The position numbers were made by a program, and so were the translations under genes. Under the pieces are notes generated by a model, which was not told the DNA's origin, ran no database searches, and saw only the letters and a program-made list of their open reading frames with translations. From Faecalibacterium sp. I4-3-84 (GTDB taxonomy: Bacteria; Bacillota; Clostridia; Oscillospirales; Ruminococcaceae), in NCBI RefSeq assembly GCF_023347255.1, contig NZ_CP094466.1, positions 1,240,001 to 1,304,000 on the forward strand: a DNA stretch of 64,000 nucleotides, in the 5' to 3' direction. Shown piece by piece: positions 1 through 64,000 of the stretch; position 1 is the first letter of the stretch; each line of letters starts with the position of its first letter.

Positions 1-726
1 CTGCTGGCAGACCTGTTCCCTAAGATCAACGTGGGCGGCTTTATGTGGATCATCAACCTGATTCTGGTGGTGCTGGGCTTTGTCTTTCTGGGCATCAAGA
101 CCATGGGCTGGACGATCTATTCTTCCTTTGCGCTGTCCTTTTTTGTGTCGGTGTGCGAGTGGCTCTATCCCGTCAACGTTTCCATGAGCGGCGATGCCAT
201 GCTGGATCTGGTGTTCGCCGTGTTCCTGCCGGCTCTGGGTGCGGCGATCGTGTTCGACATCGGTGCATCCACCGGCGGTACGGATATTGTGGCCCTGATT
301 CTGGCAAAATATACCTCTATGGAAATCGGCAAAGCCCTGATGGTCAGCGATATCCTCATCGTGCTGGCGGCGGCATGGCGGTTCGGCATGGGCACCGGCC
401 TTTACTGCATCCTTGGCCTGATCGGCAAGAGCTTTGTGGTGGACGGTGCCATCGAGAACATCCGCCTGCGCAAGGTGTGCACCATCGTGACGTCCAACCC
501 GCAGCCCATTCTGGACTTCATCATCAAGGAAATGAACCGTTCCGCTACCGTGGAAAAGGCTTACGGCGCTTACACCCACCACGAGCTGAGCGTGCTGGTG
601 ACGGTGCTGACCCGCCGTCAGGCCCTGCAGCTGCGCAACTTCCTGCGGGAGAACGACCCCCGGAGCTTTATCACCATCGTCAACTCCAGCGAGATCATCG
701 GCAAGGGCTTCCGCTCCTTTAATTAA
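1..726 (+). CDS. YitT family membrane protein with C-terminal DUF2179 domain (5' partial)
   Basis: The reading frame is open from the first base, so the gene begins before the window; a GTG at 31 is internal. What is visible is a run of hydrophobic membrane segments (for example the FLGIKTMGW and AVFLPALGAAIVFDIG stretches, the latter followed by the STGGTDIVA motif typical of YitT/YvjA proteins). A soluble C-terminal domain of about 80 residues follows, carrying the VCTIVTSNPQPILDFI and FITIVNSSEIIGKGF features of DUF2179. The family's function is not established; it is assumed to be a membrane protein with a ligand-binding tail. A tRNA gene follows about 90 bases downstream. Confidence 0.85.
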   Translation: MLADLFPKINVGGFMWIINLILVVLGFVFLGIKTMGWTIYSSFALSFFVSVCEWLYPVNVSMSGDAMLDLVFAVFLPALGAAIVFDIGASTGGTDIVALILAKYTSMEIGKALMVSDILIVLAAAWRFGMGTGLYCILGLIGKSFVVDGAIENIRLRKVCTIVTSNPQPILDFIIKEMNRSATVEKAYGAYTHHELSVLVTVLTRRQALQLRNFLRENDPRSFITIVNSSEIIGKGFRSFN

Positions 727-812
727 AGGCACGGCAGGGCCACGCCGCTATTGACGAACCGCTTCAAAAACGATATACTATATTCCGGCGGTGCAGCAGT
801 GCCGCCGGATGC

Positions 813-885
813 CGGGGTGTTGCGCAGTTGGTAGCGCGCCTGCTTTGGGAGCAGGAGGCCGCGAGTTCGAGTCTCGCCACTCCGA
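813..885 (+). tRNA. tRNA-Pro (anticodon UGG)
   Basis: A complete cloverleaf can be drawn. The 7-bp acceptor stem is CGGGGTG paired with CACTCCG. There is a D arm with GCAGTTGGTAGC, an anticodon stem CCTGC/GCAGG enclosing TTTGGGA (anticodon TGG), and a T arm GCGAG-TTCGAGT-CTCGC, followed by discriminator A. CCA is not encoded. It decodes proline codons. Confidence 0.95.
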
Positions 886-892
886 TATGACA

Positions 893-945
893 AAAAGCCA
901 CGATGAACCGTTTACAAATGCGGTTTCGTCGTGGCTTTATTTGTT
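893..945 (+). terminator. Intrinsic terminator after tRNA-Pro
   Basis: A long hairpin pairs AGCCACGA with TCGTGGCT and continues inward with GAACCG/CGGTTT; it is followed by a T-rich tail (TTTATTTGTTG). It starts within ten bases of the tRNA 3' end. Confidence 0.8.
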
Positions 946-1080
946 GCCAGTCCCCCTGAGATCCGGCTGGAAGATGCCTTATTTGTGCGTTACCGTCTCA
1001 AAAACTGCCCCTGCGCTAAAGGGCAAATGCGCACCCGGCAGCTTTCCGATTTTGTTCTTTTTTTATTTACAAACAGTACC

Positions 1081-1109
1081 TTGACACCGAAATATCCTTT
1101 TTGTAATCT
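1081..1109 (+). promoter_or_regulatory. Sigma-A promoter for the structured leader and citrate synthase
   Basis: TTGACA and TAATCT lie 17 bp apart, so transcription should start near 1116. That leaves a leader of about 210 bases before citrate synthase. Between the tRNA terminator (945) and this promoter I see nothing else. Confidence 0.8.
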
Positions 1110-1135
1110 TAAAGAGTATTCTGAATGTAAGTGAA

Positions 1136-1306
1136 TGCCGTCCCGAATCAATACGGTTTTTGGGGGCAGGACGGCAGGAAGTTTCTCCAGCGAATGTCCT
1201 GGGGGTGGTACCCTGCTGCCACAGGCAATAGGGCGGGACCGAAGTTCCGGGCTGTTCGCAGAGAAAGCTTCCTGATGGCCTGCCAAGTGAGCGCAAGCTG
1301 ACGGCA
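1136..1306 (+). ncRNA. Highly structured RNA leader upstream of citrate synthase (unassigned family)
   Basis: Nested complementary segments fold this stretch into one compact RNA. TGCCGTC (1136-1142) pairs perfectly with GACGGCA (1300-1306). GGCAGG (1165-1170) pairs with CCTGCC (1279-1284). A helix of about 17 bp joins 1176-1194 to 1255-1273. Smaller hairpins sit inside (CCTG..TGG/CCA..CAGG near 1198-1225; CGGGA/TTCCG near 1233-1249; AGC-GCAA-GCT near 1290-1299). The closing stem ends just two bases before the GGGAAAGGAG ribosome site of citrate synthase, and no terminator separates them. It could be a cis-regulatory leader or riboswitch, or a 6S-like RNA; I recognise no known family. Confidence 0.6.
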
Positions 1307-1327
1307 ATGGGAAAGGAGCAACTACCA

Positions 1328-2686
1328 ATGGATCATCTGCAGAACGTAATGGGATACTTCGACCAGCAGCAGCCGCTGTGCGCCGAACATGACCGCATCA
1401 GCAAGGACCTGTACAAGGAGTTTGGCGTTAAAGCGGGCCTGCGCGACGAAAACGGCAAGGGCGTGCTGGCAGGCCTGACCAATATCTCCGATATCCGCGC
1501 CTTCCAGTATGTGGACGGAGTGAAAAAGCCTGCCGACGGTCAGCTGCTCTACCGCGGCTACGACGTGAAAGACCTGATCCGCGGGTCGTCCGGCAGCCGC
1601 TTTGCCTTTGAGGAAGCGGGCTATCTGCTACTGTTCGGTGAGCTGCCCACACAGGAAAAGCTGGAAGAGTTCTGCCGCGTGCTGGGCGAGTGCCGCACCA
1701 TGCCCACCAACTTTACCCGTGATGTGATCATGAAGGCCCCCAGCCACGATATCATGAACTCCATGGCCCGCAGCGTGCTCACACTGGCATCCTACGACCC
1801 CAAGGCCGGTGATCTGGAAATTTCCAATGTGCTGCGCCAGAGCATCCAGCTGGCCGGCATCTTCCCCATGCTGGCCGTGTACAGCTACCATGCCTATAAC
1901 CACTACGAAAAAGACGGCAGCATGTACATCCACCGGCCGGACCCGGAGCTTTCCACCGCAGAGAACTTTTTGCGGATGCTGCGCCCGGATATGAAGTACA
2001 CCGAGCTGGAAGCCCGCGTACTGGATGTGGCATTGCTGCTGCACGCCGAGCACGGCGGCGGCAACAACTCCACCTTTACCACCCGCGTGGTCACTTCGTC
2101 TGGCACCGATACCTACTCGGCCATGGCGGCTGCCCTGTGCTCCCTCAAAGGCCCGCGCCACGGCGGTGCCAACCTGATGGTGATGCAGATGATGCAGAAC
2201 ATCCGCGAAAACCTGCACGACACCGAGGACGATGAAGAGCTGGAAGCCTACCTGAAAAAGCTGCTGCACGGCGAAGCATTTGACCGCAAAGGCCTGATCT
2301 ACGGCATGGGCCACGCGGTGTACTCCCTCAGTGACCCCCGTGAGGTGGTATTCAAGGGCTATGTGGAACAGCTGGCCCACGAGAAGGGCCGCGACAAGGA
2401 CCTTGCCCTTTACAACAAGATCGAGCACATGGCCCCGCAGCTGATCGCGGAGGAGCGCAAAATTTTCAAGGGTGTCAGCCCCAATGTGGACTTCTACAGC
2501 GGCTTTGTGTACGATATGCTGGGCATCCCCATGGAGCTGTACACGCCGCTGTTCGCCGTGGCCCGCGTGATGGGCTGGAGCGCCCACCGCATTGAAGAGC
2601 TGCTCAGCGCAAACAAGATCATCCGCCCGGCCTACAAGAGCCTTGGCGGCACCCACGAATATATCCGCCGCAATGAGCGGGAATAA
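1328..2686 (+). CDS. gltA: Citrate synthase
   Basis: Condenses acetyl-CoA and oxaloacetate to citrate in the cytoplasm. It feeds 2-oxoglutarate/glutamate synthesis in an organism expected to lack a full TCA cycle (inference). The protein (452 aa) is of the long clostridial type. It shows the family signatures LLHAEHGGGNNSTF, the active-site block GPRHGGANLMVMQ and GMGHAVYSLSDPR with the catalytic histidine. An in-frame ATG lies at 1307, but the GGGAAAGGAG ribosome site falls downstream of it, so ATG 1328 is taken as the start. The gene sits behind a structured leader and is followed, 15 bases on, by a MarR-like regulator in the same transcript. Confidence 0.92.
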   Translation: MDHLQNVMGYFDQQQPLCAEHDRISKDLYKEFGVKAGLRDENGKGVLAGLTNISDIRAFQYVDGVKKPADGQLLYRGYDVKDLIRGSSGSRFAFEEAGYLLLFGELPTQEKLEEFCRVLGECRTMPTNFTRDVIMKAPSHDIMNSMARSVLTLASYDPKAGDLEISNVLRQSIQLAGIFPMLAVYSYHAYNHYEKDGSMYIHRPDPELSTAENFLRMLRPDMKYTELEARVLDVALLLHAEHGGGNNSTFTTRVVTSSGTDTYSAMAAALCSLKGPRHGGANLMVMQMMQNIRENLHDTEDDEELEAYLKKLLHGEAFDRKGLIYGMGHAVYSLSDPREVVFKGYVEQLAHEKGRDKDLALYNKIEHMAPQLIAEERKIFKGVSPNVDFYSGFVYDMLGIPMELYTPLFAVARVMGWSAHRIEELLSANKIIRPAYKSLGGTHEYIRRNERE

Positions 2687-2701
2687 CAAGGAGGATGCAT
2701 G

Positions 2702-3148
2702 ATGAGCGTGGAACTGAAACATCACCCGGAAGAATGGTTCTTCCTGCACAATTTTGATATCGACAAGGTGTTCAGCACCATCCAGCGGGCGGATTACCTG
2801 ATCTTATATTACATTAAGATGCAGGCCGAACAGCACCCGGACCGTAAGGTTTATCTGGCTGACCTTGCTGCCGTGATGGGCCTGAAGGTGACAGAGCTTT
2901 CCAAGGCCGTTGAAAAGCTGCAGGACAAGGGCTTTGTGGCATGGAAGACCGACCGTGAAGCGGGCCGCACCTATGTGGAGCTTTCCAGCAAGGCTGTGGA
3001 GCTGATGGTGGAGGAGCGCGCGTTCATGCAGCGCTGTTACGCCCGCCTGCGTGCAGAGCTTGGCGACGAAGAACTGCATCGTGCAGTAAGCACCATGCAG
3101 AGCGTGACGGCCATCCTGAAGGATGAACGGGAACACAGCGGCGTATAA
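2702..3148 (+). CDS. MarR-like winged-helix transcriptional regulator
   Basis: A protein of 148 aa with a single winged-helix domain. Residues around 45-90 form the helix-turn-helix (YLADLAAVMGLKVTELSKAVEKL) and the wing follows (KGFVAWKTDREAGRTYVEL), flanked by helices that would form the dimer interface, as in MarR proteins. Two ATGs are in tandem; the second is 7 bases from AAGGAGG and is preferred. It is cotranscribed with citrate synthase and may regulate it or respond to a small acid, but no ligand can be read from the sequence. A bidirectional terminator follows. Confidence 0.75.
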   Translation: MSVELKHHPEEWFFLHNFDIDKVFSTIQRADYLILYYIKMQAEQHPDRKVYLADLAAVMGLKVTELSKAVEKLQDKGFVAWKTDREAGRTYVELSSKAVELMVEERAFMQRCYARLRAELGDEELHRAVSTMQSVTAILKDEREHSGV

Positions 3149-3162
3149 AAACAGCCTCAACG

Positions 3163-3210
3163 AAAAAATGAGATAGACTTCCCCGAAAGGGGTTGCCTAT
3201 CTCATTTTTT
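3163..3210. terminator. Bidirectional terminator between the MarR gene and lrgB
   Basis: AAAAAATGAGATAG and CTATCTCATTTTTT form a hairpin with an A tract on one side and a T tract on the other. It can therefore end transcription from both convergent genes. Confidence 0.85.
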
Positions 3211-3282
3211 GTTGTAAACTGAGGTTCCCGGATCAACAAATAAATTCTACTGAAAAAAGCCAGAGCGGCTATTTTAAATCCT

Positions 3283-3990
3283 TTACCGGATCAGGTTCAC
3301 AAACACCGGGCAGAGCACTGCGGTCAGCACACCGGCCACCGCAATGGAAAGGCCGCTCATGGCACCTTCCACCTCGCCCATCTGCAGAGCTTTGCTGGTG
3401 CCCACGGCATGGGCCGAAGTTCCGATGCCCACGCCCTTGGCGATGGGGTCGGTGATGTGGAACATCTTGCACACCGTCTCAGCCAGCAGCGCTCCCACGA
3501 TGCCGGTAACAATGACGATCGCACCGGTCAGGGCAGCAATGCCGCCCAGCTCAGCGGCCACATCCATGCTGATGGCGGTGGTCACGGATTTGGGCAGCAG
3601 GGTGGCATACTGCTCACGGGTCAGGTCCAGCGCCAGTGCCAGCGCCAGTGCGCTGCCAAGGCTCACCAGCGTGCCCACCGAGATACCCGCAATGATAGCG
3701 GCGGCGTTCTCTTTCAGCAGGTCGATCTTTTCATACAGCGGAATGGCCAGTGCCACGGTGGCGGGCAGCAGCAGATAGTTCACCGGTGCCGCGCTGGCCT
3801 TGTAGTCCGCATACGGGATGCTGCACACCGACAGAAAGATGATCACAAAGATGCTGCCCAGCAGCAGCGGGTTAAAAATGGCTTTGCCTGTCACCTTATT
3901 GATAAGGGTGCCCAGTGCAAACGCGGCCAGCGTAAGCAGAACGCCCCATGCTGCGGAGCCGGACAAAAAATCATTCAGCAGCTGCGTCAT
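3283..3990 (-). CDS. lrgB: LrgB family membrane protein (CidB/antiholin-associated type)
   Basis: A 235-aa protein of about seven hydrophobic segments with the LrgB signatures FNPLLLGSIFVIIFL near the N-terminus and the central LLPKSVTTAISMDVAAELGG. The C-terminal half carries GIGTSAHAVGTSKAL. LrgAB/CidAB pairs have been linked to murein hydrolase control, cell lysis and, in some Firmicutes and plants, pyruvate or glycolate transport; the role here is open. It overlaps the upstream lrgA-like gene by 20 bases, which implies translational coupling in a two-gene operon. Confidence 0.9.
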   Translation of the reverse strand: MTQLLNDFLSGSAAWGVLLTLAAFALGTLINKVTGKAIFNPLLLGSIFVIIFLSVCSIPYADYKASAAPVNYLLLPATVALAIPLYEKIDLLKENAAAIIAGISVGTLVSLGSALALALALDLTREQYATLLPKSVTTAISMDVAAELGGIAALTGAIVIVTGIVGALLAETVCKMFHITDPIAKGVGIGTSAHAVGTSKALQMGEVEGAMSGLSIAVAGVLTAVLCPVFVNLIR

Positions 3991-4348
3991 TGTCAGCCTC
4001 CTTTTTCTTGCGGCCGGTCAGGGCCTGCGTGGTCTTGCCTGCACTCACCATCACCAGCACAGTGACCGGGATAATGGCAACGAGGATGGGCAGCAGCATC
4101 TCACCCATCTCTGCCCACAGTTCCATCACACCGGCGGCAGCGGGCACGAACAACAGCGGGAAGATGCCTGTGAGATAGGTTCCCACCTCTTTCACATCGT
4201 CCAGCTTTACCAGCTTGAAGTTCAGCGCTGCCAGCAGCAGCACCAGACCGTAGACGCTGGCCGGGACCGGCAGCGGCAGCACTACATGAAGGATCTCGCC
4301 CAAAAAACAAAACGCAAGAATGCGCGCAAACTGAAAAATATATTTCGT
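3971..4348 (-). CDS. lrgA: LrgA/CidA family membrane protein (probable ACG start)
   Basis: A protein of about 125 aa with four hydrophobic segments, the holin-like partner of LrgB, matching the family in FARILAFCFLGEIL, LPVPASVYGLVLLL and LLFVPAAAGVM. The start is odd. The only standard in-frame start upstream is GTG at 4390, which lies a few bases from the predicted transcription start and has no ribosome site. A strong GGAAAGGGG site (4358-4366) lies 9 bases before ACG AAA TAT ATT (codon 1 at 4348-4346), where an ATG would give MKYIFQF, a typical CidA beginning. I place the start there; GTG 4390 is the alternative. Confidence 0.8.
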   Translation of the reverse strand, partial: TKYIFQFARILAFCFLGEILHVVLPLPVPASVYGLVLLLAALNFKLVKLDDVKEVGTYLTGIFPLLFVPAAAGVMELWAEMGEMLLPILVAIIPVTVLVMVSAGKTTQALTGRKKKEADNDAAAE

Positions 4349-4401
4349 AGTAAAGTTCCCCTTTCCTCGATCAAAAGCGTAAATGGACACATCAAGGGTA
4401 A

Positions 4402-4430
4402 AGTATACCGCAGGAGTCCCAATCCATCAA
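4402..4430 (-). promoter_or_regulatory. Promoter for the lrgA-lrgB operon
   Basis: Read on the minus strand, TTGATG and TATACT are separated by 17 bp, with transcription expected to start near 4395. Confidence 0.65.
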
Positions 4431-4477
4431 CCGTGATTCTGGATAAGAAAAATTGCACATTTCGCCGAGAACTGTGC

Positions 4478-4515
4478 AAAAAAAGGCGCACCGGTCAAGC
4501 CGGTGCGCCTTTTTT
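4478..4515. terminator. Terminator of the rrf2 gene, bidirectional in form
   Basis: GGCGCACCGG and CCGGTGCGCC form a 10-bp stem flanked by A and T tracts. On the minus strand it lies 20 bases past the Rrf2 stop codon. Confidence 0.85.
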
Positions 4516-4534
4516 CATGTTATCAGAAATACCG

Positions 4535-4966
4535 TCAGATTACATAGTCATTCCCGGCCTGATCAGGCCGGGCGAGATCGGCCAGTGTGATATTGCCGAA
4601 GTAGTTGGAGATCAGATCGTTCAGCCCCTTCCACATCTCGTAGGTGCGGCAGTTTGCCATGCGGGAGCAGGGGGTCGCATGGGGGGTCAGGCAGCTCACC
4701 GGCGCAAGGCTGCCCTCGGTCAGCATCAGGATCTCGCCCACGGTGTACTGATCCGGGCTGCGGGTGAGCCGGTAGCCGCCGCCCTTGCCGCGCAAGCCCT
4801 CCAGAAAGCCGTTCTGCACCAGCACCTTAAGGATGTTTTCCAGATATTTTTCCGAGATCTCCTGCCGGGCAGCGATCTCCTTGAGAGGGACATATTTTTC
4901 AGACTGATGCTCGGAAAGGTCGATCATCACGCGCAGTGCATAGCGCCCTTTGGTGGACACGATCAT
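4535..4966 (-). CDS. Rrf2 family transcriptional regulator, Fe-S (IscR-like) type
   Basis: A 143-aa winged-helix regulator. The N-terminal helix-turn-helix lies at residues 25-55 (VPLKEIAARQEISEKYLENILK), followed by the wing GLRGKGGGYRLTR. Cysteines 92, 100 and 106 have nearly the spacing used to bind an Fe-S cluster in IscR/NsrR proteins, which argues against the cysteine-free CymR type. It is divergent from cysK, across about 220 bp holding both promoters, so control of cysteine or Fe-S supply is likely (inference). A ribosome site AAAGGAAG precedes the ATG. Confidence 0.88.
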   Translation of the reverse strand: MIVSTKGRYALRVMIDLSEHQSEKYVPLKEIAARQEISEKYLENILKVLVQNGFLEGLRGKGGGYRLTRSPDQYTVGEILMLTEGSLAPVSCLTPHATPCSRMANCRTYEMWKGLNDLISNYFGNITLADLARPDQAGNDYVI

Positions 4967-5010
4967 AATAGTGTACTTCCTTTGTTGGTTATAGATTGAG
5001 TTTTTAACCT

Positions 5011-5039
5011 ATTATACAACAGGGTAAATAATATTTCAA
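5011..5039 (-). promoter_or_regulatory. Promoter for the rrf2 gene
   Basis: On the minus strand TTGAAA and TATAAT are separated by 17 bp. The surrounding AT-rich segment is a plausible autoregulatory site, but no clear palindrome is seen. Confidence 0.75.
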
Positions 5040-5062
5040 TCCCACTTTTTTCAAAAAATCCA

Positions 5063-5091
5063 TTGACAACCGCACAGAACGGGTCTATAAT
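5063..5091 (+). promoter_or_regulatory. Consensus promoter for cysK
   Basis: A perfect TTGACA, 17-bp spacer and TATAAT. Overlapping its downstream edge, ATACCA (5090-5095) and TGGTAT (about 5114-5119) form an inverted repeat in the early leader that could be an operator. Confidence 0.88.
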
Positions 5092-5188
5092 ACCATCAAA
5101 CCCACAAACAATGTTGGTATAAAGGTTTTGGAATCAGGTCGTCCAGCAGGGCACATGTGCCCATAACTGTATCAGGGAGGAAACTACA

Positions 5189-6121
5189 ATGAGCAAGATT
5201 TATACTGCCGCAGATCAGCTGATCGGTCATACTCCGTTGCTGGAGCTGACCCACATTGAAAAGGAGCAGGAGCTGCCTGCCCACATCATTGCCAAGCTGG
5301 AATACTTCAATCCGGCCGGTTCTGTCAAGGATCGCATCGCCAAAAAGATGATCGATGATGCCGAGGAAAAGGGCCTGCTGAAGGAAGGTTCCGTGATCAT
5401 TGAGCCTACCTCCGGCAATACTGGCATCGGTCTGGCCGCTGTGGCAGCCGCCAAGGGCTACCGCATCATCATCGTGATGCCCGAGACCATGAGCGTGGAG
5501 CGCCGCCAGCTGATGAAGGCTTACGGCGCAGAGCTGGTGCTGAGCGAGGGTGCCAAGGGCATGAAGGGTGCCATTGCCAAGGCCGACGAGCTGGCAAAGG
5601 AGATCCCGAATTCCTTCATCCCCGGCCAGTTCGTGAACCCGGCCAACCCTCAGGCCCACATCGAGACCACCGGCCCCGAGATCTGGGAGGACACCGACGG
5701 CAAGGTGGATATCTTTGTGGCAGGCGTGGGCACCGGCGGCACCGTGACCGGCGTGGGCCAGTACCTGAAGAGCAAGAACCCGAACGTCAAGGTGGTGGCT
5801 GTAGAGCCTGCTTCCTCTCCTGTGCTGAGCAAGGGCACCGCAGGCGCACACAAGATCCAGGGCATCGGCGCGGGCTTTGTGCCGGACGTACTGGACACCA
5901 AGGTGTATGACGAAGTCATCGCCGTAGAGAACGACGATGCCTTTGCCACCGGCCGTCTGATTGGCCACAAGGAAGGCGTGCTGGTGGGTATCTCCTCCGG
6001 TGCTGCTGTTTATGCTGCCCTGCAGCTGGCAAAGCGCCCGGAGAATGCCGGTAAGAACATTGTGGTCCTGCTGCCCGATACCGGCGACCGCTATCTGTCC
6101 ACCCCGCTGTTTGCAGACTGA
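5189..6121 (+). CDS. cysK: Cysteine synthase (O-acetylserine sulfhydrylase)
   Basis: A pyridoxal-phosphate enzyme that makes L-cysteine from O-acetylserine and sulfide in the cytosol. The protein (310 aa, normal for CysK) has the PLP lysine K47 in [10 protein letters not shown] and the substrate loop [10 protein letters not shown]. The phosphate-binding [12 protein letters not shown] and the C-terminal [12 protein letters not shown] are also present. AGGGAGGAAAC precedes the ATG. It is transcribed alone from a consensus promoter, divergent from an Rrf2 regulator with three cysteines, and is followed by an intrinsic terminator. Confidence 0.95.
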
Positions 6122-6140
6122 TCTTTCAAAAAGCTCGCTT

Positions 6141-6176
6141 CTCCCGTTCTGTGACTTCACAGGGCGGGAGTTTTTT
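6141..6176 (+). terminator. Terminator of cysK
   Basis: CTCCCG pairs with CGGGAG around a short loop that can itself pair (CTGTGACTTCACAG), followed by six T residues. Confidence 0.85.
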
Positions 6177-6214
6177 GTTACAATATCCCTATCAAACACT
6201 TTGGAGATTTGCTC

Positions 6215-7165
6215 ATGAATTACTATGCTGCCCCCATGGAGGGCCTGACCGACCGGGTGTGGCGGCAGGCACACCAGAAATGGTTCGGCCCTGCTGGCAA
6301 TGCCGACCGCTACTATGCCCCTTTCCTCTCCCCGCCGGAGAACCGGGTGCTCATTAAAAAGAAGATGGCCGAGCTTGCCCCTGCGGCAAACCCCGGCGCA
6401 CCGGTGATCCCGCAGCTGCTGGCAAAGGACGGTGAACTTGCCGCATGGATGATCGGCGAACTGCGCAAACTGGGCTACACCGAGGTGAACCTGAACCTCG
6501 GCTGTCCTTCCGGCACCGTCACCGCCAAAGGCAAGGGTTCCGGGATGCTGCGCGACCCCGTCAAGCTGGACGCTTTTCTTGCCGCCGTATTTGCCAATGC
6601 GGAAGGGCCGATCTCGGTCAAGACCCGGCTTGGCGTGGAAAAGCCGGAAGAATTTGCTGCCATTCTGGACATCTATAACCGGTATCCCATCTGTGAGCTG
6701 ACCATCCACCCGCGTGTGATGCGCCAGCTCTACCGCGGGCAGGCCGACCGTGCCGCTTTTGCTGCCTCCCTGCCCGGGTGCCGGATGCCCGTGTGCTACA
6801 ACGGCGATATGACCACCGCTGCGGACCTGCATACGTTGGAAGCGCAGTATCCGCAGCTGTCCGGCATCATGGTGGGGCGCGGCATCATTGCGGACCCGGC
6901 GCTCTTCCGTGAAGCACGCGGCGGCGCACCGGCCGCACGGGAAGAGCTGCGCGGATACCTTGACGACCTCTACCACGGATACTCCGAACTGTTCGGCAGC
7001 GCCGGGTGCGCGGTGAGCCGCATGAAGGGACACTGGTTCTACCTCATTCACAAGTTTGAGGGGGCCGAAAAGCTGGAAAAGCAGCTCAAAAAGCTGCGCG
7101 AGCCGTGGGAATACGAGGTGGTGGTGAACCAGATCTTCACCCTGCCGCTGGTGGAAAACGATTGA
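6215..7165 (+). CDS. dus: tRNA-dihydrouridine synthase
   Basis: A flavoenzyme that reduces uridines of the tRNA D loop. The 316-aa protein begins with the family hallmark YYAAPMEGLTDRVWR and carries VNLNLGCPSGTVTAKGKGSG, the motif containing the family's conserved cysteine. It then has the FMN-binding regions TIHPRVMRQLYRGQAD and GIMVGRGIIADPALF. The ATG at 6215 lies 8 bases after TTTGGAG and is preferred over an upstream TTG. It stands alone between two terminator-like hairpins; the exact tRNA position modified cannot be inferred. Confidence 0.92.
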   Translation: MNYYAAPMEGLTDRVWRQAHQKWFGPAGNADRYYAPFLSPPENRVLIKKKMAELAPAANPGAPVIPQLLAKDGELAAWMIGELRKLGYTEVNLNLGCPSGTVTAKGKGSGMLRDPVKLDAFLAAVFANAEGPISVKTRLGVEKPEEFAAILDIYNRYPICELTIHPRVMRQLYRGQADRAAFAASLPGCRMPVCYNGDMTTAADLHTLEAQYPQLSGIMVGRGIIADPALFREARGGAPAAREELRGYLDDLYHGYSELFGSAGCAVSRMKGHWFYLIHKFEGAEKLEKQLKKLREPWEYEVVVNQIFTLPLVEND

Positions 7166-7238
7166 ACCGCTCCCCGCTTATGCTCTGACCATATCCATAA
7201 TAAATGCTGCTTTCCTCTGCGACCCCACCCGTGAAAAT

Positions 7239-7274
7239 GGGGTTCAGGAAAGTCCGCAGACTTTCCTGAACCCC
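7239..7274. repeat. Perfect 16-bp hairpin downstream of dus
   Basis: GGGGTTCAGGAAAGTC and its exact reverse complement are separated by CGCA. The 3' flank is AT-rich (AAATTTAAAATAATTTTT), without a clean T run immediately after the stem. It may terminate dus or stabilise its 3' end. The rest of 7166-7346 shows nothing else. Confidence 0.7.
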
Positions 7275-7346
7275 GAAATTTAAAATAATTTTTCCTCCGA
7301 ACATGGCCAGAGCAGCGCGGAGGCCATTCCTGATCGTCCCACGCAC

Positions 7347-7378
7347 AAAAAAGCCCGCCGTCTTGCAAGACAGCGGGC
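7347..7378 (-). terminator. Terminator of the IreB gene
   Basis: On the minus strand GCCCGCTGTCTTG and CAAGACGGCGGGC form a hairpin followed by six T residues, 15 bases past the stop codon. Confidence 0.85.
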
Positions 7379-7393
7379 CGGAAAAGGACCGTA

Positions 7394-7639
7394 TTACACG
7401 TTGAGATAACTGCGCAGCATGGCCTGCAGCAGATCGTCACGATCCACCTTGCGGATCATGGAACGGGCATTCTTATAGGTCGTGATGTAGGTGGGGTCTT
7501 CGGACAGGATATAGCCCACCAGCTGATTGACCGGATTATAGCCTTTTTCCTTTAAAGCATCGTACACCTGCTGTACGATCTCATGGATCTCATAGTCCTT
7601 TTTGTCGTGGATCGAAAAAATAGCGGTCTCGCCACTCAC
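7394..7639 (-). CDS. ireB: IreB family regulatory phosphoprotein (DUF965)
   Basis: A protein of about 81 aa matching IreB of enterococci and its YrzL relatives, substrates of the PASTA kinase IreK that tune cell-wall stress and cephalosporin resistance. The family core is clear: [20 protein letters not shown], then [23 protein letters not shown]. Longer in-frame starts exist upstream (TTG 7699, ATG 7672) but have no ribosome site. AAGGGGG sits 8 bases before GTG at 7639, giving a protein of the usual family length, so that start is preferred. It lies alone, divergent from acpS, with its own terminator. Confidence 0.85.
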
Positions 7640-7800
7640 GGAATACACCCCCTTAGGAAGAACTACATTCATTGTACACGAATTGCGAGGAAACTTCAAG
7701 CTAAACAGACCGGATTTGCACAGTTTGCATAAAATTTCCGGTCCTGATTTTGCAGGCTGACGGCCTGCACCGCCGCAAATGCGGCAGAAGGAGGGCCTTT

Positions 7801-8208
7801 ATGCTGTATGGCATCGGCTGCGACCTGTGCGAGATCGCGCATCTGGAAAAAAGCCTTACCGGCGCACACGCTGCAGCCTTTATCCGCCGGGTGTACGGCG
7901 AGGCCGAACGCGCTGCGCTGAGCCTTGACGAACCGCTGCCCGCCGGGCGCAGCGCCGCCCACCGGCTTGCCAGCGCCGCAGCCAACTTTGCCGCCAAGGA
8001 AGCCTTTTTAAAGGCGGCAGGCACCGGCCTGCGGGAGCCGTTCTCCCTGTGTGAGATCGAGGCTGTCCGGCTGGAAAGCGGTGCACCTGCCTATCATTTT
8101 TCCGGCCAGACGGCGGAATGGATGCAGGCCCATGGCCTTACCGCCCGGCTCTCTCTGAGCCACGAGGGCGGCATGGCGCTGGCCTTCTGCACACTGGAAA
8201 CTCTGTAA
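7801..8208 (+). CDS. acpS: Holo-[acyl-carrier-protein] synthase
   Basis: Transfers 4'-phosphopantetheine from CoA to apo-ACP, activating fatty-acid synthesis. The protein (135 aa, normal size) shows the two family motifs: GIGCDLCEIAHLEKSL at the N-terminus, with the metal-binding aspartate, and ANFAAKEAFLKAAGTGL in the middle. LSLSHEGGMALAFC closes the fold. AAGGAGGG precedes the ATG by 5 bases. The next gene is a MazF-type toxin, an arrangement that recalls the Bacillus acpS-ydcC-alr-ndoAI-ndoA order with the middle genes absent. Confidence 0.93.
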   Translation: MLYGIGCDLCEIAHLEKSLTGAHAAAFIRRVYGEAERAALSLDEPLPAGRSAAHRLASAAANFAAKEAFLKAAGTGLREPFSLCEIEAVRLESGAPAYHFSGQTAEWMQAHGLTARLSLSHEGGMALAFCTLETL

Positions 8209-8344
8209 GCCTTTGTGCATACAATGGAATATCCCCTGCGCTGCATAACCGGCGCGCAGCCGGCTCATACTGAGATCAGACGAAGATGCGCCGGACGCAT
8301 CACATAAGCGGGGCGCATCCTCCAAATGCAGGGAGGGAGATTCC

Positions 8345-8695
8345 ATGGAGGTACACAGAGGAGAAGTTTTTTACGCAGATCTTTCGCCGGTGGTGGGGTC
8401 GGAGCAGGGCGGCGTGCGCCCGGTACTGATCGTGCAGAACGAGATCGGCAACCGGCACAGCCCTACCGTGATCGCTGCGGCCATTACATCCCGGCTGGAC
8501 AAAGCCCGCCTGCCCACCCACATCAATATCCGGGCAGCGGATACCGGCCTTGCCAAGGACAGCGTGGTGCTGCTGGAGCAGATCCGCACGCTGGATAAGC
8601 ACCGCCTGCGGGAGCGGGCCGGGCAGATCACGCCGGAAGATCAGAAACGTGTGGATCAGGCTTTGGATGTAAGCCTGGGGCTTACTTCATATTAA
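8345..8695 (+). CDS. ndoA: MazF/EndoA type mRNA interferase toxin
   Basis: A 116-aa endoribonuclease of the MazF/PemK family that cleaves mRNA at short sites. The motifs HRGEVFYADLSPVVGSEQGG, RPVLIVQNEIGN and SPTVIAAAITSR match EndoA of Bacillus, including the conserved GGVRPVLI block and the later LEQIRTLDK. A GGAGGGA ribosome site precedes the ATG. No antitoxin gene is visible: the 136 bases between acpS and this gene have no open frame of useful length and no ribbon-helix-helix coding sequence. The antitoxin may lie elsewhere or the protein may be tolerated. Confidence 0.92.
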   Translation: MEVHRGEVFYADLSPVVGSEQGGVRPVLIVQNEIGNRHSPTVIAAAITSRLDKARLPTHINIRAADTGLAKDSVVLLEQIRTLDKHRLRERAGQITPEDQKRVDQALDVSLGLTSY

Positions 8696-8736
8696 GGGGC
8701 TGTTGCAAAACAGCTCTCTGAAAAGATCATGCACAA

Positions 8737-8790
8737 AACCCGGAACCTTTTCTCGGCCAAAACGGCTCAAAAAGGCTCCGGGTTTCTGAT
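8737..8790 (+). terminator. Terminator after the MazF-type gene
   Basis: AACCCGGA-ACCTTTT pairs with AAAAAGG-CTCCGGGTT, followed by TCTGATTTTA. The remaining bases up to nagA contain a possible -10 (TATACT, about 8892) but no convincing -35. Confidence 0.75.
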
Positions 8791-8968
8791 TTTACGCTGT
8801 TTCTTTGTGCAAGCTGCGATCGTTTTTTCATTTTCCAGCTTAATTTTTTTGAAAAGGCGCGCGAAGGCTGGTTATTCCCGCCAGAAAATGCTATACTTTT
8901 CCGTAGAATGGTTGTGCTGTCGTGCACAGCATATGCAGGTTTTATGATGATATCGGAGGGCTGATTAT

Positions 8969-10105
8969 ATGATCATCCAGAGCAAAAAAGTATGGATCGC
9001 CGACCAGTTCATTTCTGCCGCAGTCGAACTGGAGCAGGGCAAGATCACCGGCATCTTCCCCTATGGTGAAAAGCAGGCCGATGTGGACTATGGCTCCAAG
9101 CGCATCGTGCCCGGTTTTATGGATATCCACTGCCATGGTGCCTACGAGTTCGACACCAACGACGCAAAGCCGGAGGGTCTGCGCTACTGGGCAAAGCATA
9201 TCGTCTCTGAGGGTGTGACCAGCTTTCTGGCCACTACCGTCACCCAGAGCGTGGAGGTGCTGACCAACGCCGTGGCCAATGTGGCCGACGTGATGGAGGG
9301 CAGCTACGAAGGTGCCGAGATCCTTGGCATCCACTTTGAAGGCCCCTACCTCGATATGAAGTACAAGGGCGCACAGCCTCCGGAGTACATTGCAAAGCCC
9401 AGCGTGGAGCAGTTCAAGCACTACCAGCAGGCAGCACGCGGCCACATCCGCTATGTGACCCTTGCACCGGAACACGACGAAGGGTTTGCACTGACCCATT
9501 ACCTGACCGGGCACGGCGTGGTGGTCAGCATCGGCCATAGTGCCGCCACCTATGAGCAGGCCGTGATGGCCTATGCCAACGGTGCCCGCTCCATGACCCA
9601 CGTGTACAACGGCATGTCCCCCTTCGCCCACCGCGCCAACGGTCTGGTGGGCGCAGCCTACCGCATCCGCACCATGTACGGCGAGATTATCTGCGACGGC
9701 TGCCACTCCACCCCTGCTGCCCTGAACAACTACTTCATGAGCAAAGGCCCGGATTACGCCATCATGATCTCGGATGCACTGATGGCCAAGGGCACCCCCA
9801 TCGGCAGCGAGTACATCTTTGGCGGCAACCATATCACCATCTACCCGGACGGCAGCGCCCATCTGGACAACGGCACGCTGGCCGGTTCCACTTTGAACAT
9901 CAACAAGGGCCTGCGCATTCTGGTGGAGGAGGCCATGGTGCCCTTCAACTATGCACTGAACGCCTGCACCATCAACCCGGCACACTGCCTGCATCTGGAC
10001 GACCGCAAGGGTTCCATCCAGATCGGCAAGGATGCCGACCTTGTGGTGCTGGACGACAACTACGATGTGCTGCAGACCTACTGCATGGGCAAGGCCCAGC
10101 TGTAA
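8969..10105 (+). CDS. nagA: N-acetylglucosamine-6-phosphate deacetylase
   Basis: Converts GlcNAc-6-phosphate to glucosamine-6-phosphate and acetate, in amino-sugar catabolism and murein recycling. The 378-aa amidohydrolase has the metal-binding PGFMDIHCHGAYEFD, HFEGPYLD with the bridging glutamate, and SIGHSAATYEQA. It also has THVYNGMSPFAHR and the catalytic aspartate in MISDALMAKG. TCGGAGGG lies upstream of the ATG. It may be cotranscribed with the following two-component pair, since only 39 bases separate them and no terminator is seen. Confidence 0.95.
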   Translation: MIIQSKKVWIADQFISAAVELEQGKITGIFPYGEKQADVDYGSKRIVPGFMDIHCHGAYEFDTNDAKPEGLRYWAKHIVSEGVTSFLATTVTQSVEVLTNAVANVADVMEGSYEGAEILGIHFEGPYLDMKYKGAQPPEYIAKPSVEQFKHYQQAARGHIRYVTLAPEHDEGFALTHYLTGHGVVVSIGHSAATYEQAVMAYANGARSMTHVYNGMSPFAHRANGLVGAAYRIRTMYGEIICDGCHSTPAALNNYFMSKGPDYAIMISDALMAKGTPIGSEYIFGGNHITIYPDGSAHLDNGTLAGSTLNINKGLRILVEEAMVPFNYALNACTINPAHCLHLDDRKGSIQIGKDADLVVLDDNYDVLQTYCMGKAQL

Positions 10106-10144
10106 TTTCTGGCTGACGCGAACAAAGGATGTGTTAAACCCGTT

Positions 10145-10879
10145 ATGATCCAGATCGCCTTCTGCGACGATGACCAGACAGTTCTGGACCAGCTCTCTGC
10201 CCTGCTGGAAAAATATCGCGCCCAGCGCTGTGTCCAGATCCAGTGCACAGTCTTTCACAGCCCGCTGGATCTGCTGGCCGAGATCGAAAAGGGCACCCGG
10301 TACGATATCCTGTTTCTGGATGTCATCATGCCGGCCGAAAACGGCATTACCGCCGCCAAGGAGATCCGGCAGTACGATAACGTCGTCAAGATCATCTTTC
10401 TCACTTCTTCCGCCGAGTTTGCAGTGGAATCCTATGTGGTGGGTGCCTATTTCTACCAGATCAAGCCCATCTGGGAGGACAGCTTTTTCCGTCTGACGGA
10501 TTCGGTGATCGCCGAGTGCCGCCGCGCCGACCAGCGCAGCCTGATCCTGCGCTGCAAGACCGGCATCTCCCGCATCGATCTGGACCAGCTGCTCTACTGC
10601 GAAGTGCTGGGCCGTACCCTGCTGTTCCATCTGGCGGACGGCACCGTGCTGGAAAGCACCGGCAGCATGGACGAACTGGCCCGCCAGCTGACCCCTCACG
10701 AGAGCTTTCTGCGCACGCATCGCTCTTTTCTTGTAAATATGGAGTATATCCAGAACATCTCCACCCGCGCCGTTACCCTGACGAACCTTGCGCAGATCCC
10801 CATTCCGCACGGAAAGTCTGCTGAGATCCGGCGGCAGTATCTGGAATATGCCTTCCGCCGAAAGCAGGTGATGATATGA
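10145..10879 (+). CDS. LytTR family response regulator (AgrA-like)
   Basis: A 244-aa regulator. The receiver domain covers residues 1-120 with acidic residues D8-D10, phospho-acceptor D59 in LFLDVIMPAENG and K107 in YQIKPI. A LytTR DNA-binding domain occupies about 135-240 (SGISRIDLDQLLYCE-type strand, then HESFLRTHRSFLVNMEYI). Such regulators often control bacteriocin, quorum or virulence genes. It overlaps the following kinase gene by four bases (ATGA), so the two are coupled. No peptide pheromone gene is evident nearby. Confidence 0.93.
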   Translation: MIQIAFCDDDQTVLDQLSALLEKYRAQRCVQIQCTVFHSPLDLLAEIEKGTRYDILFLDVIMPAENGITAAKEIRQYDNVVKIIFLTSSAEFAVESYVVGAYFYQIKPIWEDSFFRLTDSVIAECRRADQRSLILRCKTGISRIDLDQLLYCEVLGRTLLFHLADGTVLESTGSMDELARQLTPHESFLRTHRSFLVNMEYIQNISTRAVTLTNLAQIPIPHGKSAEIRRQYLEYAFRRKQVMI

Positions 10880-12165
10880 GCACACCCTTTGCAGATGCGC
10901 TTTCGCTGTGCAACCTTGCCTCGGTGGGTATTTTCGGCATCGTGCTGTCCGCTGCGTTCTGTGAGCTGGAATGGACCCGCCAGCGCAAGCTCCTGCTTGC
11001 GGGATGCACCGTGCTGATGCTGGCGCTGCAGGGCGTTGTGAGCCTGCGGTGGAGCACCAGCTTTGCCCGGTATCTCTACCCGGTCATTACCCACCTGCCG
11101 CTGGTCATACTGCTGGTCGCCATGACCCGCAAGGTGCTCTGGTCACTGATCGCCGTGCTGACAGCCTACCTGTGCTGCCAGCTGCGGCGCTGGGCCGCAC
11201 TGCTGGTCATTGCGCTGTTCCCGACAGGCGGCACCGCGCTGCAGGATGCCACCGAGCTGGTCGTCACCCTGCCGCTGCTGCTGGCACTGGTGCACTGGAT
11301 CGCGCCTTCGGTGCGCGCGCTGTCGCACTCTTCGCTCAAGCTGCAGCTGCAGTTCGGCGTGATCCCGCTGCTGAGCTATGTCTTTGACTACTTTACCCGC
11401 ATTTATACCGATCTGCTCTCCAGCGGCAATCAGGCTGCAGTGGAGTTCATGCCCTTTGTGTGTAGTCTGGCCTATCTGGCCTTTGTGCTGCAGACCACGC
11501 AGGAGCAGAAGCGGCGCAGCCAGCTGGAGCAGACCCAGAACAGCCTGAACCTGCAGGTAGCGCAGGCTGTGCGCGAGATCGATGCCCTGCGGGAAAGCCA
11601 ACGCAAGGCCAGCACCTACCGCCACGACCTGCGCCATCATTTACAGTACATTTCCGCCTGCATCGAAAATGGCCGTGCCGAAGCCGCGCAGGAGTACATC
11701 CACAGCGTGTGCGCAGAGATCGAAGCCAGCAAGGTGAACGTCTACTGTGAAAATGAGGCCGCAAACCTCATTCTCTCGGCCTTTGCAACCCGCGCGCAGA
11801 ACAGCGGCATCGACTTCCGGGTGCATGCCGCCATCCCGCTGGTGCTGCCTTTGCCGGACAGCGACCTGTGTGTGCTGCTTTCCAACGCGCTGGAAAATGC
11901 CCTGCACGCCGGGCAGCGCCAGCGTGAGGCCGGAAAGCCCGCTGTTGTGGAGACCACCGCCTACCAAAAGGACGGCAGACTGTTTTTACAGATCGCAAAC
12001 TCCTGCAGCTTCCCGGTGCAGTTCCGTGCCGAGGGCATCCCCACCACCAGCCAGCCCGGCCACGGCCTTGGCGTGCGCAGCATCTGCGCCATTGTGGAGC
12101 AGTATGGCGGCATGTACAGCTTTTCGCAGCAGCAGAACCAGTTTGTGCTGCGCATCTCTCTGTAA
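10876..12165 (+). CDS. GHKL-domain sensor histidine kinase (AgrC-like)
   Basis: A 429-aa membrane kinase. About six hydrophobic segments span residues 10-205, a coiled linker follows (205-240), then the dimerisation block STYRHDLRHHLQYI with H250 or H254 as phosphate acceptor. The ATP-binding GHKL domain has the N box LLSNALENALHAG and the G box GHGLGVRSICAIVEQYGG. It pairs with the LytTR regulator immediately upstream. The signal is unknown; the polytopic sensor resembles those of peptide-sensing agr-type systems, but no agrD/agrB genes are in the window. Confidence 0.92.
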   Translation: MSTPFADALSLCNLASVGIFGIVLSAAFCELEWTRQRKLLLAGCTVLMLALQGVVSLRWSTSFARYLYPVITHLPLVILLVAMTRKVLWSLIAVLTAYLCCQLRRWAALLVIALFPTGGTALQDATELVVTLPLLLALVHWIAPSVRALSHSSLKLQLQFGVIPLLSYVFDYFTRIYTDLLSSGNQAAVEFMPFVCSLAYLAFVLQTTQEQKRRSQLEQTQNSLNLQVAQAVREIDALRESQRKASTYRHDLRHHLQYISACIENGRAEAAQEYIHSVCAEIEASKVNVYCENEAANLILSAFATRAQNSGIDFRVHAAIPLVLPLPDSDLCVLLSNALENALHAGQRQREAGKPAVVETTAYQKDGRLFLQIANSCSFPVQFRAEGIPTTSQPGHGLGVRSICAIVEQYGGMYSFSQQQNQFVLRISL

Positions 12166-12237
12166 AAGGTCGATTCAATGCATTTTATGGGCGACTCGTG
12201 CCAATTGCACCAGTCGGCACTGCTTTTGCGCTATAGT

Positions 12238-12277
12238 AAGCTCAGACGGTTCTACTGCCGTCTAAGCTTATTTTTTT
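12238..12277 (+). terminator. Terminator hairpin directly upstream of the lemA-like gene
   Basis: AAGCT-AGACGG and CCGTCT-AGCTT form a stem around TTCTACTG, followed by seven T residues. It starts right after a TATAGT box and ends only four bases before GGAGGG of the next gene. It may end the kinase operon or attenuate the downstream gene. Confidence 0.75.
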
Positions 12278-12292
12278 CAGGGAGGGTCTTCT

Positions 12293-12850
12293 ATGGCATT
12301 TCTGCTCATCCCGGTCATTTTGCTGGCCGTGGTCTGGCTCAGCTACATCTGCCGCCGTCTCAGCGAGCTGAACGAGAATGTCAACACTGCCATGAACCAG
12401 ATCGGCCTGCAGCTTTCTTCCCGCTTCCGTGCTTTGGAAGCCCTGCTGGAACTGGCCCGCACCCACGGCCTTTCGGCCCAGCTGGTGCTGCTGCCGCCCT
12501 CCATCAATGCCCTGTCCACACCGGCGCAGGTGCTGGAACAGGAGCAGCATCTTGCACAGGCCATGTCCTACATCACCATTGCGGCCGAGAACCACCCTTC
12601 CCTGAAAGCAGACCCCGCCTACCAGCGCTGCATGGAAGCGGCCAACTGCTACAGTCGGATGGTCTATACCAGCAGCCTGATCTACAACGATTCCGTCACC
12701 CGGCTCAACTGTGCACTGGAGCAAAAGCGCCTTGGCCTGCTGGCCGGTCTGCTGGGCATTGCCCCGCGGGAATACCTGCAGTTTGCACCGGATGCACCGG
12801 TGGCCTGTCCTGTCCAGCCCTCGCAGCCTTTTCGGCGGGAACCCGCATAA
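12293..12850 (+). CDS. LemA family protein
   Basis: A 185-aa protein with one N-terminal membrane anchor (residues 2-18, FLLIPVILLAVVWLSYI) and an all-helical body. The pattern ELNENVNTAMNQIGLQLSSRF...ALLELA matches the first LemA helices. AANCYSRMVYTSSLIYNDSVTRL...LLGI matches the conserved YN...YN...FP-type tail. LemA proteins are membrane-anchored four-helix bundles of unknown function. The GGAGGG site is 6 bases from ATG. A terminator-like hairpin sits just before it. Confidence 0.8.
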   Translation: MAFLLIPVILLAVVWLSYICRRLSELNENVNTAMNQIGLQLSSRFRALEALLELARTHGLSAQLVLLPPSINALSTPAQVLEQEQHLAQAMSYITIAAENHPSLKADPAYQRCMEAANCYSRMVYTSSLIYNDSVTRLNCALEQKRLGLLAGLLGIAPREYLQFAPDAPVACPVQPSQPFRREPA

Positions 12851-12942
12851 AACTTCTTCATCGTAAAAGCCCGGCACCTCGATCCGCTTGAAGGTGGAAT
12901 AAAATCACAGGGCGCATTCGTTCCACCCTTAATACGCAAAAC

Positions 12943-12976
12943 ACCCCTCGGCTTCCGCAGCAGGAAACCGAGGGGT
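12943..12976. terminator. Convergent terminator between the lemA-like gene and the AEC transporter
   Basis: ACCCCTCGG and CCGAGGGGT enclose CTTCCGCAGCAGGAAA, with a T-rich tail on each strand. It resembles the terminator part of the repeat copies at 19.6 and 38.3 kb. Confidence 0.75.
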
Positions 12977-13021
12977 ATTTGTTATGCTTTATTTGTGTTA
13001 TTTGTGTCGGTTCAAGCCCTT

Positions 13022-13090
13022 ACGCGATCACTTGCGGGGATTCTTGATGGCAGCCCTGGGCGGGTGACAAAATTGCAGGGCGTTCGCACG
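13022..13090 (-). repeat. Dispersed 3'-flank repeat, copy A (diverged)
   Basis: Contains CTTGCGGGGATTCTTGATG then GCAGCC(C)TGGGCGGGTG and ACAAAATTGCAGGGCG, matching copies B and C with scattered changes. The core is at 13050-13082. It begins 11 bases past the stop codon of the minus-strand AEC gene and is followed, in that direction, by the terminator above. Confidence 0.8.
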
Positions 13091-13093
13091 TAC

Positions 13094-14017
13094 TTACATC
13101 TGGTACAATGCCACCATCAGCGGCATCGTGACGATACACAGCAGTGTCGTTACCACATTGATCGCGCTGGCGTAGTCTGCATCTTTGCCGTACACCTGCG
13201 CCATCTGGGTCAGTGTGGACGCGGACGGCGTGCAGATGGCAAGCAGTGTAACCAGCAGTATTGTTCTGCCCTCCGGCACTAGTGCTGCAAGGCTGCTGTA
13301 TTTCAACAGTACGATTCCTATCAGCGGGATGCCCACCAGACGCAGCAGCGTGATCCACCATAGTCTGTGATAGCTTAGCAGTTTTTTCAGGTCCATTTCT
13401 GCGATCAGCATACCGAGTATCAGCATTCCCATTGGACCAACCATACTGCTGATCGAATCCACCGCATCCTGCACAGGTGCAGGCAACTGGATCCGCAGCA
13501 GGAACAGCAGCACCCCAGCAAAAATGGCGATCATGTTGATATTGGTCAGAATCTTTTTCAGGTCGATTCCTTTTTCTCCGCAGAGCTTCATTTTAGCATG
13601 GCTCCACAGCAGAAAAAGCTGCACCGAAAGAAATGCGCTGGTGTAAATGACCCATTCCTTGCCCAGAATGGCCGTCACAATGGGAATAATAAGGTTCCCT
13701 GCGTTGGAATAGATCAGCGAGGTCTCCTCTACACCATCCAGTTTCAGCACCTTGCCCAGAAAGCCAACCACCACGATCAGCACCAGATGCAGCAGCGCTG
13801 ACGCAGCCAGTGCCAGCAGCAGACCGTTCAGAATCTCGGGCTGATACTCCACCTGAAACGACGAGATGATCACACATGGCATGACCAGATACAGTGAGAT
13901 CATGGAGAGCACCTTGCTGTCCTGACTACGGACGATGCCGCAGCGCACCAGCACAATGCCCAGAGCCATGACCAAAAACAGCGAAAGGATCTTTTTTGCC
14001 AGAATCAAGCTTATCAT
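13094..14017 (-). CDS. AEC (auxin efflux carrier) family transporter
   Basis: A 307-aa membrane protein of about ten hydrophobic segments, with the family's N-terminal ILSLFLVMALGIVLVR, the mid-protein YSNAGNLIIPIVTAILG, and MVGPMGMLILGMLIAEMDLK. Bacterial members export or import organic acids such as malate or malonate; the substrate here is unknown. Start ATG 14017 follows AAAGGAA; a longer frame begins upstream without a ribosome site. It is separated from the PTS operon by a terminator, so it is probably its own unit. A dispersed repeat lies in its 3' flank. Confidence 0.88.
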   Translation of the reverse strand: MISLILAKKILSLFLVMALGIVLVRCGIVRSQDSKVLSMISLYLVMPCVIISSFQVEYQPEILNGLLLALAASALLHLVLIVVVGFLGKVLKLDGVEETSLIYSNAGNLIIPIVTAILGKEWVIYTSAFLSVQLFLLWSHAKMKLCGEKGIDLKKILTNINMIAIFAGVLLFLLRIQLPAPVQDAVDSISSMVGPMGMLILGMLIAEMDLKKLLSYHRLWWITLLRLVGIPLIGIVLLKYSSLAALVPEGRTILLVTLLAICTPSASTLTQMAQVYGKDADYASAINVVTTLLCIVTMPLMVALYQM

Positions 14018-14075
14018 ATCGATATTCCTTTGCGGCAGCTGTTGTACGTGCTGCACTCTCACACAAAAAAATCAA

Positions 14076-14113
14076 GTGCAGTATTTTTCTTGTTGTTTTG
14101 AAAAATACTGCAC
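14076..14113. terminator. Terminator of the PTS beta-glucoside operon
   Basis: GTGCAGTATTTTTC and its exact complement GAAAAATACTGCAC form a 14-bp stem. T tracts lie on both sides, the minus-strand one (ATTTTTTTG) directly after the stem. Confidence 0.88.
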
Positions 14114-14130
14114 CGATCTTTTTTATTTGA

Positions 14131-16867
<2,737 letters not shown>

Positions 16868-16902
16868 GTTTTTTCTCCTCCAAAAGGGATTTTCCAAACA
16901 AC

Positions 16903-17208
16903 TCAGCCGTTGTTCACCAGATCCTCGGCCTGCTTCAGAATGGCAGCACCGTTGCAGCGGCCATAGGCCAGTGCATCAATGACCGCCACCGGTGCACTGT
17001 CACCCACAGTTGCCTTGACCTTGCGCTGCAGATGGCGCACCTGCGGGCCCAGCAGCAGCACATCAAAGTTGCCAACGTTCTCCGCAATCTTGTTCTGATC
17101 CACAGCCCAGATCTCATAGTCCTTGCCCTGCTCCTTTGCAGCGTCCTTCATCTTCTGGACGACGACGCTCGTGGACATTCCCAAGCAGCAAGCCAGCATG
17201 ATTTTCAT
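16903..17208 (-). CDS. celA: PTS system IIB component, lactose/cellobiose family
   Basis: A 101-aa cytoplasmic phosphocarrier. The P-loop-like MLACCLGMSTSVVV near the N-terminus carries the phospho-accepting cysteine (C7 by alignment with the usual VCSAGMST; the neighbour is also cysteine). LLLGPQVRHL is the second conserved block. It accepts phosphate from IIA and passes it to sugar bound at IIC. It is encoded between IIA and IIC. Confidence 0.93.
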   Translation of the reverse strand: MKIMLACCLGMSTSVVVQKMKDAAKEQGKDYEIWAVDQNKIAENVGNFDVLLLGPQVRHLQRKVKATVGDSAPVAVIDALAYGRCNGAAILKQAEDLVNNG

Positions 17209-17237
17209 AACGATCCTTCCTTTCTTGTGTTCCGTGT

Positions 17238-17555
17238 TTATTTATGATTCTGCTTATAGAGTTCAATGAACTCTTCTGCAAAATCGATGGACATGATTGC
17301 CATGGTCAGGTGATCCTCTGCGTGGATCAGCACGATGTTCAGTTCCACGCTCTTGCCCTGAGCTTCGCTCTGCAGCATATCGTTCTGTACATCGTGCGCC
17401 TTGGCCATCTGCTCTCTTGCTTCGGCCAGATTTTTTTCGGCCTGTTCAAAATTGCCGTTGCGGGCCTCCTCGATTGCCATCAGTGCCAGCGATTTTGCAT
17501 CACCAGCGCAGGCGATAATTTCAAATGCAACTTCGTACTTCTCGTCATCAACCAT
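17238..17555 (-). CDS. celC: PTS system IIA component, lactose/cellobiose family
   Basis: A 105-aa helical phosphocarrier that takes phosphate from HPr. The phospho-histidine is H78 in VLIHAEDHL, with D81 as the metal ligand of the trimer. FEIIACAGDAKSLALMAIEEAR matches the family's first helix. Its start overlaps the end of the PRD regulator by 8 bases. Confidence 0.93.
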   Translation of the reverse strand: MVDDEKYEVAFEIIACAGDAKSLALMAIEEARNGNFEQAEKNLAEAREQMAKAHDVQNDMLQSEAQGKSVELNIVLIHAEDHLTMAIMSIDFAEEFIELYKQNHK

Positions 17556-19446
17556 TTTCTTGTTCCTCCAGTCCTTGTTCTTTTTGTCTCAGCAGCCCCA
17601 ACAGGACCTCGAACCGGCGCTCTGCGATCAATTTGCAGATGCAGGCTTCATCGACCATAAGCTGCGCAACAACCTGATAGAATTTTTGCAGTTTTGCGGT
17701 GGCATCGTCCGCGATGGACACCAGAAATACCACCTGTACCTTTGCTTCGCCCCACTGCACGGGCTTGTCCAGAATGGCAAGGCAGACGAAGGTATCTTTG
17801 CTGACTGCCTTCCACGGATGCGGCATTGCCACCAGCCCACCAAACGAAGTGGCGGCCAGCGATTCCCGCTTTTTCACGAGCTGTAAAAAATCATCCGGCA
17901 GCTTTTTTTTGCCGCACACGAACCGGCACATCTGTTCCAGTACCTGCTCCCGTGTTTCGCAGTTGAGATGTGGCAGAAATAGCTCCGGGCTGAAATATTC
18001 TTCCACAGTCCCCTTTTTGCCCTGCATCAAGAGCTTTTTCATCTGGGTCAGTTCTTTTTCGGTGGGGAAGAACTGGATCTGTCGGATGGGCACCGGGACA
18101 TAAATGGGAATAGGCACCGTGGAAAACACATAGTCGATCTTACTGAAGTTCACGCTCCGCAGCCCGATCACGTCACAGGTCTGTACCCGGCCCAAATTCT
18201 TGCCGAATTTCTGCTGGTAGCGGTAAGCCAGCAGCTGGGCGCTGCCTTTGCCGCTGGCGCAGACGATCAGGATGTTTTTAGGTGCCCACTCTTTGGCCTT
18301 CTGCCGTTCCAGTGCCAGCGCAAAGCTGACGGCGATATAACCGATCTCGTCCTCCTTGATGGGGTTCGGGCTGATGTCTTGCAACACGCTGCACGCCTGC
18401 GTGGCCATCTCGTAGGCCAGCGGATACTCCCGCTTGATATCCTGCAGGATCGGGTTCTTCATCCGCATCCCACTCTTGATCCGCGCCAGCAAGGGCACCA
18501 TGTGCATGCACAGGCCCATGCGCAGTTCCAGATTGTCCCGGAAGTCGATGCGGAACGCCTCGTAGATTTGCTCGATCATATCCGATACGATGCGGTTGAC
18601 CTCCTGCGGAATCACCAAATTTTCATCCGAGGTCATTGCGTTTGCCCGGTACATCTGTTTGCCGTTCAGATGCATAGCAATGTAGCAGACCTCCGGCAGT
18701 GGAAAAGCCACGCCCGTCATGTTTTCGATCTGCACGGCGATGTGGCTGGCCACTTCCAGGATCCGCTCCGGAAGGTCTGCCTGCATACCATCCGAGCTTT
18801 CTATCGCGTGCCCCGTGCGGATGCGCTCCACTGCGACCTCAAGGTGGACCGCCAGATTATCCAGCGCCATCGTGGACATGGCGAATTTTTCTTTTTCCAG
18901 CACCCGGCTGACCAGCTCCTGTATCTGCTGCCCGACCGGGCGGCTCTCGTCCCGCTGCGCCGCAATGCAGATCCTACGGTTCGTCTCACGGCCTACCACG
19001 CAGATGCCGTAGCCCGGTTTGCGGCGGATGCTCAGCCCGTATTCCGCCAGCTGCCGCTCCACTTCGCGCAGATCGTTGGAGATTGACCGCCGCGACACAA
19101 AAAACTGCTCGCTTAGATCATCCAGCTTGGAATAGCCATCCTTTTCCAGCAGATACTGTCTCAGCCGCTGTATCCGCTCCTGCGCGTCCTGCGGGATGCC
19201 GGTCTGTTCTCCCTGCTGTGGTTTGCTGCCCGACACATACGTCTGTGCATCCGTGATCTCAATGCCGAACCCCCTGCCGGGTTTGGCTGTGATGCAAAAG
19301 CCATTTTCCTGCATTTCCTTTGCGTAGGTCTTAATCAGGCTCCGCACTGTTTTGCCGCTGAGTTTCAGTTGTGCGGCCAGTTCATCCGCCGTCATAGGGC
19401 CACTTTGGTCCAGTATTTCAGCGATCGTCCAGATCCGCTCGTCCAT
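17548..19446 (-). CDS. PRD-containing transcriptional activator (LicR/MtlR-like) with EIIB and EIIA domains
   Basis: A 632-aa regulator of its own PTS operon. In order: an N-terminal winged helix (residues 10-60), a second HTH (about 100-145, KLDDLSEQFFVSRRSISNDL), PRD1 (about 180-280) and PRD2 (about 290-395, LRMGLCMHMVPLLARIKSGM). Then come an EIIB-gat-like domain with cysteine in NILIVCASGKGSAQLL (about 400-490) and an EIIA-fru/mtl-like domain with histidine in VAMPHPW (about 500-632). Such proteins are phosphorylated by HPr and the cognate PTS, coupling activity to substrate and to carbon status. It is the first gene of the operon, reading from an extended -10 promoter. Confidence 0.93.
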   Translation of the reverse strand: MDERIWTIAEILDQSGPMTADELAAQLKLSGKTVRSLIKTYAKEMQENGFCITAKPGRGFGIEITDAQTYVSGSKPQQGEQTGIPQDAQERIQRLRQYLLEKDGYSKLDDLSEQFFVSRRSISNDLREVERQLAEYGLSIRRKPGYGICVVGRETNRRICIAAQRDESRPVGQQIQELVSRVLEKEKFAMSTMALDNLAVHLEVAVERIRTGHAIESSDGMQADLPERILEVASHIAVQIENMTGVAFPLPEVCYIAMHLNGKQMYRANAMTSDENLVIPQEVNRIVSDMIEQIYEAFRIDFRDNLELRMGLCMHMVPLLARIKSGMRMKNPILQDIKREYPLAYEMATQACSVLQDISPNPIKEDEIGYIAVSFALALERQKAKEWAPKNILIVCASGKGSAQLLAYRYQQKFGKNLGRVQTCDVIGLRSVNFSKIDYVFSTVPIPIYVPVPIRQIQFFPTEKELTQMKKLLMQGKKGTVEEYFSPELFLPHLNCETREQVLEQMCRFVCGKKKLPDDFLQLVKKRESLAATSFGGLVAMPHPWKAVSKDTFVCLAILDKPVQWGEAKVQVVFLVSIADDATAKLQKFYQVVAQLMVDEACICKLIAERRFEVLLGLLRQKEQGLEEQENG

Positions 19447-19501
19447 CTTTTCACCTCCCCGGCCTGTTGATTAGCACATTTATTTTCTTATCGCTGTTAA
19501 A

Positions 19502-19530
19502 ATTATAGCATTTTTGCTCAATTCGTTCCA
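19502..19530 (-). promoter_or_regulatory. Extended -10 promoter of the PTS operon
   Basis: On the minus strand TGCTATAAT (extended -10) lies 17 bp downstream of a weak -35 (TGGAAC). A weak -35 fits activation by the PRD regulator. No clear cre box is seen nearby. Confidence 0.6.
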
Positions 19531-19603
19531 CGTCCAGAATTTCCACATCCACTCCGGAAATTGTTGCATGTATATTTTACCGTTTGGATATTCTGCCAGT
19601 CAA

Positions 19604-19757
19604 CACAAAAACCGCCCCGGCTTCCTGCTTCGGAAACCGGGGCGGTTCATTTGCGTTATGGTTTTTTATTTGCGCTTTTCAAGCGCTCGCACGGTCACTT
19701 GCGGGGATTCTTGATAGCAGCCTGAGCGGCAGCCAAAATTACAGAGCGTTCGGAGTA
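19604..19757 (-). repeat. Dispersed 3'-flank repeat, copy B (154 bp)
   Basis: Identical at about 151 of 154 positions to copy C at 38276-38429. It contains a terminator hairpin (CCGCCCCGG.../CCGGGGCGG, T run on the minus strand), a small hairpin GCGCTTTTCAAGCGC, and the core at 19717-19748. Read on the minus strand the core region codes LAAAQAAIKNPRK and a stop, the same ending as ppdK. It lies just past the end of a broken Rpn-family gene. Confidence 0.9.
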
Positions 19758-19782
19758 ACGACACATCGCGGTTTTCAATTTT

Positions 19783-19977
19783 TCAGTTGATTCCAAGCTC
19801 TTTCATCAACTCCGCACGGCTCTTTTCATCTTCGAAAGCCCTCTTTACATCGTCAATGCGATTCTGGTCAAGGAGCTTCTTTACCAGTAAAGCCATTTTG
19901 TTTTCTCCGCGGCTCTCGCCTTTCACGATGCCTTTTTCAATGCCTCTGTTTTCCACTTTATCAAGCACATCACACAT
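19783..19977 (-). pseudogene. C-terminal fragment of an Rpn-family nuclease/transposase protein
   Basis: Only 64 codons remain: MCDVLDKVENRGIEKG, the repetitive KGESRGENKMALLVKKLLDQN linker and the terminal AELMKELGIN. This is the usual tail of PD-(D/E)XK 'Rpn family recombination-promoting nuclease/putative transposase' proteins, which are around 300 aa. The N-terminal nuclease domain is missing. The fragment stops abruptly where IS110-type sequence begins a few bases upstream, so insertion or deletion truncated it. It is unlikely to be functional. Confidence 0.7.
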
Positions 19978-19982
19978 ATTGC

Positions 19983-20501
19983 GTGGGCCTCCTTTCCTGT
20001 CATCGGTACTGGTATTGTATGCGTCTTCAAATCGGTGATCATACCATTAAACTCATTCAGGAACTCACCTCCGAGATTAACGAAATCGAAGATTCCATTC
20101 AGCAGATCATGGATGAACTGAACCCGCCGATTCTTTCGATTCCGGGCATAGGAGTAAACTCCGCCGCTGTGATCCTCGCAGAAATCGGGGATTTCTCCAA
20201 TTTCAGTTCTCCTGACAAGATTCTTGCTTATGTTGGCTGCTCTCCATCTACATACCAGTCCGGAAAACTCACAAACTGTTACGCTCACATGGAAAAACGT
20301 GGCTCTCGCTACCTGCGACATGCCCTTTACAACGCAACCAAGTATGTCTGCCATTGGAACCCAGTCTTTGCTAAATATCTTGCCAAAAAACGTGCTGAAG
20401 GGAAGCACTACAATATTGCCTTATCCCATGCCATGAAGAAACTCGTGCGGCTGATCTATGCCTTGCAGAAATCCGGCAAGGCATATCTTGCAGCTGCCTG
20501 A
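19983..20501 (+). pseudogene. IS110-family transposase, C-terminal part only
   Basis: About 170 codons match the C-terminal Transposase_20 half of IS110/IS1111 transposases. They include a short coiled helix (KLIQELTSEINEIEDSIQQI), the helix-hairpin-helix motif ILSIPGIGVNSAAVILAEIG, and FSSPDKILAYVGCSPSTYQSGK with the family's conserved serine. HMEKRGSRYLRHALYNAT follows. The N-terminal DEDD (RuvC-like) catalytic domain is absent, so the element is dead unless complemented. Its 5' end abuts the truncated Rpn-family gene. Confidence 0.88.
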
Positions 20502-20700
20502 TTTTCTCCTGAGCCTGAGCTAGATCCAAGAACAACTTAGCTGGCGCAGCGAACCCTTGACGAACCGAAGCATTCAAATGCTATCCTGTTCGTGCGAGGG
20601 CTGGCTGGGCTTGCTTTGCTGTTCTCTCCGTCGCCCTCGCTGCTCTGATTTCAGCATTTGAATGCTGTTTGTCAGGGGCAGCGGTCGGCAGACGGATTTT
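20502..20700 (+). other. 3' noncoding end of the IS110-type element, rich in palindromes
   Basis: Two 14-bp palindromes, AGCATTCAAATGCT (20569-20582) and AGCATTTGAATGCT (20653-20666), flank a stem GCGAGGGC (20594-20601) / GCCCTCGC (20633-20640). In IS110/IS1111 elements such noncoding ends encode the bridge RNA and carry the subterminal repeats. I cannot define the exact element end. Between 20700 and 20977 I see nothing beyond AT-rich sequence and scattered short palindromes. Confidence 0.5.
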
Positions 20701-20982
20701 TTCATTTTGGGTCTTGACTTTTAATAGTTAGTCTCCGTTTTCTTTTCAACGCACTTCGCTGATGTGACGCATCATACACCCGTTACGCATAAAACGCAAG
20801 CGTATATGAAAACATAGTGTCAATATTCATGTTTGAATGAAATATATTCACACTTGCTCCGTGCAGCGCCCCACTTGCCCGCCTTGGGGCAGCGCCGGAT
20901 GCCGTTTGGCACCCGGGTCGTGCGCAGCCAATTTGCCCGCTCTGCCGCACTTTGTCCCATTCAGGATCCGGCAAAGCAAAAA

Positions 20983-21014
20983 GCCCCTGTTCTCCATTGC
21001 ATGAGAACAGAGGC
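20983..21014 (-). terminator. Terminator at the end of the long catabolic operon
   Basis: On the minus strand GCCTCTGTTCTC and GAGAACAGGGGC form a stem followed by TTTTTGCTTT, about 60 bases past the cupin stop codon. Confidence 0.88.
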
Positions 21015-21076
21015 TTTTTCCGCTCTGCATTCCATTTTGCGGCAGTCCCCCGATGGGCGGACTGCCCCGCCGGGAC

Positions 21077-21472
21077 TTACTTCATGGGCAGCTCACCCTT
21101 GGACTCCTGTGCCCAGTGCTCCACCACCATCTTGGGCGCGTACACAAAAATCGTGCGCATCTCGGTGTCACCGGTGTTCTTCAGTTCATGGCGCTGCATG
21201 GGGGGCAGATAGATCACATCATCCGACTTGATAGGCACCGGCTCTCCGTCAATGATCATCTCACCGGTGCCGGACAGGATGATGTAGGTTTCCTCGGTCT
21301 CATGGGCATGTTCCGGCACACCGCCGCCGGGATGGACATTTGCGGTACCCACCACATAGTGCTCTGCCTGCAGGGGGCTGTCCACACCCACCAGAACGCG
21401 GGTACGGCGGCCTGCCGGGAACTCGGTGCCTTCGATATCCTGATAAATGCTGATCTTATGGATCTCTGCCAT
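21077..21472 (-). CDS. Cupin-domain protein
   Basis: A 131-aa single-domain cupin. The metal-binding motif is visible as HPGGGVPEHAHETEETYIILSGTGE (two histidines and a glutamate) and the second motif as PPMQRHELKNTGD with a further histidine. Small cupins of this type act as isomerases, dioxygenases or decarboxylases on small metabolites; the reaction here is unknown. ATG 21472 follows GGGAGG. It is the last gene of the 17-gene catabolic operon. Confidence 0.85.
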   Translation of the reverse strand: MAEIHKISIYQDIEGTEFPAGRRTRVLVGVDSPLQAEHYVVGTANVHPGGGVPEHAHETEETYIILSGTGEMIIDGEPVPIKSDDVIYLPPMQRHELKNTGDTEMRTIFVYAPKMVVEHWAQESKGELPMK

Positions 21473-21488
21473 GGTGTTTTTCCTCCCT

Positions 21489-21959
21489 TTATACTGCAAG
21501 GCTCTGCTGGAACACTGCAGACAGAAACGGGCGCTCCCCCTTCTGTGCGGTGCCAGCTTCGAGCTTTTCCAGAATTTCTTTGCGTGCCGCGGTCGCTTCG
21601 ATGGTGACCAGCTGCTTTTCGGGGTCCACTGCTGTCACCGTGCCTTTGACATAAACGGTATCGTTCAGCAGCACTGCACTGCTGAAGTGCACCTTCTGGT
21701 ACGCCGTACAGGACGTATCCCCGCACAGTCTGTTCAGGACCGGCCCAACCAGACCCACCGTAAGCATCCCATGGGCAATGCGGCTGTGGTAGCTCATCGT
21801 TGCGCCAAATGCTGCACTGACGTGCTGAGGTGCATAGTCGCCGCTCAGCATCGCAAACATCATCACGTCTGCCTCGGTCACGGTCTTTGCCGCATAGGCG
21901 GTATCCCCGACCCGAATTTCCTGTATGCACTTTGCAGTGACCGACTTATCCTGCGTCAA
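21489..21959 (-). CDS. MaoC-like (R)-enoyl-CoA hydratase, catalytic paralogue
   Basis: A hot-dog fold protein of about 156 aa. The hydratase dyad is intact: D41 and H46 in SGDYAPQHV, with the following SRIAHGMLTVGL matching MaoC/PhaJ proteins. It would hydrate a trans-2-enoyl-CoA or dehydrate the 3-hydroxyacyl-CoA. The likely start is TTG at 21959, overlapping the stop of the upstream paralogue (TTGA) and placed after an AGGAGG run. It is one of three adjacent MaoC-like genes, and the only one that keeps the dyad. Confidence 0.85.
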   Translation of the reverse strand: MTQDKSVTAKCIQEIRVGDTAYAAKTVTEADVMMFAMLSGDYAPQHVSAAFGATMSYHSRIAHGMLTVGLVGPVLNRLCGDTSCTAYQKVHFSSAVLLNDTVYVKGTVTAVDPEKQLVTIEATAARKEILEKLEAGTAQKGERPFLSAVFQQSLAV

Positions 21960-22393
21960 CGCTCCTCGCCTCCTCTGCACATCCGGACATCCTCCACCGA
22001 CTCGCCCTGCATCACAAGCTCACCGGCGGCGTTGTAGGCGGTCAGCTCCACGCGGACCTGCCCTTTTTCTTCGTCGATCTCCCTGACCTCGGCGCGGGTC
22101 GTAAGGGTGTCGCCCACCTGCATCGGCTTTCTTACCGAAAAACGGCGTTCCACCGGGCAGGAGGAGGGACGGAGCAGACGGTTTACTGCGCCGCCCATCA
22201 TGCTGGCGATCAGCATAGACGGGACCAGACGCATTTTGTAGCTGCTGTGCTGTCCGTAGGTCTCGTTCAGGTACAGCGGGTTCATGTCGCCGCTCACTCC
22301 GGCAAACAATGTCACGTCCGAGGCGCTCACCGTTTTGGGAAACAGCGCAAAATCGCCCACATGCAGTATTTTAGGGGGATAGCTCATTTCCAT
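21956..22393 (-). CDS. MaoC-like hot-dog protein lacking the catalytic histidine
   Basis: A 145-aa paralogue of its neighbours. The equivalent motif reads SGDMNPLYLN: D36 is kept but the histidine is replaced by Y41. The hydratase helix ends in MRLVPSMLIA rather than RIAHGML. It is probably a structural or substrate-positioning partner of the catalytic paralogue, as in the heteromeric (R)-hydratases HadAB/HadBC of mycobacteria (family knowledge; the pairing here is inferred). Confidence 0.82.
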   Translation of the reverse strand: MEMSYPPKILHVGDFALFPKTVSASDVTLFAGVSGDMNPLYLNETYGQHSSYKMRLVPSMLIASMMGGAVNRLLRPSSCPVERRFSVRKPMQVGDTLTTRAEVREIDEEKGQVRVELTAYNAAGELVMQGESVEDVRMCRGGEER

Positions 22394-22409
22394 CGTGTTC
22401 CGCCTCCTT

Positions 22410-22847
22410 TCAGTGCACCTGCATCAGTTCCCGCACATAGCCGTCTGCAACTATTTCATCGTTCTGGTTGTACACAGTCGTGCGGACATAGACATATTTC
22501 TTTTCGAGCACCTTTCTGGTCACTTCCCCCACCACGGTGATGGTGTCGCCCACATAGACAGGCTTATAAAAGGTCAGCTCCTGATCAATGGTCACGGCAC
22601 CGGGGCTGGCGATCTCGGTGGACACCGGCCAGGTATAGCTTGCCAGCAGTTCACTCTGCACGGCACAGCGCCCTGCAGATGTCGCTGCGGCAAACTCGGC
22701 ATTGGTGCTCAGCGGCTGGCTGTCGCCGGTGATGCCGGCAAACAGCGTGACATCCGCCTCGGAAATGGTCTTGGAATAATACGCCTTCTGTCCCATGGGG
22801 ATGGACTGGACGTTTTTTTCCTTTTCGTTCAATTCCAATGTTGACAA
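22410..22847 (-). CDS. MaoC-like hot-dog protein lacking the catalytic histidine (second)
   Basis: A protein of about 145 aa. The motif reads TGDSQPLSTN, with D42 kept and S47 in place of histidine, and the hydratase helix is changed (GRCAVQSELLAS). The C-terminal part VTIDQELTFYKPVYVGDTITVVGEV matches MaoC/FAS1 dehydratases. The start is uncertain: GTG 22856 touches the GGGAGG ribosome site, so TTG 22847, 8 bases away, is preferred. It lies between the PanE-like gene and the other two MaoC genes. Confidence 0.8.
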   Translation of the reverse strand: MSTLELNEKEKNVQSIPMGQKAYYSKTISEADVTLFAGITGDSQPLSTNAEFAAATSAGRCAVQSELLASYTWPVSTEIASPGAVTIDQELTFYKPVYVGDTITVVGEVTRKVLEKKYVYVRTTVYNQNDEIVADGYVRELMQVH

Positions 22848-22862
22848 AATCAGCACCTCCCA

Positions 22863-23882
22863 TCACTCCGGCAGCAGTGCCGCAAACTCCACCGCATGTT
22901 CCGGTGAAAATGTTTTTTCTCCCGCTGCGATCTCGCGGACCAGCCGGACAGCTGTATCATTGAAAGGGGTCGGCACCCCGCGTTCCAGTCCTGTGCGGCA
23001 GACAAAGCCGTTCAGCGCTCCGATCTCGCAGGGGCGTTTTTTCTGCAGGTCCAGCAGCATACTGGGAACGGCAGGCGCATTCCGTGCAAACAGCTCCGGC
23101 ATCTTCGCAAGCACCTGCTGTTCTTCCCGCAGGGTAGAAAATGCAAGCTCGGCGGGGTAATCGTACCCTTGCACCGGTTCAAACTTCACCCCGGCGGCAT
23201 GTCCCACCGCGATACACTCCCGCAGCAGATACAGCGCGATCCGACGCCAGCGCGCATCTTCCAACACAGCACCGCATTTTCCGCCCAGAATGCTTGCCGG
23301 GCAGCTGAGTGCCGCATTGATGAGCAGCTTGCTCCAGCGCAGACCCAGCAGATCTTCCACCGGCTCTGCCGGGCAGAACCGTTCCAGCAGTGCCTTTACC
23401 GGGTCCAGCCTCCGGGGATCTGTGCCGGGCAGCGATCCGATCTTGAAATGCAGCGAGCTTTCCGGCGGCGAGAGCCGTGCCTGCCCTGCCCCGATGCGTA
23501 CCGCGTTCCATGTGACCACACCGCCCGCCACCCGGTCTGCACCAAGCGCTGCTGCCAGTTCCGGTTCCGGGATGCCGTTCTGCAAGGCGCACACGATCCC
23601 ATCCGGAGCCAGATGCTCTGCCAGCCGGGGCAGCGCCGCCGTGTTTGCCATCTGCTTTGTCAGCAGAAGGATCACGTCATAGCGTCCGGACATCTGCTGC
23701 GGTGTGCACGCCTTTACCGGAACTGTCCACTCCCGCAGACCCGTGATGCGTGCCCCGCTGCGGTTCAGTGCATCCACATGCTCCTGATCGCGGGACACAA
23801 GCTCTACATCGGCCCCGCTGCGGGTCAGCGCCGCGCCAAGCACTGTTCCCAGCGCCCCGGCACCGTACACCGCCGCCCGCAT
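22863..23882 (-). CDS. Ketopantoate reductase (PanE/ApbA) family oxidoreductase
   Basis: A 339-aa NADP-dependent reductase. The Rossmann motif is AVYGAGALGTVLGAAL at the N-terminus. LLTKQMAN and CALQNGI follow in the nucleotide domain, and WSKLLINAALSCPASILGG opens the C-terminal helical domain with the conserved lysine. True PanE reduces ketopantoate for CoA synthesis, but many paralogues in catabolic operons reduce other 2-oxo acids. The context (MaoC hydratases, SDR, TRAP) suggests the latter. Start ATG is followed directly by the Rossmann motif; it begins 6 bases after the SDR stop. Confidence 0.87.
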   Translation of the reverse strand: MRAAVYGAGALGTVLGAALTRSGADVELVSRDQEHVDALNRSGARITGLREWTVPVKACTPQQMSGRYDVILLLTKQMANTAALPRLAEHLAPDGIVCALQNGIPEPELAAALGADRVAGGVVTWNAVRIGAGQARLSPPESSLHFKIGSLPGTDPRRLDPVKALLERFCPAEPVEDLLGLRWSKLLINAALSCPASILGGKCGAVLEDARWRRIALYLLRECIAVGHAAGVKFEPVQGYDYPAELAFSTLREEQQVLAKMPELFARNAPAVPSMLLDLQKKRPCEIGALNGFVCRTGLERGVPTPFNDTAVRLVREIAAGEKTFSPEHAVEFAALLPE

Positions 23883-23888
23883 CGCCTA

Positions 23889-24683
23889 TTACAGGCGGCG
23901 GATATGGAATCCGCCGTCCACATCAATGTAGTTGCCGGTGGTGTAAACAAAATCGTCATCGCATACCAGACGCGCGACCTTGCCCAGATCCTCCGGGGTG
24001 CCCCAGCGTGCAATGGGGAACTGCCCCTCGGCGATGAGGCGGGTGTACTTTTCGTGCACCACCTTGGTCATGTCCGTGTCAATGACGCCGGGGCGCAGCT
24101 CGTGCACCATGATGCCCTCCGCCGCCAGACGGTCGGCATAGCAGGTGGTCAGCATCATCAGGCCGGACTTTGCCACACAGTACTCCACACGGTTCGTAGA
24201 AGATACGGTGGCAGATGCCGAGCCAATGTTGATGATGGTTCCCCGTTTCGGCTCTTTTTCCGGGTCCCACGGCTGCTTGAGCATCTGATTTGCCACCAGC
24301 TGGGTCATAAACATGGTGCCCTTGAGCACGGTGCCCACCACAAAATCAAAGCTTTCTTCGGTGGTCTCCAGCATGTCCAGCCGGATCTTGGGGGCCACGC
24401 CTGCATTGTTGACCAGCACGTCGATCTCGCCAAAACGCTCGACCACAGCCTTCACAAAGCTCTCGCGATCTGCGGCAGTACGGGTGTCGCCCTTCTGGTA
24501 CAGATATTCCGCCCCGGCAGCTTCCAGCTTTGCCATGTTCTCTTTGTAATCCGGACGGCTGGGATCTTCCAGATCATTCACGTCCAGAATCGCGATGTTA
24601 TAGCCATGCTTTGCAAGCTCCAGTGCAATGCCAAACCCAATGCCGCGGCTTCCGCCGGTCACGATTGCAGTCTTTCTCATCAT
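23889..24683 (-). CDS. Short-chain dehydrogenase/reductase (SDR), paralogue 1
   Basis: A 264-aa classical SDR. The cofactor loop is TGGSRGIGFGIAL and the NNAG motif is VLVNNAGVAPKIR. The catalytic triad region shows INIGSASATVSSTNRVEYCVAKSG (serine, Tyr-x-x-x-Lys), then PGVIDTDMT and the C-terminal GNYIDVDGGFHIRRL. It is clearly related to the SDR at 27807-28580 in the same operon. The substrate is unknown; a sugar-acid or 3-hydroxyacyl derivative is plausible. It directly follows the LacI gene (13-base gap). Confidence 0.9.
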   Translation of the reverse strand: MMRKTAIVTGGSRGIGFGIALELAKHGYNIAILDVNDLEDPSRPDYKENMAKLEAAGAEYLYQKGDTRTAADRESFVKAVVERFGEIDVLVNNAGVAPKIRLDMLETTEESFDFVVGTVLKGTMFMTQLVANQMLKQPWDPEKEPKRGTIINIGSASATVSSTNRVEYCVAKSGLMMLTTCYADRLAAEGIMVHELRPGVIDTDMTKVVHEKYTRLIAEGQFPIARWGTPEDLGKVARLVCDDDFVYTTGNYIDVDGGFHIRRL

Positions 24684-24696
24684 TCAATCCTCCTGT

Positions 24697-25734
24697 TCAG
24701 CCCGGGACTACCGGGGCTGGTTCATTGTCTTGTTTTGTCAGATCCCGGACCGAATTGCGTTCCACCAGTCTGCCCGGCACCACAATGTGGTTGCCGCGGG
24801 TAGCGGTGTCGCCGTCGATCTGCCGCATGAGGATGTCCACCGACACGGTGGCGATCTGCTCGATCGGGTGGTGCCATGTGGTCAGTGCCGGCAGCATGTA
24901 CTGTGCACGGTCAATGTCATCGTAGCCCACCACCGAGACGTCCTGCGGGATCGAAAGTCCAAGGCTTGCCGCCGCGCTGTACACACTGTCCGCCAGCCAG
25001 TCACTGAACACAAAAAATGCAGTGGGGCGGTTCGGCGCGGCAAGCAGCCTGCAGGCTTCCTCATATGCTGTGCCGGTATTTTCCGCGCACAGATACGTTA
25101 CTTCTTCGTCCGAGATACCATATTTTCGGAATGCATCCTGACAGCCTAGGTAGCGTTCTTTGAAGTGCTGCTGGTTCACATCACGGATGAGACATGCCAC
25201 GCGGCGGTGCCCGTTTTGCAGCAGGCATTCCACCGCAGCACATGCACCGCGGCGATTGTCGTTGGTGACGCAGGCAGCGTCCACATCCATCTCGCGATTG
25301 ATCAGGATCACCGGCACATCGGTGCTCCGGATCAGGTTACTGATCCGCTCCTGATTCTCATCACAGGCGATCCACACAATGCCCTCTGCCCCGAAGGAGC
25401 TGGCGCGCTCAAAGCAGCGGTTCTCCTGCTCTTCGGTGTTGTCCGAGATGCCCAGCAGGATGCTGTAATCGTGCTTGCGCAGATTTTCTTCAAAGCATGT
25501 AACCATCTTGGGGAAGAAGGCATTTGTCAAATCCGGCACGATCAGCAGCACCGTGCGGCTTTTGCCGCCCTTGAGGCTGCGCGCCATCTGATTGGGCACA
25601 TAGTGCATTTCCTCCGCCGCTCGCAAGACCTTTTTCTTGGTCTTGGCATCCACCAGCGGGCTGTCCGCAAGTGCCCGTGACACAGTACTGTAGGATACGC
25701 CTGCGTACTTTGCAACGTCTTTGATGGTTACCAT
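24697..25734 (-). CDS. LacI family transcriptional regulator
   Basis: A 345-aa regulator. The N-terminal helix-turn-helix IKDVAKYAGVSYSTVSRAL and hinge helix PNQMARSLKGG are typical. The periplasmic-binding-protein-like domain follows (VLLIVPDLTNAFFP, GIVWIACDENQ, SVVGYDDIDRAQYMLPALTT). It is encoded inside the operon it probably controls. The TGCAAACGTTTGCA-type palindromes upstream of the first gene (37.6-37.9 kb) are the likely operators, by the usual LacI-family operator form. The effector would be a substrate or intermediate of the pathway. Confidence 0.93.
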   Translation of the reverse strand: MVTIKDVAKYAGVSYSTVSRALADSPLVDAKTKKKVLRAAEEMHYVPNQMARSLKGGKSRTVLLIVPDLTNAFFPKMVTCFEENLRKHDYSILLGISDNTEEQENRCFERASSFGAEGIVWIACDENQERISNLIRSTDVPVILINREMDVDAACVTNDNRRGACAAVECLLQNGHRRVACLIRDVNQQHFKERYLGCQDAFRKYGISDEEVTYLCAENTGTAYEEACRLLAAPNRPTAFFVFSDWLADSVYSAAASLGLSIPQDVSVVGYDDIDRAQYMLPALTTWHHPIEQIATVSVDILMRQIDGDTATRGNHIVVPGRLVERNSVRDLTKQDNEPAPVVPG

Positions 25735-25762
25735 ACTACCACTCTGCCTTTACTTTAAATAT

Positions 25763-27730
25763 TTACTGGAATGCCGCGCCTTTGCGGTATTCCTGCCAGA
25801 CTTTTTCAAACCATTCGGTCGTTTCCGGGATCGGCCTGCAGCCGCGCCAGTAGAAGGTGCACGCGCCCTGCGCATACTCCACCTCCTGTATGGTCTGCAG
25901 CATCGTTCCATCCTCCAGCACGAAGCGGAAAATCTCCGGCAGCGATCCCAGCGGTTTTTCGCCCGCCGGGTCGCAGATCAGGTAAGAGCCGCGGCTCCTG
26001 CCGCCCTGCTGGATGTAATTGCGGATCGCAGACAGATATACGAACTGACTTACCGCCAGATCCCGTAACCGATAAAGTTGTCCCAGAAGCAAGGGAGTGG
26101 ACAGGGATGCTTCTTTCTCGATGCGATGCAGCTGCTGCAGTGCTTCCTCACACGCTGTCTGTACTGCCTCACGCCCACGGATCACCGCACCGCAGCAGGA
26201 CATGCGCTCCTGCAGTGCTGCACGCTCTGCAGCCATATCAAAGCTGCCTCCGCGCTGCAGCGCCTGCATGCCAAACTCCATTGCAGCCCAGATCTGTTCC
26301 CCGGCTGCCGCAAGCACCTGCTGCTCGTCCGGCGGGGCAAGAGCCGCATCGTGGTGTGCAATGTAGCTTGCCGCTCGGATGCCGCCCACCTGACCCGCGT
26401 TCAGTGCCGTGCCGCCCGGGCGGTACACGCCATGGGTGCCGTTCACCTCACCTATCGGATACAGGTGGCGGATGTTGCTCTGCCACCAGCAGTCTCCTGC
26501 CAGTCCGCCGTTGTTGTGCTGGGCACAGATGGCGATCTCCAGCGGCTCGGCGGCAAGGTCGATGTTGTGGCTGCGGTACAGCTCGATGGCGGCGGGGTTC
26601 ATTGCCGCAAGGCGCTGGATGGGCAGTTCCTGCATGGAACCGGACTCCCGCAGATATTCCAGTGCTTCTTCGCTGAGCTTTGTGTAATCCATTTTGCCAT
26701 CGGTCAGGGCACAGCGCGGGTTGCGCCGATAATCCAGAAAGACGCGCCGCTTTTTCTGCACCGTTTCAATGTAGATCAGGATGTCGATCAGCGAAGAGCC
26801 ATAACTGCGGGTCTTGCGCGGGTCAAAGGGCCACTGATAGCCCTTGAGGAAAATCGCGTTGAGCTGGGACTGCGCATCCGGAAAAGCATCTTCCAGAAAC
26901 TCCCGCTCATCGCCGCCGTTCTCATCGGTGGAGATGTAGCAGGGCAGCACCTGCTGGTAGCTGCCGGAGAGGTTCCAGCGGAACTTGATGGATGCGATGC
27001 CATACTGCGACTCGGTAAGGTTTTTGCCCCGTGCACCCGCACGCAGCGCCAGACCCGTGCCTCCGGTCTGCGCCGTGGGGTACACCGAGGTTTTGTACAT
27101 TCCGGCTTCGCCGCCGGTGGCGTAGATCACATTTGCGGCACCGAACACCGCATAGGTCGGTTCCTGCTTTTTGTATTCCAGCGCCAGCACACCAATTGCC
27201 TTTTTCTGTTCCCCGTCCGGTGCCGTGAGGATCTCCAGAGCCTGATAGCCTTCCAGGATCCGGACACCCAGCTCCTTTGCTTCCTCGATCAGCCGTTCGG
27301 TCATGTATCTGGAAGTCAGCGGACCTGCCGAAATGCCGCGTTTGAACGGATCGTGGTCCGTTTTGTAGCCCACATACTCCCCATACCGGTTACAGGGAAA
27401 CGGCACTCCGATATCGACCAGATGGAAAAACGCTCTCGTCGAGACCGCCGCCTCCGCCAGTGCGATATCCCCATCCACGCAGCCGCCATCAAACAGCGTC
27501 TGTGCCATCTGACGCACGCTGTCCGGCGTGGTTCCGGAACTGGTAAGCTTATAGTAGGTCTGCTTGTCCGAGCCAGTATTGCGCGAGGTCCCAAAGGTCA
27601 GTCCCTCGGTAAGCACTGTTACGTCCTGTATGCCCTGTTTTTTCAGGGCGATCGCGGCATTTAAGCCTGCCGCTCCACTCCCTACAATTATAACATCGCT
27701 GCGCCGGAATGTAAATTTCTTCGTTTCCAT
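25763..27730 (-). CDS. FAD-dependent oxidoreductase, fumarate reductase/L-aspartate oxidase-like flavoprotein
   Basis: A 655-aa flavoprotein. The N-terminal dinucleotide motif is VIIVGSGAAGLNAAIAL, then SRNTGSDKQTYYKL as the flavin-contacting loop. The active-site-like AICAQHNNGGLAGD aligns with the H-x-x-GG block of fumarate reductase/SdhA/NadB proteins. LYPIGEVNGTHGVYRPGGTALNAGQVGG closes the FAD domain, and a helical C-terminal domain follows. No heme or flavin-transfer domain is seen. It may reduce an enoate or oxidise an alpha-hydroxy/amino acid. ATG 27730 follows AGAAAGGA. Confidence 0.85.
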   Translation of the reverse strand: METKKFTFRRSDVIIVGSGAAGLNAAIALKKQGIQDVTVLTEGLTFGTSRNTGSDKQTYYKLTSSGTTPDSVRQMAQTLFDGGCVDGDIALAEAAVSTRAFFHLVDIGVPFPCNRYGEYVGYKTDHDPFKRGISAGPLTSRYMTERLIEEAKELGVRILEGYQALEILTAPDGEQKKAIGVLALEYKKQEPTYAVFGAANVIYATGGEAGMYKTSVYPTAQTGGTGLALRAGARGKNLTESQYGIASIKFRWNLSGSYQQVLPCYISTDENGGDEREFLEDAFPDAQSQLNAIFLKGYQWPFDPRKTRSYGSSLIDILIYIETVQKKRRVFLDYRRNPRCALTDGKMDYTKLSEEALEYLRESGSMQELPIQRLAAMNPAAIELYRSHNIDLAAEPLEIAICAQHNNGGLAGDCWWQSNIRHLYPIGEVNGTHGVYRPGGTALNAGQVGGIRAASYIAHHDAALAPPDEQQVLAAAGEQIWAAMEFGMQALQRGGSFDMAAERAALQERMSCCGAVIRGREAVQTACEEALQQLHRIEKEASLSTPLLLGQLYRLRDLAVSQFVYLSAIRNYIQQGGRSRGSYLICDPAGEKPLGSLPEIFRFVLEDGTMLQTIQEVEYAQGACTFYWRGCRPIPETTEWFEKVWQEYRKGAAFQ

Positions 27731-27806
27731 GATTTGCAGTCCTTTCTGCACCAGCAAGCTTTTTATCCGCCCTTTTGCTGTTCCTCACCTCTTTTTGCTC
27801 TGCAGA

Positions 27807-28580
27807 TCACAGGACACGAATGTGGAAACCGCCGTCCACATCCAGATAGTTGCCCGTGGTATACGCCAGTTGATCGCTGCACAGCAGGGAGACCGCGTTT
27901 GCCACGTCCTCTGCCGTGCCCCACCGCGCAATGGGAAACGCCCCCTGCGCAATGAGCCTGTCGTACTTTTCCTGCACGGTGGTGGTCATGTCTGTGGCAA
28001 TGACGCCGGGCCGCACCTCATGCACCAGAATGCCCTCCGGGGCGAGGCGCGCAGCATACAGTTTAGTCAGCATGGACACCCCCGCCTTGGACACGCAGTA
28101 TTCGCCGCGGTTCAAAGACACCACATCTGCCGAGCAGGACGAAACGTTGACGATGGTGCCGCGCTTGACCCTGCCTTCCATCGAAAGCCCGATCATGTGT
28201 TTTGCAATGAGCTGGGTAAAGAACATGCTGCCCTTTGTGTTGACGCCCAGCACGCGGTCGTAGCTTTCCTCGGTCATCTCCAGCAGGTCGGTGCGGGTCT
28301 TGGGTGCCACGCCTGCGTTGTTGACCAGAATGCGGATCTCGCCCAGCGTCTGGACCGCTTCCCGGGCAATGCGTGCACGGTCTGCGCTGCTGCCCAGATC
28401 TCCGCTGAACCAGTAGAACTCTGCGCCGTCCGCTTTCAGCGCGGCCACCGCATCGGGGTAGCGTTCCTGCGGGCCTGTACTGATGATCCCCACCCGGTAT
28501 CCGTCTTTTGCCAGCTGCCGTGCTGCCGCAAGACCGATGCCGCGGCTTGCTCCGGTGATCAGTGCTACATCTTTTTTCAT
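27807..28580 (-). CDS. Short-chain dehydrogenase/reductase (SDR), paralogue 2
   Basis: A 257-aa classical SDR with TGASRGIGLAAARQL, ILVNNAGVAPKTRTD, and the active site VNVSSCSADVVSLNRGEYCVSKAG, ending GNYLDVDGGFHIRVL. It shares long stretches with the SDR at 23889-24683, so the two arose by duplication and may act on successive or stereoisomeric intermediates. The start ATG 28580 lies 4 bases beyond the stop of the epimerase, behind GGTGGAG; the frame extends further upstream but only within the epimerase gene. Confidence 0.9.
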   Translation of the reverse strand: MKKDVALITGASRGIGLAAARQLAKDGYRVGIISTGPQERYPDAVAALKADGAEFYWFSGDLGSSADRARIAREAVQTLGEIRILVNNAGVAPKTRTDLLEMTEESYDRVLGVNTKGSMFFTQLIAKHMIGLSMEGRVKRGTIVNVSSCSADVVSLNRGEYCVSKAGVSMLTKLYAARLAPEGILVHEVRPGVIATDMTTTVQEKYDRLIAQGAFPIARWGTAEDVANAVSLLCSDQLAYTTGNYLDVDGGFHIRVL

Positions 28581-28584
28581 CGGA

Positions 28585-29271
28585 TCACTCCACCAGACCT
28601 TTCCGCATTTCCTGCTCAAAGCGCTGACATGCTGCCGGGATGCCGTCCGGTTGACGGTACACCGTGTAGACACCGGTGACAAACAGGTTTGCACCGCGCC
28701 GGACGCAGGGCTGAACATTGGGATAATTGATGCCTCCGTCAATGGAGATCAGAAACTCTTTGCCTGTTTCCTCCCGGAGCTTTGACAGCTCTTCCAGCCG
28801 CGGCAGCGACTCCACCATGAACTTCTGCCCGGCAAAGCCCGGTTCCACAGTCATCAGCACCACCAGATCCACCCAGTCCAGATACGGGTGGATCACGTCC
28901 ACCTGCTGCGAGGGGTTGAGCACGATGCCCGCCTTCATGCCAACTTCGCGGATAGCACGCAGGCTGCGGATCACAAAATGGGTGCTGTCGGCGTGAAAGC
29001 TGACATAGTCTGCGCCTGCGGCGCGCAGGGGTTCGATGTAGGCAGCAGGGTCTGTGACCATCATATGCACATCAGCGATCGCCTGCGGGTATTTTGCTTT
29101 CAGGTCTGCAACCAGCCGCACCGGATAACAGAGGTTTGGCACATAGTGCCCATCCATGATATCAATATGGAACCAGCGCACCCCGCTGTTCCAGAACTGG
29201 CGGATATCCTCTTCCAGCTCCAGCAGGCTGCTGTTTGCAAGCGAGGGACAGTTGATCAACGCCTGTTTCAT
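28585..29271 (-). CDS. Ribulose-phosphate 3-epimerase family protein
   Basis: A TIM-barrel epimerase of 228 aa. The metal and catalytic motifs are visible: WFHIDIMDGHYVPNL (histidine and aspartate), ADVHMMVTDP, YVSFHADS and VLMTVEPGFAGQKF. SIDGGINYPNV with the second catalytic aspartate and TGVYTVYR follow. It interconverts pentulose (or hexulose) phosphates at C3. In a sugar-acid operon it may act on a dedicated ketose phosphate, as D-allulose-6-phosphate epimerases do. GTG and ATG starts overlap the upstream stop; ATG 29271 has the best spacing from CTGGAG. Confidence 0.87.
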   Translation of the reverse strand: MKQALINCPSLANSSLLELEEDIRQFWNSGVRWFHIDIMDGHYVPNLCYPVRLVADLKAKYPQAIADVHMMVTDPAAYIEPLRAAGADYVSFHADSTHFVIRSLRAIREVGMKAGIVLNPSQQVDVIHPYLDWVDLVVLMTVEPGFAGQKFMVESLPRLEELSKLREETGKEFLISIDGGINYPNVQPCVRRGANLFVTGVYTVYRQPDGIPAACQRFEQEMRKGLVE

Positions 29272-29276
29272 GGTCA

Positions 29277-30032
29277 TCACTCCAGTTTATCGCCAAAGAT
29301 CTTCTGCGTGCGCAGGTCCATAAATTTGCGGTCCTCTGCTGTGGTGGACACCATCACATACGCGTAGGTGATGCCGCCGCAGGGGCAGCCCACATTGGGA
29401 TGGTAGCCGTGGGGAATGGTGATCACGTCACCATTCCGCACCAGTGCTGCCACGATGGGCTGGTCCATATCATCGTACACGAACTGTGCGGCAAAGCCAT
29501 TGCCCATGCCAAAGTAGACGTACGTCTCCTCGCGCTCCCTGCCGTGCTCGTGGGGCGGCCATGCGGTCCAGCCGCCGTCCGCGCCATGGCAGATGCCGGT
29601 GAGGAAGCGGGAGGAATCGAAGGATTCGTCAATGTAGTTCCACACATCGCGGCGGGTGCCGTTTTCCACCTTTCCATACACCTTGTGGCGGCTGTCCTTG
29701 TCCACATCCGCAAAGCGAATGTGACCGAACTTCGTCCTGCGGGTACAGGGTGCGCCGTAACGCATCATCACCCCGCCCTCGGAGGAAGTGAAGGTGATGC
29801 CGGACTCGATGGGCAGATACAGCATATCCATCTGGACCGCCGTGCCGCTCTGTCCCTCTGTCTGATAATCCACCCTGCCTCCGATGCAGATGAAGCACAG
29901 TTCTTCCGCTCCGCTTTCCAGCGCAACAGGCTCCGCTCCCACTTCCACACGCTGTACCGAGGTGTACACCATGCCAAGGTCTGCCGGTTCTTTTTTCGTC
30001 AGGATCTCATGCGGTTTGAAATACTGTTTCAT
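29277..30032 (-). CDS. KduI/IolB-like isomerase (5-deoxy-glucuronate / 4-deoxy-uronate isomerase family)
   Basis: A 251-aa double cupin. The metal-binding signature WPPHEHGREREETYVYF and the later ITIPHGYHPNVGCPCG correspond to the histidine/glutamate ligands of IolB and KduI. These enzymes isomerise 5-deoxy-glucuronate (inositol pathway) or 5-keto-4-deoxyuronate (pectin pathway); which, if either, applies is not decidable. The absence of other iol or kdu genes nearby argues for a different, related sugar acid. It overlaps the epimerase gene region at its stop. Confidence 0.85.
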   Translation of the reverse strand: MKQYFKPHEILTKKEPADLGMVYTSVQRVEVGAEPVALESGAEELCFICIGGRVDYQTEGQSGTAVQMDMLYLPIESGITFTSSEGGVMMRYGAPCTRRTKFGHIRFADVDKDSRHKVYGKVENGTRRDVWNYIDESFDSSRFLTGICHGADGGWTAWPPHEHGREREETYVYFGMGNGFAAQFVYDDMDQPIVAALVRNGDVITIPHGYHPNVGCPCGGITYAYVMVSTTAEDRKFMDLRTQKIFGDKLE

Positions 30033-30044
30033 AACGGTTCTCCT

Positions 30045-31118
30045 TTACAGAATCAGGACCTGCGGCATATCCCATGCCTGATCCTTATAATAAAAGGTCT
30101 TGTGCGGGAAGATTTCCGTGCGGGTCAGGATCCGGTTTTCGTTCTCCCCCACCAGCAGCATATCCTCGGATTTGAACCCGGTCACCGATGGGTTCCAAGC
30201 ATAGAGCTGATGTGCCTGCACCTGTCCGGGCAGATCCGGAGTCAGCCGGTTTTCCCGCGTCTGGAAACCGCCCATGCCGCCCTGATGGTGCAGAGCGATC
30301 TGCTCGCCTGCCCCCACTTTGGCATAACGCCGTTTCAGCTGTGCAAACAGGGTGCCGTATTGCTTGCCCGGGCGCGTCTCCGAGTACAGCATTGCAGCCA
30401 CCTGACACGTTTTTTCCTGCGCGGAGAGGAACACCTCCTCCGGTCTGCCAAAGCTAACAAACCGTGTAATGCTTGCATAGAGCCCGTTTTTCTGTGCTCC
30501 CATGGACAGCATCATCGTTTTTTTTAGCGGATACGGGCCGCTCAGCGCGTGGCGATAACGTGCAATGTGCTCGTCCGCAGGTGTAAACAGCACATTGGGG
30601 ATCAATCCGTTCGCCACCGCGCAGCCGGACAGTACGCCGGAAGCTTCCCATTCCGTCATGCCGGGATGGATGAGCAGGACCGCCCGCTCCACCGCGCTGC
30701 TGCACAGCGCTGCGACCTGCGCCGCTTCCTGCTCCTGCGTCCCCTGCAGGCAGGAGCGCAGCTGCTGCAGTTCCTCTGCGCAGTCCGCTTCCAGCAGGGG
30801 GGCGTTTCCGGCAAGTTCAGCCTGTGCCTGCACGGCAGGCTCTCCGTCCGCCCACGGCAGGGCAAGGATGCGGGGGACATCCCCCACTTCCTCTTCCTGC
30901 AGGCGGCGTGCTTCGATGTTATTGGTAATCAAGACCACTTCTGCATCGTTGATCACAGCGGTGCACACCGCGCCGCTGCCTGCGATGCCGATCTGCATCC
31001 TGCCCCCCAGCAGCCACGAAAGGTTCATGGGCTGGGTCAGGACGATCGCGCTGTTCCCTCGGCGGTGATACAGCGCACGCAATTGACTTATCCGAGGGTC
31101 ACACTCCGTCAGCCGCAT
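30045..31118 (-). CDS. M24 (aminopeptidase P/creatinase) family protein, metal ligands replaced
   Basis: A 357-aa protein with an N-terminal creatinase-type domain (residues 1-125) and a pita-bread C-terminal domain. The positions of the two metal-binding aspartates read LSMGAQKNGLYASITRF, so both are serines (S205, S216). The histidine block (ALHHQGGMGGF) and the final glutamate (GFKSED) remain. It is therefore unlikely to be a metallopeptidase; creatinase itself is a metal-free member of this fold that hydrolyses a small molecule. It begins 1 base past the dctM stop. A role in cleaving an amide or ester of the imported substrate is possible (inference). Confidence 0.75.
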   Translation of the reverse strand: MRLTECDPRISQLRALYHRRGNSAIVLTQPMNLSWLLGGRMQIGIAGSGAVCTAVINDAEVVLITNNIEARRLQEEEVGDVPRILALPWADGEPAVQAQAELAGNAPLLEADCAEELQQLRSCLQGTQEQEAAQVAALCSSAVERAVLLIHPGMTEWEASGVLSGCAVANGLIPNVLFTPADEHIARYRHALSGPYPLKKTMMLSMGAQKNGLYASITRFVSFGRPEEVFLSAQEKTCQVAAMLYSETRPGKQYGTLFAQLKRRYAKVGAGEQIALHHQGGMGGFQTRENRLTPDLPGQVQAHQLYAWNPSVTGFKSEDMLLVGENENRILTRTEIFPHKTFYYKDQAWDMPQVLIL

Positions 31119-31119
31119 C

Positions 31120-32409
31120 TCACATCATCAGGTTGGGCAGCGTCATGCTCAGCGCCGGGATAAAGGTGATCATCAGCAAAACGATGACCATTGTCAGGTA
31201 GAAGGGCAGCATGCACTTGGTGACCTTTTCGATCTTGGCACCGCCCACAGCACAGCCGGCATACAGGCAGGAGCCAACGGGAGGCGTCAGCAGGCCGATG
31301 GCCAGGTTTGCAATGAGCATGATGCCGAACTGAACGGGATCCATGCCAAACTTCTGCACAACGGGCAGCAGGATCGGGGTCATAATCAGGATCAGCGGAG
31401 CCATGTCCATGATGCAGCCGAGCAAAAGCAGCAGAACATTGATCAGCAGCAGAACAACGATCTTGTTGTCACTGACATCCATCAGAATCCCGGTAAACTT
31501 TGCGGGGATGCGCAGGTAGGCCATCATCCATGCAAAGGCACCTGCCGCAGCGATCAGACTGTAGATCATGGCAAGGGTCTTGACCGTGTTGTACAGGATC
31601 CGGCCCATATCCTTGAGGCTCAGCTGACGGTAGACCAGCGTTGCCACCAGCAGGCAGTAGATGCAGCCGATGGCTGCGGCCTCGGTAGCGGTGAACAGAC
31701 CGGCAACAACGCCGCCCACAATGATGAACATTGCGCCGATGGCAAAAACAGCGTCCTTGGTGATGACCAGAGCTTCCTTGAACGATACGGGATCACCCTT
31801 GGGGTAGTTCCGTTTGATCGCAAAAATGTAGCAGAGCGCCATCAGTGCAACGCCCAGCAGGATGCCGGGCGCATAGCCCGCCAGAAACAGCTTGCCGACC
31901 GACACGCCGCCTGCGGTCATTGCATACAGCACCATGTTATGACTGGGAGGGATCAGAAGTCCCTGACATGCACTGGAAACGGTAACGCAGATGGAAAAGT
32001 CCTTATCGTATCCGGCATCCTCCATCATGGGGATCTCGATCTTGCCCAGAGAGGAAACGTCTGCAACCGCAGAACCGGAAATGCCGCCAAAGAACATGGA
32101 AGCAAGCACGTTCACAAAGGCCAGACCGCCGCGGAAACGTCCCACCAGAACATTGGCAAACTTCAGCAGTCGGTCTGATATTCCGCCTGCACCCATGATC
32201 TCGCCCATCAGGATAAAGAACGGGATCGCCAGCAGCGAGAACGAGTTGACGGATTTTGCCATCTGCTGCACCATGGTCATCATCGGGATATTCAGGTACA
32301 GCATGGTCGTTGCGGTAGCGATCACCATGGCAAACGTTACCGGCAGGTGGCATATGATCATCACGGCAAATAAGCCGATCAGCAAGAAAACAGCAACAGA
32401 TTCCTGCAT
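31120..32409 (-). CDS. dctM: TRAP transporter large permease (DctM)
   Basis: A 429-aa membrane protein of about twelve segments that forms the sodium-driven channel of a TRAP transporter. Signatures include FILMGEIMGAGGISDRLL, FFGGISGSAVADVSSLG and the C-terminal TPPVGSCLYAGCAVGG. ACAGGAGGGTGAATT precedes the ATG. It works with the DctQ and DctP genes of the operon. TRAP systems usually import dicarboxylates, sugar acids or other organic acids, which fits the neighbouring enzymes. Confidence 0.94.
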   Translation of the reverse strand: MQESVAVFLLIGLFAVMIICHLPVTFAMVIATATTMLYLNIPMMTMVQQMAKSVNSFSLLAIPFFILMGEIMGAGGISDRLLKFANVLVGRFRGGLAFVNVLASMFFGGISGSAVADVSSLGKIEIPMMEDAGYDKDFSICVTVSSACQGLLIPPSHNMVLYAMTAGGVSVGKLFLAGYAPGILLGVALMALCYIFAIKRNYPKGDPVSFKEALVITKDAVFAIGAMFIIVGGVVAGLFTATEAAAIGCIYCLLVATLVYRQLSLKDMGRILYNTVKTLAMIYSLIAAAGAFAWMMAYLRIPAKFTGILMDVSDNKIVVLLLINVLLLLLGCIMDMAPLILIMTPILLPVVQKFGMDPVQFGIMLIANLAIGLLTPPVGSCLYAGCAVGGAKIEKVTKCMLPFYLTMVIVLLMITFIPALSMTLPNLMM

Positions 32410-32440
32410 AATTCACCCTCCTGTTATTTTTGTCAGTCGA

Positions 32441-32995
32441 TCAGTTCGCTGCGCTCTGACCGCCATCGTCCAATGACGCTTCCAGCAGCTGATCGCCGTA
32501 TTGATTCGTATTTTTATACTTTTTCCAGCCCAGCAGATCCAGCACTGCAAAAAATGCCATGAATCCGCCGCCCACGGGGATCATCAGATACAGCATGCCT
32601 GCCGGCCACTTCGTAGCGGCAAGGGTGCTGCTCCATGTGCTCATTACGAGCTTTGTGCCAAAGAAGCACAGGAAGCAGCCGACCACAGCCAGGATCATCT
32701 TGTTGAGCACATCAAAAAACTTCCTGACGGGCTTCGGGAACAGATTATAGAATAGTTCAATGGCGATGTGCTGATCTTTTTCTTCACCGATCGCCATGCT
32801 CAGGAAGGTCATCCAGACGATGAGGAGCAGGGAGACCTCCTGTGCCCACTTGATGCTGTAGCTCAACACGTTGCGGCAGAACACGTCCGTCGAAACGATC
32901 ACCACGATCACCAGCAGGACCGCCTGCGAGTAGCGCAGAAAAATGTTATATACCATGTTGAACAGCCCAATGAGGATCTGTCGAATCTTTTTCAT
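32441..32995 (-). CDS. dctQ: TRAP transporter small permease (DctQ)
   Basis: A 184-aa membrane protein with four hydrophobic segments (LLVIVVIVSTDVFCRNVL, SLLLIVWMTFLSMAIG, MILAVVGCFLCFFG, YLMIPVGGGFMAFFA), the DctQ pattern. Its tail is charged and acidic. The start overlaps the aroE-like stop by four bases (ATGA), so the transporter subunits and the dehydrogenase are translationally linked. Confidence 0.9.
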   Translation of the reverse strand: MKKIRQILIGLFNMVYNIFLRYSQAVLLVIVVIVSTDVFCRNVLSYSIKWAQEVSLLLIVWMTFLSMAIGEEKDQHIAIELFYNLFPKPVRKFFDVLNKMILAVVGCFLCFFGTKLVMSTWSSTLAATKWPAGMLYLMIPVGGGFMAFFAVLDLLGWKKYKNTNQYGDQLLEASLDDGGQSAAN

Positions 32996-33864
32996 CGCTT
33001 TTCACTCTCCAATCTTGCTTGCAAGGCCGCCCTCATTGCGGACTGCGGCGCATCGCATCCATTCATCAGACGGAATGCCTCAATGCCCTGATACAGCAGC
33101 ATCCCGTCTCCGGTAAGGGTCGTAAGGCCTGCGGCACGGGCAGCGCGGACAAATGCCGTCTCCAACGGTTTATGGATGATCTCCGCACAGACCGTGGAAC
33201 GCGGCAGCCGGGTCCAAGGCACCATGTCCACATGCGGCGACGGCGAGTCATTCATGCCCATGCTGGTGGCATTGATGAGGATCTCCGACTGCAGACAGCG
33301 CAGCGAGATGCTCTCATCCCCCAGCAGAACAAAATCCAGTTCTGCCTGCGGAAAGCGCTTGCGCAGCGGGCCGATCATCGCCATTGCCATCGGCTCATCA
33401 ATGTTGCACACGGTCAGGCTGCTGACGCCGCTTTCTAGAAGGGCGTACCCCAGACCGCGTGCTGCACCTCCTGCACCAAACAGGAACACCCGTTTGCCCG
33501 CAGGATCTGTGCCGTTTTGCTTCATATTCTGTACAAAGCCGTCACCGTCCGTGTTATAGCCCTTGTAGACGCCGTTTTTGCAGGTGACAACATTGACAGC
33601 ACCCAGAAAATCAATTTTTTCTTCCCATTCGTCCAGCAGCGGGATGATCGCCGTTTTGTGCGGCATGGTGACCGCCAGCCCTTCAAAGTGCAGCGCACGG
33701 GTGCCTTCCACTGCCTTTTTCAGCTCCTCCGGCGTTACACGGCACCCCAGCATCACGGCGTCCATGCCAAGTGCTTCAAATGCCGCGTTGTGCACCACCG
33801 GTGAAAGCGCCTGTTCGATGGGGTCTCCGAGGATCGCATAATAACGTGTTTTTCCCGTGATCAT
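32992..33864 (-). CDS. Shikimate dehydrogenase-like protein (AroE/YdiB family)
   Basis: A 290-aa dehydrogenase. The substrate domain has AVTMPHKTAIIPLLDEW with the catalytic lysine and NTDGDGFVQNM with the aspartate, and the NADP domain has LFGAGGAARGLGYAL. The substrate-binding S-x-S-P motif reads QALSP: the first serine is alanine (A19), unlike biosynthetic AroE. Together with its place between TRAP subunits this suggests a catabolic quinate/shikimate-type or other hydroxy-acid dehydrogenase rather than aromatic biosynthesis. GAGGGAAAG precedes ATG 33864; a longer frame upstream crosses the terminator and is discounted. Confidence 0.85.
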   Translation of the reverse strand: MITGKTRYYAILGDPIEQALSPVVHNAAFEALGMDAVMLGCRVTPEELKKAVEGTRALHFEGLAVTMPHKTAIIPLLDEWEEKIDFLGAVNVVTCKNGVYKGYNTDGDGFVQNMKQNGTDPAGKRVFLFGAGGAARGLGYALLESGVSSLTVCNIDEPMAMAMIGPLRKRFPQAELDFVLLGDESISLRCLQSEILINATSMGMNDSPSPHVDMVPWTRLPRSTVCAEIIHKPLETAFVRAARAAGLTTLTGDGMLLYQGIEAFRLMNGCDAPQSAMRAALQARLESEKR

Positions 33865-33888
33865 AAGTTCTTTCCCTCGAAAAAAACA

Positions 33889-33938
33889 GGGTGTGCAGGA
33901 ATCAACAATTCGGAACGACTCTTGACTCCTGCACACCC
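33889..33938 (-). terminator. Terminator-like hairpin inside the operon, between dctP and the aroE-like gene
   Basis: On the minus strand GGGTGTGCAGGA and TCCTGCACACCC form a 12-bp stem, followed by CTGTTTTTTTC. Its position after the binding-protein gene suggests partial termination or 3'-end protection, to give more DctP than membrane subunits. Confidence 0.82.
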
Positions 33939-33993
33939 CTTTGATCGTTTGGCAGCCCTGCTCTGTACCCAGAACCGCCAAATCAGACGCTTT

Positions 33994-35064
33994 TTAGCCC
34001 ATTGCCACAGCCTGATTGATGAGGTCCAGATACTTGCCGTCGTTGTAGCTCTCCCACAGCGGCGAGCATGCATCCACGAACTGCTGGAATTCATCGGTGG
34101 TCAGGTCTGTGATCACATTGCCAGCTTTTTCCAGCTCAGCACGGACATTTGCCTCGACCTCTGCCCACAGGTCACGCTGGTACACCCAGCTCTCCATTGC
34201 AGCATCCGCAATGATCTTGACATCATCCTCGCTCAGTTTCTGACGAAGTTTCTCGCTCATAACCAGCATATCGGGTGCACGGGTATGACCGTCCAGCGTG
34301 AAGTACTTTGCCACCTCGCAGTGCGAAACTTCCTTGTACTGGACCATGGAGTTTTCGGCACCGTCAATGACGCCGGTCTGCAGGCCGGAATAGACATCGC
34401 CATACGGCATTGCGGTCGCAACTGCGCCCAGCGCCTCGATCATGCTGATCATCAGGTTCGACTCCTGCACGCGAATGTTCATGCCCTTCATATCTGCCGG
34501 GGTGTGGATCTCGTGCTTGGAGTTGTAGAAATTGCGGGTGCCGCCATCGTACCAGGTCAGACCGTAAAAACCGGCTTCCTTCATCTTATCGCTGCGCAGG
34601 ATGTCCATGCCCAGCGTCTCAGCGACCTTCCAGAAATGCTCGTCGTTCTTGTAGATGTAAGGCATGCTCAGCGCATTCAGATCATCCACGAACTCGCACA
34701 TGGGGCTGATGTTGATGCGCGCAAACTCCAGACCGCCATACTGGCACTGCTCGATGGCAGACTTCTCATCGCCCAGAACGGCATCGTAATAAATGTCGAT
34801 CTCGATGCGCCCATTGGTGCGCTCCAGAACCAGATCGGACCAATACCGTAGCGCCTGCGAAACGTTGAAGTTCTCCGCATGGTTTGTGGAGCAGCGATAT
34901 TTTACGGTCTCGCCCGATGCTGCCGTGCTGGAAGTTCCGGCAGTGCTGGATGCCGCAGTGCTGGTAGAGTTCCCGGAGCCGCCGCATGCAGCAAGACCTG
35001 CTGCTGCAGCCATGGCAGCGGTGCACTTCATAAAATTGCGTCGGGAGATCATCTTCTTCGCCAT
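33994..35064 (-). CDS. dctP: TRAP transporter substrate-binding protein (DctP), Tat-type lipoprotein
   Basis: A 356-aa solute-binding protein. The N-terminus has a twin-arginine motif (ISRRNFMK), a hydrophobic stretch and a lipobox (LAAC, cysteine about residue 27), so it is probably exported folded and anchored outside the membrane. The mature part shows the DctP features LRYWSDLVLERTNGRIEIDI and MKGMNIRVQESNLM (the arginine binds the substrate carboxylate). MPYGDVYSGLQTGVIDGAENS follows. It captures an organic acid for DctQM. A terminator-like hairpin follows. Confidence 0.93.
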   Translation of the reverse strand: MAKKMISRRNFMKCTAAMAAAAGLAACGGSGNSTSTAASSTAGTSSTAASGETVKYRCSTNHAENFNVSQALRYWSDLVLERTNGRIEIDIYYDAVLGDEKSAIEQCQYGGLEFARINISPMCEFVDDLNALSMPYIYKNDEHFWKVAETLGMDILRSDKMKEAGFYGLTWYDGGTRNFYNSKHEIHTPADMKGMNIRVQESNLMISMIEALGAVATAMPYGDVYSGLQTGVIDGAENSMVQYKEVSHCEVAKYFTLDGHTRAPDMLVMSEKLRQKLSEDDVKIIADAAMESWVYQRDLWAEVEANVRAELEKAGNVITDLTTDEFQQFVDACSPLWESYNDGKYLDLINQAVAMG

Positions 35065-35151
35065 AATAAAACCCTCCTGTTTTTGGCAATCGGCGCAAGC
35101 CTTTTTTATTTTCAGGCTGTTCCTTCTAATACAGCCCTGTTCCGTTGTGGT

Positions 35152-35931
35152 TCAGCGGCCCTTGAAATCCGGGGTGCGCTTTTCGAGGAAAGCGGAAATG
35201 CCCTCGCGGGAGTCCGCCGTGGTGAAGCAGTAAGACAGAGCAAGCGAGTCCGTCAGGTCGTTATAGGTAAAGACCGAGCGGTTGATCATCTCCTTGTCCA
35301 TCGCCATGGTAATGGGTGCCTTTGCGGCAAGCTCCTGTGCAAGCGAATCGGCACCTGCACGCAGAGCGGCGACATCTTCAAACACTTCGGTGACCAGACC
35401 ATACTGCAGCGCGGTGTCGGGTTTGATGCGCTTTGCACGAAGGATCATGTCCTTTGCGCGGCCTTCGCCGATGATGCGCGGCAGACGGATCGTACCGCCC
35501 CAGCCGGGAATGATGCCCAGCGCGATCTCCGGCAGGGCAAACCGTGCATTTGCGCTGCAGATGCGGAAGTCGCAGCACATGGCCAGCTCCAGACCGCCGC
35601 CCAGACAATAGCCGTTGATGGCTGCAATGGTGGGGATCTTCAGCCCCTCCACGCGGTTATACACCTTGTAGCCGCAGGTGATCAGATAATGGGCATCGGC
35701 CGGCTGATAGCCCGGCGTTCCCATCTGTCCGATATCTGCACCGGCGATAAAGGATTTCTCGCCCGCACCGGTAATGATCAGGCAGCGAATGGAGGGATCT
35801 GCCTCCACCTCGTCCAGCAGCTTGTCGATCTGCTCCACGATGCCGGTGTTCAGTGCGTTCATCTGCTTGGGGCGGTTGATCGTCATGATCGCATAGCCCG
35901 TTTTCTTTTCCAGATAGATTTCTTCACTCAT
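35152..35931 (-). CDS. Enoyl-CoA hydratase/isomerase (crotonase) family
   Basis: A 259-aa crotonase. The oxyanion-hole motifs SFIAGADIGQM and INGYCLGGGLELAM are present. The two catalytic glutamates are E115 (GGGLELAM) and E135 (FALPEIALGIIPGWGG), so hydratase activity is expected. It hydrates trans-2-enoyl-CoA to (S)-3-hydroxyacyl-CoA, whereas the MaoC proteins of the same operon are (R)-type. It is the second gene, 69 bases after the CoA-transferase. No acyl-CoA dehydrogenase or thiolase accompanies it here. Confidence 0.92.
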   Translation of the reverse strand: MSEEIYLEKKTGYAIMTINRPKQMNALNTGIVEQIDKLLDEVEADPSIRCLIITGAGEKSFIAGADIGQMGTPGYQPADAHYLITCGYKVYNRVEGLKIPTIAAINGYCLGGGLELAMCCDFRICSANARFALPEIALGIIPGWGGTIRLPRIIGEGRAKDMILRAKRIKPDTALQYGLVTEVFEDVAALRAGADSLAQELAAKAPITMAMDKEMINRSVFTYNDLTDSLALSYCFTTADSREGISAFLEKRTPDFKGR

Positions 35932-36000
35932 AGGTACACACTCCTTCTGAATTTTATCGTTCGACAGCGTCTTATGCCATCGGGTTCCTGCTTCAATGCG

Positions 36001-37545
36001 TCATTCCTTGCAGTGCATCCGTTCCGGGCGGAAGATGCATTCATCCATAATCTTCAGGTCCTCTGCCACTTTTGGACGGAAGTACATCTGTGCCAGAACG
36101 TCCTTTTCCAGATCCACGCCCGGCGCGATCTCGGTCAGCACCACACCGTCTTGGGTCAGCCTGAACACCGCGCGCTCTGTGACATACACGACGGTCTGCT
36201 GCTCTTCCGCTGCATACTGCGTACTGAAGGTGATCTGCTCGACCGCCGGGACGAATTTGTGGATGCGTCCTTCCTGCTGGATCACAAGCCTGCCATCCTC
36301 AATGGCGGTTTTCAGCCCGCCTGTGGTAAACGTGCCGCAGAACACCACCTTCTTTGCGGACTGGGAAATATCAATGAATCCGCCGCTGCCGGAGATCGTC
36401 GTCCCGAACTTGCTCACATTGACATTGCCCTGTGCATCCGCCTGTGCCAGACCCAGAAATGTGGTATCCAGACCATGACCGGAATAAAAATCGAACTGCG
36501 TGCTTTCGTCCAAAAATGCATCCGGATTGCTTGCCACGCCGAAGATCGCGCCCTGTGCGGGGATGCCGCCGTAGATGCCCTGCTCAATGGTCATCGTGAC
36601 CTTGTCTGCAAAGCCCTCCTCCGCAGCGACTGCTGCAACACCATCCGGCATACCGAACCCCAGATTGATGATGGCACCCTGCTCCAGCTCCATAAATGCC
36701 CGGCGGGCCACGACCTTGCGTGCGTTGAGCGGGAATGCTTTCAGCTGACTGATCGGGATGGTGACATCCCCGCTGAAAGCAGGATTGTACTCGCCCTCCC
36801 CGGTCTGCATCTGAGCGGGGTCCACCACAATGGCGTCAATGTATGCCCCGGGGATCCAGACCCGCTTTGCGCTCAGGCTGCCTTTTGCCACGATGCCTTT
36901 GACCTGACAAATGACTTTGCCGCCGCTGTTGTGCGCTGCCTGCGCAGCTTCCAGCATATCCAGCCGTGCGGGCTCCTGATCAAAGCTGATGTTGCCGCTC
37001 TCGTCTGCGTAGGTGCCGCGGATGACCGCGATGTTGACGGGGAAGGTCTTGTACATCAGATAATCGACGTCATGGATCTTGATGTGTTCCACCAGATCTT
37101 CCTTGGTCACTTCGTTCAGCTTTCCGCCCTGCAGCAGCGGATCCACAAAGGTATACTTGCCAACCTTTGTGATCAGCACCGGGCGCTGTGCTGCGATCTC
37201 GCGATACAGGTGGCAGATGACGCCCTGCGAGAAATTGTAAGCCTCGATTTCATTGTTGACCGCCATTGCCTGCATCTCCGGCGACCAGCCCCAGTGACCG
37301 CCTATGACACGCCTGACCATGCCCTTGTGGGCAAAGCGGGTAACGCCGGCTCTGTTCTTATCGCCAATGCCGGAGGCATGCACCAGGGTCAGGTTTGCGG
37401 GATGGCCTGTATTCAGAAAGCGTTCCTCGATTCCCTCAAGGGTGTGGTACGCCTCCATCACACCGCCGCCGCTGCCCGTGATCACTACGGTATCCCCATC
37501 CTGAATTAGAGCTGCCGCCTGTTCGCGTGTCATGATCTGCGCCAT
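36001..37545 (-). CDS. Acyl-CoA:acetate CoA-transferase (YdiF/propionate CoA-transferase type)
   Basis: A 514-aa family I CoA-transferase with both halves fused. The N-terminal half starts with TREQAAALIQDGDTVVITGSGGG and contains the HASGIGD and GGHWGWSPEM blocks. The C-terminal half has IINLGFGMPDGVAAVAAEEG and the catalytic glutamate in MTIEQGIYGGIP. It would activate the imported acid (or an intermediate) with acetyl-CoA or propionyl-CoA. ATG 37545 follows AAAAGGAGG. It is the first gene of the operon. Confidence 0.92.
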   Translation of the reverse strand: MAQIMTREQAAALIQDGDTVVITGSGGGVMEAYHTLEGIEERFLNTGHPANLTLVHASGIGDKNRAGVTRFAHKGMVRRVIGGHWGWSPEMQAMAVNNEIEAYNFSQGVICHLYREIAAQRPVLITKVGKYTFVDPLLQGGKLNEVTKEDLVEHIKIHDVDYLMYKTFPVNIAVIRGTYADESGNISFDQEPARLDMLEAAQAAHNSGGKVICQVKGIVAKGSLSAKRVWIPGAYIDAIVVDPAQMQTGEGEYNPAFSGDVTIPISQLKAFPLNARKVVARRAFMELEQGAIINLGFGMPDGVAAVAAEEGFADKVTMTIEQGIYGGIPAQGAIFGVASNPDAFLDESTQFDFYSGHGLDTTFLGLAQADAQGNVNVSKFGTTISGSGGFIDISQSAKKVVFCGTFTTGGLKTAIEDGRLVIQQEGRIHKFVPAVEQITFSTQYAAEEQQTVVYVTERAVFRLTQDGVVLTEIAPGVDLEKDVLAQMYFRPKVAEDLKIMDECIFRPERMHCKE

Positions 37546-37623
37546 TTGTTTTGCCTCCTTTTGTGCGGGTGAGAAGCGTGGTTTTTTCCGCACCACCTTC
37601 CCCCACCGTCTCTTTTCTCTTAT

Positions 37624-37639
37624 ATGCAAACGTTTGCAT
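37624..37639. promoter_or_regulatory. LacI-type operator palindrome in the leader of the catabolic operon
   Basis: ATGCAAACGTTTGCAT is a perfect 16-bp palindrome with the central CG typical of LacI-family operators. It lies about 80 bases downstream of the promoter and 80 before the CoA-transferase start, where bound repressor would block elongation or loop to the upstream sites. Confidence 0.78.
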
Positions 37640-37721
37640 TCATCCGATAAAATTATCATCGACTCTCCCTCTCCTAAGATCACATTTCTTACGAGTCAGT
37701 CTTTCGATGAATTACGTTTGC

Positions 37722-37750
37722 ATTATAGCCCATGCCCAACTATTTGTCAA
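37722..37750 (-). promoter_or_regulatory. Promoter of the 17-gene catabolic operon
   Basis: On the minus strand TTGACA, a 17-bp spacer and TATAAT form a consensus promoter. A half-site TGCAAACG directly follows the -10 and could be covered by the same LacI-type repressor. Confidence 0.85.
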
Positions 37751-37881
37751 CCAATCCCCGTTATTTTTGTCGGAACGTACAGTATTTCTCGGAATTTTAT
37801 AGCAGTCTGTCCTTTTCACTCTTTTTTCTCTCCTTTGAATTGCTCCAATCCTCCCGCTTTCGGCAAAATCTCTTTGTTGTA

Positions 37882-37922
37882 TGCAAATGTTTGCAGCGTG
37901 TTATCTTGTGCAAACATTTGTG
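37882..37922. promoter_or_regulatory. Two further LacI-type operator-like sites upstream of the promoter
   Basis: TGCAAATGTTTGCA (37882-37895) and TGCAAACATTTGTG (37909-37922) are near-palindromic versions of the leader operator, with centres 27 bp apart. The rest of 37923-38275 contains no convincing gene; it holds only a hairpin of CTTTCCG/CGGAAG type near 38158-38190. Confidence 0.6.
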
Positions 37923-38275
37923 CTTTCGCGCCAAAGCCTCCGATTCTCCCCCGCTCTCCACGGCTGAACGCCAAGATCATCCATGGTTCTCCTTCGGCAC
38001 GATCTTCCGGCAGGTTCGTTCGCTTCAAGCACAGGGGGCTCCAGAATGCTTTCAGCATTTTTTCAACGGTCTGCCCTGCACTTGCTTCTTTATGATATGA
38101 CAGCCCAAATCGTACCGCCATGTTCCACGCTGCCACTGTCGGCAGCGCTCTTCGGATGCTTTCCGTCCCCGCAAATGCAGGGAGCGGAAGGGTGCTCGTT
38201 ATCCTTCCAAAAAATTGCAGGCAGCACCACGCGCCATCCGGAGGAAGCGTCTGCATTCCCTGATATTCTTCAGCA

Positions 38276-38429
38276 CACAAAAACCGCCCCGGCTTCCTGC
38301 TTCGGAAACCGGGGCGGTTCATTTGCGTTATGGTTTTTTATTTGCGCTTTTCAAGCGCTCGCACGGTCACTTGCGGGGATTCTTGATAGCAGCCTGGGCG
38401 GGTGCCAAAATTACAGAGCGTTCGGAGTA
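38276..38429 (-). repeat. Dispersed 3'-flank repeat, copy C (154 bp)
   Basis: Almost identical to copy B, with three differences, all in the segment reading GGGCGGGTG here and GAGCGGCAG there. The terminator hairpin, the GCGCTTTTCAAGCGC hairpin and the core (38389-38420) are all present. It lies 38 bases past the stop of the next minus-strand gene and marks the left edge of the low-GC accessory island. Confidence 0.9.
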
Positions 38430-38467
38430 GCGATAAGTCGTCATTTTTCATAATCAATCTGTCTGTT

Positions 38468-40459
38468 TCATCTTTGAAAAATCTTAGTATTTTGTATGCA
38501 ATATTGCACTACAGCCTCTGTATCCTGTGGGTATCCCTTACTTTCAAGCTCCATTGTAATTTTTTGAATGTATCGTTTTTTTACAAACTCAAGTGCAATT
38601 GGATATAAGAAAAATCGAAAATTATGATCATCACTTTGTTTATCAAGCCAATACTGAATAGCTTGTATAGCAACAGGAAGCAACGCTACACCTTTTAAAT
38701 ACGGATTTTTGCCAACCCAGTCAAAAAGACCGTATAATAGAGCAGCTATTATTATCCAAAACCACTTCGCCAAAAATAGTAATGCCCGGTCTATCACTCC
38801 GATTTTATTTGCATAACTATCTCCGAGCAATTTTACAACTTGCTCATCTCGCATATCGCTGTGTCTCAACAAATCACGATTTTCTTGGAGAAGATCTAAT
38901 TTTTCCATCCGGATATACTCATCAAGAGATGCCGCAACTACTTCATCTGTCACAGAATCAAGATTTCCTCCGCTTTCACGCAATAAAATATCCTCTATTT
39001 TTCGCCTTGCAACTTCTGTTGTATTAATTAAATCGATATTTCGTGTTTGCTCAAGTTCAGCTGCTGTATTCCGTAGCTTTTCATAAAACACAACCCCTTC
39101 GCTTTGAGCAGCATAGGCAAATCTAGAAAGAGTAAGTGACGGTAACTGTGTAAATTCTGTAGCAAAAGGCAACCAAATTCGGTAAAGCAGCATATTATCA
39201 GAAATAACCGGAAGGTTGTGAGTGTTCCACTGCTGAATTTCATCTTCATTTGACGAAATATACTCTCGAAATGTATATGCCAACTTACTATTAGATGTAA
39301 CAAAAACTGGGAGTTTTTTCTTTCCCCCATAGGCTTGAGAATAATCGCCTTCTCTAATAGCATTTATCTGCTCAATAATTTTGACATCGTAATCTATCGC
39401 CCCACGTCGCCAGCCGCACTCAGCTTCAATGTAGTCAGCAATTTCTGTCGTTTCAATGTTATACTTTTTTATCCTAGGATCATCCTTATCAATAGATGTT
39501 ACTGAATTTATCCCCAATTCACGTTCCAATAGAGCATCCAACGAATCTGCATAATCTTCTAATCTTTTAGCCTCCGAAGGGTTAAGTTCGCAGTACAGCT
39601 TCAATTCTCCATCCGCGATTAGACGATGTTTTTGAAATGCCCTCCCTGCTATAGACAGTGCATTCTGCACTTCTGTCCTAGTTTCTTGAAAGATTCCAAT
39701 TTCGGCATCATATTTTTCACGAAGAAGACGCACAGTTTCCCTTACTGAGTCCACTTGCGCCTTCCACGAAAAGCCAAGTGCCCGAAGGACCAACTTTGTA
39801 TCCAAATAAAAAACGGTTCCTTTGAACTTCTGTTGCCGATTTTGCTGGTAATCTCCTGTTTGTCGAATTCCTTGAAGAACCATCATTCCATAAATGATTT
39901 CTTCTAGGTACGTTTTTTCCACACTATCAGTTTGCCTCTGAATAGAGTCAACATATCGGCCAATATAAAAAGACGGAGATATGTAGTGTTGCTCAAGTTC
40001 GAGCTTTTTCTTCAGGAATAACTGTGTACCATATCCCTCTGTATCAAGAAAATTCGATAAATACTTTTTTGCCTCCTCTTCGCTCCACTTTTGTTTATAC
40101 TGAGACGAAACAAATTCAACTAACGAGTTCAACAATTTGTTTTCATGTTCAGCAAAACGCTGGCGAGTATTTTCAAACGAATCTATATCAAATGAAGTAT
40201 CTCCGATTTTATATCCTGCAGCATGAGGTAATCGAATAACCTCTTGCTTTCTTTCCAGGATTCGAGTACAGTTACTGATAATTTGATGGGGCATTGAAAT
40301 TCCAAAGTCAGACTGTAGTTGTTCTTTAATTTCGTCAGCTCTCAGCGTCTGATTCGGTGCCTTCAGCAATAAATATAATATAAAATTACAGAAAACCTGA
40401 AGAGGATTTTTACTCGTTTCAATATATGCAAGCGATACAAGGGAATTTTGACAGTTCAT
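38468..40459 (-). CDS. Large protein with PIN-like domain and C-terminal membrane segments (unassigned)
   Basis: A 663-aa protein I do not recognise as a named family. Residues 1-90 look like a winged helix (LRADEIKEQLQSDFGISMPHQIISNC). Residues 215-400 show a PIN-nuclease-like pattern: VFYLDTKLVLRAL with D220, IFQETRTEV with E259/E263, AIDYDVKII with D356/D358, and VFVTSNSKL. Two hydrophobic segments at about 558-578 and 586-604 would anchor it in the membrane, leaving 55 residues after. AT-rich composition differs from the flanking core genes. Its position in a defence-rich island suggests a membrane-anchored RNase effector (inference). Confidence 0.7.
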   Translation of the reverse strand: MNCQNSLVSLAYIETSKNPLQVFCNFILYLLLKAPNQTLRADEIKEQLQSDFGISMPHQIISNCTRILERKQEVIRLPHAAGYKIGDTSFDIDSFENTRQRFAEHENKLLNSLVEFVSSQYKQKWSEEEAKKYLSNFLDTEGYGTQLFLKKKLELEQHYISPSFYIGRYVDSIQRQTDSVEKTYLEEIIYGMMVLQGIRQTGDYQQNRQQKFKGTVFYLDTKLVLRALGFSWKAQVDSVRETVRLLREKYDAEIGIFQETRTEVQNALSIAGRAFQKHRLIADGELKLYCELNPSEAKRLEDYADSLDALLERELGINSVTSIDKDDPRIKKYNIETTEIADYIEAECGWRRGAIDYDVKIIEQINAIREGDYSQAYGGKKKLPVFVTSNSKLAYTFREYISSNEDEIQQWNTHNLPVISDNMLLYRIWLPFATEFTQLPSLTLSRFAYAAQSEGVVFYEKLRNTAAELEQTRNIDLINTTEVARRKIEDILLRESGGNLDSVTDEVVAASLDEYIRMEKLDLLQENRDLLRHSDMRDEQVVKLLGDSYANKIGVIDRALLFLAKWFWIIIAALLYGLFDWVGKNPYLKGVALLPVAIQAIQYWLDKQSDDHNFRFFLYPIALEFVKKRYIQKITMELESKGYPQDTEAVVQYCIQNTKIFQR

Positions 40460-40539
40460 TGTAGTTCTTCCTCATTTTCACCCAATTAATTGCTTATCCC
40501 AGAAATTTAGTTTGGCAGAATCTATATCAATTCATATCA

Positions 40540-41499
40540 CTACATCTTTACTTCTTTCATCTGATTCAAAATTGCGTTCTTCACGCCATCCTTCAGATAG
40601 GCCTCATTCAGCGTTTTCTTGGTATAATTCAGATATGTTCCAGCCGTTTTCTCCGTCAGAAGCGCCGTAAAATAACGTTCCCAGCTGAAATAGTCTTTGC
40701 CATCGATGTAGTCAGAAGGTGTTTGCAAAATCTGTGCAACCTTTGCATCTTTCAGAATTCCAGAGGAAAGTATCAACCACTCAAAAGATTCCGGCAAATA
40801 GAGTGTCAGATTTTCTCTTGTCTGCACAAGCTGCAACACCCTATCCATTTCCGGACCAAATGCTGCACCGTCTGCAATCACCAGAACCTTTTCATCCTTG
40901 TGAGCCTTCAAATAGGAAAACACATTTGACTTTCCATTTGCAGTATCACACTGCATTTGACATTCTTTACAGACCGCCTCAAAAAACTGATACCCCGAAT
41001 TGCTGTCCTCGGTCAGAATTTTCTCCGGCTTAATATTTTCAGTTGTACTGTCCGGATAAATTCGATAGAACGAATGGTAGCTCTGTTTCAGTATCCCATA
41101 CTTTCCAGAGGTTCGGATACCATACACTTCTTCCACACTGTATGGCAAGGCAGGCAAACCCTCTCTGCTCACGATAACATAATAGTTATCTGTCTGCTGA
41201 ATCGCACGCGCAAAATCTTTGGTCTTGACAAACTCGTTTCCTTCGTCGATAAAAACAATGCTGTCCTGAATGTTGTTGAGCTGTCCCTTCCAAAGATTTC
41301 CTTCTACCACATAGCAACCTTTATCACAATTTAGAGTGACCGGCCCACTTTCTCCATCGTTCATATGCGTACGAATCATATCCACGAGGGTCGTTTTACC
41401 CGTTGCGCTATCCCCGCGAATGACGGTTAAGTTGCGCCGCAGTTCAAACTCATACTTTAGATACTTTGTGCCGACAACCACTTTATGAATGCCTTTCAT
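40540..41499 (-). CDS. P-loop ATPase, partner of a DUF4869 protein
   Basis: A 319-aa protein with one clear nucleotide-binding site: Walker A IRGDSATGKTTLVDMI at residues 27-42 and a Walker B-like DSIVFIDEGNEF around 79-90. The rest is not recognisable. The N-terminal strand pattern (KYLKYEFELRRNLTVIRG) resembles SMC/RecF-type ATPase beginnings, but the arms are absent. It follows the DUF4869 gene by 14 bases and the two are probably one operon. The function is unknown. Confidence 0.75.
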   Translation of the reverse strand: MKGIHKVVVGTKYLKYEFELRRNLTVIRGDSATGKTTLVDMIRTHMNDGESGPVTLNCDKGCYVVEGNLWKGQLNNIQDSIVFIDEGNEFVKTKDFARAIQQTDNYYVIVSREGLPALPYSVEEVYGIRTSGKYGILKQSYHSFYRIYPDSTTENIKPEKILTEDSNSGYQFFEAVCKECQMQCDTANGKSNVFSYLKAHKDEKVLVIADGAAFGPEMDRVLQLVQTRENLTLYLPESFEWLILSSGILKDAKVAQILQTPSDYIDGKDYFSWERYFTALLTEKTAGTYLNYTKKTLNEAYLKDGVKNAILNQMKEVKM

Positions 41500-41513
41500 T
41501 TCTGTCAGCCCCT

Positions 41514-41951
41514 TTACACAAACTCACCTGCGGCCAAAATCAGTTCTTCCATGCTGTGAACGATTTGATTTGTATTCAGCACTTTTACTGTAAATGGTTT
41601 TTTACCAAAATCCATCAGGTGGTGCAGATTCACCGTGCGATCTTCCTGTTCTGCAATTTTGAGTAGCCACTTTGCACAGTTGTTACCACAAGTCGATGCA
41701 TTGAACACTTTCTCTGGCTCAAACTTCACCAAAATCAGGGTCTTTACGCCACCAGACAAACCAATCGGTGGAATTTTACCCAAGACCGGGCTGTCAATGA
41801 TACCACTGTCGATAACAACAGACTTGTCCACATCCTGAATCATTTCCTTGACCATCGGGTCAACGATCCAGCCTTCCTCGTAATCATATTTGAAATAGGA
41901 AGCTGTATTATACACAGCTTCCTTCATATCACCGAAAAAAATGTTCAGCAT
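41514..41951 (-). CDS. DUF4869 domain protein
   Basis: A 145-aa protein starting LNIFFGDMKEAVYNTASYFKYDYEEGW, the hallmark of DUF4869. SGIIDSPVLGKIPPIGLSGGVKTLILV and CGNNCAKWLLKIAE follow. The domain has no established function; it tends to occur in Clostridia next to a small P-loop ATPase, as here. No ribosome site stronger than GAGGT is seen before the ATG. Confidence 0.75.
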   Translation of the reverse strand: MLNIFFGDMKEAVYNTASYFKYDYEEGWIVDPMVKEMIQDVDKSVVIDSGIIDSPVLGKIPPIGLSGGVKTLILVKFEPEKVFNASTCGNNCAKWLLKIAEQEDRTVNLHHLMDFGKKPFTVKVLNTNQIVHSMEELILAAGEFV

Positions 41952-42021
41952 AGTATCACCTCATTGATGTGCGTACTTCTGCTATCATTGTACCCTCTTT
42001 CCGCTTACAAAACAAGATGCA

Positions 42022-42060
42022 AAAAGCTCTTGGCCTCCATTACAGAAGCCAAGAGCTTTT
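42022..42060 (-). terminator. Terminator of the AlbA_2/RecG-like gene
   Basis: AAAAGCTCTTGGC and GCCAAGAGCTTTT form a 13-bp stem with a T run on the minus strand. The repeat core D lies between it and the gene's end. Confidence 0.85.
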
Positions 42061-42104
42061 ACCTTCTTTGTCCTATCAGATTTTATTTTCGGGGAGACTT
42101 AATC

Positions 42105-42136
42105 GCAGCCTGGGCGGGTGCCAAAATTACAGAGCG
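42105..42136 (-). repeat. Dispersed repeat core, copy D
   Basis: GCAGCCTGGGCGGGTGCC followed by AAAATTACAGAGCG, identical to the core of copy C; the flanks differ. It sits in the 3' untranslated region of the AlbA_2-type gene, upstream of its terminator. Confidence 0.9.
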
Positions 42137-42285
42137 ACAGGAAAACGATTACAATAGGCTATGCTGTGGAACTCCTTTTTGTATTATTCATGCGATTCTA
42201 TTTTAACGGGCAGTTCATAGGCCTTTAATTACACCATATAACAGCTTACGAAAATCGACAGATACCTGTACTTTTCTATACTCAT

Positions 42286-42324
42286 GCTTGATTAGAGCTT
42301 GATTAGAGCTTGATTAGAGCTTGA
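42286..42324. repeat. Tandem repeat, 11-bp unit, about 3.5 copies
   Basis: GCTTGATTAGA is repeated three times and then GCTTGA. It lies just past the stop codon of the frameshifted minus-strand gene. Such short tandem units vary by slippage. Confidence 0.9.
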
Positions 42325-42331
42325 AAAAATC

Positions 42332-44060
42332 TCATTTTCTCGTCAACACCCAATTGGAGCGCTGATGGTTTTCAGAATCGGTTTCAATAATACCACCCAT
42401 CCTAAGTGATGCCAGCAAATTTCGAATTTTCGTATTTTTTTGTACAGCTGTTAGGGAATCAGGCAATTTATCGAACAGCAATTTATCAAAGTCACTTTTT
42501 CGCCCCTTGCCCCATTTGTTCAAGTAGTCAATAATCAATTGCTTATAATATTGATCATCAAATCCCTTATTTTTTATATATTGAGCTTTTTGGTCTAGGG
42601 CTTCTGCCACCGTTGCAGAAATAAATAGCTTTGGAATTTTTCCCTCTATCAATCCAAGCTTTCTCAATGCAGCGGCTTCCATTCTGCTAATATTTTCTCC
42701 CTTCTGAACTCTATCAAGTAAATACACTGTATCTAGATCCATATTGGGATTTTCAAAAAGAATTTTTGTGTAGTTGTCGTTCAAAACCTTTCCGTAAACC
42801 GTAACACGAACCTGATCGCATCTTGACAAGTCATAGTCTGGCATAGGGAACAGCTTTTCTTTTTGGATAGAATAAACACGGCGAATTCCCATTGAGGCAG
42901 TATCAATCATCTTAAAATTGACCATTGCCTGTGCAAGAAGCGGATTTCTATAATACGGCGGTGCATATGCTGGCTCTAATACAGACTTAATATTTCCTGG
43001 CAGGAATTGTCCTGCGTTTGACATTACAATACGATCTTCAAATTCATCTACATATATCCTTCGATCCGCAGTATAATCCTGATGCGCAATACAGTTGTTG
43101 AGCAGCTCTCGCAGCAGCCAAGAATCATATTGTTGCGTTTCAGTCGGAAATAAACTTAGCTGATTAGGCATATAGCGATACGTCAAGTTACGAATCTTTT
43201 TGTAAACCGAATCTATAGCGCACAAAAACGGAATATCAAAAATTTCATGGTCGATTGTATTTCCTTTATGGTCATAAAGCCTCCACATAATCTGCGGAGG
43301 AACCTCAAAGAAATCCGAATAATCGCTGTTTCCAAGCAGAACGAATGCTGCTTTCGTTATTTTTTCCATTCCGAACAAGTTTAATTTTAGACAAAAATTG
43401 GTAATCATCCATTTTGTCAAGTTCTTCCACTGCGTTAGAATTAGCTGCATTGGAAAGGCGTTCTCTGTAATTAGTTCGGGCAATTGAAACAGCTTTTGTA
43501 TCTAGATGTGATAACGAAGCTCCGTCAATAATCTCTCTAGTCCAGTCGGTTCTGCGTTCACCTCGAATTCTATCGATTTTTTCCTGCGATAAATCAACAA
43601 GAGATTCCCCCACACGGCCATAAAAACGATTTTTCCATCCTGTAGGAATCGCAGTCACCGCAGCAGGAATTTGAAACATAACGATGCGAACAGGCTTTCC
43701 TTCCAAAGAAAACGGATGCACCACAAAAATATCCATAAATGAAATTGCTCCGGTTGTCTCTTTTGCAATCTCAAGCTTTAATTTCTCCAAAGATACAGGA
43801 TTATTTTTATAATTTGTACCGCGAAATTCATGAGTAGTATCGTCTACGCCAAAAATGAGCCATCCGTATTTTTTATTTCGAAGGTTTGCTTCGTTACTAA
43901 TAGCAGAGAAATATTGTCCAAGTTTGTGCAAATCAAAATTATTGCTCGCAAGTTTAAATTCCACAACCTCGTTTTCCACATGTTGAACAAGATCATTCAG
44001 TGTCTCGACCAAAGCTTTTTCGGTGTAGTTGGACACGCCATAATCAAAAGTTACGCTCAT
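42332..44060 (-). pseudogene. AlbA_2-domain / RecG-like ATP-binding protein, interrupted by a frameshift at an A6 run
   Basis: Two overlapping frames are parts of one 575-aa protein. The N-terminal part (start 44060) has the AlbA_2 DNA-binding pattern VVEFKLASNNFD...SAISNEAN...YGWLIFGVDD. The C-terminal part has the GHKL-like LRELLNNCIAHQDYT and FEDRIVMSNAGQFLPG blocks of COG2865 proteins. The frames join at AATGGAAAAAATAACG (A run 43360-43365): removing one A gives ...LVRNGKITKAAFVLLGN, the expected continuation. It may be a true mutation, a phase-variable or slippage site, or a sequencing error. Proteins of this type occur as regulators and in defence islands. Confidence 0.8.
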
Positions 44061-44087
44061 CCATCATACCTCCTCGGTTTTAATATT

Positions 44088-44127
44088 TCTATTATACCAC
44101 AAGAAAGCCGTGTAATGGTATAATAGA
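44088..44127. promoter_or_regulatory. 12-bp inverted repeat holding two opposed -10 boxes
   Basis: TCTATTATACCA (44088-44099) and its exact reverse complement TGGTATAATAGA (44116-44127) are 16 bases apart. Each arm contains TATAAT, reading outward in opposite directions. The left arm is 28 bases before the AlbA_2-type gene and is probably its promoter/operator. Confidence 0.65.
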
Positions 44128-44301
44128 TTTTTGAATAGGTCTGGAGCGACCGGAACAAAGCGATTCTCCGTGCTTGCCAAATACTTGAATCCTGTCAGAA
44201 CAGCCGTTCTGCTAACACCATGTCCGCCGCACTCATTTAGAGCAAGATCAAAAAGCGCAATCTGAACTATGCTACCATGCGTGCAGACGGCTTCTTCGGA
44301 C

Positions 44302-44610
44302 ATGAAAGTGATCTACGATTTTCTCTCTCAGAAGGTCGATGTGTACGATGCCTGTCTTGCTCCCGAATTGATCGACCAGTTCGTTGAAGTGGTCACCGCC
44401 ATTGCCGATTACTCCTACCGCTGGAAGCTGAACACCGGCTACAAGAAGTCCAAAGAGGAGCGCACCGATCTGATGGCTGTATCGGAAAAGCCCATCCTCA
44501 CCTTCACCATCAACTTTGAGACCGCCAAGCGTTACCGGGAATCCAACAAAATGCCCCACCAGTTCCGCCGTGCAGCGTGGACCGACCTGACCGTGGAGGT
44601 ATATCTGTGA
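44302..44610 (+). CDS. Hypothetical protein, possibly a 3' fragment
   Basis: About 102 codons (KVIYDFLSQKVDVYDACL..., ending TDLTVEVYL). I do not recognise the family. Its GC-rich codon use matches the core genome and contrasts with the AT-rich genes on both sides, and no ribosome site precedes the ATG; the frame is open a little further upstream to 44269. This suggests the end of an older gene whose front was lost when neighbouring material was inserted. Confidence 0.4.
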   Translation: MKVIYDFLSQKVDVYDACLAPELIDQFVEVVTAIADYSYRWKLNTGYKKSKEERTDLMAVSEKPILTFTINFETAKRYRESNKMPHQFRRAAWTDLTVEVYL

Positions 44611-44665
44611 TGCTTCTAGAAAGCGGCCCTGTGTTAAACGCAATTCACCTCATACATGAGCAAGC

Positions 44666-44705
44666 AAATAAGGTCCACCGCCAAAATTGACAGTGATCCT
44701 TATTT
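44666..44705. terminator. Terminator-like hairpin downstream of the membrane-protein gene
   Basis: AAATAAGG and CCTTATTT close an imperfect stem (CCACCG opposite CAGTGA). It is symmetrical, so it may serve the fragment gene on the plus strand and the membrane-protein gene on the minus strand. Confidence 0.55.
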
Positions 44706-44764
44706 CACGCTTGATTTTCAACGATAATTCGCTATAAGATTCTTATGCTCTCGGATTTTCAATT

Positions 44765-44796
44765 GCAGCCTGAGCGGGTGCCAAAATTACAGAGCG
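44765..44796 (-). repeat. Dispersed repeat core, copy E
   Basis: GCAGCCTGAGCGGGTGCC followed by AAAATTACAGAGCG, one base different from copies C and D. It ends 6 bases from the stop codon of the minus-strand membrane-protein gene. Confidence 0.9.
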
Positions 44797-44802
44797 TTTA
44801 GT

Positions 44803-45654
44803 TCAATCCACCTTCGCTTGCCCTGTCTGCTTGAGAGACTCTCCATAGTTAATATGGTAATGGCCGTTATTCTGCATCCTAACTTCAATATATTCCGAAA
44901 ATGTCGTTCCAGAAATCGTAGTATTCGTCAAATGCATCACAACGTCTACTCCTGCCAAATCATTATCCCAAATTTCCTTATAAATGGCATTATTGGCATA
45001 CAATTTCAGGCTTACATCTACTGAATCACCCATTGCAAGCAGTGCTCCTATTCCTCCCTGCCCAGAATTTTGACATGTCACCAACTCTGTTTTCCCCTCA
45101 AATCCAACGATATCAACGCTATCAATCTGAATATGCCGAATGATTGATTCGGAAATATTTTGCAGGGAAAATTCTACTGTTTTAATATGCTTTATTTCCT
45201 CAACTGAAGAATCAATATTCACGAGAACATCATTGATTTCATGTTGTGCAGAATTGCCACGATACGACCTAGCAATCCTAAAACATTTGCATTGCGGCAT
45301 GTAAAAAAGTTTTGTACAGTAAGGCTCTGTTGGTTTGCAAGATGGATTTGTCATCTTCACAACCGGCAACAATTTTTGCGCCATTATTTTTTGAAGCTTA
45401 TTATTTTCTTCGCTCAAGCGCTCATTGACTTTCTGTGCGTCTTGCCCCTGCTCAACAGTGATAATGCCAAGTATAACAGTCCCAAACAAGGCTTGAAAGC
45501 CAGAAACATAAGAAAGCGCATCTCCTGCCGACCATTCAGCCGGAAAAGCGCTGGAAAATTTAAAGAGGATATTAACCACGATTGGAACAGCGATCATTGA
45601 GATCATAAGCAGCGCAATCAGTAGCCATTTATATTTTGCAAATATCTTCTTCAC
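44803..45654 (-). CDS. Membrane protein with two N-terminal TM helices and a coiled coil (unassigned)
   Basis: A 283-aa protein not recognised. Two hydrophobic segments lie at about residues 10-32 (WLLIALLMISMIAVPIVVNIL) and 44-66 (ALSYVSGFQALFGTVILGII). A short coiled coil follows (DAQKVNERLSEENNKLQKIMAQK), then a soluble beta-rich domain of about 190 residues. GTG 45654 lies 7 bases after AGGCAGGA and is preferred over ATG 45678, which has no ribosome site. It is AT-rich, between two repeat-bounded blocks of the island. Confidence 0.65.
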   Translation of the reverse strand: MKKIFAKYKWLLIALLMISMIAVPIVVNILFKFSSAFPAEWSAGDALSYVSGFQALFGTVILGIITVEQGQDAQKVNERLSEENNKLQKIMAQKLLPVVKMTNPSCKPTEPYCTKLFYMPQCKCFRIARSYRGNSAQHEINDVLVNIDSSVEEIKHIKTVEFSLQNISESIIRHIQIDSVDIVGFEGKTELVTCQNSGQGGIGALLAMGDSVDVSLKLYANNAIYKEIWDNDLAGVDVVMHLTNTTISGTTFSEYIEVRMQNNGHYHINYGESLKQTGQAKVD

Positions 45655-45741
45655 AAAGATCCTGCCTTTCATCTTCATAGCTGTAACTCAATTATACCGT
45701 CCCACCACTCATAAAACAAGAACCTTCCATCCTTCACAGAA

Positions 45742-45780
45742 AAATGCCTATGGATTCTATTGGGAAATCCATAGGCATTT
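45742..45780 (-). terminator. Terminator of the RloA-RloB operon
   Basis: AAATGCCTATGGATT and AATCCATAGGCATTT form a perfect 15-bp stem with a T run (TTTTCTG) on the minus strand. Confidence 0.88.
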
Positions 45781-45829
45781 AAGAACTTATTTTTGAGAAG
45801 GCACAATCACCCTTCTACTATAATAATGG

Positions 45830-46513
45830 TCACTGCGTGTTCGAAAGATAAGGTTTCAACATCTCAACCAGTTCGTAGACTTTCGTTCCGGGTGCTGATT
45901 CAGACGGCTTCCGTCCTTCGTTTTGCTTGTCCAAGCGCTTTGCATTGGCAATCGCAATGTCCATGTAAGGTCGCAGCACTTCATACATATCCGGGCGGTT
46001 CTTCTCGTAACCACCTGCACCAATGTTTTTCATCCAATCGCTCAGCTTCGGCCAGTAACGAGATCTATCAATATCAGTGTCCATATACATAAAATGTAGC
46101 AAATACCACAGTTCTACGCACTGGTTTGACCATACAGCGTGGTAAATTGTTTCACCCTGCACACTGTATTCTTTGCACAACTGTGCCACCATGTCGATAT
46201 TTTCTGCCGGAAAATCATCTGTGTCATAGACAATCCAGACGTGCTTAAACACAATTCCGTAGTTCTGAACGTATTGACGTACTTTCATCAGCAGGTTCAC
46301 CGTATTGTCGCCAATACCCTCTACCTTTAGCTGGATTCTATCACGGTAATTAGCATTGATAATTTTTTGAATTGCACCAAAATACTGCGGTTCTGTTTCT
46401 GTACCCTCGGATGCAATCAAATGGTACTCCGGCTGAATCATCCTCGCTTTATCGCGGCGATCCTTCATCCAGCTTTTCCCAAGGTCACTTTTCTTTGGAG
46501 GTTTCAGACTCAT
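45830..46513 (-). CDS. rloB: RloB-like protein (AbiLii-type, TOPRIM-like)
   Basis: A 227-aa protein with the RloB signatures. IASEGTETEPQYFGAI near residue 35 carries the TOPRIM-type glutamate, VWIVYDTDDFP the aspartates, and SNQCVELWYLLHF follows. RloB is paired with an ABC-type ATPase in abortive-infection (AbiL-like) systems, where it is thought to be the nuclease effector. ATG 46513 overlaps the ATPase stop by four bases (ATGA) and follows GGGAGG; a TTG six bases upstream is ignored. Confidence 0.88.
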   Translation of the reverse strand: MSLKPPKKSDLGKSWMKDRRDKARMIQPEYHLIASEGTETEPQYFGAIQKIINANYRDRIQLKVEGIGDNTVNLLMKVRQYVQNYGIVFKHVWIVYDTDDFPAENIDMVAQLCKEYSVQGETIYHAVWSNQCVELWYLLHFMYMDTDIDRSRYWPKLSDWMKNIGAGGYEKNRPDMYEVLRPYMDIAIANAKRLDKQNEGRKPSESAPGTKVYELVEMLKPYLSNTQ

Positions 46514-47715
46514 GTCCAATCCCTCCCTGTCAGCATATTGGAAAGGTAGGGGTCTGCACCATATCGGCCTTCCAGATACTGCTTGTCAAAGGCCGCTGTG
46601 CTCTTGACGCGAGTATTGTCCTCCTGCCGGAATTCGTAAAGCGAATAAATCTCGCTCTCATGATTATCATTCATCGCAGCAAACCAAATTTCATCACGGC
46701 GGAAAACAGTGTTTTTCATCGTAGTCAGGTCGTGAGAACTGAATAACAGTTGTGCGCCCTTCTTGTTCAGTTCTTGGTTCTTGAACATCTGAATCACATA
46801 CCGGAGCAGCTTCGGATGCAGCTTGGCATCCAATTCGTCTACAACCACTGTGCGGCCTTCCTGCAATGCTACCATCAGAACCGGCAAGGCTGCAATCATC
46901 TTCTTGGTTCCATCCGATTCCGCTTCAAAGGGAAGCTCATAGACTTTGCCATTGATTGTTCTCTGCGTAAACAGGTGCTTGCTATCCTCATCATAGCGAT
47001 AACCGGACAAATCAATACCTACATCATTCAGTGCATGAATCAGGCTTTCCTTAGTCGTCTCACTCTTGGACACCAGCACAATGTTTTCTGCTCTGGGGTT
47101 CGCGTAGCTCTGTGTAATACAGGATTCAAACCAATTCTGCACTTCTGCAATCACAGGAATATTGTAGTTGATTGCCAAAAAAGAAAGATACGGCATCTTC
47201 GGGTTGACGTCCAAGTTGATGCTTGCCTTATTGATACTTGCACCCAATTCAATCTTCTGGCCGTCTCGTTCAAAAATCAGTCCTGTCTTCTTACCACCAA
47301 GTGTACGCCACAGAAGAGACTCAAAGACAATTTCTTCCTTGAGCGCAATGTAATACTGGTATTCCTTCTCGTCTACACGGAAGAACACCTGAAAAATCGT
47401 AGGTTCATTCGCAGAACTTTCATCCAGCATAAAGGGAGCCACACTGCTGCCCTGCTGGAAAATCATTGGCTGCCGATTCTTCTCCAATGCATGAATCGGC
47501 TTCACAACAAGGTTAATCAGGCAAAAGAATGCCTGAAGCAGATTCGTCTTACCGCCACCATTGGGGCCGTAGACTGCACTGACCGGAAGCAAATCTTCCG
47601 CTTTCTCCTGCCGAATCAAGGCATCCTGAAACTCCGGAATTGCCATTGCACGGAAATCAAATGTCGTTTCATCCTTATAAGACTTAAAATTCTGAAAAGA
47701 AAACTGGCAAAGCAT
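46510..47715 (-). CDS. rloA: AAA15/RloA-like ABC-type ATPase (AbiLi-type)
   Basis: A 401-aa ATPase of the OLD/RloA class. The N-terminal strand LCQFSFQNFKSYKDETTFDF and Walker A AVYGPNGGGKTNLLQAF are typical. The C-terminal half has the signature FEAESDGTKKMIAALPVL, Walker B TVVVDELDAKLHP and the His-switch LLFSSHDLTTM. It presumably senses phage infection and licenses RloB. AAAGGAG precedes the ATG. It and RloB form a complete two-gene operon with a strong terminator. Confidence 0.9.
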   Translation of the reverse strand: MLCQFSFQNFKSYKDETTFDFRAMAIPEFQDALIRQEKAEDLLPVSAVYGPNGGGKTNLLQAFFCLINLVVKPIHALEKNRQPMIFQQGSSVAPFMLDESSANEPTIFQVFFRVDEKEYQYYIALKEEIVFESLLWRTLGGKKTGLIFERDGQKIELGASINKASINLDVNPKMPYLSFLAINYNIPVIAEVQNWFESCITQSYANPRAENIVLVSKSETTKESLIHALNDVGIDLSGYRYDEDSKHLFTQRTINGKVYELPFEAESDGTKKMIAALPVLMVALQEGRTVVVDELDAKLHPKLLRYVIQMFKNQELNKKGAQLLFSSHDLTTMKNTVFRRDEIWFAAMNDNHESEIYSLYEFRQEDNTRVKSTAAFDKQYLEGRYGADPYLSNMLTGRDWT

Positions 47716-47845
47716 TCTTTCAACTCCTTTCTGCTATTATTATAGCTCATTTCTTCTTTTTATTCTAGCATTTCAGAAAATTTTATTCTCACATCAATTT
47801 TATAAAGTAAAATCAAAGAGTAAAAAGTTTTCATTTATACAAAAA

Positions 47846-47886
47846 GCGAAGCTTCCCGCAGCATTTTATCTGCGCAAAAGCTCCGC
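47846..47886 (-). terminator. Terminator of the three-gene unknown module
   Basis: On the minus strand GCGGAGCTTTTGCGCA and TGCGGGAAGCTTCGC pair, followed by TTTTTG, 18 bases past the stop codon. Confidence 0.8.
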
Positions 47887-47903
47887 CTCATGGTGATTAT
47901 CTT

Positions 47904-49214
47904 TTAGTAGAACTGAATTTCGGCACCGCTTTCCTCTGCAATTCGAATCACCTCATCCACGCATTGACCCGCCTCTTTCTCTGTATCTGGATCGTATGCG
48001 TAATATACGTCATAGAGCTCTGGTGCTGGTGCTCGCTCATTGTCGTAGTCCACTACCTCATCATAAAATGCAATATACTGTGTAAACTGATCCCATGCGT
48101 CCAGATTACTATACTTTCCGCTATATACGTATACGTCCGTATACATTGCATTCAGCCATGCGGTATCGAAATCATTGCCATAGCTGAGATAATATTCTTT
48201 CGTGCTCGCCGGCATTTCTCCAATTTCATAGTGATTGATGTCTACGGAGATGTCGCCAGAAAGTTCCGAATAAGTATCTACTCCATTCGTACCAATAAGC
48301 ATATGATCCGATTGGGTAGCAGTCCGGGTCGAAGTGTTTGAAGTCGTGTCATCCGCGTATGTTTCACTCTCCGGTTCACTTACAGGTTCTGCCGTACTAA
48401 CGCTGCTGACACTGGAAGAATCCGCAAGTGCGTCATCCAGAGCGTTTTCCAACTCGTCAAATGCATCGTCCAGCGCATTGCTGCTGGCAATGCCGTGATT
48501 TTGGCAATAGCTCTCACTGATTTTGGAAAGCACGGCGTACCTTTCCAGCAGGTTCATTGTCTCGCCGGCCCAGGTCATACGGTCGATGCTGAAAGAGTCA
48601 TCCTCCAACTTGAAGTAGAAGCCCATGATGATTTTTTCGCCGGTCTGTGTGTTGGCACACTCACCGCTGTAGTGGACAAAGGTTACACCGTCCTGCTCAT
48701 AGTTTTCCCACTTACCGTTTGCAAAAAAGTCGTCCAGCACTTCGCCCACAGTGGCTTCTGCGGGGAATACCTGCGGCAGATAGCTATCCGAGATATTCTT
48801 CGACCGTGCCGAATCAGAATAAAAGAGATTGTAAAACATGTACCCTGCAAACACAATAAACGCTGCTGCAATTGCCAGCTCGATCAGCAGCGGCATTTTA
48901 TGCGCCTTGAACAGCTTTTTGACCGCCGCCTTTTCTTCCTCCACCTGTGCTGCAGAGATTTTTTCGGGATACAGGATGGCGATCACTTGAGAAAGCAAAA
49001 CACTGCTGAAAACCGCATACAGATATTCTTTCTTACTGCTTTTGGACGATTTGGTCAGGATGGTCATTTTCAGACCATCGGCTGTGTTTTTCAGTTGATA
49101 AGTACCACGCTTTTTGCTGTAAAAGGTCATGGCATCCGCAGTATCCGTCACCTGTTCAATGTCTGGGTTGGCAAATCCACGGCGGATGCGGTCTACGGCT
49201 TCTTCCCAGCTCAT
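47904..49214 (-). CDS. Single-pass membrane protein of unknown function (third gene of a coupled module)
   Basis: A 436-aa protein with no recognised family. A cytoplasmic N-terminal part of about 100 residues includes a basic serine/lysine patch (TKSSKSSKKEYLY). One TM helix lies at about 107-130 (LLIELAIAAAFIVFAGYMF). An extracytoplasmic part has a first folded domain (residues 140-240) and an acidic, Ser/Thr-rich linker (about 245-300). A C-terminal domain rich in Asp/Tyr (DVYVYSGKYSNLDAWDQF, YDVYYAYDPD) ends the chain. The start ATG overlaps the upstream stop (ATGA). Confidence 0.7.
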   Translation of the reverse strand: MSWEEAVDRIRRGFANPDIEQVTDTADAMTFYSKKRGTYQLKNTADGLKMTILTKSSKSSKKEYLYAVFSSVLLSQVIAILYPEKISAAQVEEEKAAVKKLFKAHKMPLLIELAIAAAFIVFAGYMFYNLFYSDSARSKNISDSYLPQVFPAEATVGEVLDDFFANGKWENYEQDGVTFVHYSGECANTQTGEKIIMGFYFKLEDDSFSIDRMTWAGETMNLLERYAVLSKISESYCQNHGIASSNALDDAFDELENALDDALADSSSVSSVSTAEPVSEPESETYADDTTSNTSTRTATQSDHMLIGTNGVDTYSELSGDISVDINHYEIGEMPASTKEYYLSYGNDFDTAWLNAMYTDVYVYSGKYSNLDAWDQFTQYIAFYDEVVDYDNERAPAPELYDVYYAYDPDTEKEAGQCVDEVIRIAEESGAEIQFY

Positions 49215-49795
49215 TCCATCCGGCAAAGGAAGCTGGCCTCTGTCATGCTCCGGGCCATAGACTTTTTTATCAGTTGCTTTGCATCAAGCTGTGTGTAGTA
49301 ATATTTGTTGTGATAATACAGCGTATTTCCATAGGAAATAATATGAACATCTTTCTTCAGTTCTCCTGCCCTTTCCACAATGGACAGAGTCTTAGAAGTT
49401 TTCTTGATAGCAGGTTCAAAGATCGGACGACTTGCTGGCTTAGACAATGTGCCTTCCTGCACATTATCGGGTATGTCATCTCGCACCAAGATGGGCGGTG
49501 GTACTGCGTCCCTCGCATTGAGAGAACTAAGATAGTCCGAAAGCTTTTCTGCGGGCACCGATGGATCTGGTTTATGCCGTGCCGCTTCTAGCTTCTTCTT
49601 GATTTTCTCGCGAGCTTTTGGCCTTTCGTCAAAGACCGCCTGTGACACGCCCTTAGGCGATTCAGCCTCATCGGATTGGAGAACCTCATTAGAATCGCTG
49701 AAACTGCAGTCCCAAGTACCTTCCGACCATCCAGTCTGTCGCACACGTTGTTCACGCAGTTTCTTCTGCTTTTGCTTGAAATTGACCTTACTCAT
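49211..49795 (-). CDS. Charged hypothetical protein (second gene of a coupled module)
   Basis: A 194-aa protein with no recognised family. The N-terminus is strongly basic (KVNFKQKQKKLREQRVRQ), the middle is proline-rich and probably disordered, and the C-terminal 50 residues look folded (SIVERAGELKKDVHIISYGNTLYYHNKYYYTQL). It overlaps its neighbours by 8 and 4 bases and has a GAGGAGG ribosome site inside the preceding gene. Confidence 0.68.
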   Translation of the reverse strand: MSKVNFKQKQKKLREQRVRQTGWSEGTWDCSFSDSNEVLQSDEAESPKGVSQAVFDERPKAREKIKKKLEAARHKPDPSVPAEKLSDYLSSLNARDAVPPPILVRDDIPDNVQEGTLSKPASRPIFEPAIKKTSKTLSIVERAGELKKDVHIISYGNTLYYHNKYYYTQLDAKQLIKKSMARSMTEASFLCRME

Positions 49796-50357
49796 GTTTT
49801 TTTACCTCCTCAGAATTTTTCTGAAGATAACTTTGCGCGGTAAGCTTCTCGATGAAGTTTTGCTTACCTGTCGCATTACCTGAAATAAGGTAGTCAATTC
49901 TTGTCAGTCCGTCATCCCGGTTGTCGCCAACCCAGATGTAGCCAGTTTCTGTATCCCAAGCATGAATCAGTAAGTTATACTGGCTTTCTTGCTCAATCTC
50001 TTCGGTATGACCAACGATAATTGGCGCATCGCCTCTGATAATAAGACAGAAGAAGATTTTTCCGGATTTGTCAGTTTTCATGCTGCACAGAACCTGAAAA
50101 TTTTTAATTCCATCTTCGATTTTCCAGTTGTATGCAGCAATCTGCTTTCCGTCCTTTAAAATAATCGTCTGAAATCCTTCAAGGTAGGAAAGAAATTCTC
50201 CTTCGCAAAATACAAGTTCACCCCCTGCATTCCCAAAGGTTACGTAGCCTTCTTTTCTCTTGAAAGCTTTTTCCATCCACGTAACATTTTTTTCTAACAG
50301 AGTGCGCTCCTCTTCCTTCAGTGCTTTGTAGATGTTTTCACTGTTCTTCTGTGTCAT
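49788..50357 (-). CDS. Hypothetical protein (first gene of a coupled module)
   Basis: A 189-aa soluble protein with no recognised family. The N-terminal helices are charged (NIYKALKEEERTLLEKNVTWMEKAF) and a beta-rich core follows (VTFGNAGGELVFCEGEFLSYLEGFQTIIL...FFCLIIRGDAPIIVGHTEEI). GGGAGG precedes the ATG. It leads a three-gene operon; the 310 bases upstream contain AT-rich promoter-like sequence and the terminator of the next gene. Confidence 0.68.
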   Translation of the reverse strand: MTQKNSENIYKALKEEERTLLEKNVTWMEKAFKRKEGYVTFGNAGGELVFCEGEFLSYLEGFQTIILKDGKQIAAYNWKIEDGIKNFQVLCSMKTDKSGKIFFCLIIRGDAPIIVGHTEEIEQESQYNLLIHAWDTETGYIWVGDNRDDGLTRIDYLISGNATGKQNFIEKLTAQSYLQKNSEEVKKHE

Positions 50358-50610
50358 AATTGTGTCCTCCCAAAATAAATAATGATTTGCTCCGACAACG
50401 TATCTGTCGTTTGCAGCTATAGCTTATCACTCTTTCCTCATTTGCTCACGACTGGTGATTATCATAGAAAATCATCTTTTCATCCGATATTCATTCACAG
50501 TTTATTCACATAGGGATTTTCCGCTCAATTAAACTGTCGTTTTATCGTTATTCTATAAAACCCATTTCATTTTTCGCATTAAATCAAGGAACAAAATTTA
50601 AAATAAAAAA

Positions 50611-50647
50611 AATCCAGAGATGCCGCTCCACATAGCATCTCTGGATT
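50611..50647 (-). terminator. Terminator of the hypothetical gene at 50.7-51.6 kb
   Basis: AATCCAGAGATGC and GCATCTCTGGATT form a 13-bp stem with a T run on the minus strand. The rest of 50358-50669 is AT-rich and shows no gene. Confidence 0.87.
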
Positions 50648-50669
50648 TTTCCTTGCAAGATTCTTCTTT

Positions 50670-51599
50670 TTACTCCATCTCCTGATCTCCAAAAAGTCGT
50701 TCTAGTTCTTCATATACATCCTCTTCTTCATAAAACTCCATGTGTTTAGATATCTCTTTAAGCTTTCCCATGCACTCATTCAATATCTCGCTCATCTTTT
50801 CATATATAACTAAATTCGCGTCTATATCATGTGGACAATTATATTCATAATCTTGTACCATATCAGATAATTCTTCAAACGTTTTTATCATACAAGATTT
50901 GTTATCCTCAACCTCTTTCGGAAAATGTAGTTTTATAATAAGCTCTAACTTCTCTTTTTCCAACCCTAACCTACGGTTCATTTCTAAAGATCGTATGCCT
51001 CTGATTATAATCTCCTTTAAAACTTCATCTCCAGCTTTCATCACCGAATCATCTAGGGAATCTAGCCACCAGCCATCTTCTCTTGCTGCCTCGTCTAAAG
51101 CTCGTGCCATAAAGTTTTTAAATAACTGCACACCTTCTTTCTTTTCAAATAATAGAAGTAGATCAAAAAAAGCCGCATTTTGCGCTGTTATGTTTGTTTT
51201 AGCCCCCAATTTCAAATCGTGATCTACAAGTTCCGTTCCAAGAATCACTCTTAACCTAGCTACAAGCCTCTCATTCACCCTCTTTAGTCCATTTCCAACA
51301 TCTGGCACATCCTCCCACGCATCTTCTTCTTTTTGTTTAGCATTCAATTTTTCTTGCCATTCTACATCAGTCTCGTCATCGTCTGGCACACTCTCTATTC
51401 CAGCCTCCGATGCCCATTTCTTTCTACAATACTGATGGAATGTTATGCAGGTATTATCTTTTGCCGCCTGTTCGTATTTTAAAATAACTTTTTCCTTCTT
51501 CTGTTCAAGCTTCTTAATCTCTTTCGACGCTTTGAGTTTCGCCCTGTGTTTAGCTCTATTTTGCTTAACCAATTCGATATAGGCATTTTTCTCATCCAT
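50670..51599 (-). CDS. Hypothetical protein with N-terminal basic coiled region
   Basis: A 309-aa protein I cannot assign. Residues 10-50 form a lysine-rich coiled helix (NRAKHRAKLKASKEIKKLEQKKEKVILKY, shown here in part by its repeat of K/A/E). An acidic stretch follows (SVPDDDETDVEWQ), then a helical body and an acidic tail (MEFYEEEDVYEELERLFGD). AT-rich. GGAGG precedes the ATG. It stands alone with its own terminator, at the right edge of the accessory island next to ppdK. Confidence 0.65.
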   Translation of the reverse strand: MDEKNAYIELVKQNRAKHRAKLKASKEIKKLEQKKEKVILKYEQAAKDNTCITFHQYCRKKWASEAGIESVPDDDETDVEWQEKLNAKQKEEDAWEDVPDVGNGLKRVNERLVARLRVILGTELVDHDLKLGAKTNITAQNAAFFDLLLLFEKKEGVQLFKNFMARALDEAAREDGWWLDSLDDSVMKAGDEVLKEIIIRGIRSLEMNRRLGLEKEKLELIIKLHFPKEVEDNKSCMIKTFEELSDMVQDYEYNCPHDIDANLVIYEKMSEILNECMGKLKEISKHMEFYEEEDVYEELERLFGDQEME

Positions 51600-51623
51600 T
51601 GACCTGTCCTCCTAAAGTAAAAC

Positions 51624-51657
51624 CTCCCCGGCAAAACCATTCAGTTTCACCGGGGAG
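51624..51657 (-). terminator. Terminator of ppdK
   Basis: CTCCCCGG and CCGGGGAG form the stem; the minus-strand tail is GTTTTAC. It also reads in reverse toward the island. Confidence 0.78.
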
Positions 51658-51717
51658 ATTTATCATACGCTTATCTTCCCATGTTTTGCACGATTAGTGC
51701 ATCTTCATGCAACAATC

Positions 51718-54384
51718 TTACTTTCTGGGATTTTTAATGGCAGCCTGAGCGGCAGCCAGACGTGCGATAGGCACACGGAAGGGAGAGCAGCTGACATAGT
51801 CCAGACCGACATTGTGGCAGAACTCCACGCTCGTGGGGTCGCCGCCGTGCTCGCCGCAGATGCCCAGACCCAGATCAGGACGGGTCTCGCGGCCGTCGTG
51901 GGCAGCCATCTTGACCAGCTTGCCAACGCCGATCTGATCCAGATGCTGGAACGGATCGCTCTCGTAGATCTTGTTCTCGTAGTATGCGCCCAGGAACTTG
52001 GCGGCATCATCACGGCTGAAGCCGAAGGTCATCTGGGTCAGGTCGTTGGTGCCGAAGCTGAAGAACTCGGCTTCCTTGGCGATCTCGCCGGCAGTCAGGG
52101 CTGCACGGGGGATCTCGATCATGGTACCGACCTGATACTTCATCTCAACGCCTGCAGCAGCGATCAGCTCGTCGGCGACCTTGACCACAACGTCCTTGAC
52201 GAACTTCAGCTCCTTGACCTCGCCGACCAGCGGGATCATGATGTGCGGGGTGATCATATAGCCGGTCTCAGCAGAGACGTTCAGAGCTGCCTTGATGACA
52301 GCGCGGGTCTGCATAGCTGCGATCTCGGGGTAGGTGACAGCCAGACGGCAGCCACGGTGGCCCATCATGGGGTTGAACTCGTGCAGAGAAGCGACGACGT
52401 TCTTCAGATCATCGAAGGTCATGCCCATATCGGCAGCCAGCTCCTTGATGTCCTCGTCCTTGGTGGGCAGGAACTCGTGCAGAGGCGGATCCAGATAACG
52501 AATGGTCATCGGGCGCTCACCCATGATGCGGTACATGGCCTCGAAGTCACCCTGCTGGAACGGCTCGACCTTGGCCAGAGCAGCTTCGCGCTCTTCCACG
52601 GTACGTGCGCAGATCATCTCACGCACAGCCTTGATGCGATCCTCGGCGAAGAACATGTGCTCGGTACGGCACAGGCCGATGCCCTCAGCACCCAGATCCA
52701 CTGCCTGCTGTGCGTCGCGCGGGTTATCAGCGTTGGTCATGACCAGCAGCTGACGAGCAGCGTCTGCCCAGCCCATGAAGCGGTTGAAGTTCTTATTGCC
52801 GGTAGCGGCCACGGTAGCGACCTGCTCGCCGTAAATGTTGCCGGTAGAGCCGTCGATGGAGATCCAGTCGCCCTCGGCAAACTTGTGGCCATTGATTTCG
52901 AAGGTCTTTGCTTCCTCGTCGATCTTGACCTCGTTGTCATTGCCGCAGCCAGAGACACAGCAGGTGCCCATACCACGGGCAACAACAGCTGCGTGGCTGG
53001 TCATGCCGCCGCGGACGGTCAGGATGCCCTGAGACACCTGCATGCCCACGATGTCCTCGGGGCTGGTCTCCAGACGGACCAGAACGACCTTCTTCATCTT
53101 ACCGGACTTGACCATCTCCTCTGCCTCTTCAGCAGTAAAGACGATCTGGCCGCAGGCAGAACCGGGAGAAGCTGCCAGACCCTTGCCGACGACCTCGGCG
53201 GCCTTCAGGGCAGCGGCATCGAACTGGGGATGCAGCAGGGTATCCAGCTGCTTGGGCTCCACGCGCAGGACAGCTTCCTGCTCGGTGATCATGCCCTCGT
53301 CCACCAGATCACATGCGATCTGCAGAGCAGCCTGAGCGGTACGCTTGCCGTTACGGGTCTGCAGCATGTACAGGTGGCCGTCCTCGATGGTGAACTCCAT
53401 ATCCTGCATATCGCGGAAGTAGTTCTCCAGACGGGTCGCGATCTCAACGAACTGATCGTACACCTCAGGCATCTGATCCTTCAGGTGGCTGATGGGAGAA
53501 GGAGTGCGCACGCCGGCCACAACGTCCTCGCCCTGTGCATTGATCAGGTACTCGCCCATCAGCTTCTTAGCGCCGGTGGCGGGGTCACGGGTGAATGCAA
53601 CGCCGGTGCCGGAGCGGTCGCCAGAGTTGCCGAATGCCATCTGCTGCACGTTGACAGCGGTGCCCCACTCGTAGGGGATCTCGTTCATCTTACGATAGAC
53701 ATTTGCGCGGGGGTTGTCCCAGCTGCGGAAGACGGCCTTGACAGCCTCGATCAGCTGATCACGGGGATCCTGCGGGAAGGGACGGCCTTCGTTCTCCTCA
53801 TAGATCTTCTTGAAGGTGCCGACCAGTTCCTTCAGGTCATCAGCAGTCAGGTCCACGTCGTTCTTGACGCCCTTGGCTTCCTTCATCTTGTCGATCTCGA
53901 CCTCGAACAGGCTCTTCGGGACCATCATAACGACGTCCGCGAACATCTGCACAAAGCGGCGGTAGCAGTCGTATGCAAAACGGGCGTTGCCGGTCTTCTT
54001 TGCCAGACCCTCAACAGCCTCGTCGTTCAGGCCCAGGTTCAGGATGGTGTCCATCATGCCGGGCATGGACTGACGTGCGCCGGAACGGACGGAGACCAGC
54101 AGGGGGTTCTGGTTATCGCCGAACTTCTTGCCGGTGATCTCTTCCAGACCCTTGAGGTGCTCAAAGATATCAGCAGTGATCTCGTCATTGATCTGACGGC
54201 CGTCTGCATAATACTGGGTGCAGGCGTCGGTGGTGATGGTGAAACCCTGCGGCACCGGCATACCGGCTGCGGTCATTTCTGCCAGACCAGCACCCTTGCC
54301 GCCCAGAGTATTCTTCATGGTGACTTTGTCGCCGCCGAAAGCATCATTGCCTTCGCTGAAGTAGTACAGATACTTTTTGCTCAT
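51718..54384 (-). CDS. ppdK: Pyruvate, phosphate dikinase
   Basis: Interconverts pyruvate/ATP/Pi with PEP/AMP/PPi and serves PPi-linked glycolysis or gluconeogenesis in anaerobes. The 888-aa protein has the ATP-grasp start FGGDKVTMKNTLGGKGAGLAEM and the swivelling phosphohistidine loop GGMTSHAAVVARGMGTCCVSG. The TIM barrel PEP site follows (LCRTEHMFFAEDRI, MGHRGCRL, CGEHGGDP with the catalytic cysteine). ATG 54384 follows GGGAGGT. The final codons, LAAAQAAIKNPRK, recur in the dispersed repeats of this window. Confidence 0.96.
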   Translation of the reverse strand: MSKKYLYYFSEGNDAFGGDKVTMKNTLGGKGAGLAEMTAAGMPVPQGFTITTDACTQYYADGRQINDEITADIFEHLKGLEEITGKKFGDNQNPLLVSVRSGARQSMPGMMDTILNLGLNDEAVEGLAKKTGNARFAYDCYRRFVQMFADVVMMVPKSLFEVEIDKMKEAKGVKNDVDLTADDLKELVGTFKKIYEENEGRPFPQDPRDQLIEAVKAVFRSWDNPRANVYRKMNEIPYEWGTAVNVQQMAFGNSGDRSGTGVAFTRDPATGAKKLMGEYLINAQGEDVVAGVRTPSPISHLKDQMPEVYDQFVEIATRLENYFRDMQDMEFTIEDGHLYMLQTRNGKRTAQAALQIACDLVDEGMITEQEAVLRVEPKQLDTLLHPQFDAAALKAAEVVGKGLAASPGSACGQIVFTAEEAEEMVKSGKMKKVVLVRLETSPEDIVGMQVSQGILTVRGGMTSHAAVVARGMGTCCVSGCGNDNEVKIDEEAKTFEINGHKFAEGDWISIDGSTGNIYGEQVATVAATGNKNFNRFMGWADAARQLLVMTNADNPRDAQQAVDLGAEGIGLCRTEHMFFAEDRIKAVREMICARTVEEREAALAKVEPFQQGDFEAMYRIMGERPMTIRYLDPPLHEFLPTKDEDIKELAADMGMTFDDLKNVVASLHEFNPMMGHRGCRLAVTYPEIAAMQTRAVIKAALNVSAETGYMITPHIMIPLVGEVKELKFVKDVVVKVADELIAAAGVEMKYQVGTMIEIPRAALTAGEIAKEAEFFSFGTNDLTQMTFGFSRDDAAKFLGAYYENKIYESDPFQHLDQIGVGKLVKMAAHDGRETRPDLGLGICGEHGGDPTSVEFCHNVGLDYVSCSPFRVPIARLAAAQAAIKNPRK

Positions 54385-54491
54385 GCGTTGTTTACCTCCC
54401 ATTCGTGACTGCAGCACAGCCGCACCGCAGTCTCATCGTTTGCCTTGTCTTAAAAACTCGACCGATGAACATTGTTTGTGAATGCTAAACT

Positions 54492-54500
54492 ATTATACCA
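54492..54500 (-). promoter_or_regulatory. Extended -10 element of the ppdK promoter
   Basis: On the minus strand TGGTATAAT is an extended -10; no good -35 is visible. It gives a leader of about 100 bases before ppdK. Confidence 0.6.
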
Positions 54501-54564
54501 GAAAATCCATTCCTTTCCACCATGCAAAATCCCGAATTTGTCTGTTATTTTTTATGCAAATCCC

Positions 54565-54593
54565 TTGAAATTTGCCAAGTTTTAAGGTAGTAT
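54565..54593 (+). promoter_or_regulatory. Probable promoter of the GlmU-like gene
   Basis: TTGAAA and TAGTAT are separated by 17 bp. The 200-base leader contains GGATACAAC (54651-54659) and its complement GTTGTATCC (54710-54718), plus a short palindrome CGGATTATCCG, so it is probably folded. Confidence 0.5.
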
Positions 54594-54806
54594 AAAATGG
54601 GAGAAAGTTCGAGAGGTTTTTTGTTTTCTGACGCGGATTATCCGTCTGTTGGATACAACTTTCTATCCCTGTAATTTCAGCTTTTCTTTTTTGTCGGCGC
54701 AAAGCTTCTGTTGTATCCATCTTTGGATATGGATGCATCATTTTTCCGGGTCAGGCCTTATCATCCACCCGCCGGGAGCCGCCGTGCCGGAAGGGAGATC
54801 TATCGT

Positions 54807-55565
54807 ATGGAAAATTCTGTTTCTTCTGCTGCGCTGAATGCAGCGCGTGAGCAGCTGGATGCCGCCGAAGCCGCCCGCGAGGTCATTCTGCTGCAGCACA
54901 TCGCAAACGGCGTGATCATCGACAGCCGCACCGTGCAGATCGCACCGGACGTGGTCATCGCCCCGGGTGCCGTCATTCTGGCCGGTACCATCCTGCGCGG
55001 CAGAACGGTCATCGGTGCGGGCTGCATCATCGGCCCCAACACCCTCATCGAGGACAGCATCGTAGACGAGGGCAGCACCGTCAACGCCAGTCAGGTGTAC
55101 AGCAGCCACATCGGTCCTCACAACAACATCGGCCCCTTCACCCATGTGCGGGTGAACACCGTCACCGACTACGGCGTGCATCTGGGTGCATACGTGGAGA
55201 CCAAGAACTCCAACTTTGCCCGGGGCAACACGGTGAGCCACCTGACCTATATCGGCGACAGCGATGTGGGCAAGTACTGCAACTTCGGCTGCGGCACCGT
55301 CACCTGCAACTACGACGGCAAGGATAAGTTCCGCACCCAGATCGGCGATTACTGCTTCATCGGCTGCAACACGAACCTTGTAGCCCCCGTGAAGGTGGGC
55401 GATGGTGCCTACACCGCCGCCGGCAGCACCATCACCAAGGACGTGCCCGCACAGGCGCTGGGCATCGCCCGGGAGCGCCAGACCAATCTGGAGGGCTGGG
55501 CAGAACCCAAGATGGAAGCCTACATTGCCAAAAAAAAGAAGCTGGAAGACGAGCAGAGCAAGTAA
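54807..55565 (+). CDS. Left-handed beta-helix acyltransferase domain protein (GlmU C-terminal type)
   Basis: A 252-aa protein made of hexapeptide repeats with GlmU signatures: FTHVRVNTVTDYGVHLGAYVETKNSNF, then GDSDVGKYCNFGCGTVTCNYDGKDKFRTQIGD and CFIGCNTNLVAPVKVGDGAYTAAGSTI. These match the acetyltransferase half of bifunctional GlmU (glucosamine-1-phosphate N-acetyltransferase), including the CNYDGK active-site block. The N-terminal uridyltransferase domain is absent; only a helix of about 30 residues precedes the helix repeats. A separate uridyltransferase may exist elsewhere. The ATG lies 9 bases after GGAAGGGAG. Confidence 0.88.
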   Translation: MENSVSSAALNAAREQLDAAEAAREVILLQHIANGVIIDSRTVQIAPDVVIAPGAVILAGTILRGRTVIGAGCIIGPNTLIEDSIVDEGSTVNASQVYSSHIGPHNNIGPFTHVRVNTVTDYGVHLGAYVETKNSNFARGNTVSHLTYIGDSDVGKYCNFGCGTVTCNYDGKDKFRTQIGDYCFIGCNTNLVAPVKVGDGAYTAAGSTITKDVPAQALGIARERQTNLEGWAEPKMEAYIAKKKKLEDEQSK

Positions 55566-55587
55566 GCTGTCCGTTTTTCGCGTACAG

Positions 55588-55625
55588 ACCGCTGCACAGG
55601 ATGGCCCTGCGCGGCGGTTTTTGTT
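55588..55625 (+). terminator. Terminator after the GlmU-like gene
   Basis: ACCGCTGC-CAGG pairs with CCTG-GCGGCGGT (one G-T pair), followed by TTTTTGTTTG. Confidence 0.75.
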
Positions 55626-55732
55626 TGCAGGTGCATCTTTTTCGCTTATAATGTATATCTTTTTGCACGCGCGTATGTTATACTTAGGACTTGCATCGGA
55701 CAATTTATCACAAAAAGGAAAATATAACACTC

Positions 55733-56311
55733 ATGCATACAAATGACATCTGGCTGATCGCCGGTCTTGGCAACCCGGAAACAAAATACGACGGCACCCG
55801 CCACAATGCGGGCTATGCCGCGCTGGACTATCTGGCCGACAAGTGGGGCATTTCGGTCAGCAAAGCCAAATTTGAAGGCCTGTGGGGTCAGGGCGAAGTG
55901 GACGGCCACAAGGTGGTGCTGCTCAAGCCCCTGACCTACATGAACCTTTCGGGCGACTCCATCGCCCCCACGGCGGGCTTTTTCAAGATTCCTGCCGACC
56001 ACGTCATCGTTCTGTGCGACGATATCACCCAGAACCCCGGCAAGCTGCGCATCCGGCCCTCCGGCTCCGCAGGCGGACATAACGGCCTGAAGAGCATCAT
56101 CGCCCGCTTGGGCGGGGAGAACTTCCCCCGCATCCGCATCGGCGTGGGTGCCAAGCCCCACCCGGACTACGACCTTGCCGCGTGGGTGCTGGGCAAGTTC
56201 CCGGCAGAGGATGCCAAGGCTCTGAGCGGCCGCTACCCTGATCTGGAAGCCGCCGCAAAGCTCATCATGGACGGCAAGCTGAGTCTGGCACAGAGCAAAT
56301 ATAACGGGTAA
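55733..56311 (+). CDS. pth: Peptidyl-tRNA hydrolase
   Basis: Releases tRNA from peptidyl-tRNA that drops off the ribosome. The 192-aa protein has the catalytic histidine in LIAGLGNPETKYDGTRHNAGY and PLTYMNLSG. The catalytic aspartate lies in VIVLCDDI, and SGSAGGHNGLKSII with PRIRIGVGAKP follow. The ATG at 55733 follows AAAAGGAAAA. It lies in the usual Firmicutes order just upstream of mfd, with an inserted MITE-like palindrome between them. Confidence 0.95.
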   Translation: MHTNDIWLIAGLGNPETKYDGTRHNAGYAALDYLADKWGISVSKAKFEGLWGQGEVDGHKVVLLKPLTYMNLSGDSIAPTAGFFKIPADHVIVLCDDITQNPGKLRIRPSGSAGGHNGLKSIIARLGGENFPRIRIGVGAKPHPDYDLAAWVLGKFPAEDAKALSGRYPDLEAAAKLIMDGKLSLAQSKYNG

Positions 56312-56319
56312 AGCGGAAC

Positions 56320-56477
56320 GAACCCTCTCAGTCGCCTGACGGCGACAGCTCCCCCGAGGGGGGAGCTTTTCCGCATCACCCCATAAACTTTCCCTTAAAT
56401 GATAAACGAAATCTCTTTGTCAAAAGCTCCCCCTTTCGGGGGAGCTGGCATCGCGCCAGCGATGACTGAGAGGGTTT
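56320..56477. repeat. MITE-like palindromic element between pth and mfd
   Basis: About 158 bp with terminal inverted repeats AACCCTCTCAGTC (56321-56333) and GACTGAGAGGGTT (56464-56476). Inside are subterminal GACAGCTCCCCC-GAGG-GGGGAGC and AAGCTCCCCC-TTTC-GGGGGAGCT hairpins around an AT-rich centre. No coding capacity. I recall such elements as abundant in Faecalibacterium-type genomes (not checked). Either inner hairpin could terminate transcription; the 3' end runs into the mfd ribosome site. Confidence 0.88.
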
Positions 56478-56496
56478 CGAGAAAGGAGGTTTTTCC

Positions 56497-59400
56497 ATGT
56501 ACGAAGCCTTACTCAAGGCCACACCGGAATATCAGAAGATTGCGGCCAGCTTTGCACAGCCCGGCCCGGCAGCGCTGTTCGGTCTGCCGCCCGCAGGCCG
56601 TGCCCTGCTGTACGCCGCGCTGCAAAAAGACCTTGGCCGGGTGCTGTGCATCGTGACCCCCGGCGAGGCCGAGGCCACCCACTTTGCGGACGACCTCAAG
56701 GCGTTGGGCCTTTCTGCCGCCGTGTTCCCGCCCCGGGACTTTATGCTGCGCCCAGTGGAGGGCGCGGGCCGCGAGTACGAGTACCGCCGCCTTTCGGTGC
56801 TGGGCTCCCTTGCAGGCGGGCGGCTGAACGCGGTCTGCGTGCCCGCCGAAGCGCTGTTGCAGTACACCGTGCCCCGGGATGAATTTTTAAAGAACACTCT
56901 TACCCTCAAACCCGGCATGGTGTACAACCGTGAGGGGCTTGTGGCCCGGCTGTTCGCCGCCGGGTATGTGCGGCGCAGTCAGGTGGACGGCCCGGGACAG
57001 TTCAGTGTGCGCGGCGATATCGTGGATATCTATGCGCCGGATATGCGCCAGCCTGCCCGCGTGGAGTACTGGGACGACGAGATCGATTCCATTTCTTCCT
57101 TCGACCTGCTCACCCAGCGGCGGGACAGCGCACTGGAAAAGATCTATCTTTCCCCTGCCCGCGAGGTGCTGTTCGGCGATACCGCCGAGACTGCCGAGGC
57201 CCTGCGTGCCGCCATCAAAAAGGCACGCGGCCGGCACCGCACCGCACTGGAAAAGGCCACGGAAGCCGACCTTGCTCAGCTGGACTCCGGCCTGATGCCG
57301 GAAGCCATGGATAAATACTACGGCCTGCGCTATCCGAGCCCGGCCACCCTGCTGGATCATCTGGACACACCGCTGTTCATTCTGGACGAGGTGGGCGGCA
57401 TCCGGGATGCCCAGAAGGCCACCGAGTTCCGTCGCAGCGAAGAGCTGACCGGCCTGTTGGAAGAGGGTGTGCTCTGCCCCGGGCTGGATGTACTCTACCA
57501 GACCATGGACGACCTTGCCGCTGCCGCCCAGAAGCAGAGCACCCTGCTGTGCGAGAACTTCCTGCGCGGCATGAACGAATTTAAGCTGAAAGACCTCATC
57601 AACGCCGAGGCCTTTGCCGCCCCCAACTGGAACGGCGACCTTGTCTCCCTGCGGGAAGACCTTGACCCGCTCATTGCGCAGGGCTATGCCGTCACCCTGT
57701 TTTCCGGAACGCCCAAGGGTGCCGCCGCCCTCACCCGCGACCTTGCCGACAAGGGCTACTCCGTGAGCATGAGCCGGGATGTGCGGCCCACAAAAGGCAT
57801 CGTACAGGTGCTGCCGGGCCATCTGACCGCCGGGTGCACCTTTCCGTTTGCCCATGCGGCAGTGCTGTCCAGCCGCAGGCACGGTCTGGAGGAAGAGACC
57901 GCCGCCGAGACCAAAAAGCGCAAAAAGAACAAGAACGCTCTTTCCAGCCTTTCGGACATCAAGCCCGGGGACTATGTGGTGCACCAGAGCCACGGCATCG
58001 GCATGTATGCGGGCATCCAGCGGCTGGAAGTGCAGGGTGCCACGAAAGATTACCTGAAGGTGCAGTACTCCGGCTCGGACGTGCTGTATGTTCCGGTGAC
58101 CCAGCTGGACCTGCTGAGCCGCTACACCGCCCCCGGCGACGAGGAAAAGGTAAAGCTGGCAAAGCTGGGCGGTGCCGAGTGGCAGCGCACCCGCGCCAAG
58201 GTAAAAAAAGCCACCGAGGAAATGGCGCAGGAACTGATCGAGCTCTACGCCCGCCGCCGTCAGGCCACGGGCTACGCCTTCCCGCCGGACGGCGACTGGC
58301 AGCGGGACTTTGAGACCCGCTTTGACTACGACGAGACCGACGACCAGCTGAACGCCACCGCCGAGATCAAGCAGGACATGGAAAAGGGCTGGCCCATGGA
58401 CCGCCTGCTGTGCGGCGACGTGGGCGTGGGCAAGACCGAAGTGGCCCTGCGCGCCGCCTTCAAGTGCGTGATGGGCGGCAAGCAGTGCGCCATTCTTGCC
58501 CCCACCACCCTGCTGGCGTGGCAGCACTACAACACCATCCTCTCCCGCATGGAAGCATTTCCCGTGAAGGTGGAGATGATGTCCCGCTTCCGCACCGCAA
58601 AACAGCAGAAGGAGACCCTCCGGGGCCTGCAGTCGGGCAGTGTGGACATCGTGGTGGGCACCCACCGGCTGCTGTCCAAGGACGTGAAGTTCCATGATCT
58701 CGGCCTTGTCATCATCGATGAGGAGCAGCGCTTCGGCGTCAAGCACAAGGAAAAGCTCAAGGAGAACTTCATCGGGGTGGACATGCTCACCCTTTCGGCT
58801 ACCCCCATCCCCCGCACGCTGAACATGGCCATGAGCGGAATCCGGGACCTTTCCACCATCGAGCAGCCGCCCATCGAGCGGCAGCCCGTGGAGACCTTTG
58901 TGCTGGAATACAACGACGTGATCCTTGCCGAAGCCATGAAGAAGGAGCTTGCCCGGGGCGGGCAGGTGTACTACCTGCACAACCGGGTGGACAACATCGA
59001 AGCCTGCGCCGCCCATGTGAGCAAGCTGGTACCCGGCGCACGCATCGGCATTGCCCACGGCAAGATGACCGAGGAAGAGCTGAACCCCGTGTGGCAACAT
59101 CTGCTGAACGGCGAGATCGATATTCTGGTGTGCACCACCCTCATCGAGACCGGCATCGACGTGCGCAACTGCAACACCCTCATCATCGAGGATGCCGACC
59201 GCATGGGCCTTGCCCAGCTGTACCAGATAAGAGGCCGGGTGGGCCGCTCCGGCCGCAAGGCCTATGCCTACTTCACTTTCCGGCGGGACAAGACCCTGAC
59301 CGATATCGCCCAGAAGCGGCTCTCCGCTATCCGGGAGTTCACGGCCTTCGGCTCCGGCTTCCGCATCGCCATGCGGGACCTGCAAATCCGCGGTGCGGGC

Positions 59401-59979
59401 AGTCTTCTGGGCCACAGTCAGCACGGCCACATGGAGGCCGTGGGCTACGACCTCTACGTGAAGATGCTGGGGCAGGCCATCGCCCGGGCCAAGGGCGAAC
59501 CTGTCCGGCGGGACAAGAGTGAATGCCTTGTGGACCTGCGGGTGGATGCCTTCATCCCGGAGAAATATATCGCAGACGGCCCGGGCCGCATTGAAGCTTA
59601 CAAGCGCATTGCCGCCATCCAGACGGCAGAGGATGCCGCCGATGTGCTGGACGAGCTCATCGACCGCTACGGAGACCCGCCGCCCTCGGTGAGCGATCTG
59701 GTCAACGTGTCGCTGGTACGCGTGCAGGCCAGCACTGTGGGCGTGACCGAAGTGACCCAGAAAAAGGACACCCTCACCCTGCAGCTGGAAAGTCTGGATC
59801 TGCCCATGATCCGGGGCCTGCTGGTGGCCTTCAATGGCCGCGTCACCGCCGGTGCAGGCAACCGGCCCTATCTCTCGGTCACGCTTCAGCCCGACGAAAA
59901 GCCGCTGGAGCTGCTGCAAAGCATCCTCAAGGCGATGGCCGAGATCCTTGCCTCCGCCGAGCAAAAACAAACATCATAG
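56497..59979 (+). CDS. mfd: Transcription-repair coupling factor Mfd
   Basis: Removes RNA polymerase stalled at DNA damage and recruits UvrA. The 1160-aa protein is full length: a UvrB-like N-terminal region (to about 380) and the RNA-polymerase-interacting domain (about 480-560, KPGDYVVHQSHGIGMYAGI). The RecG-like helicase follows, with Walker A RLLCGDVGVGKTEVALRAAF, the DEEQRFGVKHKEKLK box and the TLSATPIPRTLNMAMSG motif. The C-terminal TRCF domain has RIEAYKRIAAIQT. GAAAGGAGG precedes the ATG. The lipoprotein gene begins 10 bases after its stop. Confidence 0.96.
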   Translation: MYEALLKATPEYQKIAASFAQPGPAALFGLPPAGRALLYAALQKDLGRVLCIVTPGEAEATHFADDLKALGLSAAVFPPRDFMLRPVEGAGREYEYRRLSVLGSLAGGRLNAVCVPAEALLQYTVPRDEFLKNTLTLKPGMVYNREGLVARLFAAGYVRRSQVDGPGQFSVRGDIVDIYAPDMRQPARVEYWDDEIDSISSFDLLTQRRDSALEKIYLSPAREVLFGDTAETAEALRAAIKKARGRHRTALEKATEADLAQLDSGLMPEAMDKYYGLRYPSPATLLDHLDTPLFILDEVGGIRDAQKATEFRRSEELTGLLEEGVLCPGLDVLYQTMDDLAAAAQKQSTLLCENFLRGMNEFKLKDLINAEAFAAPNWNGDLVSLREDLDPLIAQGYAVTLFSGTPKGAAALTRDLADKGYSVSMSRDVRPTKGIVQVLPGHLTAGCTFPFAHAAVLSSRRHGLEEETAAETKKRKKNKNALSSLSDIKPGDYVVHQSHGIGMYAGIQRLEVQGATKDYLKVQYSGSDVLYVPVTQLDLLSRYTAPGDEEKVKLAKLGGAEWQRTRAKVKKATEEMAQELIELYARRRQATGYAFPPDGDWQRDFETRFDYDETDDQLNATAEIKQDMEKGWPMDRLLCGDVGVGKTEVALRAAFKCVMGGKQCAILAPTTLLAWQHYNTILSRMEAFPVKVEMMSRFRTAKQQKETLRGLQSGSVDIVVGTHRLLSKDVKFHDLGLVIIDEEQRFGVKHKEKLKENFIGVDMLTLSATPIPRTLNMAMSGIRDLSTIEQPPIERQPVETFVLEYNDVILAEAMKKELARGGQVYYLHNRVDNIEACAAHVSKLVPGARIGIAHGKMTEEELNPVWQHLLNGEIDILVCTTLIETGIDVRNCNTLIIEDADRMGLAQLYQIRGRVGRSGRKAYAYFTFRRDKTLTDIAQKRLSAIREFTAFGSGFRIAMRDLQIRGAGSLLGHSQHGHMEAVGYDLYVKMLGQAIARAKGEPVRRDKSECLVDLRVDAFIPEKYIADGPGRIEAYKRIAAIQTAEDAADVLDELIDRYGDPPPSVSDLVNVSLVRVQASTVGVTEVTQKKDTLTLQLESLDLPMIRGLLVAFNGRVTAGAGNRPYLSVTLQPDEKPLELLQSILKAMAEILASAEQKQTS

Positions 59980-59989
59980 GAGCATTGCC

Positions 59990-61108
59990 ATGAAAAAGAA
60001 ACTTCTCGCGCTGATCTGCGCACTTGCACTGGTGTTCAGCCTTGTGGGCTGCACCATTTCCGCCCCGGACACCGTGGGCAGCATCGGTGATTTTGAGATC
60101 ACCTCCGGCATGTATCTACTGGCACAGTACGGTGCTTACCAGCAGGCCGCCCAGCTTGCCGGCACCGATCAGGACACCACCGACGTAAAAGCCTTCCTGA
60201 AAGAGACCATCACCACCGACTCTGACAGCGGCGAGACCGCAGTTGTGAGCGACTATGTGGCCCAGAAAACGCAGGAAACGTTGGAAACGCTGGCCGCTGT
60301 GGATGCCCGCTTCAAGGCGCTGGGCGGTGAGCTGACCGACGAGCAGATCGCCACTGCCGACCGTTATGCCCAGCAGATGATGGACCAGTACGGCGACACC
60401 TACACCGCCAACGGCATCGGCCTGGAGACCGTCAAGGCATATGAACGTCTGCAGGTGGAGCACACCGCCCTGCTGGATATGGTCTACGGCCCGGACGGCG
60501 AGGCCCCGGTGGAGGACGACGAGCTGACCAGCCATCTGGACGACAGCATGTATGAGATCTGCTACATCAGCATCCCGCTGTACAATACCAGCACCTACGC
60601 CTTTGCGGACGATGACCAGAAGGCCGAGATGCTCAAGCTGGCACAGGCCGCTGCCGACAGCGTCAACGCCGCAGGCGGCGAGACGGTCTCGGATCAGGTG
60701 AGTGTCCTGCATGAGGCCGCACAGAATGCCCTGCCGGACATCTACGCTGTGCTGGACAGCGAAACTTCCGACGACAGCGCCAGCGTCCAGACCGAGCTGC
60801 TGACCGAGAGCGATGTTGCTTCGGCCTTTACGCAGGATGGCGCAGCCGATGCTCTGCGCAGCCTTTCCTACGGCGAAGCCGCTGCCGTGCAGATCAACAG
60901 CTACACCCTGCTCCTGATGGTGCGTGTAGACCCGCTGAGCGTTTCCTCGCTGGACGACCTGCGCAGCCAGATCCTGAGCGATATGAAGGGCGGCGAGCTG
61001 GACGACGCACTGGCCGCAGGCGGTGCAGAGCTGGCACACGATCTGGACAGCTCTGCCATGAACAAGCTGCCCGCCAAAAAGATCGTGAACAACAGCGCCA
61101 ACAACTGA
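59990..61108 (+). CDS. PrsA/SurA-like foldase lipoprotein
   Basis: A 372-aa secreted lipoprotein. The signal peptide (KKKLLALICALALVFSLVGC) ends in a lipobox, with cysteine about residue 20. The SurA/PrsA-like N-terminal domain (GSIGDFEITSGMYLL...) is followed by a helical region and an acidic, weakly conserved middle where the parvulin domain would be; no clear PPIase signature is visible. Its position directly behind mfd is common in Clostridia. It probably helps fold exported proteins. The start used is the ATG behind TAGGAGC; the frame is open earlier only within mfd. Confidence 0.82.
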   Translation: MKKKLLALICALALVFSLVGCTISAPDTVGSIGDFEITSGMYLLAQYGAYQQAAQLAGTDQDTTDVKAFLKETITTDSDSGETAVVSDYVAQKTQETLETLAAVDARFKALGGELTDEQIATADRYAQQMMDQYGDTYTANGIGLETVKAYERLQVEHTALLDMVYGPDGEAPVEDDELTSHLDDSMYEICYISIPLYNTSTYAFADDDQKAEMLKLAQAAADSVNAAGGETVSDQVSVLHEAAQNALPDIYAVLDSETSDDSASVQTELLTESDVASAFTQDGAADALRSLSYGEAAAVQINSYTLLLMVRVDPLSVSSLDDLRSQILSDMKGGELDDALAAGGAELAHDLDSSAMNKLPAKKIVNNSANN

Positions 61109-61123
61109 GAGCTGCTGTAACAT

Positions 61124-61168
61124 AAAACTCCCTCAGTCATCGCTGCGTGATGACTGAGGGAGTTTTTT
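61124..61168. terminator. Bidirectional terminator between the foldase and the GH2 gene
   Basis: AAAACTCCCTCAGTCATC and GATGACTGAGGGAGTTTT form an 18-bp stem with T tracts both ways. The CTCAGTCATCGC portion matches the right end of the MITE at 56.3-56.5 kb, so it may be a shortened relative. Confidence 0.9.
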
Positions 61169-61171
61169 CTT

Positions 61172-62941
61172 TTACCGCGTCACTTTTGCGAACTCTGCGG
61201 CAAGGGCAGCATTCACCGAGCGGACGGCATTGGCATCCGGCTTGATCTCGGCCCGGTCATAGGTGAACAGACCGTTCACCTCATCTTCCACATCCGTCAG
61301 CTGGGTGTACACCAGCGCCGAGAGTCCTTTTTTGAGCTGCGGCAGCACCGTGCCCAATTGCAGCTTTTTGCAGCGGGCGGTCAGGTCTGCGCGGCTCTTG
61401 GCCGTGCCGTAGCCGTAGGTTTTGCCCGGTGCTTCGTGCCCCGGCATGGGCCATGCAATACCGCCGTATTCACTCAAGGCCACGGTACGGCTTCCGGGCT
61501 TTACATGCAGCGGATAGAAATAGTTGTGGATGGAGCACACATCTCCGCCGCCCTGATCATACCAACCGCTGGCCTCGTCCACAAGGCGGGTATCGTCCAG
61601 CGTGCGGATGGCCTGCACTGCCCCGGCCGCATCAAACTGGCCCCAGCCTTCGTTGAAGGGCACCCAGCAGCCGATGCACGGATGGCAGCGCAGGGCTTCC
61701 ACGGTGGCTTGCAACTCTTTGCGGTATGTTTCCCGGCTGGATGCTTTTCCGCGGCTCAGCAGGCCCCAGAGCGGCTCTGCGTCGGGCAGGCGGCGCACAA
61801 GGGGCTGCAGCACATTGGTCAGGTAGGTGACGAACCACAGGTTGTATCTGCTGCCGCCGTTCACCATGTCCTGCCAGACCACAAGGCCCAGCCTGTCGCA
61901 GTGGTAGTACCAGCGCTGCGGCTCGATCTTGGCGTGCTTGCGCAGCAGGTTGAATCCCAGCGCTTTCACCTCGCTCAGCTCCCGCTCCACCGCCGCATCG
62001 GAAGGCGGGGTATACAGGCCCTGCGGCCAGTAGCCCTGGTCCAGCAGGCCGTTGAGCAGGATGGGCTTTCCGTTCAGGCAGAAGCGCAGCACGCCCCGCG
62101 CATCCGGCTCACAGCTCCACTTGCGCAGGGCAAAGTAGCTGTGCACGGTGTCGAACTGCTCCTCCCCTCCCTGCGTGGTACCCACGGTCAGGTCATACAA
62201 AAACGGGGTATCCGGGCTCCACGGAAAGAAATGTTCCTCCGGGATGTTCAGCGTCACCTCGCCGTCCCGGTCCGCTTCGTCGCTGCCCCAGTCCTCGGCA
62301 ATGGTCACGCCCCCGGCCCGCACCACGGCCCACAGGTTCACCGCACCGCCGGGCATGGAAGTATGGGCTTTCACGGTCACGGTGCGGGCATCGTAGTCCG
62401 GCGTGACCGTGAGCGACTGGATGTAGTTTTCCGGCACACGCTCCATCCAGACCGTCTGCCAGATGCCGCTCTGGGCCGGATAGAACATGCCGCCGGGCTT
62501 CAGGGTCTGCTTGCCCCGTGCCTGCGTGCCGCTGTCCGTAGGGTCCTGCACAGCCACCCACAGGCTGTTGCGGCCCGTATCGTTGAGCTGGGCGGTGACA
62601 TCCAGTGTGAAGGGCCAGTAGCCGCCCCGATGGCCACCCACCAGATGGCCGTTCACCTGCACCGCACAGGCATCGTCCACCGCGCCGAAGTGCAGCAGCA
62701 CCCGACCCCCTTCTCCCGGAGGGGGAGCAAAGGTGCAGTGGTAGTGCAGCCACTGGCCGGGCTGCAGGGTGCGGCCCACGCCGGAGGCCTTTGTTTCCGG
62801 AGAGTAGGGCACCAGAATGCTGCCGTCCCACGCAGCGGGGTATTCTGCTGTCTGAGTAATGGCGTACTTCCACAGGCCGTTCAGGTTCTCATAGCTGTCC
62901 CGGCGCATAGCCGGGCGAGGATATTCCGGGAGTGGGTGCAT
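61172..62941 (-). CDS. Glycoside hydrolase family 2 protein (beta-galactosidase/beta-glucuronidase type)
   Basis: A 589-aa cytoplasmic enzyme (no signal peptide). The sugar-binding domain comes first (NLNGLWKYAI, VLLHFGAVDDACAVQVNGHLVGGHRGGYWPF), then the immunoglobulin-like domain. The TIM barrel has the acid/base glutamate in CWVPFNEGWGQFD and the nucleophile in VALSEYGG. It is shorter than LacZ and closer to the compact GH2 enzymes of gut Firmicutes. The sugar cannot be read from sequence. It is transcribed alone and converges on the foldase gene. Confidence 0.92.
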   Translation of the reverse strand: MHPLPEYPRPAMRRDSYENLNGLWKYAITQTAEYPAAWDGSILVPYSPETKASGVGRTLQPGQWLHYHCTFAPPPGEGGRVLLHFGAVDDACAVQVNGHLVGGHRGGYWPFTLDVTAQLNDTGRNSLWVAVQDPTDSGTQARGKQTLKPGGMFYPAQSGIWQTVWMERVPENYIQSLTVTPDYDARTVTVKAHTSMPGGAVNLWAVVRAGGVTIAEDWGSDEADRDGEVTLNIPEEHFFPWSPDTPFLYDLTVGTTQGGEEQFDTVHSYFALRKWSCEPDARGVLRFCLNGKPILLNGLLDQGYWPQGLYTPPSDAAVERELSEVKALGFNLLRKHAKIEPQRWYYHCDRLGLVVWQDMVNGGSRYNLWFVTYLTNVLQPLVRRLPDAEPLWGLLSRGKASSRETYRKELQATVEALRCHPCIGCWVPFNEGWGQFDAAGAVQAIRTLDDTRLVDEASGWYDQGGGDVCSIHNYFYPLHVKPGSRTVALSEYGGIAWPMPGHEAPGKTYGYGTAKSRADLTARCKKLQLGTVLPQLKKGLSALVYTQLTDVEDEVNGLFTYDRAEIKPDANAVRSVNAALAAEFAKVTR

Positions 62942-63150
62942 GGTTTCACCGCCTTTGATTTGTTGGTTTCATTCTAGCACAGGGCGGGTGGCTTGTATAG
63001 ACTGAGCAGCAACGATTTGGAACTGCCGCCGCGTTCGCTTTGGACGAGTTGTGGCACCCAGCGTCTGCTGCGGCCCTTGAGCGGGCCTTGCATCCTGCTG
63101 GCCACGGCCCCACGCGATTACGCTCTGCACCGGAAGCATTTTCCACATAC

Positions 63151-63193
63151 AAAAAGGCTACTGCACCAAATGGCGCAGCAGCCTTTGTTTTTG
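63151..63193 (-). terminator. Terminator of tatC
   Basis: AAAGGCT-ACTGC pairs imperfectly with GCAGC-AGCCTTT; T tracts flank both sides. The remaining bases between this hairpin and the GH2 start show no gene. Confidence 0.75.
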
Positions 63194-63225
63194 CAATGAT
63201 AAAACAGAAAACCAGAAGTCAGAGC

Positions 63226-63990
63226 TTACTCTTCGTCCTCGCCCTCATCCTCGTCGTCTTCGTCATCATCGTCCTCTTTCGGCTTATAGAAGATGCCGCT
63301 CAGGAGGATGCTGATGAAGTACAGCAGCACCATGGGGCCGGCCACCATGCACTGAGACACGATATCCGGCGGGGTGACAACGGCCGCGATAAAGAAGATG
63401 ATCACGATGGCAACGCCGCGCACCTGCTTGAGCAGCTGCGGGTTGATAATGCCCATCTTGGACAGGATGATGGTGATCAGAGGCATCTCAAACACGCAGC
63501 CAAAAATGATGAACATGGTCAAGCAGAGGTTGACATAGCTCTCGATACTGGTGGTGGTCTGGATGTACTCGGCACCCTCGATGCCGGTGCTGAGGAAACG
63601 CAGCATGAAGGGCATCATGAGCTTGTAGGCGAACAGCACGCCCACGCAGAACAGGATAAGGCCCAGCAGCATGACCAGCTTGAAGAAGGTGCTCTCGCTC
63701 CGTTTCAGACCCGGCCTTGCAAATGCATAGATGTGGTAGAACGCCACCGGCACAGTGACCACCACGCCTGCCAGAATGGAGACGCGGAAATACTGCATCA
63801 GCTTTTCCTGCGGGGCAATGGAAACAAACTCGTAATAGTCGCGGCCCATGGCAGTGAGCAGATCGATCAGACGGTCGGCGTATGCCAGCGAGACCACAAC
63901 ACCCACCACGAACACCACCGCGCAGATGATCAGCCTGTTCCGCAGTTCTTTCAGATGGCCGGTCAGCGTCATGCTGCCGTCCTCTGCCAT
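63226..63990 (-). CDS. tatC: Sec-independent protein translocase TatC
   Basis: The membrane core of the twin-arginine export pathway. The 254-aa protein has six hydrophobic segments, the N-terminal LTGHLKELRNRLIICAVVF and FYHIYAFARPGLKRSE. FGCVFEMPLITIIL follows with the functionally important glutamate in the third segment. The tail is highly acidic (about 16 consecutive Asp/Glu-rich residues), which is unusual. The start is near the window edge: ATG 63990 has no visible ribosome site, and ATG 63972 behind GCAGAGGA is an alternative. A DctP protein in this window carries a twin-arginine signal it could export. Confidence 0.92.
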   Translation of the reverse strand: MAEDGSMTLTGHLKELRNRLIICAVVFVVGVVVSLAYADRLIDLLTAMGRDYYEFVSIAPQEKLMQYFRVSILAGVVVTVPVAFYHIYAFARPGLKRSESTFFKLVMLLGLILFCVGVLFAYKLMMPFMLRFLSTGIEGAEYIQTTTSIESYVNLCLTMFIIFGCVFEMPLITIILSKMGIINPQLLKQVRGVAIVIIFFIAAVVTPPDIVSQCMVAGPMVLLYFISILLSGIFYKPKEDDDDEDDEDEGEDEE

Positions 63991-64000
63991 GACTTCGGCT

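Follow-up and report, generated by a model that had tools for sequence, protein, structure and literature searches.

Introduction

Sugar acids are major carbon sources in the gut and in plants, and the familiar routes for their use proceed by phosphorylation followed by aldolase splitting. In Faecalibacterium sp. I4-3-84, a run of minus-strand genes sets enzymes of sugar-acid type beside acyl-CoA enzymes, which raises the question of what substrate such a combination serves. We analysed this locus within a stretch of 64,000 nucleotides (the window; all positions refer to it). Judged from sequence, it would be a LacI-type-regulated operon for the uptake and fermentation of a sugar that bears a carboxyl group. 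An acid resembling a uronate or a deoxyuronate is the likeliest candidate, a reading to which we give about an even chance.

Results

Organization of the operon

Annotation with Pfam and NCBIfam yielded 18 genes, where the preliminary description had counted seventeen, and placed all the families named there on the minus strand, from 37545 down to 21077:

36001..37545, minus: family I CoA-transferase (YdiF-like); Glu region kept, 486 bits to YdiF 2ahu
35152..35931, minus: crotonase/enoyl-CoA hydratase; both Glu positions kept, aligned with the E. coli counterpart
33994..35064, minus: DctP, TRAP solute-binding protein; 47% to L019 DctP
32992..33864, minus: AroE-like dehydrogenase; family match
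32441..32995, minus: DctQ, TRAP small permease; family match
31120..32409, minus: DctM, TRAP large permease; 62% to L019 DctM
30045..31118, minus: M24/creatinase-fold protein; 4/5 metal-ligand positions changed
29277..30032, minus: KduI/IolB-superfamily isomerase, divergent subfamily; metal motif H161, H163, E168, H211 kept
28585..29280, minus: ribulose-phosphate-3-epimerase-family protein (RPE); directly after the KduI-like gene
27807..28580, minus: SDR1, PRK12745 family; ATG at 28580, 317.9 bits, cut-off 250
25763..27730, minus: FAD oxidoreductase, subfamily within the SdhA/FrdA/NadB superfamily; family match
24697..25734, minus: LacI-family regulator; family match
23889..24683, minus: SDR2, PRK12745 family; 293.2 bits, cut-off 250
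22863..23882, minus: PanE/ApbA-like reductase; family match
22410..22856, minus: MaoC1; Ser replaces catalytic His
21956..22393, minus: MaoC2; Tyr replaces catalytic His
21489..21980, minus: MaoC3; Asp-His pair kept
21077..21472, minus: small cupin; family match

The operon begins with a perfect promoter and ends in a terminator-like stem-loop. With refined starts, its 17 gene junctions measure -25 to +129 bases and three of them overlap (AroE/DctQ, -4; KduI/RPE, -4; MaoC2/MaoC3, -25), as the earlier statement of tight spacing with several overlaps had it. On the plus strand, open frames of up to 876 amino acids run opposite genes whose family matches are strong. The regulatory features are as follows:

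37722..37750, minus: main promoter TTGACA-17-TATAAT; 12/12 consensus bases
37625..37638, no strand: LacI-type operator TGCAAACGTTTGCA, downstream of the promoter; exact palindrome
37882..37895, no strand: LacI-type operator TGCAAATGTTTGCA, upstream of the promoter; exact palindrome
37909..37922, no strand: third operator-like site, degenerate; 2 mismatches
27687..27715, minus: internal promoter-like site TTTACA-17-TATAAT, inside the FAD gene at its start; 11/12, consensus match only
20978..21010, no strand: terminator-like stem-loop and T-run past the last gene; stem from a plus-strand scan, minus-strand T-run by eye

The operator pattern TGCAAANNTTTGCA occurs exactly at 37625-37638 and 37882-37895 and nowhere else in the 3,119,411-base genome, and two exact sites were reached in none of 100 shuffles; at two mismatches it has eight sites against 5.2 expected per window, which is not special. 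The LacI gene in the operon and the genome-unique palindromes at its promoter uphold the earlier reading of LacI-type operators, and the operon is probably self-regulated by its own LacI-family protein, a presumed local repressor. Since the promoter scan returned 17 promoter-like sites against 8.5 expected, the weaker ones mean little; the internal site at 27715-27687 (11/12) might give rise to a second transcript. The stem-loop, followed by GGGCTTTTTG, begins 67 bases beyond the cupin stop. The picture of a LacI-type, densely packed catabolic operon combining sugar-acid and acyl-CoA enzyme families stands, and our literature search found no description of it.

The KduI-like protein and its epimerase-like partner

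The KduI-like protein reaches 95 bits against the Pfam KduI superfamily (cut-off 23.9), and we take its H161, H163, E168 and H211 to be metal ligands. It lies so far under the equivalog cut-offs of KduI (39 of 250 bits) and IolB (74.7 of 205) that its reaction may differ. With the Kdu (unsaturated-uronate) pathway the operon shares the KduI superfamily with its metal motif and the SDRs, but its proteins miss the KduI and KduD cut-offs and there is no KDG kinase or KDPG aldolase among the 18 genes. The myo-inositol (iol) pathway has the IolB superfamily in common with it, whereas the IolB cut-off is missed and IolC-, IolD-, IolE- and IolJ-type genes are absent from the 18. Within the literature and family searches made, no complete described pathway was matched, in agreement with the preliminary description.

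The epimerase-like protein belongs to its family by Pfam (188.6 bits) and by a subfamily model (197.8 bits, cut-off 165), and scores 199.3 of 212.6 bits against the ribulose-phosphate 3-epimerase equivalog TIGR01163. The catalytic Asp pair (D40 and D181) is invariant across three sequences. In these, V, I and V stand where a Ser, presumably functional in ribulose-phosphate 3-epimerases, would follow the last Gly loop; that Gly is Thr in L019. Substrates of this family are normally phosphosugars.

In all six relatives found, the epimerase-like gene lies immediately 3' of the KduI-like gene; DctP is nearby in four, an RbsABC-type sugar importer in one, and one is a 3.6-kb contig. The L019 locus further carries LacI, a cupin, an RpiB-family isomerase and DctQM. 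Viral contigs scanned with the KduI alignment gave no relative, and tblastn of the KduI-like protein against plasmids returned 153 records, all below 60% identity; among the 20 matches listed, identity was 24.8-30.6% and the named genes were annotated iolB. A structure of the KduI-like protein predicted from three sequences had a mean pLDDT of 52.5, too poor for a fold search.

The AroE-like dehydrogenase and the quinate question

Plant-derived quinate had been proposed earlier as a possible substrate. A hydroaromatic acid (quinate or shikimate) might be fermented by way of CoA thioesters, its ring being hydrated and opened, which we regard as quite unlikely. The AroE-like protein exceeds the Pfam cut-offs for Shikimate_dh_N and SDH_C, keeps the catalytic Lys/Asp region (VTxP.K and NTD aligned) and, over its full length, scores best to an AroE (164.4 bits, versus 141.6 for 5-ketofructose reductase); ring opening would also be compatible with the CoA-transferase, crotonase and MaoC proteins. 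KduI relatives occur, moreover, in Accumulibacter (L018 and 4/28 genomes of that genus), and Propionivibrio, a relative of the Accumulibacter group, ferments quinate. A 921-aa crotonyl-CoA-reductase-like/crotonase protein of L018 was left out of account, as it may belong to another operon than the KduI-RPE pair.

Against this, the AroE-like protein reaches none of the 17 shikimate/quinate NCBIfam models, the nearest being TIGR00507 (185.6 of 200.2 bits, a near miss) and PRK00258 (222.5 of 252), and three aligned positions, to which we ascribe substrate-pocket roles, have changed (first Ser of SLS to Ala, Asn before VTxP to Ala, Tyr of DIIY to His); these two findings weaken quinate or shikimate as the substrate. 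When the N-terminus was deliberately cut to display the alignment with 5-ketofructose reductase, a member of the AroE family, this enzyme became the top PDB match (140.9 versus 138.7 bits for AroE), by a negligible 2-bit gap, whereas AroE outscores it over the full length. Dehydroquinate and dehydroshikimate dehydratase families are absent from the 18 genes, and the KduI-RPE pair is found beside a sugar ABC importer as well. Our literature search, judged by titles and abstract openings, found no gut gene cluster described for quinate or shikimate.

The SDR-flavoprotein cassette

The flavoprotein family was present in 55 of 391 sampled genomes of the class; of 29 genomes sampled within the genus, none has the operon's own flavoprotein. 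From the 54 non-self genomes we fetched and scored 40 loci, leaving out 14 (the mid-ranked G511 and G485 and the 12 lowest); the L105 stretch, which is among the 40 scored, stops 1 base upstream of the FAD match. In 38 of these 40 clostridial loci, as in the operon, the gene immediately upstream of FAD encodes an SDR, and at E<=1e-20 there is no further such SDR in their 706 kb. At E<=1e-10, an additional distant SDR appeared in L087 and L100, and a TRAP pair in L095 near the stretch edge. Eight loci (L010, L011, L013, L014, L015, L041, L042 and L043), scored at E<=1e-10 only, were counted apart from the 40: the order was seen in none of the five nearer relatives (L010, L011, L013, L014, L015), and the Rhizobium locus L042 has no SDR directly upstream of FAD.

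A LacI match occurs in 7 of the 40 loci and a reductase in 36, with Oxidored_FMN in the single one scanned. The products of the equol genes, namely an NADH:flavin oxidoreductase, an SDR and a succinate-dehydrogenase-like flavoprotein, act one after another, and the clostridial reductase-SDR-FAD cassette agrees with the described equol genes (PMC4381290) in all three family types. By analogy, the operon could serve as an electron sink, reducing and dehydroxylating a dietary compound stepwise, which we find unlikely: the likeness to the equol pathway is one of family type, the operon differs from both an equol-type reductase operon and the clostridial cassette in holding no Oxidored_FMN gene among its 18, and its TRAP, KduI and epimerase families indicate carbohydrate.

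The sugar-acid reading finds some support in the neighbours of this flavoprotein family. L083 carries a glucuronate isomerase (646 bits, cut-off 387) and L095 a 3-dehydro-L-gulonate dehydrogenase (459 bits, cut-off 316), KDG-kinase-like genes that form one protein cluster, below cut-off, appear in 4 of 41 loci, and a few FAD loci hold heparinase II/III-like genes; such uronate-linked neighbours are a minority, tied to the cassette by proximity only. CoA-transferase, crotonase, KduI and epimerase are all missing from the 40 loci at E<=1e-20, and a CoA arm next to this flavoprotein is thus known from two examples.

CoA enzymes, MaoC proteins, M24 protein and cupin

The three MaoC proteins differ at the catalytic Asp-His pair, present in MaoC3 and altered at His to Ser in MaoC1 and Tyr in MaoC2. 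Of a beta-oxidation set, no acyl-CoA dehydrogenase, thiolase or 3HCDH-family gene is among the 18. The M24 protein aligns weakly with prolidase 5cdl (25 bits) and in that alignment keeps one of the five metal-ligand positions; of 120 relatives, one has it, and that one is itself. The cupin reaches 31.8 of 27 bits with a DMSP-lyase model and 70.4 bits with Cupin_2. DMSP cleavage by these two proteins was rejected, given the changed M24 ligand positions and the better fit of the cupin as a plain Cupin_2.

The preliminary description had further suggested breakdown of a conjugate of a polyhydroxy acid with an acyl or aromatic acid; the bond broken would be an ester or an amide. One operon holding two chemically distinct enzyme sets would suit this, and creatinase and other metal-free M24 relatives act on C-N bonds. 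The 18 genes include no esterase, glycosidase or amidase family, however, and the sole hydrolase-like protein, M24, lacks four of five ligand positions, which weakens the conjugate reading and makes it, in our judgement, very doubtful.

A comparable cluster in E. coli

Between ytfB and rplI, many E. coli strains carry genes for TetR, an SDR, an AP_endonuc_2 isomerase, a crotonase, a CoA-transferase and a FAD protein, followed by TRAP or MFS; the closest subfamily to the MFS protein is that of the D-galactonate transporter, whose cut-off of 395 bits it misses with 315. The mixture of sugar-acid and acyl-CoA functions thus recurs here. By function class, SDR, isomerase, crotonase, CoA-transferase, FAD and TRAP are common to both units; identities are 48% for CoA-transferase, 45% for DctM, 37/35% for SDR, 36% for FAD, 35% for DctP, 33% for crotonase and 23% for DctQ. 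The E. coli cluster differs in having TetR instead of LacI and a TIM-barrel isomerase instead of the unrelated KduI-RPE families, and it is without AroE-like, M24, PanE, MaoC and cupin genes. At least 80% of the TRAP version is present in 1440 of 5426 complete genomes, and the five-enzyme core in a derivative of BL21(DE3), a widely used laboratory strain. Our literature search found no description of the cluster.

Distribution and flanks

A search for conserved synteny, a check named beforehand, found three blocks of the operon again in other genomes. Horizontal transfer may have taken place, the patchy distribution being the one observation that speaks for it; composition shows no sign of it, with a GC content of 0.577 in the operon, 0.563 in its left flank and 0.614 in its right. 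The left flank holds an IS110-family remnant. Together with the patchy distribution, this remnant could suit a patchwork of unrelated genes with no common pathway, but the promoter, the genome-unique operator pattern, the minimal spacing and the three sub-blocks recurring elsewhere render it highly improbable.

Discussion

We herein propose a sugar-acid operon whose steps are inferred from protein families and conserved neighbourhoods. The TRAP system would bring in a sugar-acid anion, which the KduI-like metal isomerase and its epimerase-family partner may rearrange, their joint action being suggested by conserved adjacency. Oxidation, reduction or deoxygenation of the sugar acid could then fall to SDR1 and the flavoprotein, together with SDR2 and the AroE-like and PanE-like enzymes, and the CoA-transferase would convert the acid to its CoA thioester. 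Water might be added or removed by the crotonase and MaoC3, which MaoC1 and MaoC2 may assist without being catalytic themselves; the crotonase could possibly cleave a C-C bond, and the CoA-transferase would recover CoA from the product acid. Since the operon holds no kinase and no aldolase family, the usual uronate route via KDG phosphate is incomplete within it.

Genome-unique operators, KduI-epimerase adjacency, SDR-FAD order, uronate genes near some FAD loci and the E. coli cluster argue for the sugar-acid reading. Against it stand the missed KduI/IolB cut-offs, a phosphosugar-type epimerase family with no kinase, the CoA arm in two examples, E. coli proteins of 23-48% identity and the absence of SDR-FAD order from all five nearer-relative loci. 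More tentatively, and with more doubt than conviction, we speculate that sugar acids may be fermented here free of kinase and aldolase, by isomerase/epimerase and SDR-flavoprotein redox steps and then dehydration or C-C cleavage of CoA thioesters. The operon would then be the most elaborate member of a modular group to which the operon of many E. coli strains also belongs.

The comparable gene set in a BL21(DE3) derivative makes the sugar-acid idea testable. The finding joins three little-understood gene groups, namely the KduI-epimerase pair, the clostridial SDR-FAD cassette and the E. coli cluster, and a CoA-based sugar-acid route, if true, would be new chemistry.

Organization and regulation of the operon

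Eighteen genes, one more than the preliminary description had counted, form one compact set on the minus strand of the window:

37750-21077, minus strand, first half in gene order: CoA-transferase, crotonase, DctP, AroE-like protein, DctQ, DctM (DctP, DctQ and DctM being a TRAP importer), M24-like protein, KduI-like protein, epimerase-like protein
Same set, second half: SDR1, FAD protein, LacI, SDR2 (the SDRs being short-chain dehydrogenases), PanE-like protein, MaoC1, MaoC2, MaoC3, cupin

The tight spacing with overlaps described earlier is borne out by the 17 junctions, which range from -25 to +129 bases, three of them overlapping after start refinement (SDR1 starts at the ATG at 28580). Long plus-strand frames, up to 876 aa, lie antisense to operon genes. 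A promoter scan placed a perfect sigma-70-type match at 37750-37722, and a stem-loop with a T-run lies 3' of the cupin stop. The LacI-type operators proposed at this promoter are supported as predicted binding sites: the palindrome TGCAAANNTTTGCA occurs in exact copies at 37625-37638 and 37882-37895 and nowhere else in the 3,119,411-base genome, while shuffled windows hold a mean of 0.02 exact copies and none of 100 shuffles holds two. Since matches with two mismatches are no longer special (8 found versus 5.2 expected in the window), our argument rests on the exact sites. The LacI gene is itself located within the operon, and on the simplest reading its product would be a local, self-regulated repressor. 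A promoter-like match (11/12) within the start of the FAD gene could give a separate transcript of the downstream genes, including LacI; this internal promoter is a weak candidate, because the scan returned 17 such sites where shuffles give 8.5.

Distribution and flanking regions

The KduI-like protein was confined to its own genome in the order (295 genomes, E<=1e-20) and in the class (391 genomes, E<=1e-12), two overlapping and thinned samples; among 120 relatives, the M24-like protein was likewise seen in that genome only. The flavoprotein is present in 7 of 100 relatives, the window's own genome included, and in no other sampled genome of the genus (0/29, some incomplete; both at E<=1e-20). 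We infer that the operon was recently gained, or widely lost, in the genus. Its composition carries no mark of foreign origin relative to the flanks, and an IS116/IS110/IS902-family transposase fragment (19983-20501) adjoins its 3' end. The left flank is also variable, since a PRD/PTS regulator (17548-19446) is patchy among eight same-genus genomes: the copy in G011 is 98% identical, that in G025 37%, and the other six gave no match at E<=1e-50. From 38.4 kb, a GC-poor island (38468-51600; GC 0.415 versus 0.56-0.61 in the flanks) encodes a 663-aa protein lacking a Pfam match at E<=0.001 (38468-40459), an AAA_21 ATPase adjoining an RloB-like protein, and two further proteins of Schlafen AlbA_2 and RecG-C-like type; it resembles a defence or mobile island. 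The 382 bases at 51619-52000 are 93% identical to human-faecal phage record MT835627.

A recurring KduI-epimerase pair

A scan of named species yielded KduI-like relatives at L018 (titled Accumulibacter, genome G723; 64%) and L019 (uncultured Clostridia bacterium; 57%). Further members were found in 2/249 genomes of the family of G723 (G829 and G723 itself), in 2/100 of that of G724 (G1023 and G724 itself) and in four of 28 genomes from G829's genus (G723, G829, G1073 and G1084), while the order of G829 gave only G829 itself (1/300). In all six relatives the KduI-like gene is directly followed, on the same strand, by an epimerase-like gene. Four of the six encode DctP in the neighbourhood as well as a cupin belonging to one family, three of these four carry a LysR gene, and DctP and LysR lie on the opposite strand in two of those three; the contig of G1084 spans only 3.6 kb. 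Beside LacI and an RpiB-family isomerase, the neighbourhood of L019 contains the full set of three TRAP genes (45-62% identity to those of the window). G1023 differs in carrying LacI together with a sugar importer of RbsB-A-C-C type, a HIT-domain protein (L031 1748-2182) being encoded between importer and pair. L018 also encodes a 921-aa protein (4855-7620) in which a crotonyl-CoA-reductase-like region is joined to a crotonase region. H161, H163, E168 and H211 are kept across three sequences of the KduI-like family, also aligned to KduI, and the family scores far under the KduI and IolB cut-offs.

An SDR-FAD cassette in clostridia

The FAD family, defined from an alignment of nine sequences, was detected in 55 of the 391 class genomes sampled (E<=1e-100), and 40 loci were fetched out of the 54 non-self genomes:

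L077-L116: clostridial reductase-SDR-FAD cassette loci, sometimes near glucuronate isomerase, KDG-kinase-like or heparinase II/III-like genes

A window-type SDR lies directly upstream of FAD on the same strand in 38/40, the exceptions being L080 and L105, the latter ending 1 base upstream; no further window-type SDR was found in these loci (706,427 bases, E<=1e-20). The same arrangement is seen in Subdoligranulum variabile (L041), and a reductase like that of L041 accompanies FAD in 36/40 loci, the one scanned being Oxidored_FMN. LacI matches occur in seven of the 40, and CoA-transferase, crotonase, KduI and epimerase matches in none (E<=1e-20). Among nearer relatives the SDR is directly upstream in 0/5 loci (in L015, SDR and reductase are on the other strand), and no SDR was seen at the Rhizobium locus L042. 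Glucuronate isomerase is encoded at L083 (646 versus a cut-off of 387 bits) and 3-dehydro-L-gulonate dehydrogenase at L095 (459 versus 316); the KDG-kinase-like genes fall in one sequence cluster covering 4/41 loci, the member scanned falling under its cut-offs, and heparinase II/III-like genes are also among the neighbours in a few loci.

The nearest solved structures of the FAD protein are SdhA, NadB and FrdA (E about 5e-27 to 5e-23). Fumarate reductases read QYHPTG and RGEGG at the stretch compared, and succinate/fumarate chemistry appears unlikely for the window protein because it reads QYGIASIKFRWNLSGSYQQV there. In gut bacteria, equol is produced by an NADH:flavin oxidoreductase, an SDR and a succinate-dehydrogenase-like protein (PMC4381290); the cassette resembles these genes in its three family types, what is claimed being a likeness of types, not homology.

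A counterpart in E. coli

Searching plasmid records with the FAD protein (tblastn) returned nine, four of them from E. coli. In E. coli the ytfB-rplI interval holds TetR, SDR, AP_endonuc_2 isomerase, crotonase, CoA-transferase and FAD protein, along with TRAP genes:

L043 7044-16827 and L046 5141-13420: E. coli ytfB-rplI cluster, in two versions (TRAP or MFS)

The cluster genes listed for CP054241 stop at FAD, the table being incomplete or the TRAP genes unlisted. Clone D i14 and BLK16 (a BL21(DE3) derivative) have MFS in place of TRAP after the cluster enzymes; the top model of this MFS protein, the D-galactonate transporter subfamily, gives 315 bits against a cut-off of 395. A megablast of 5426 complete genomes with the 8,924-base TRAP version gave a match of some length in 3247, certain of these being very short (one of 128 bases), and a match to at least 80% of the query in 1440. 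Identities to the window are 48% for CoA-transferase, 37/35% for SDR, 36% for FAD, 33% for crotonase, 45% for DctM, 35% for DctP and 23% for DctQ. Since the window CoA-transferase also strongly matches YdiF (486 bits, from a different program), our claim extends to a putative shared set of functions and not to common descent of the operon as a whole. A literature search, with most subscription journals outside it, found no description of the operon's gene combination or the E. coli cluster, so absence is not proven.

Active sites and the likely substrate

We compared residues that we take to have active-site roles. TIEQGIYGG of the CoA-transferase aligns with TVETGPIGG of YdiF, and both Glu regions of the crotonase are retained. 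The Asp-His pair is retained in MaoC3, while His is Tyr in MaoC2 and Ser in MaoC1, a set that recalls heteromeric HadAB-type hydratases, whose subunits divide the labour. Four of five ligand positions are changed in the M24-like protein (weak alignment); the epimerase-like protein retains D40 and D181, its last Gly loop being followed by V/I/V in place of Ser.

The AroE-like protein would not clearly point to shikimate, because it reached 0/17 shikimate/quinate models (one missed narrowly) and pocket positions are altered relative to the AroE alignment. At full length an AroE leads its PDB ranking (164.4 bits versus 141.6 for 5-ketofructose reductase); without the N-terminus, 5-ketofructose reductase comes first by 2 bits. 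One paper relates such a reductase to shikimate dehydrogenases and describes one putative shikimate dehydrogenase inactive on 5-ketofructose (PMC7954740).

Given the recurring TRAP, LacI, KduI-, epimerase- and RpiB-type company, G1023's sugar importer and the occurrence of sugar-acid genes close to some of the SDR-FAD cassettes, the likeliest substrate is a carboxylated sugar. No kinase or aldolase family is represented among the 18 genes, and the CoA-transferase, crotonase and MaoC set suggests that this acid, or its product, would be handled as a thioester.
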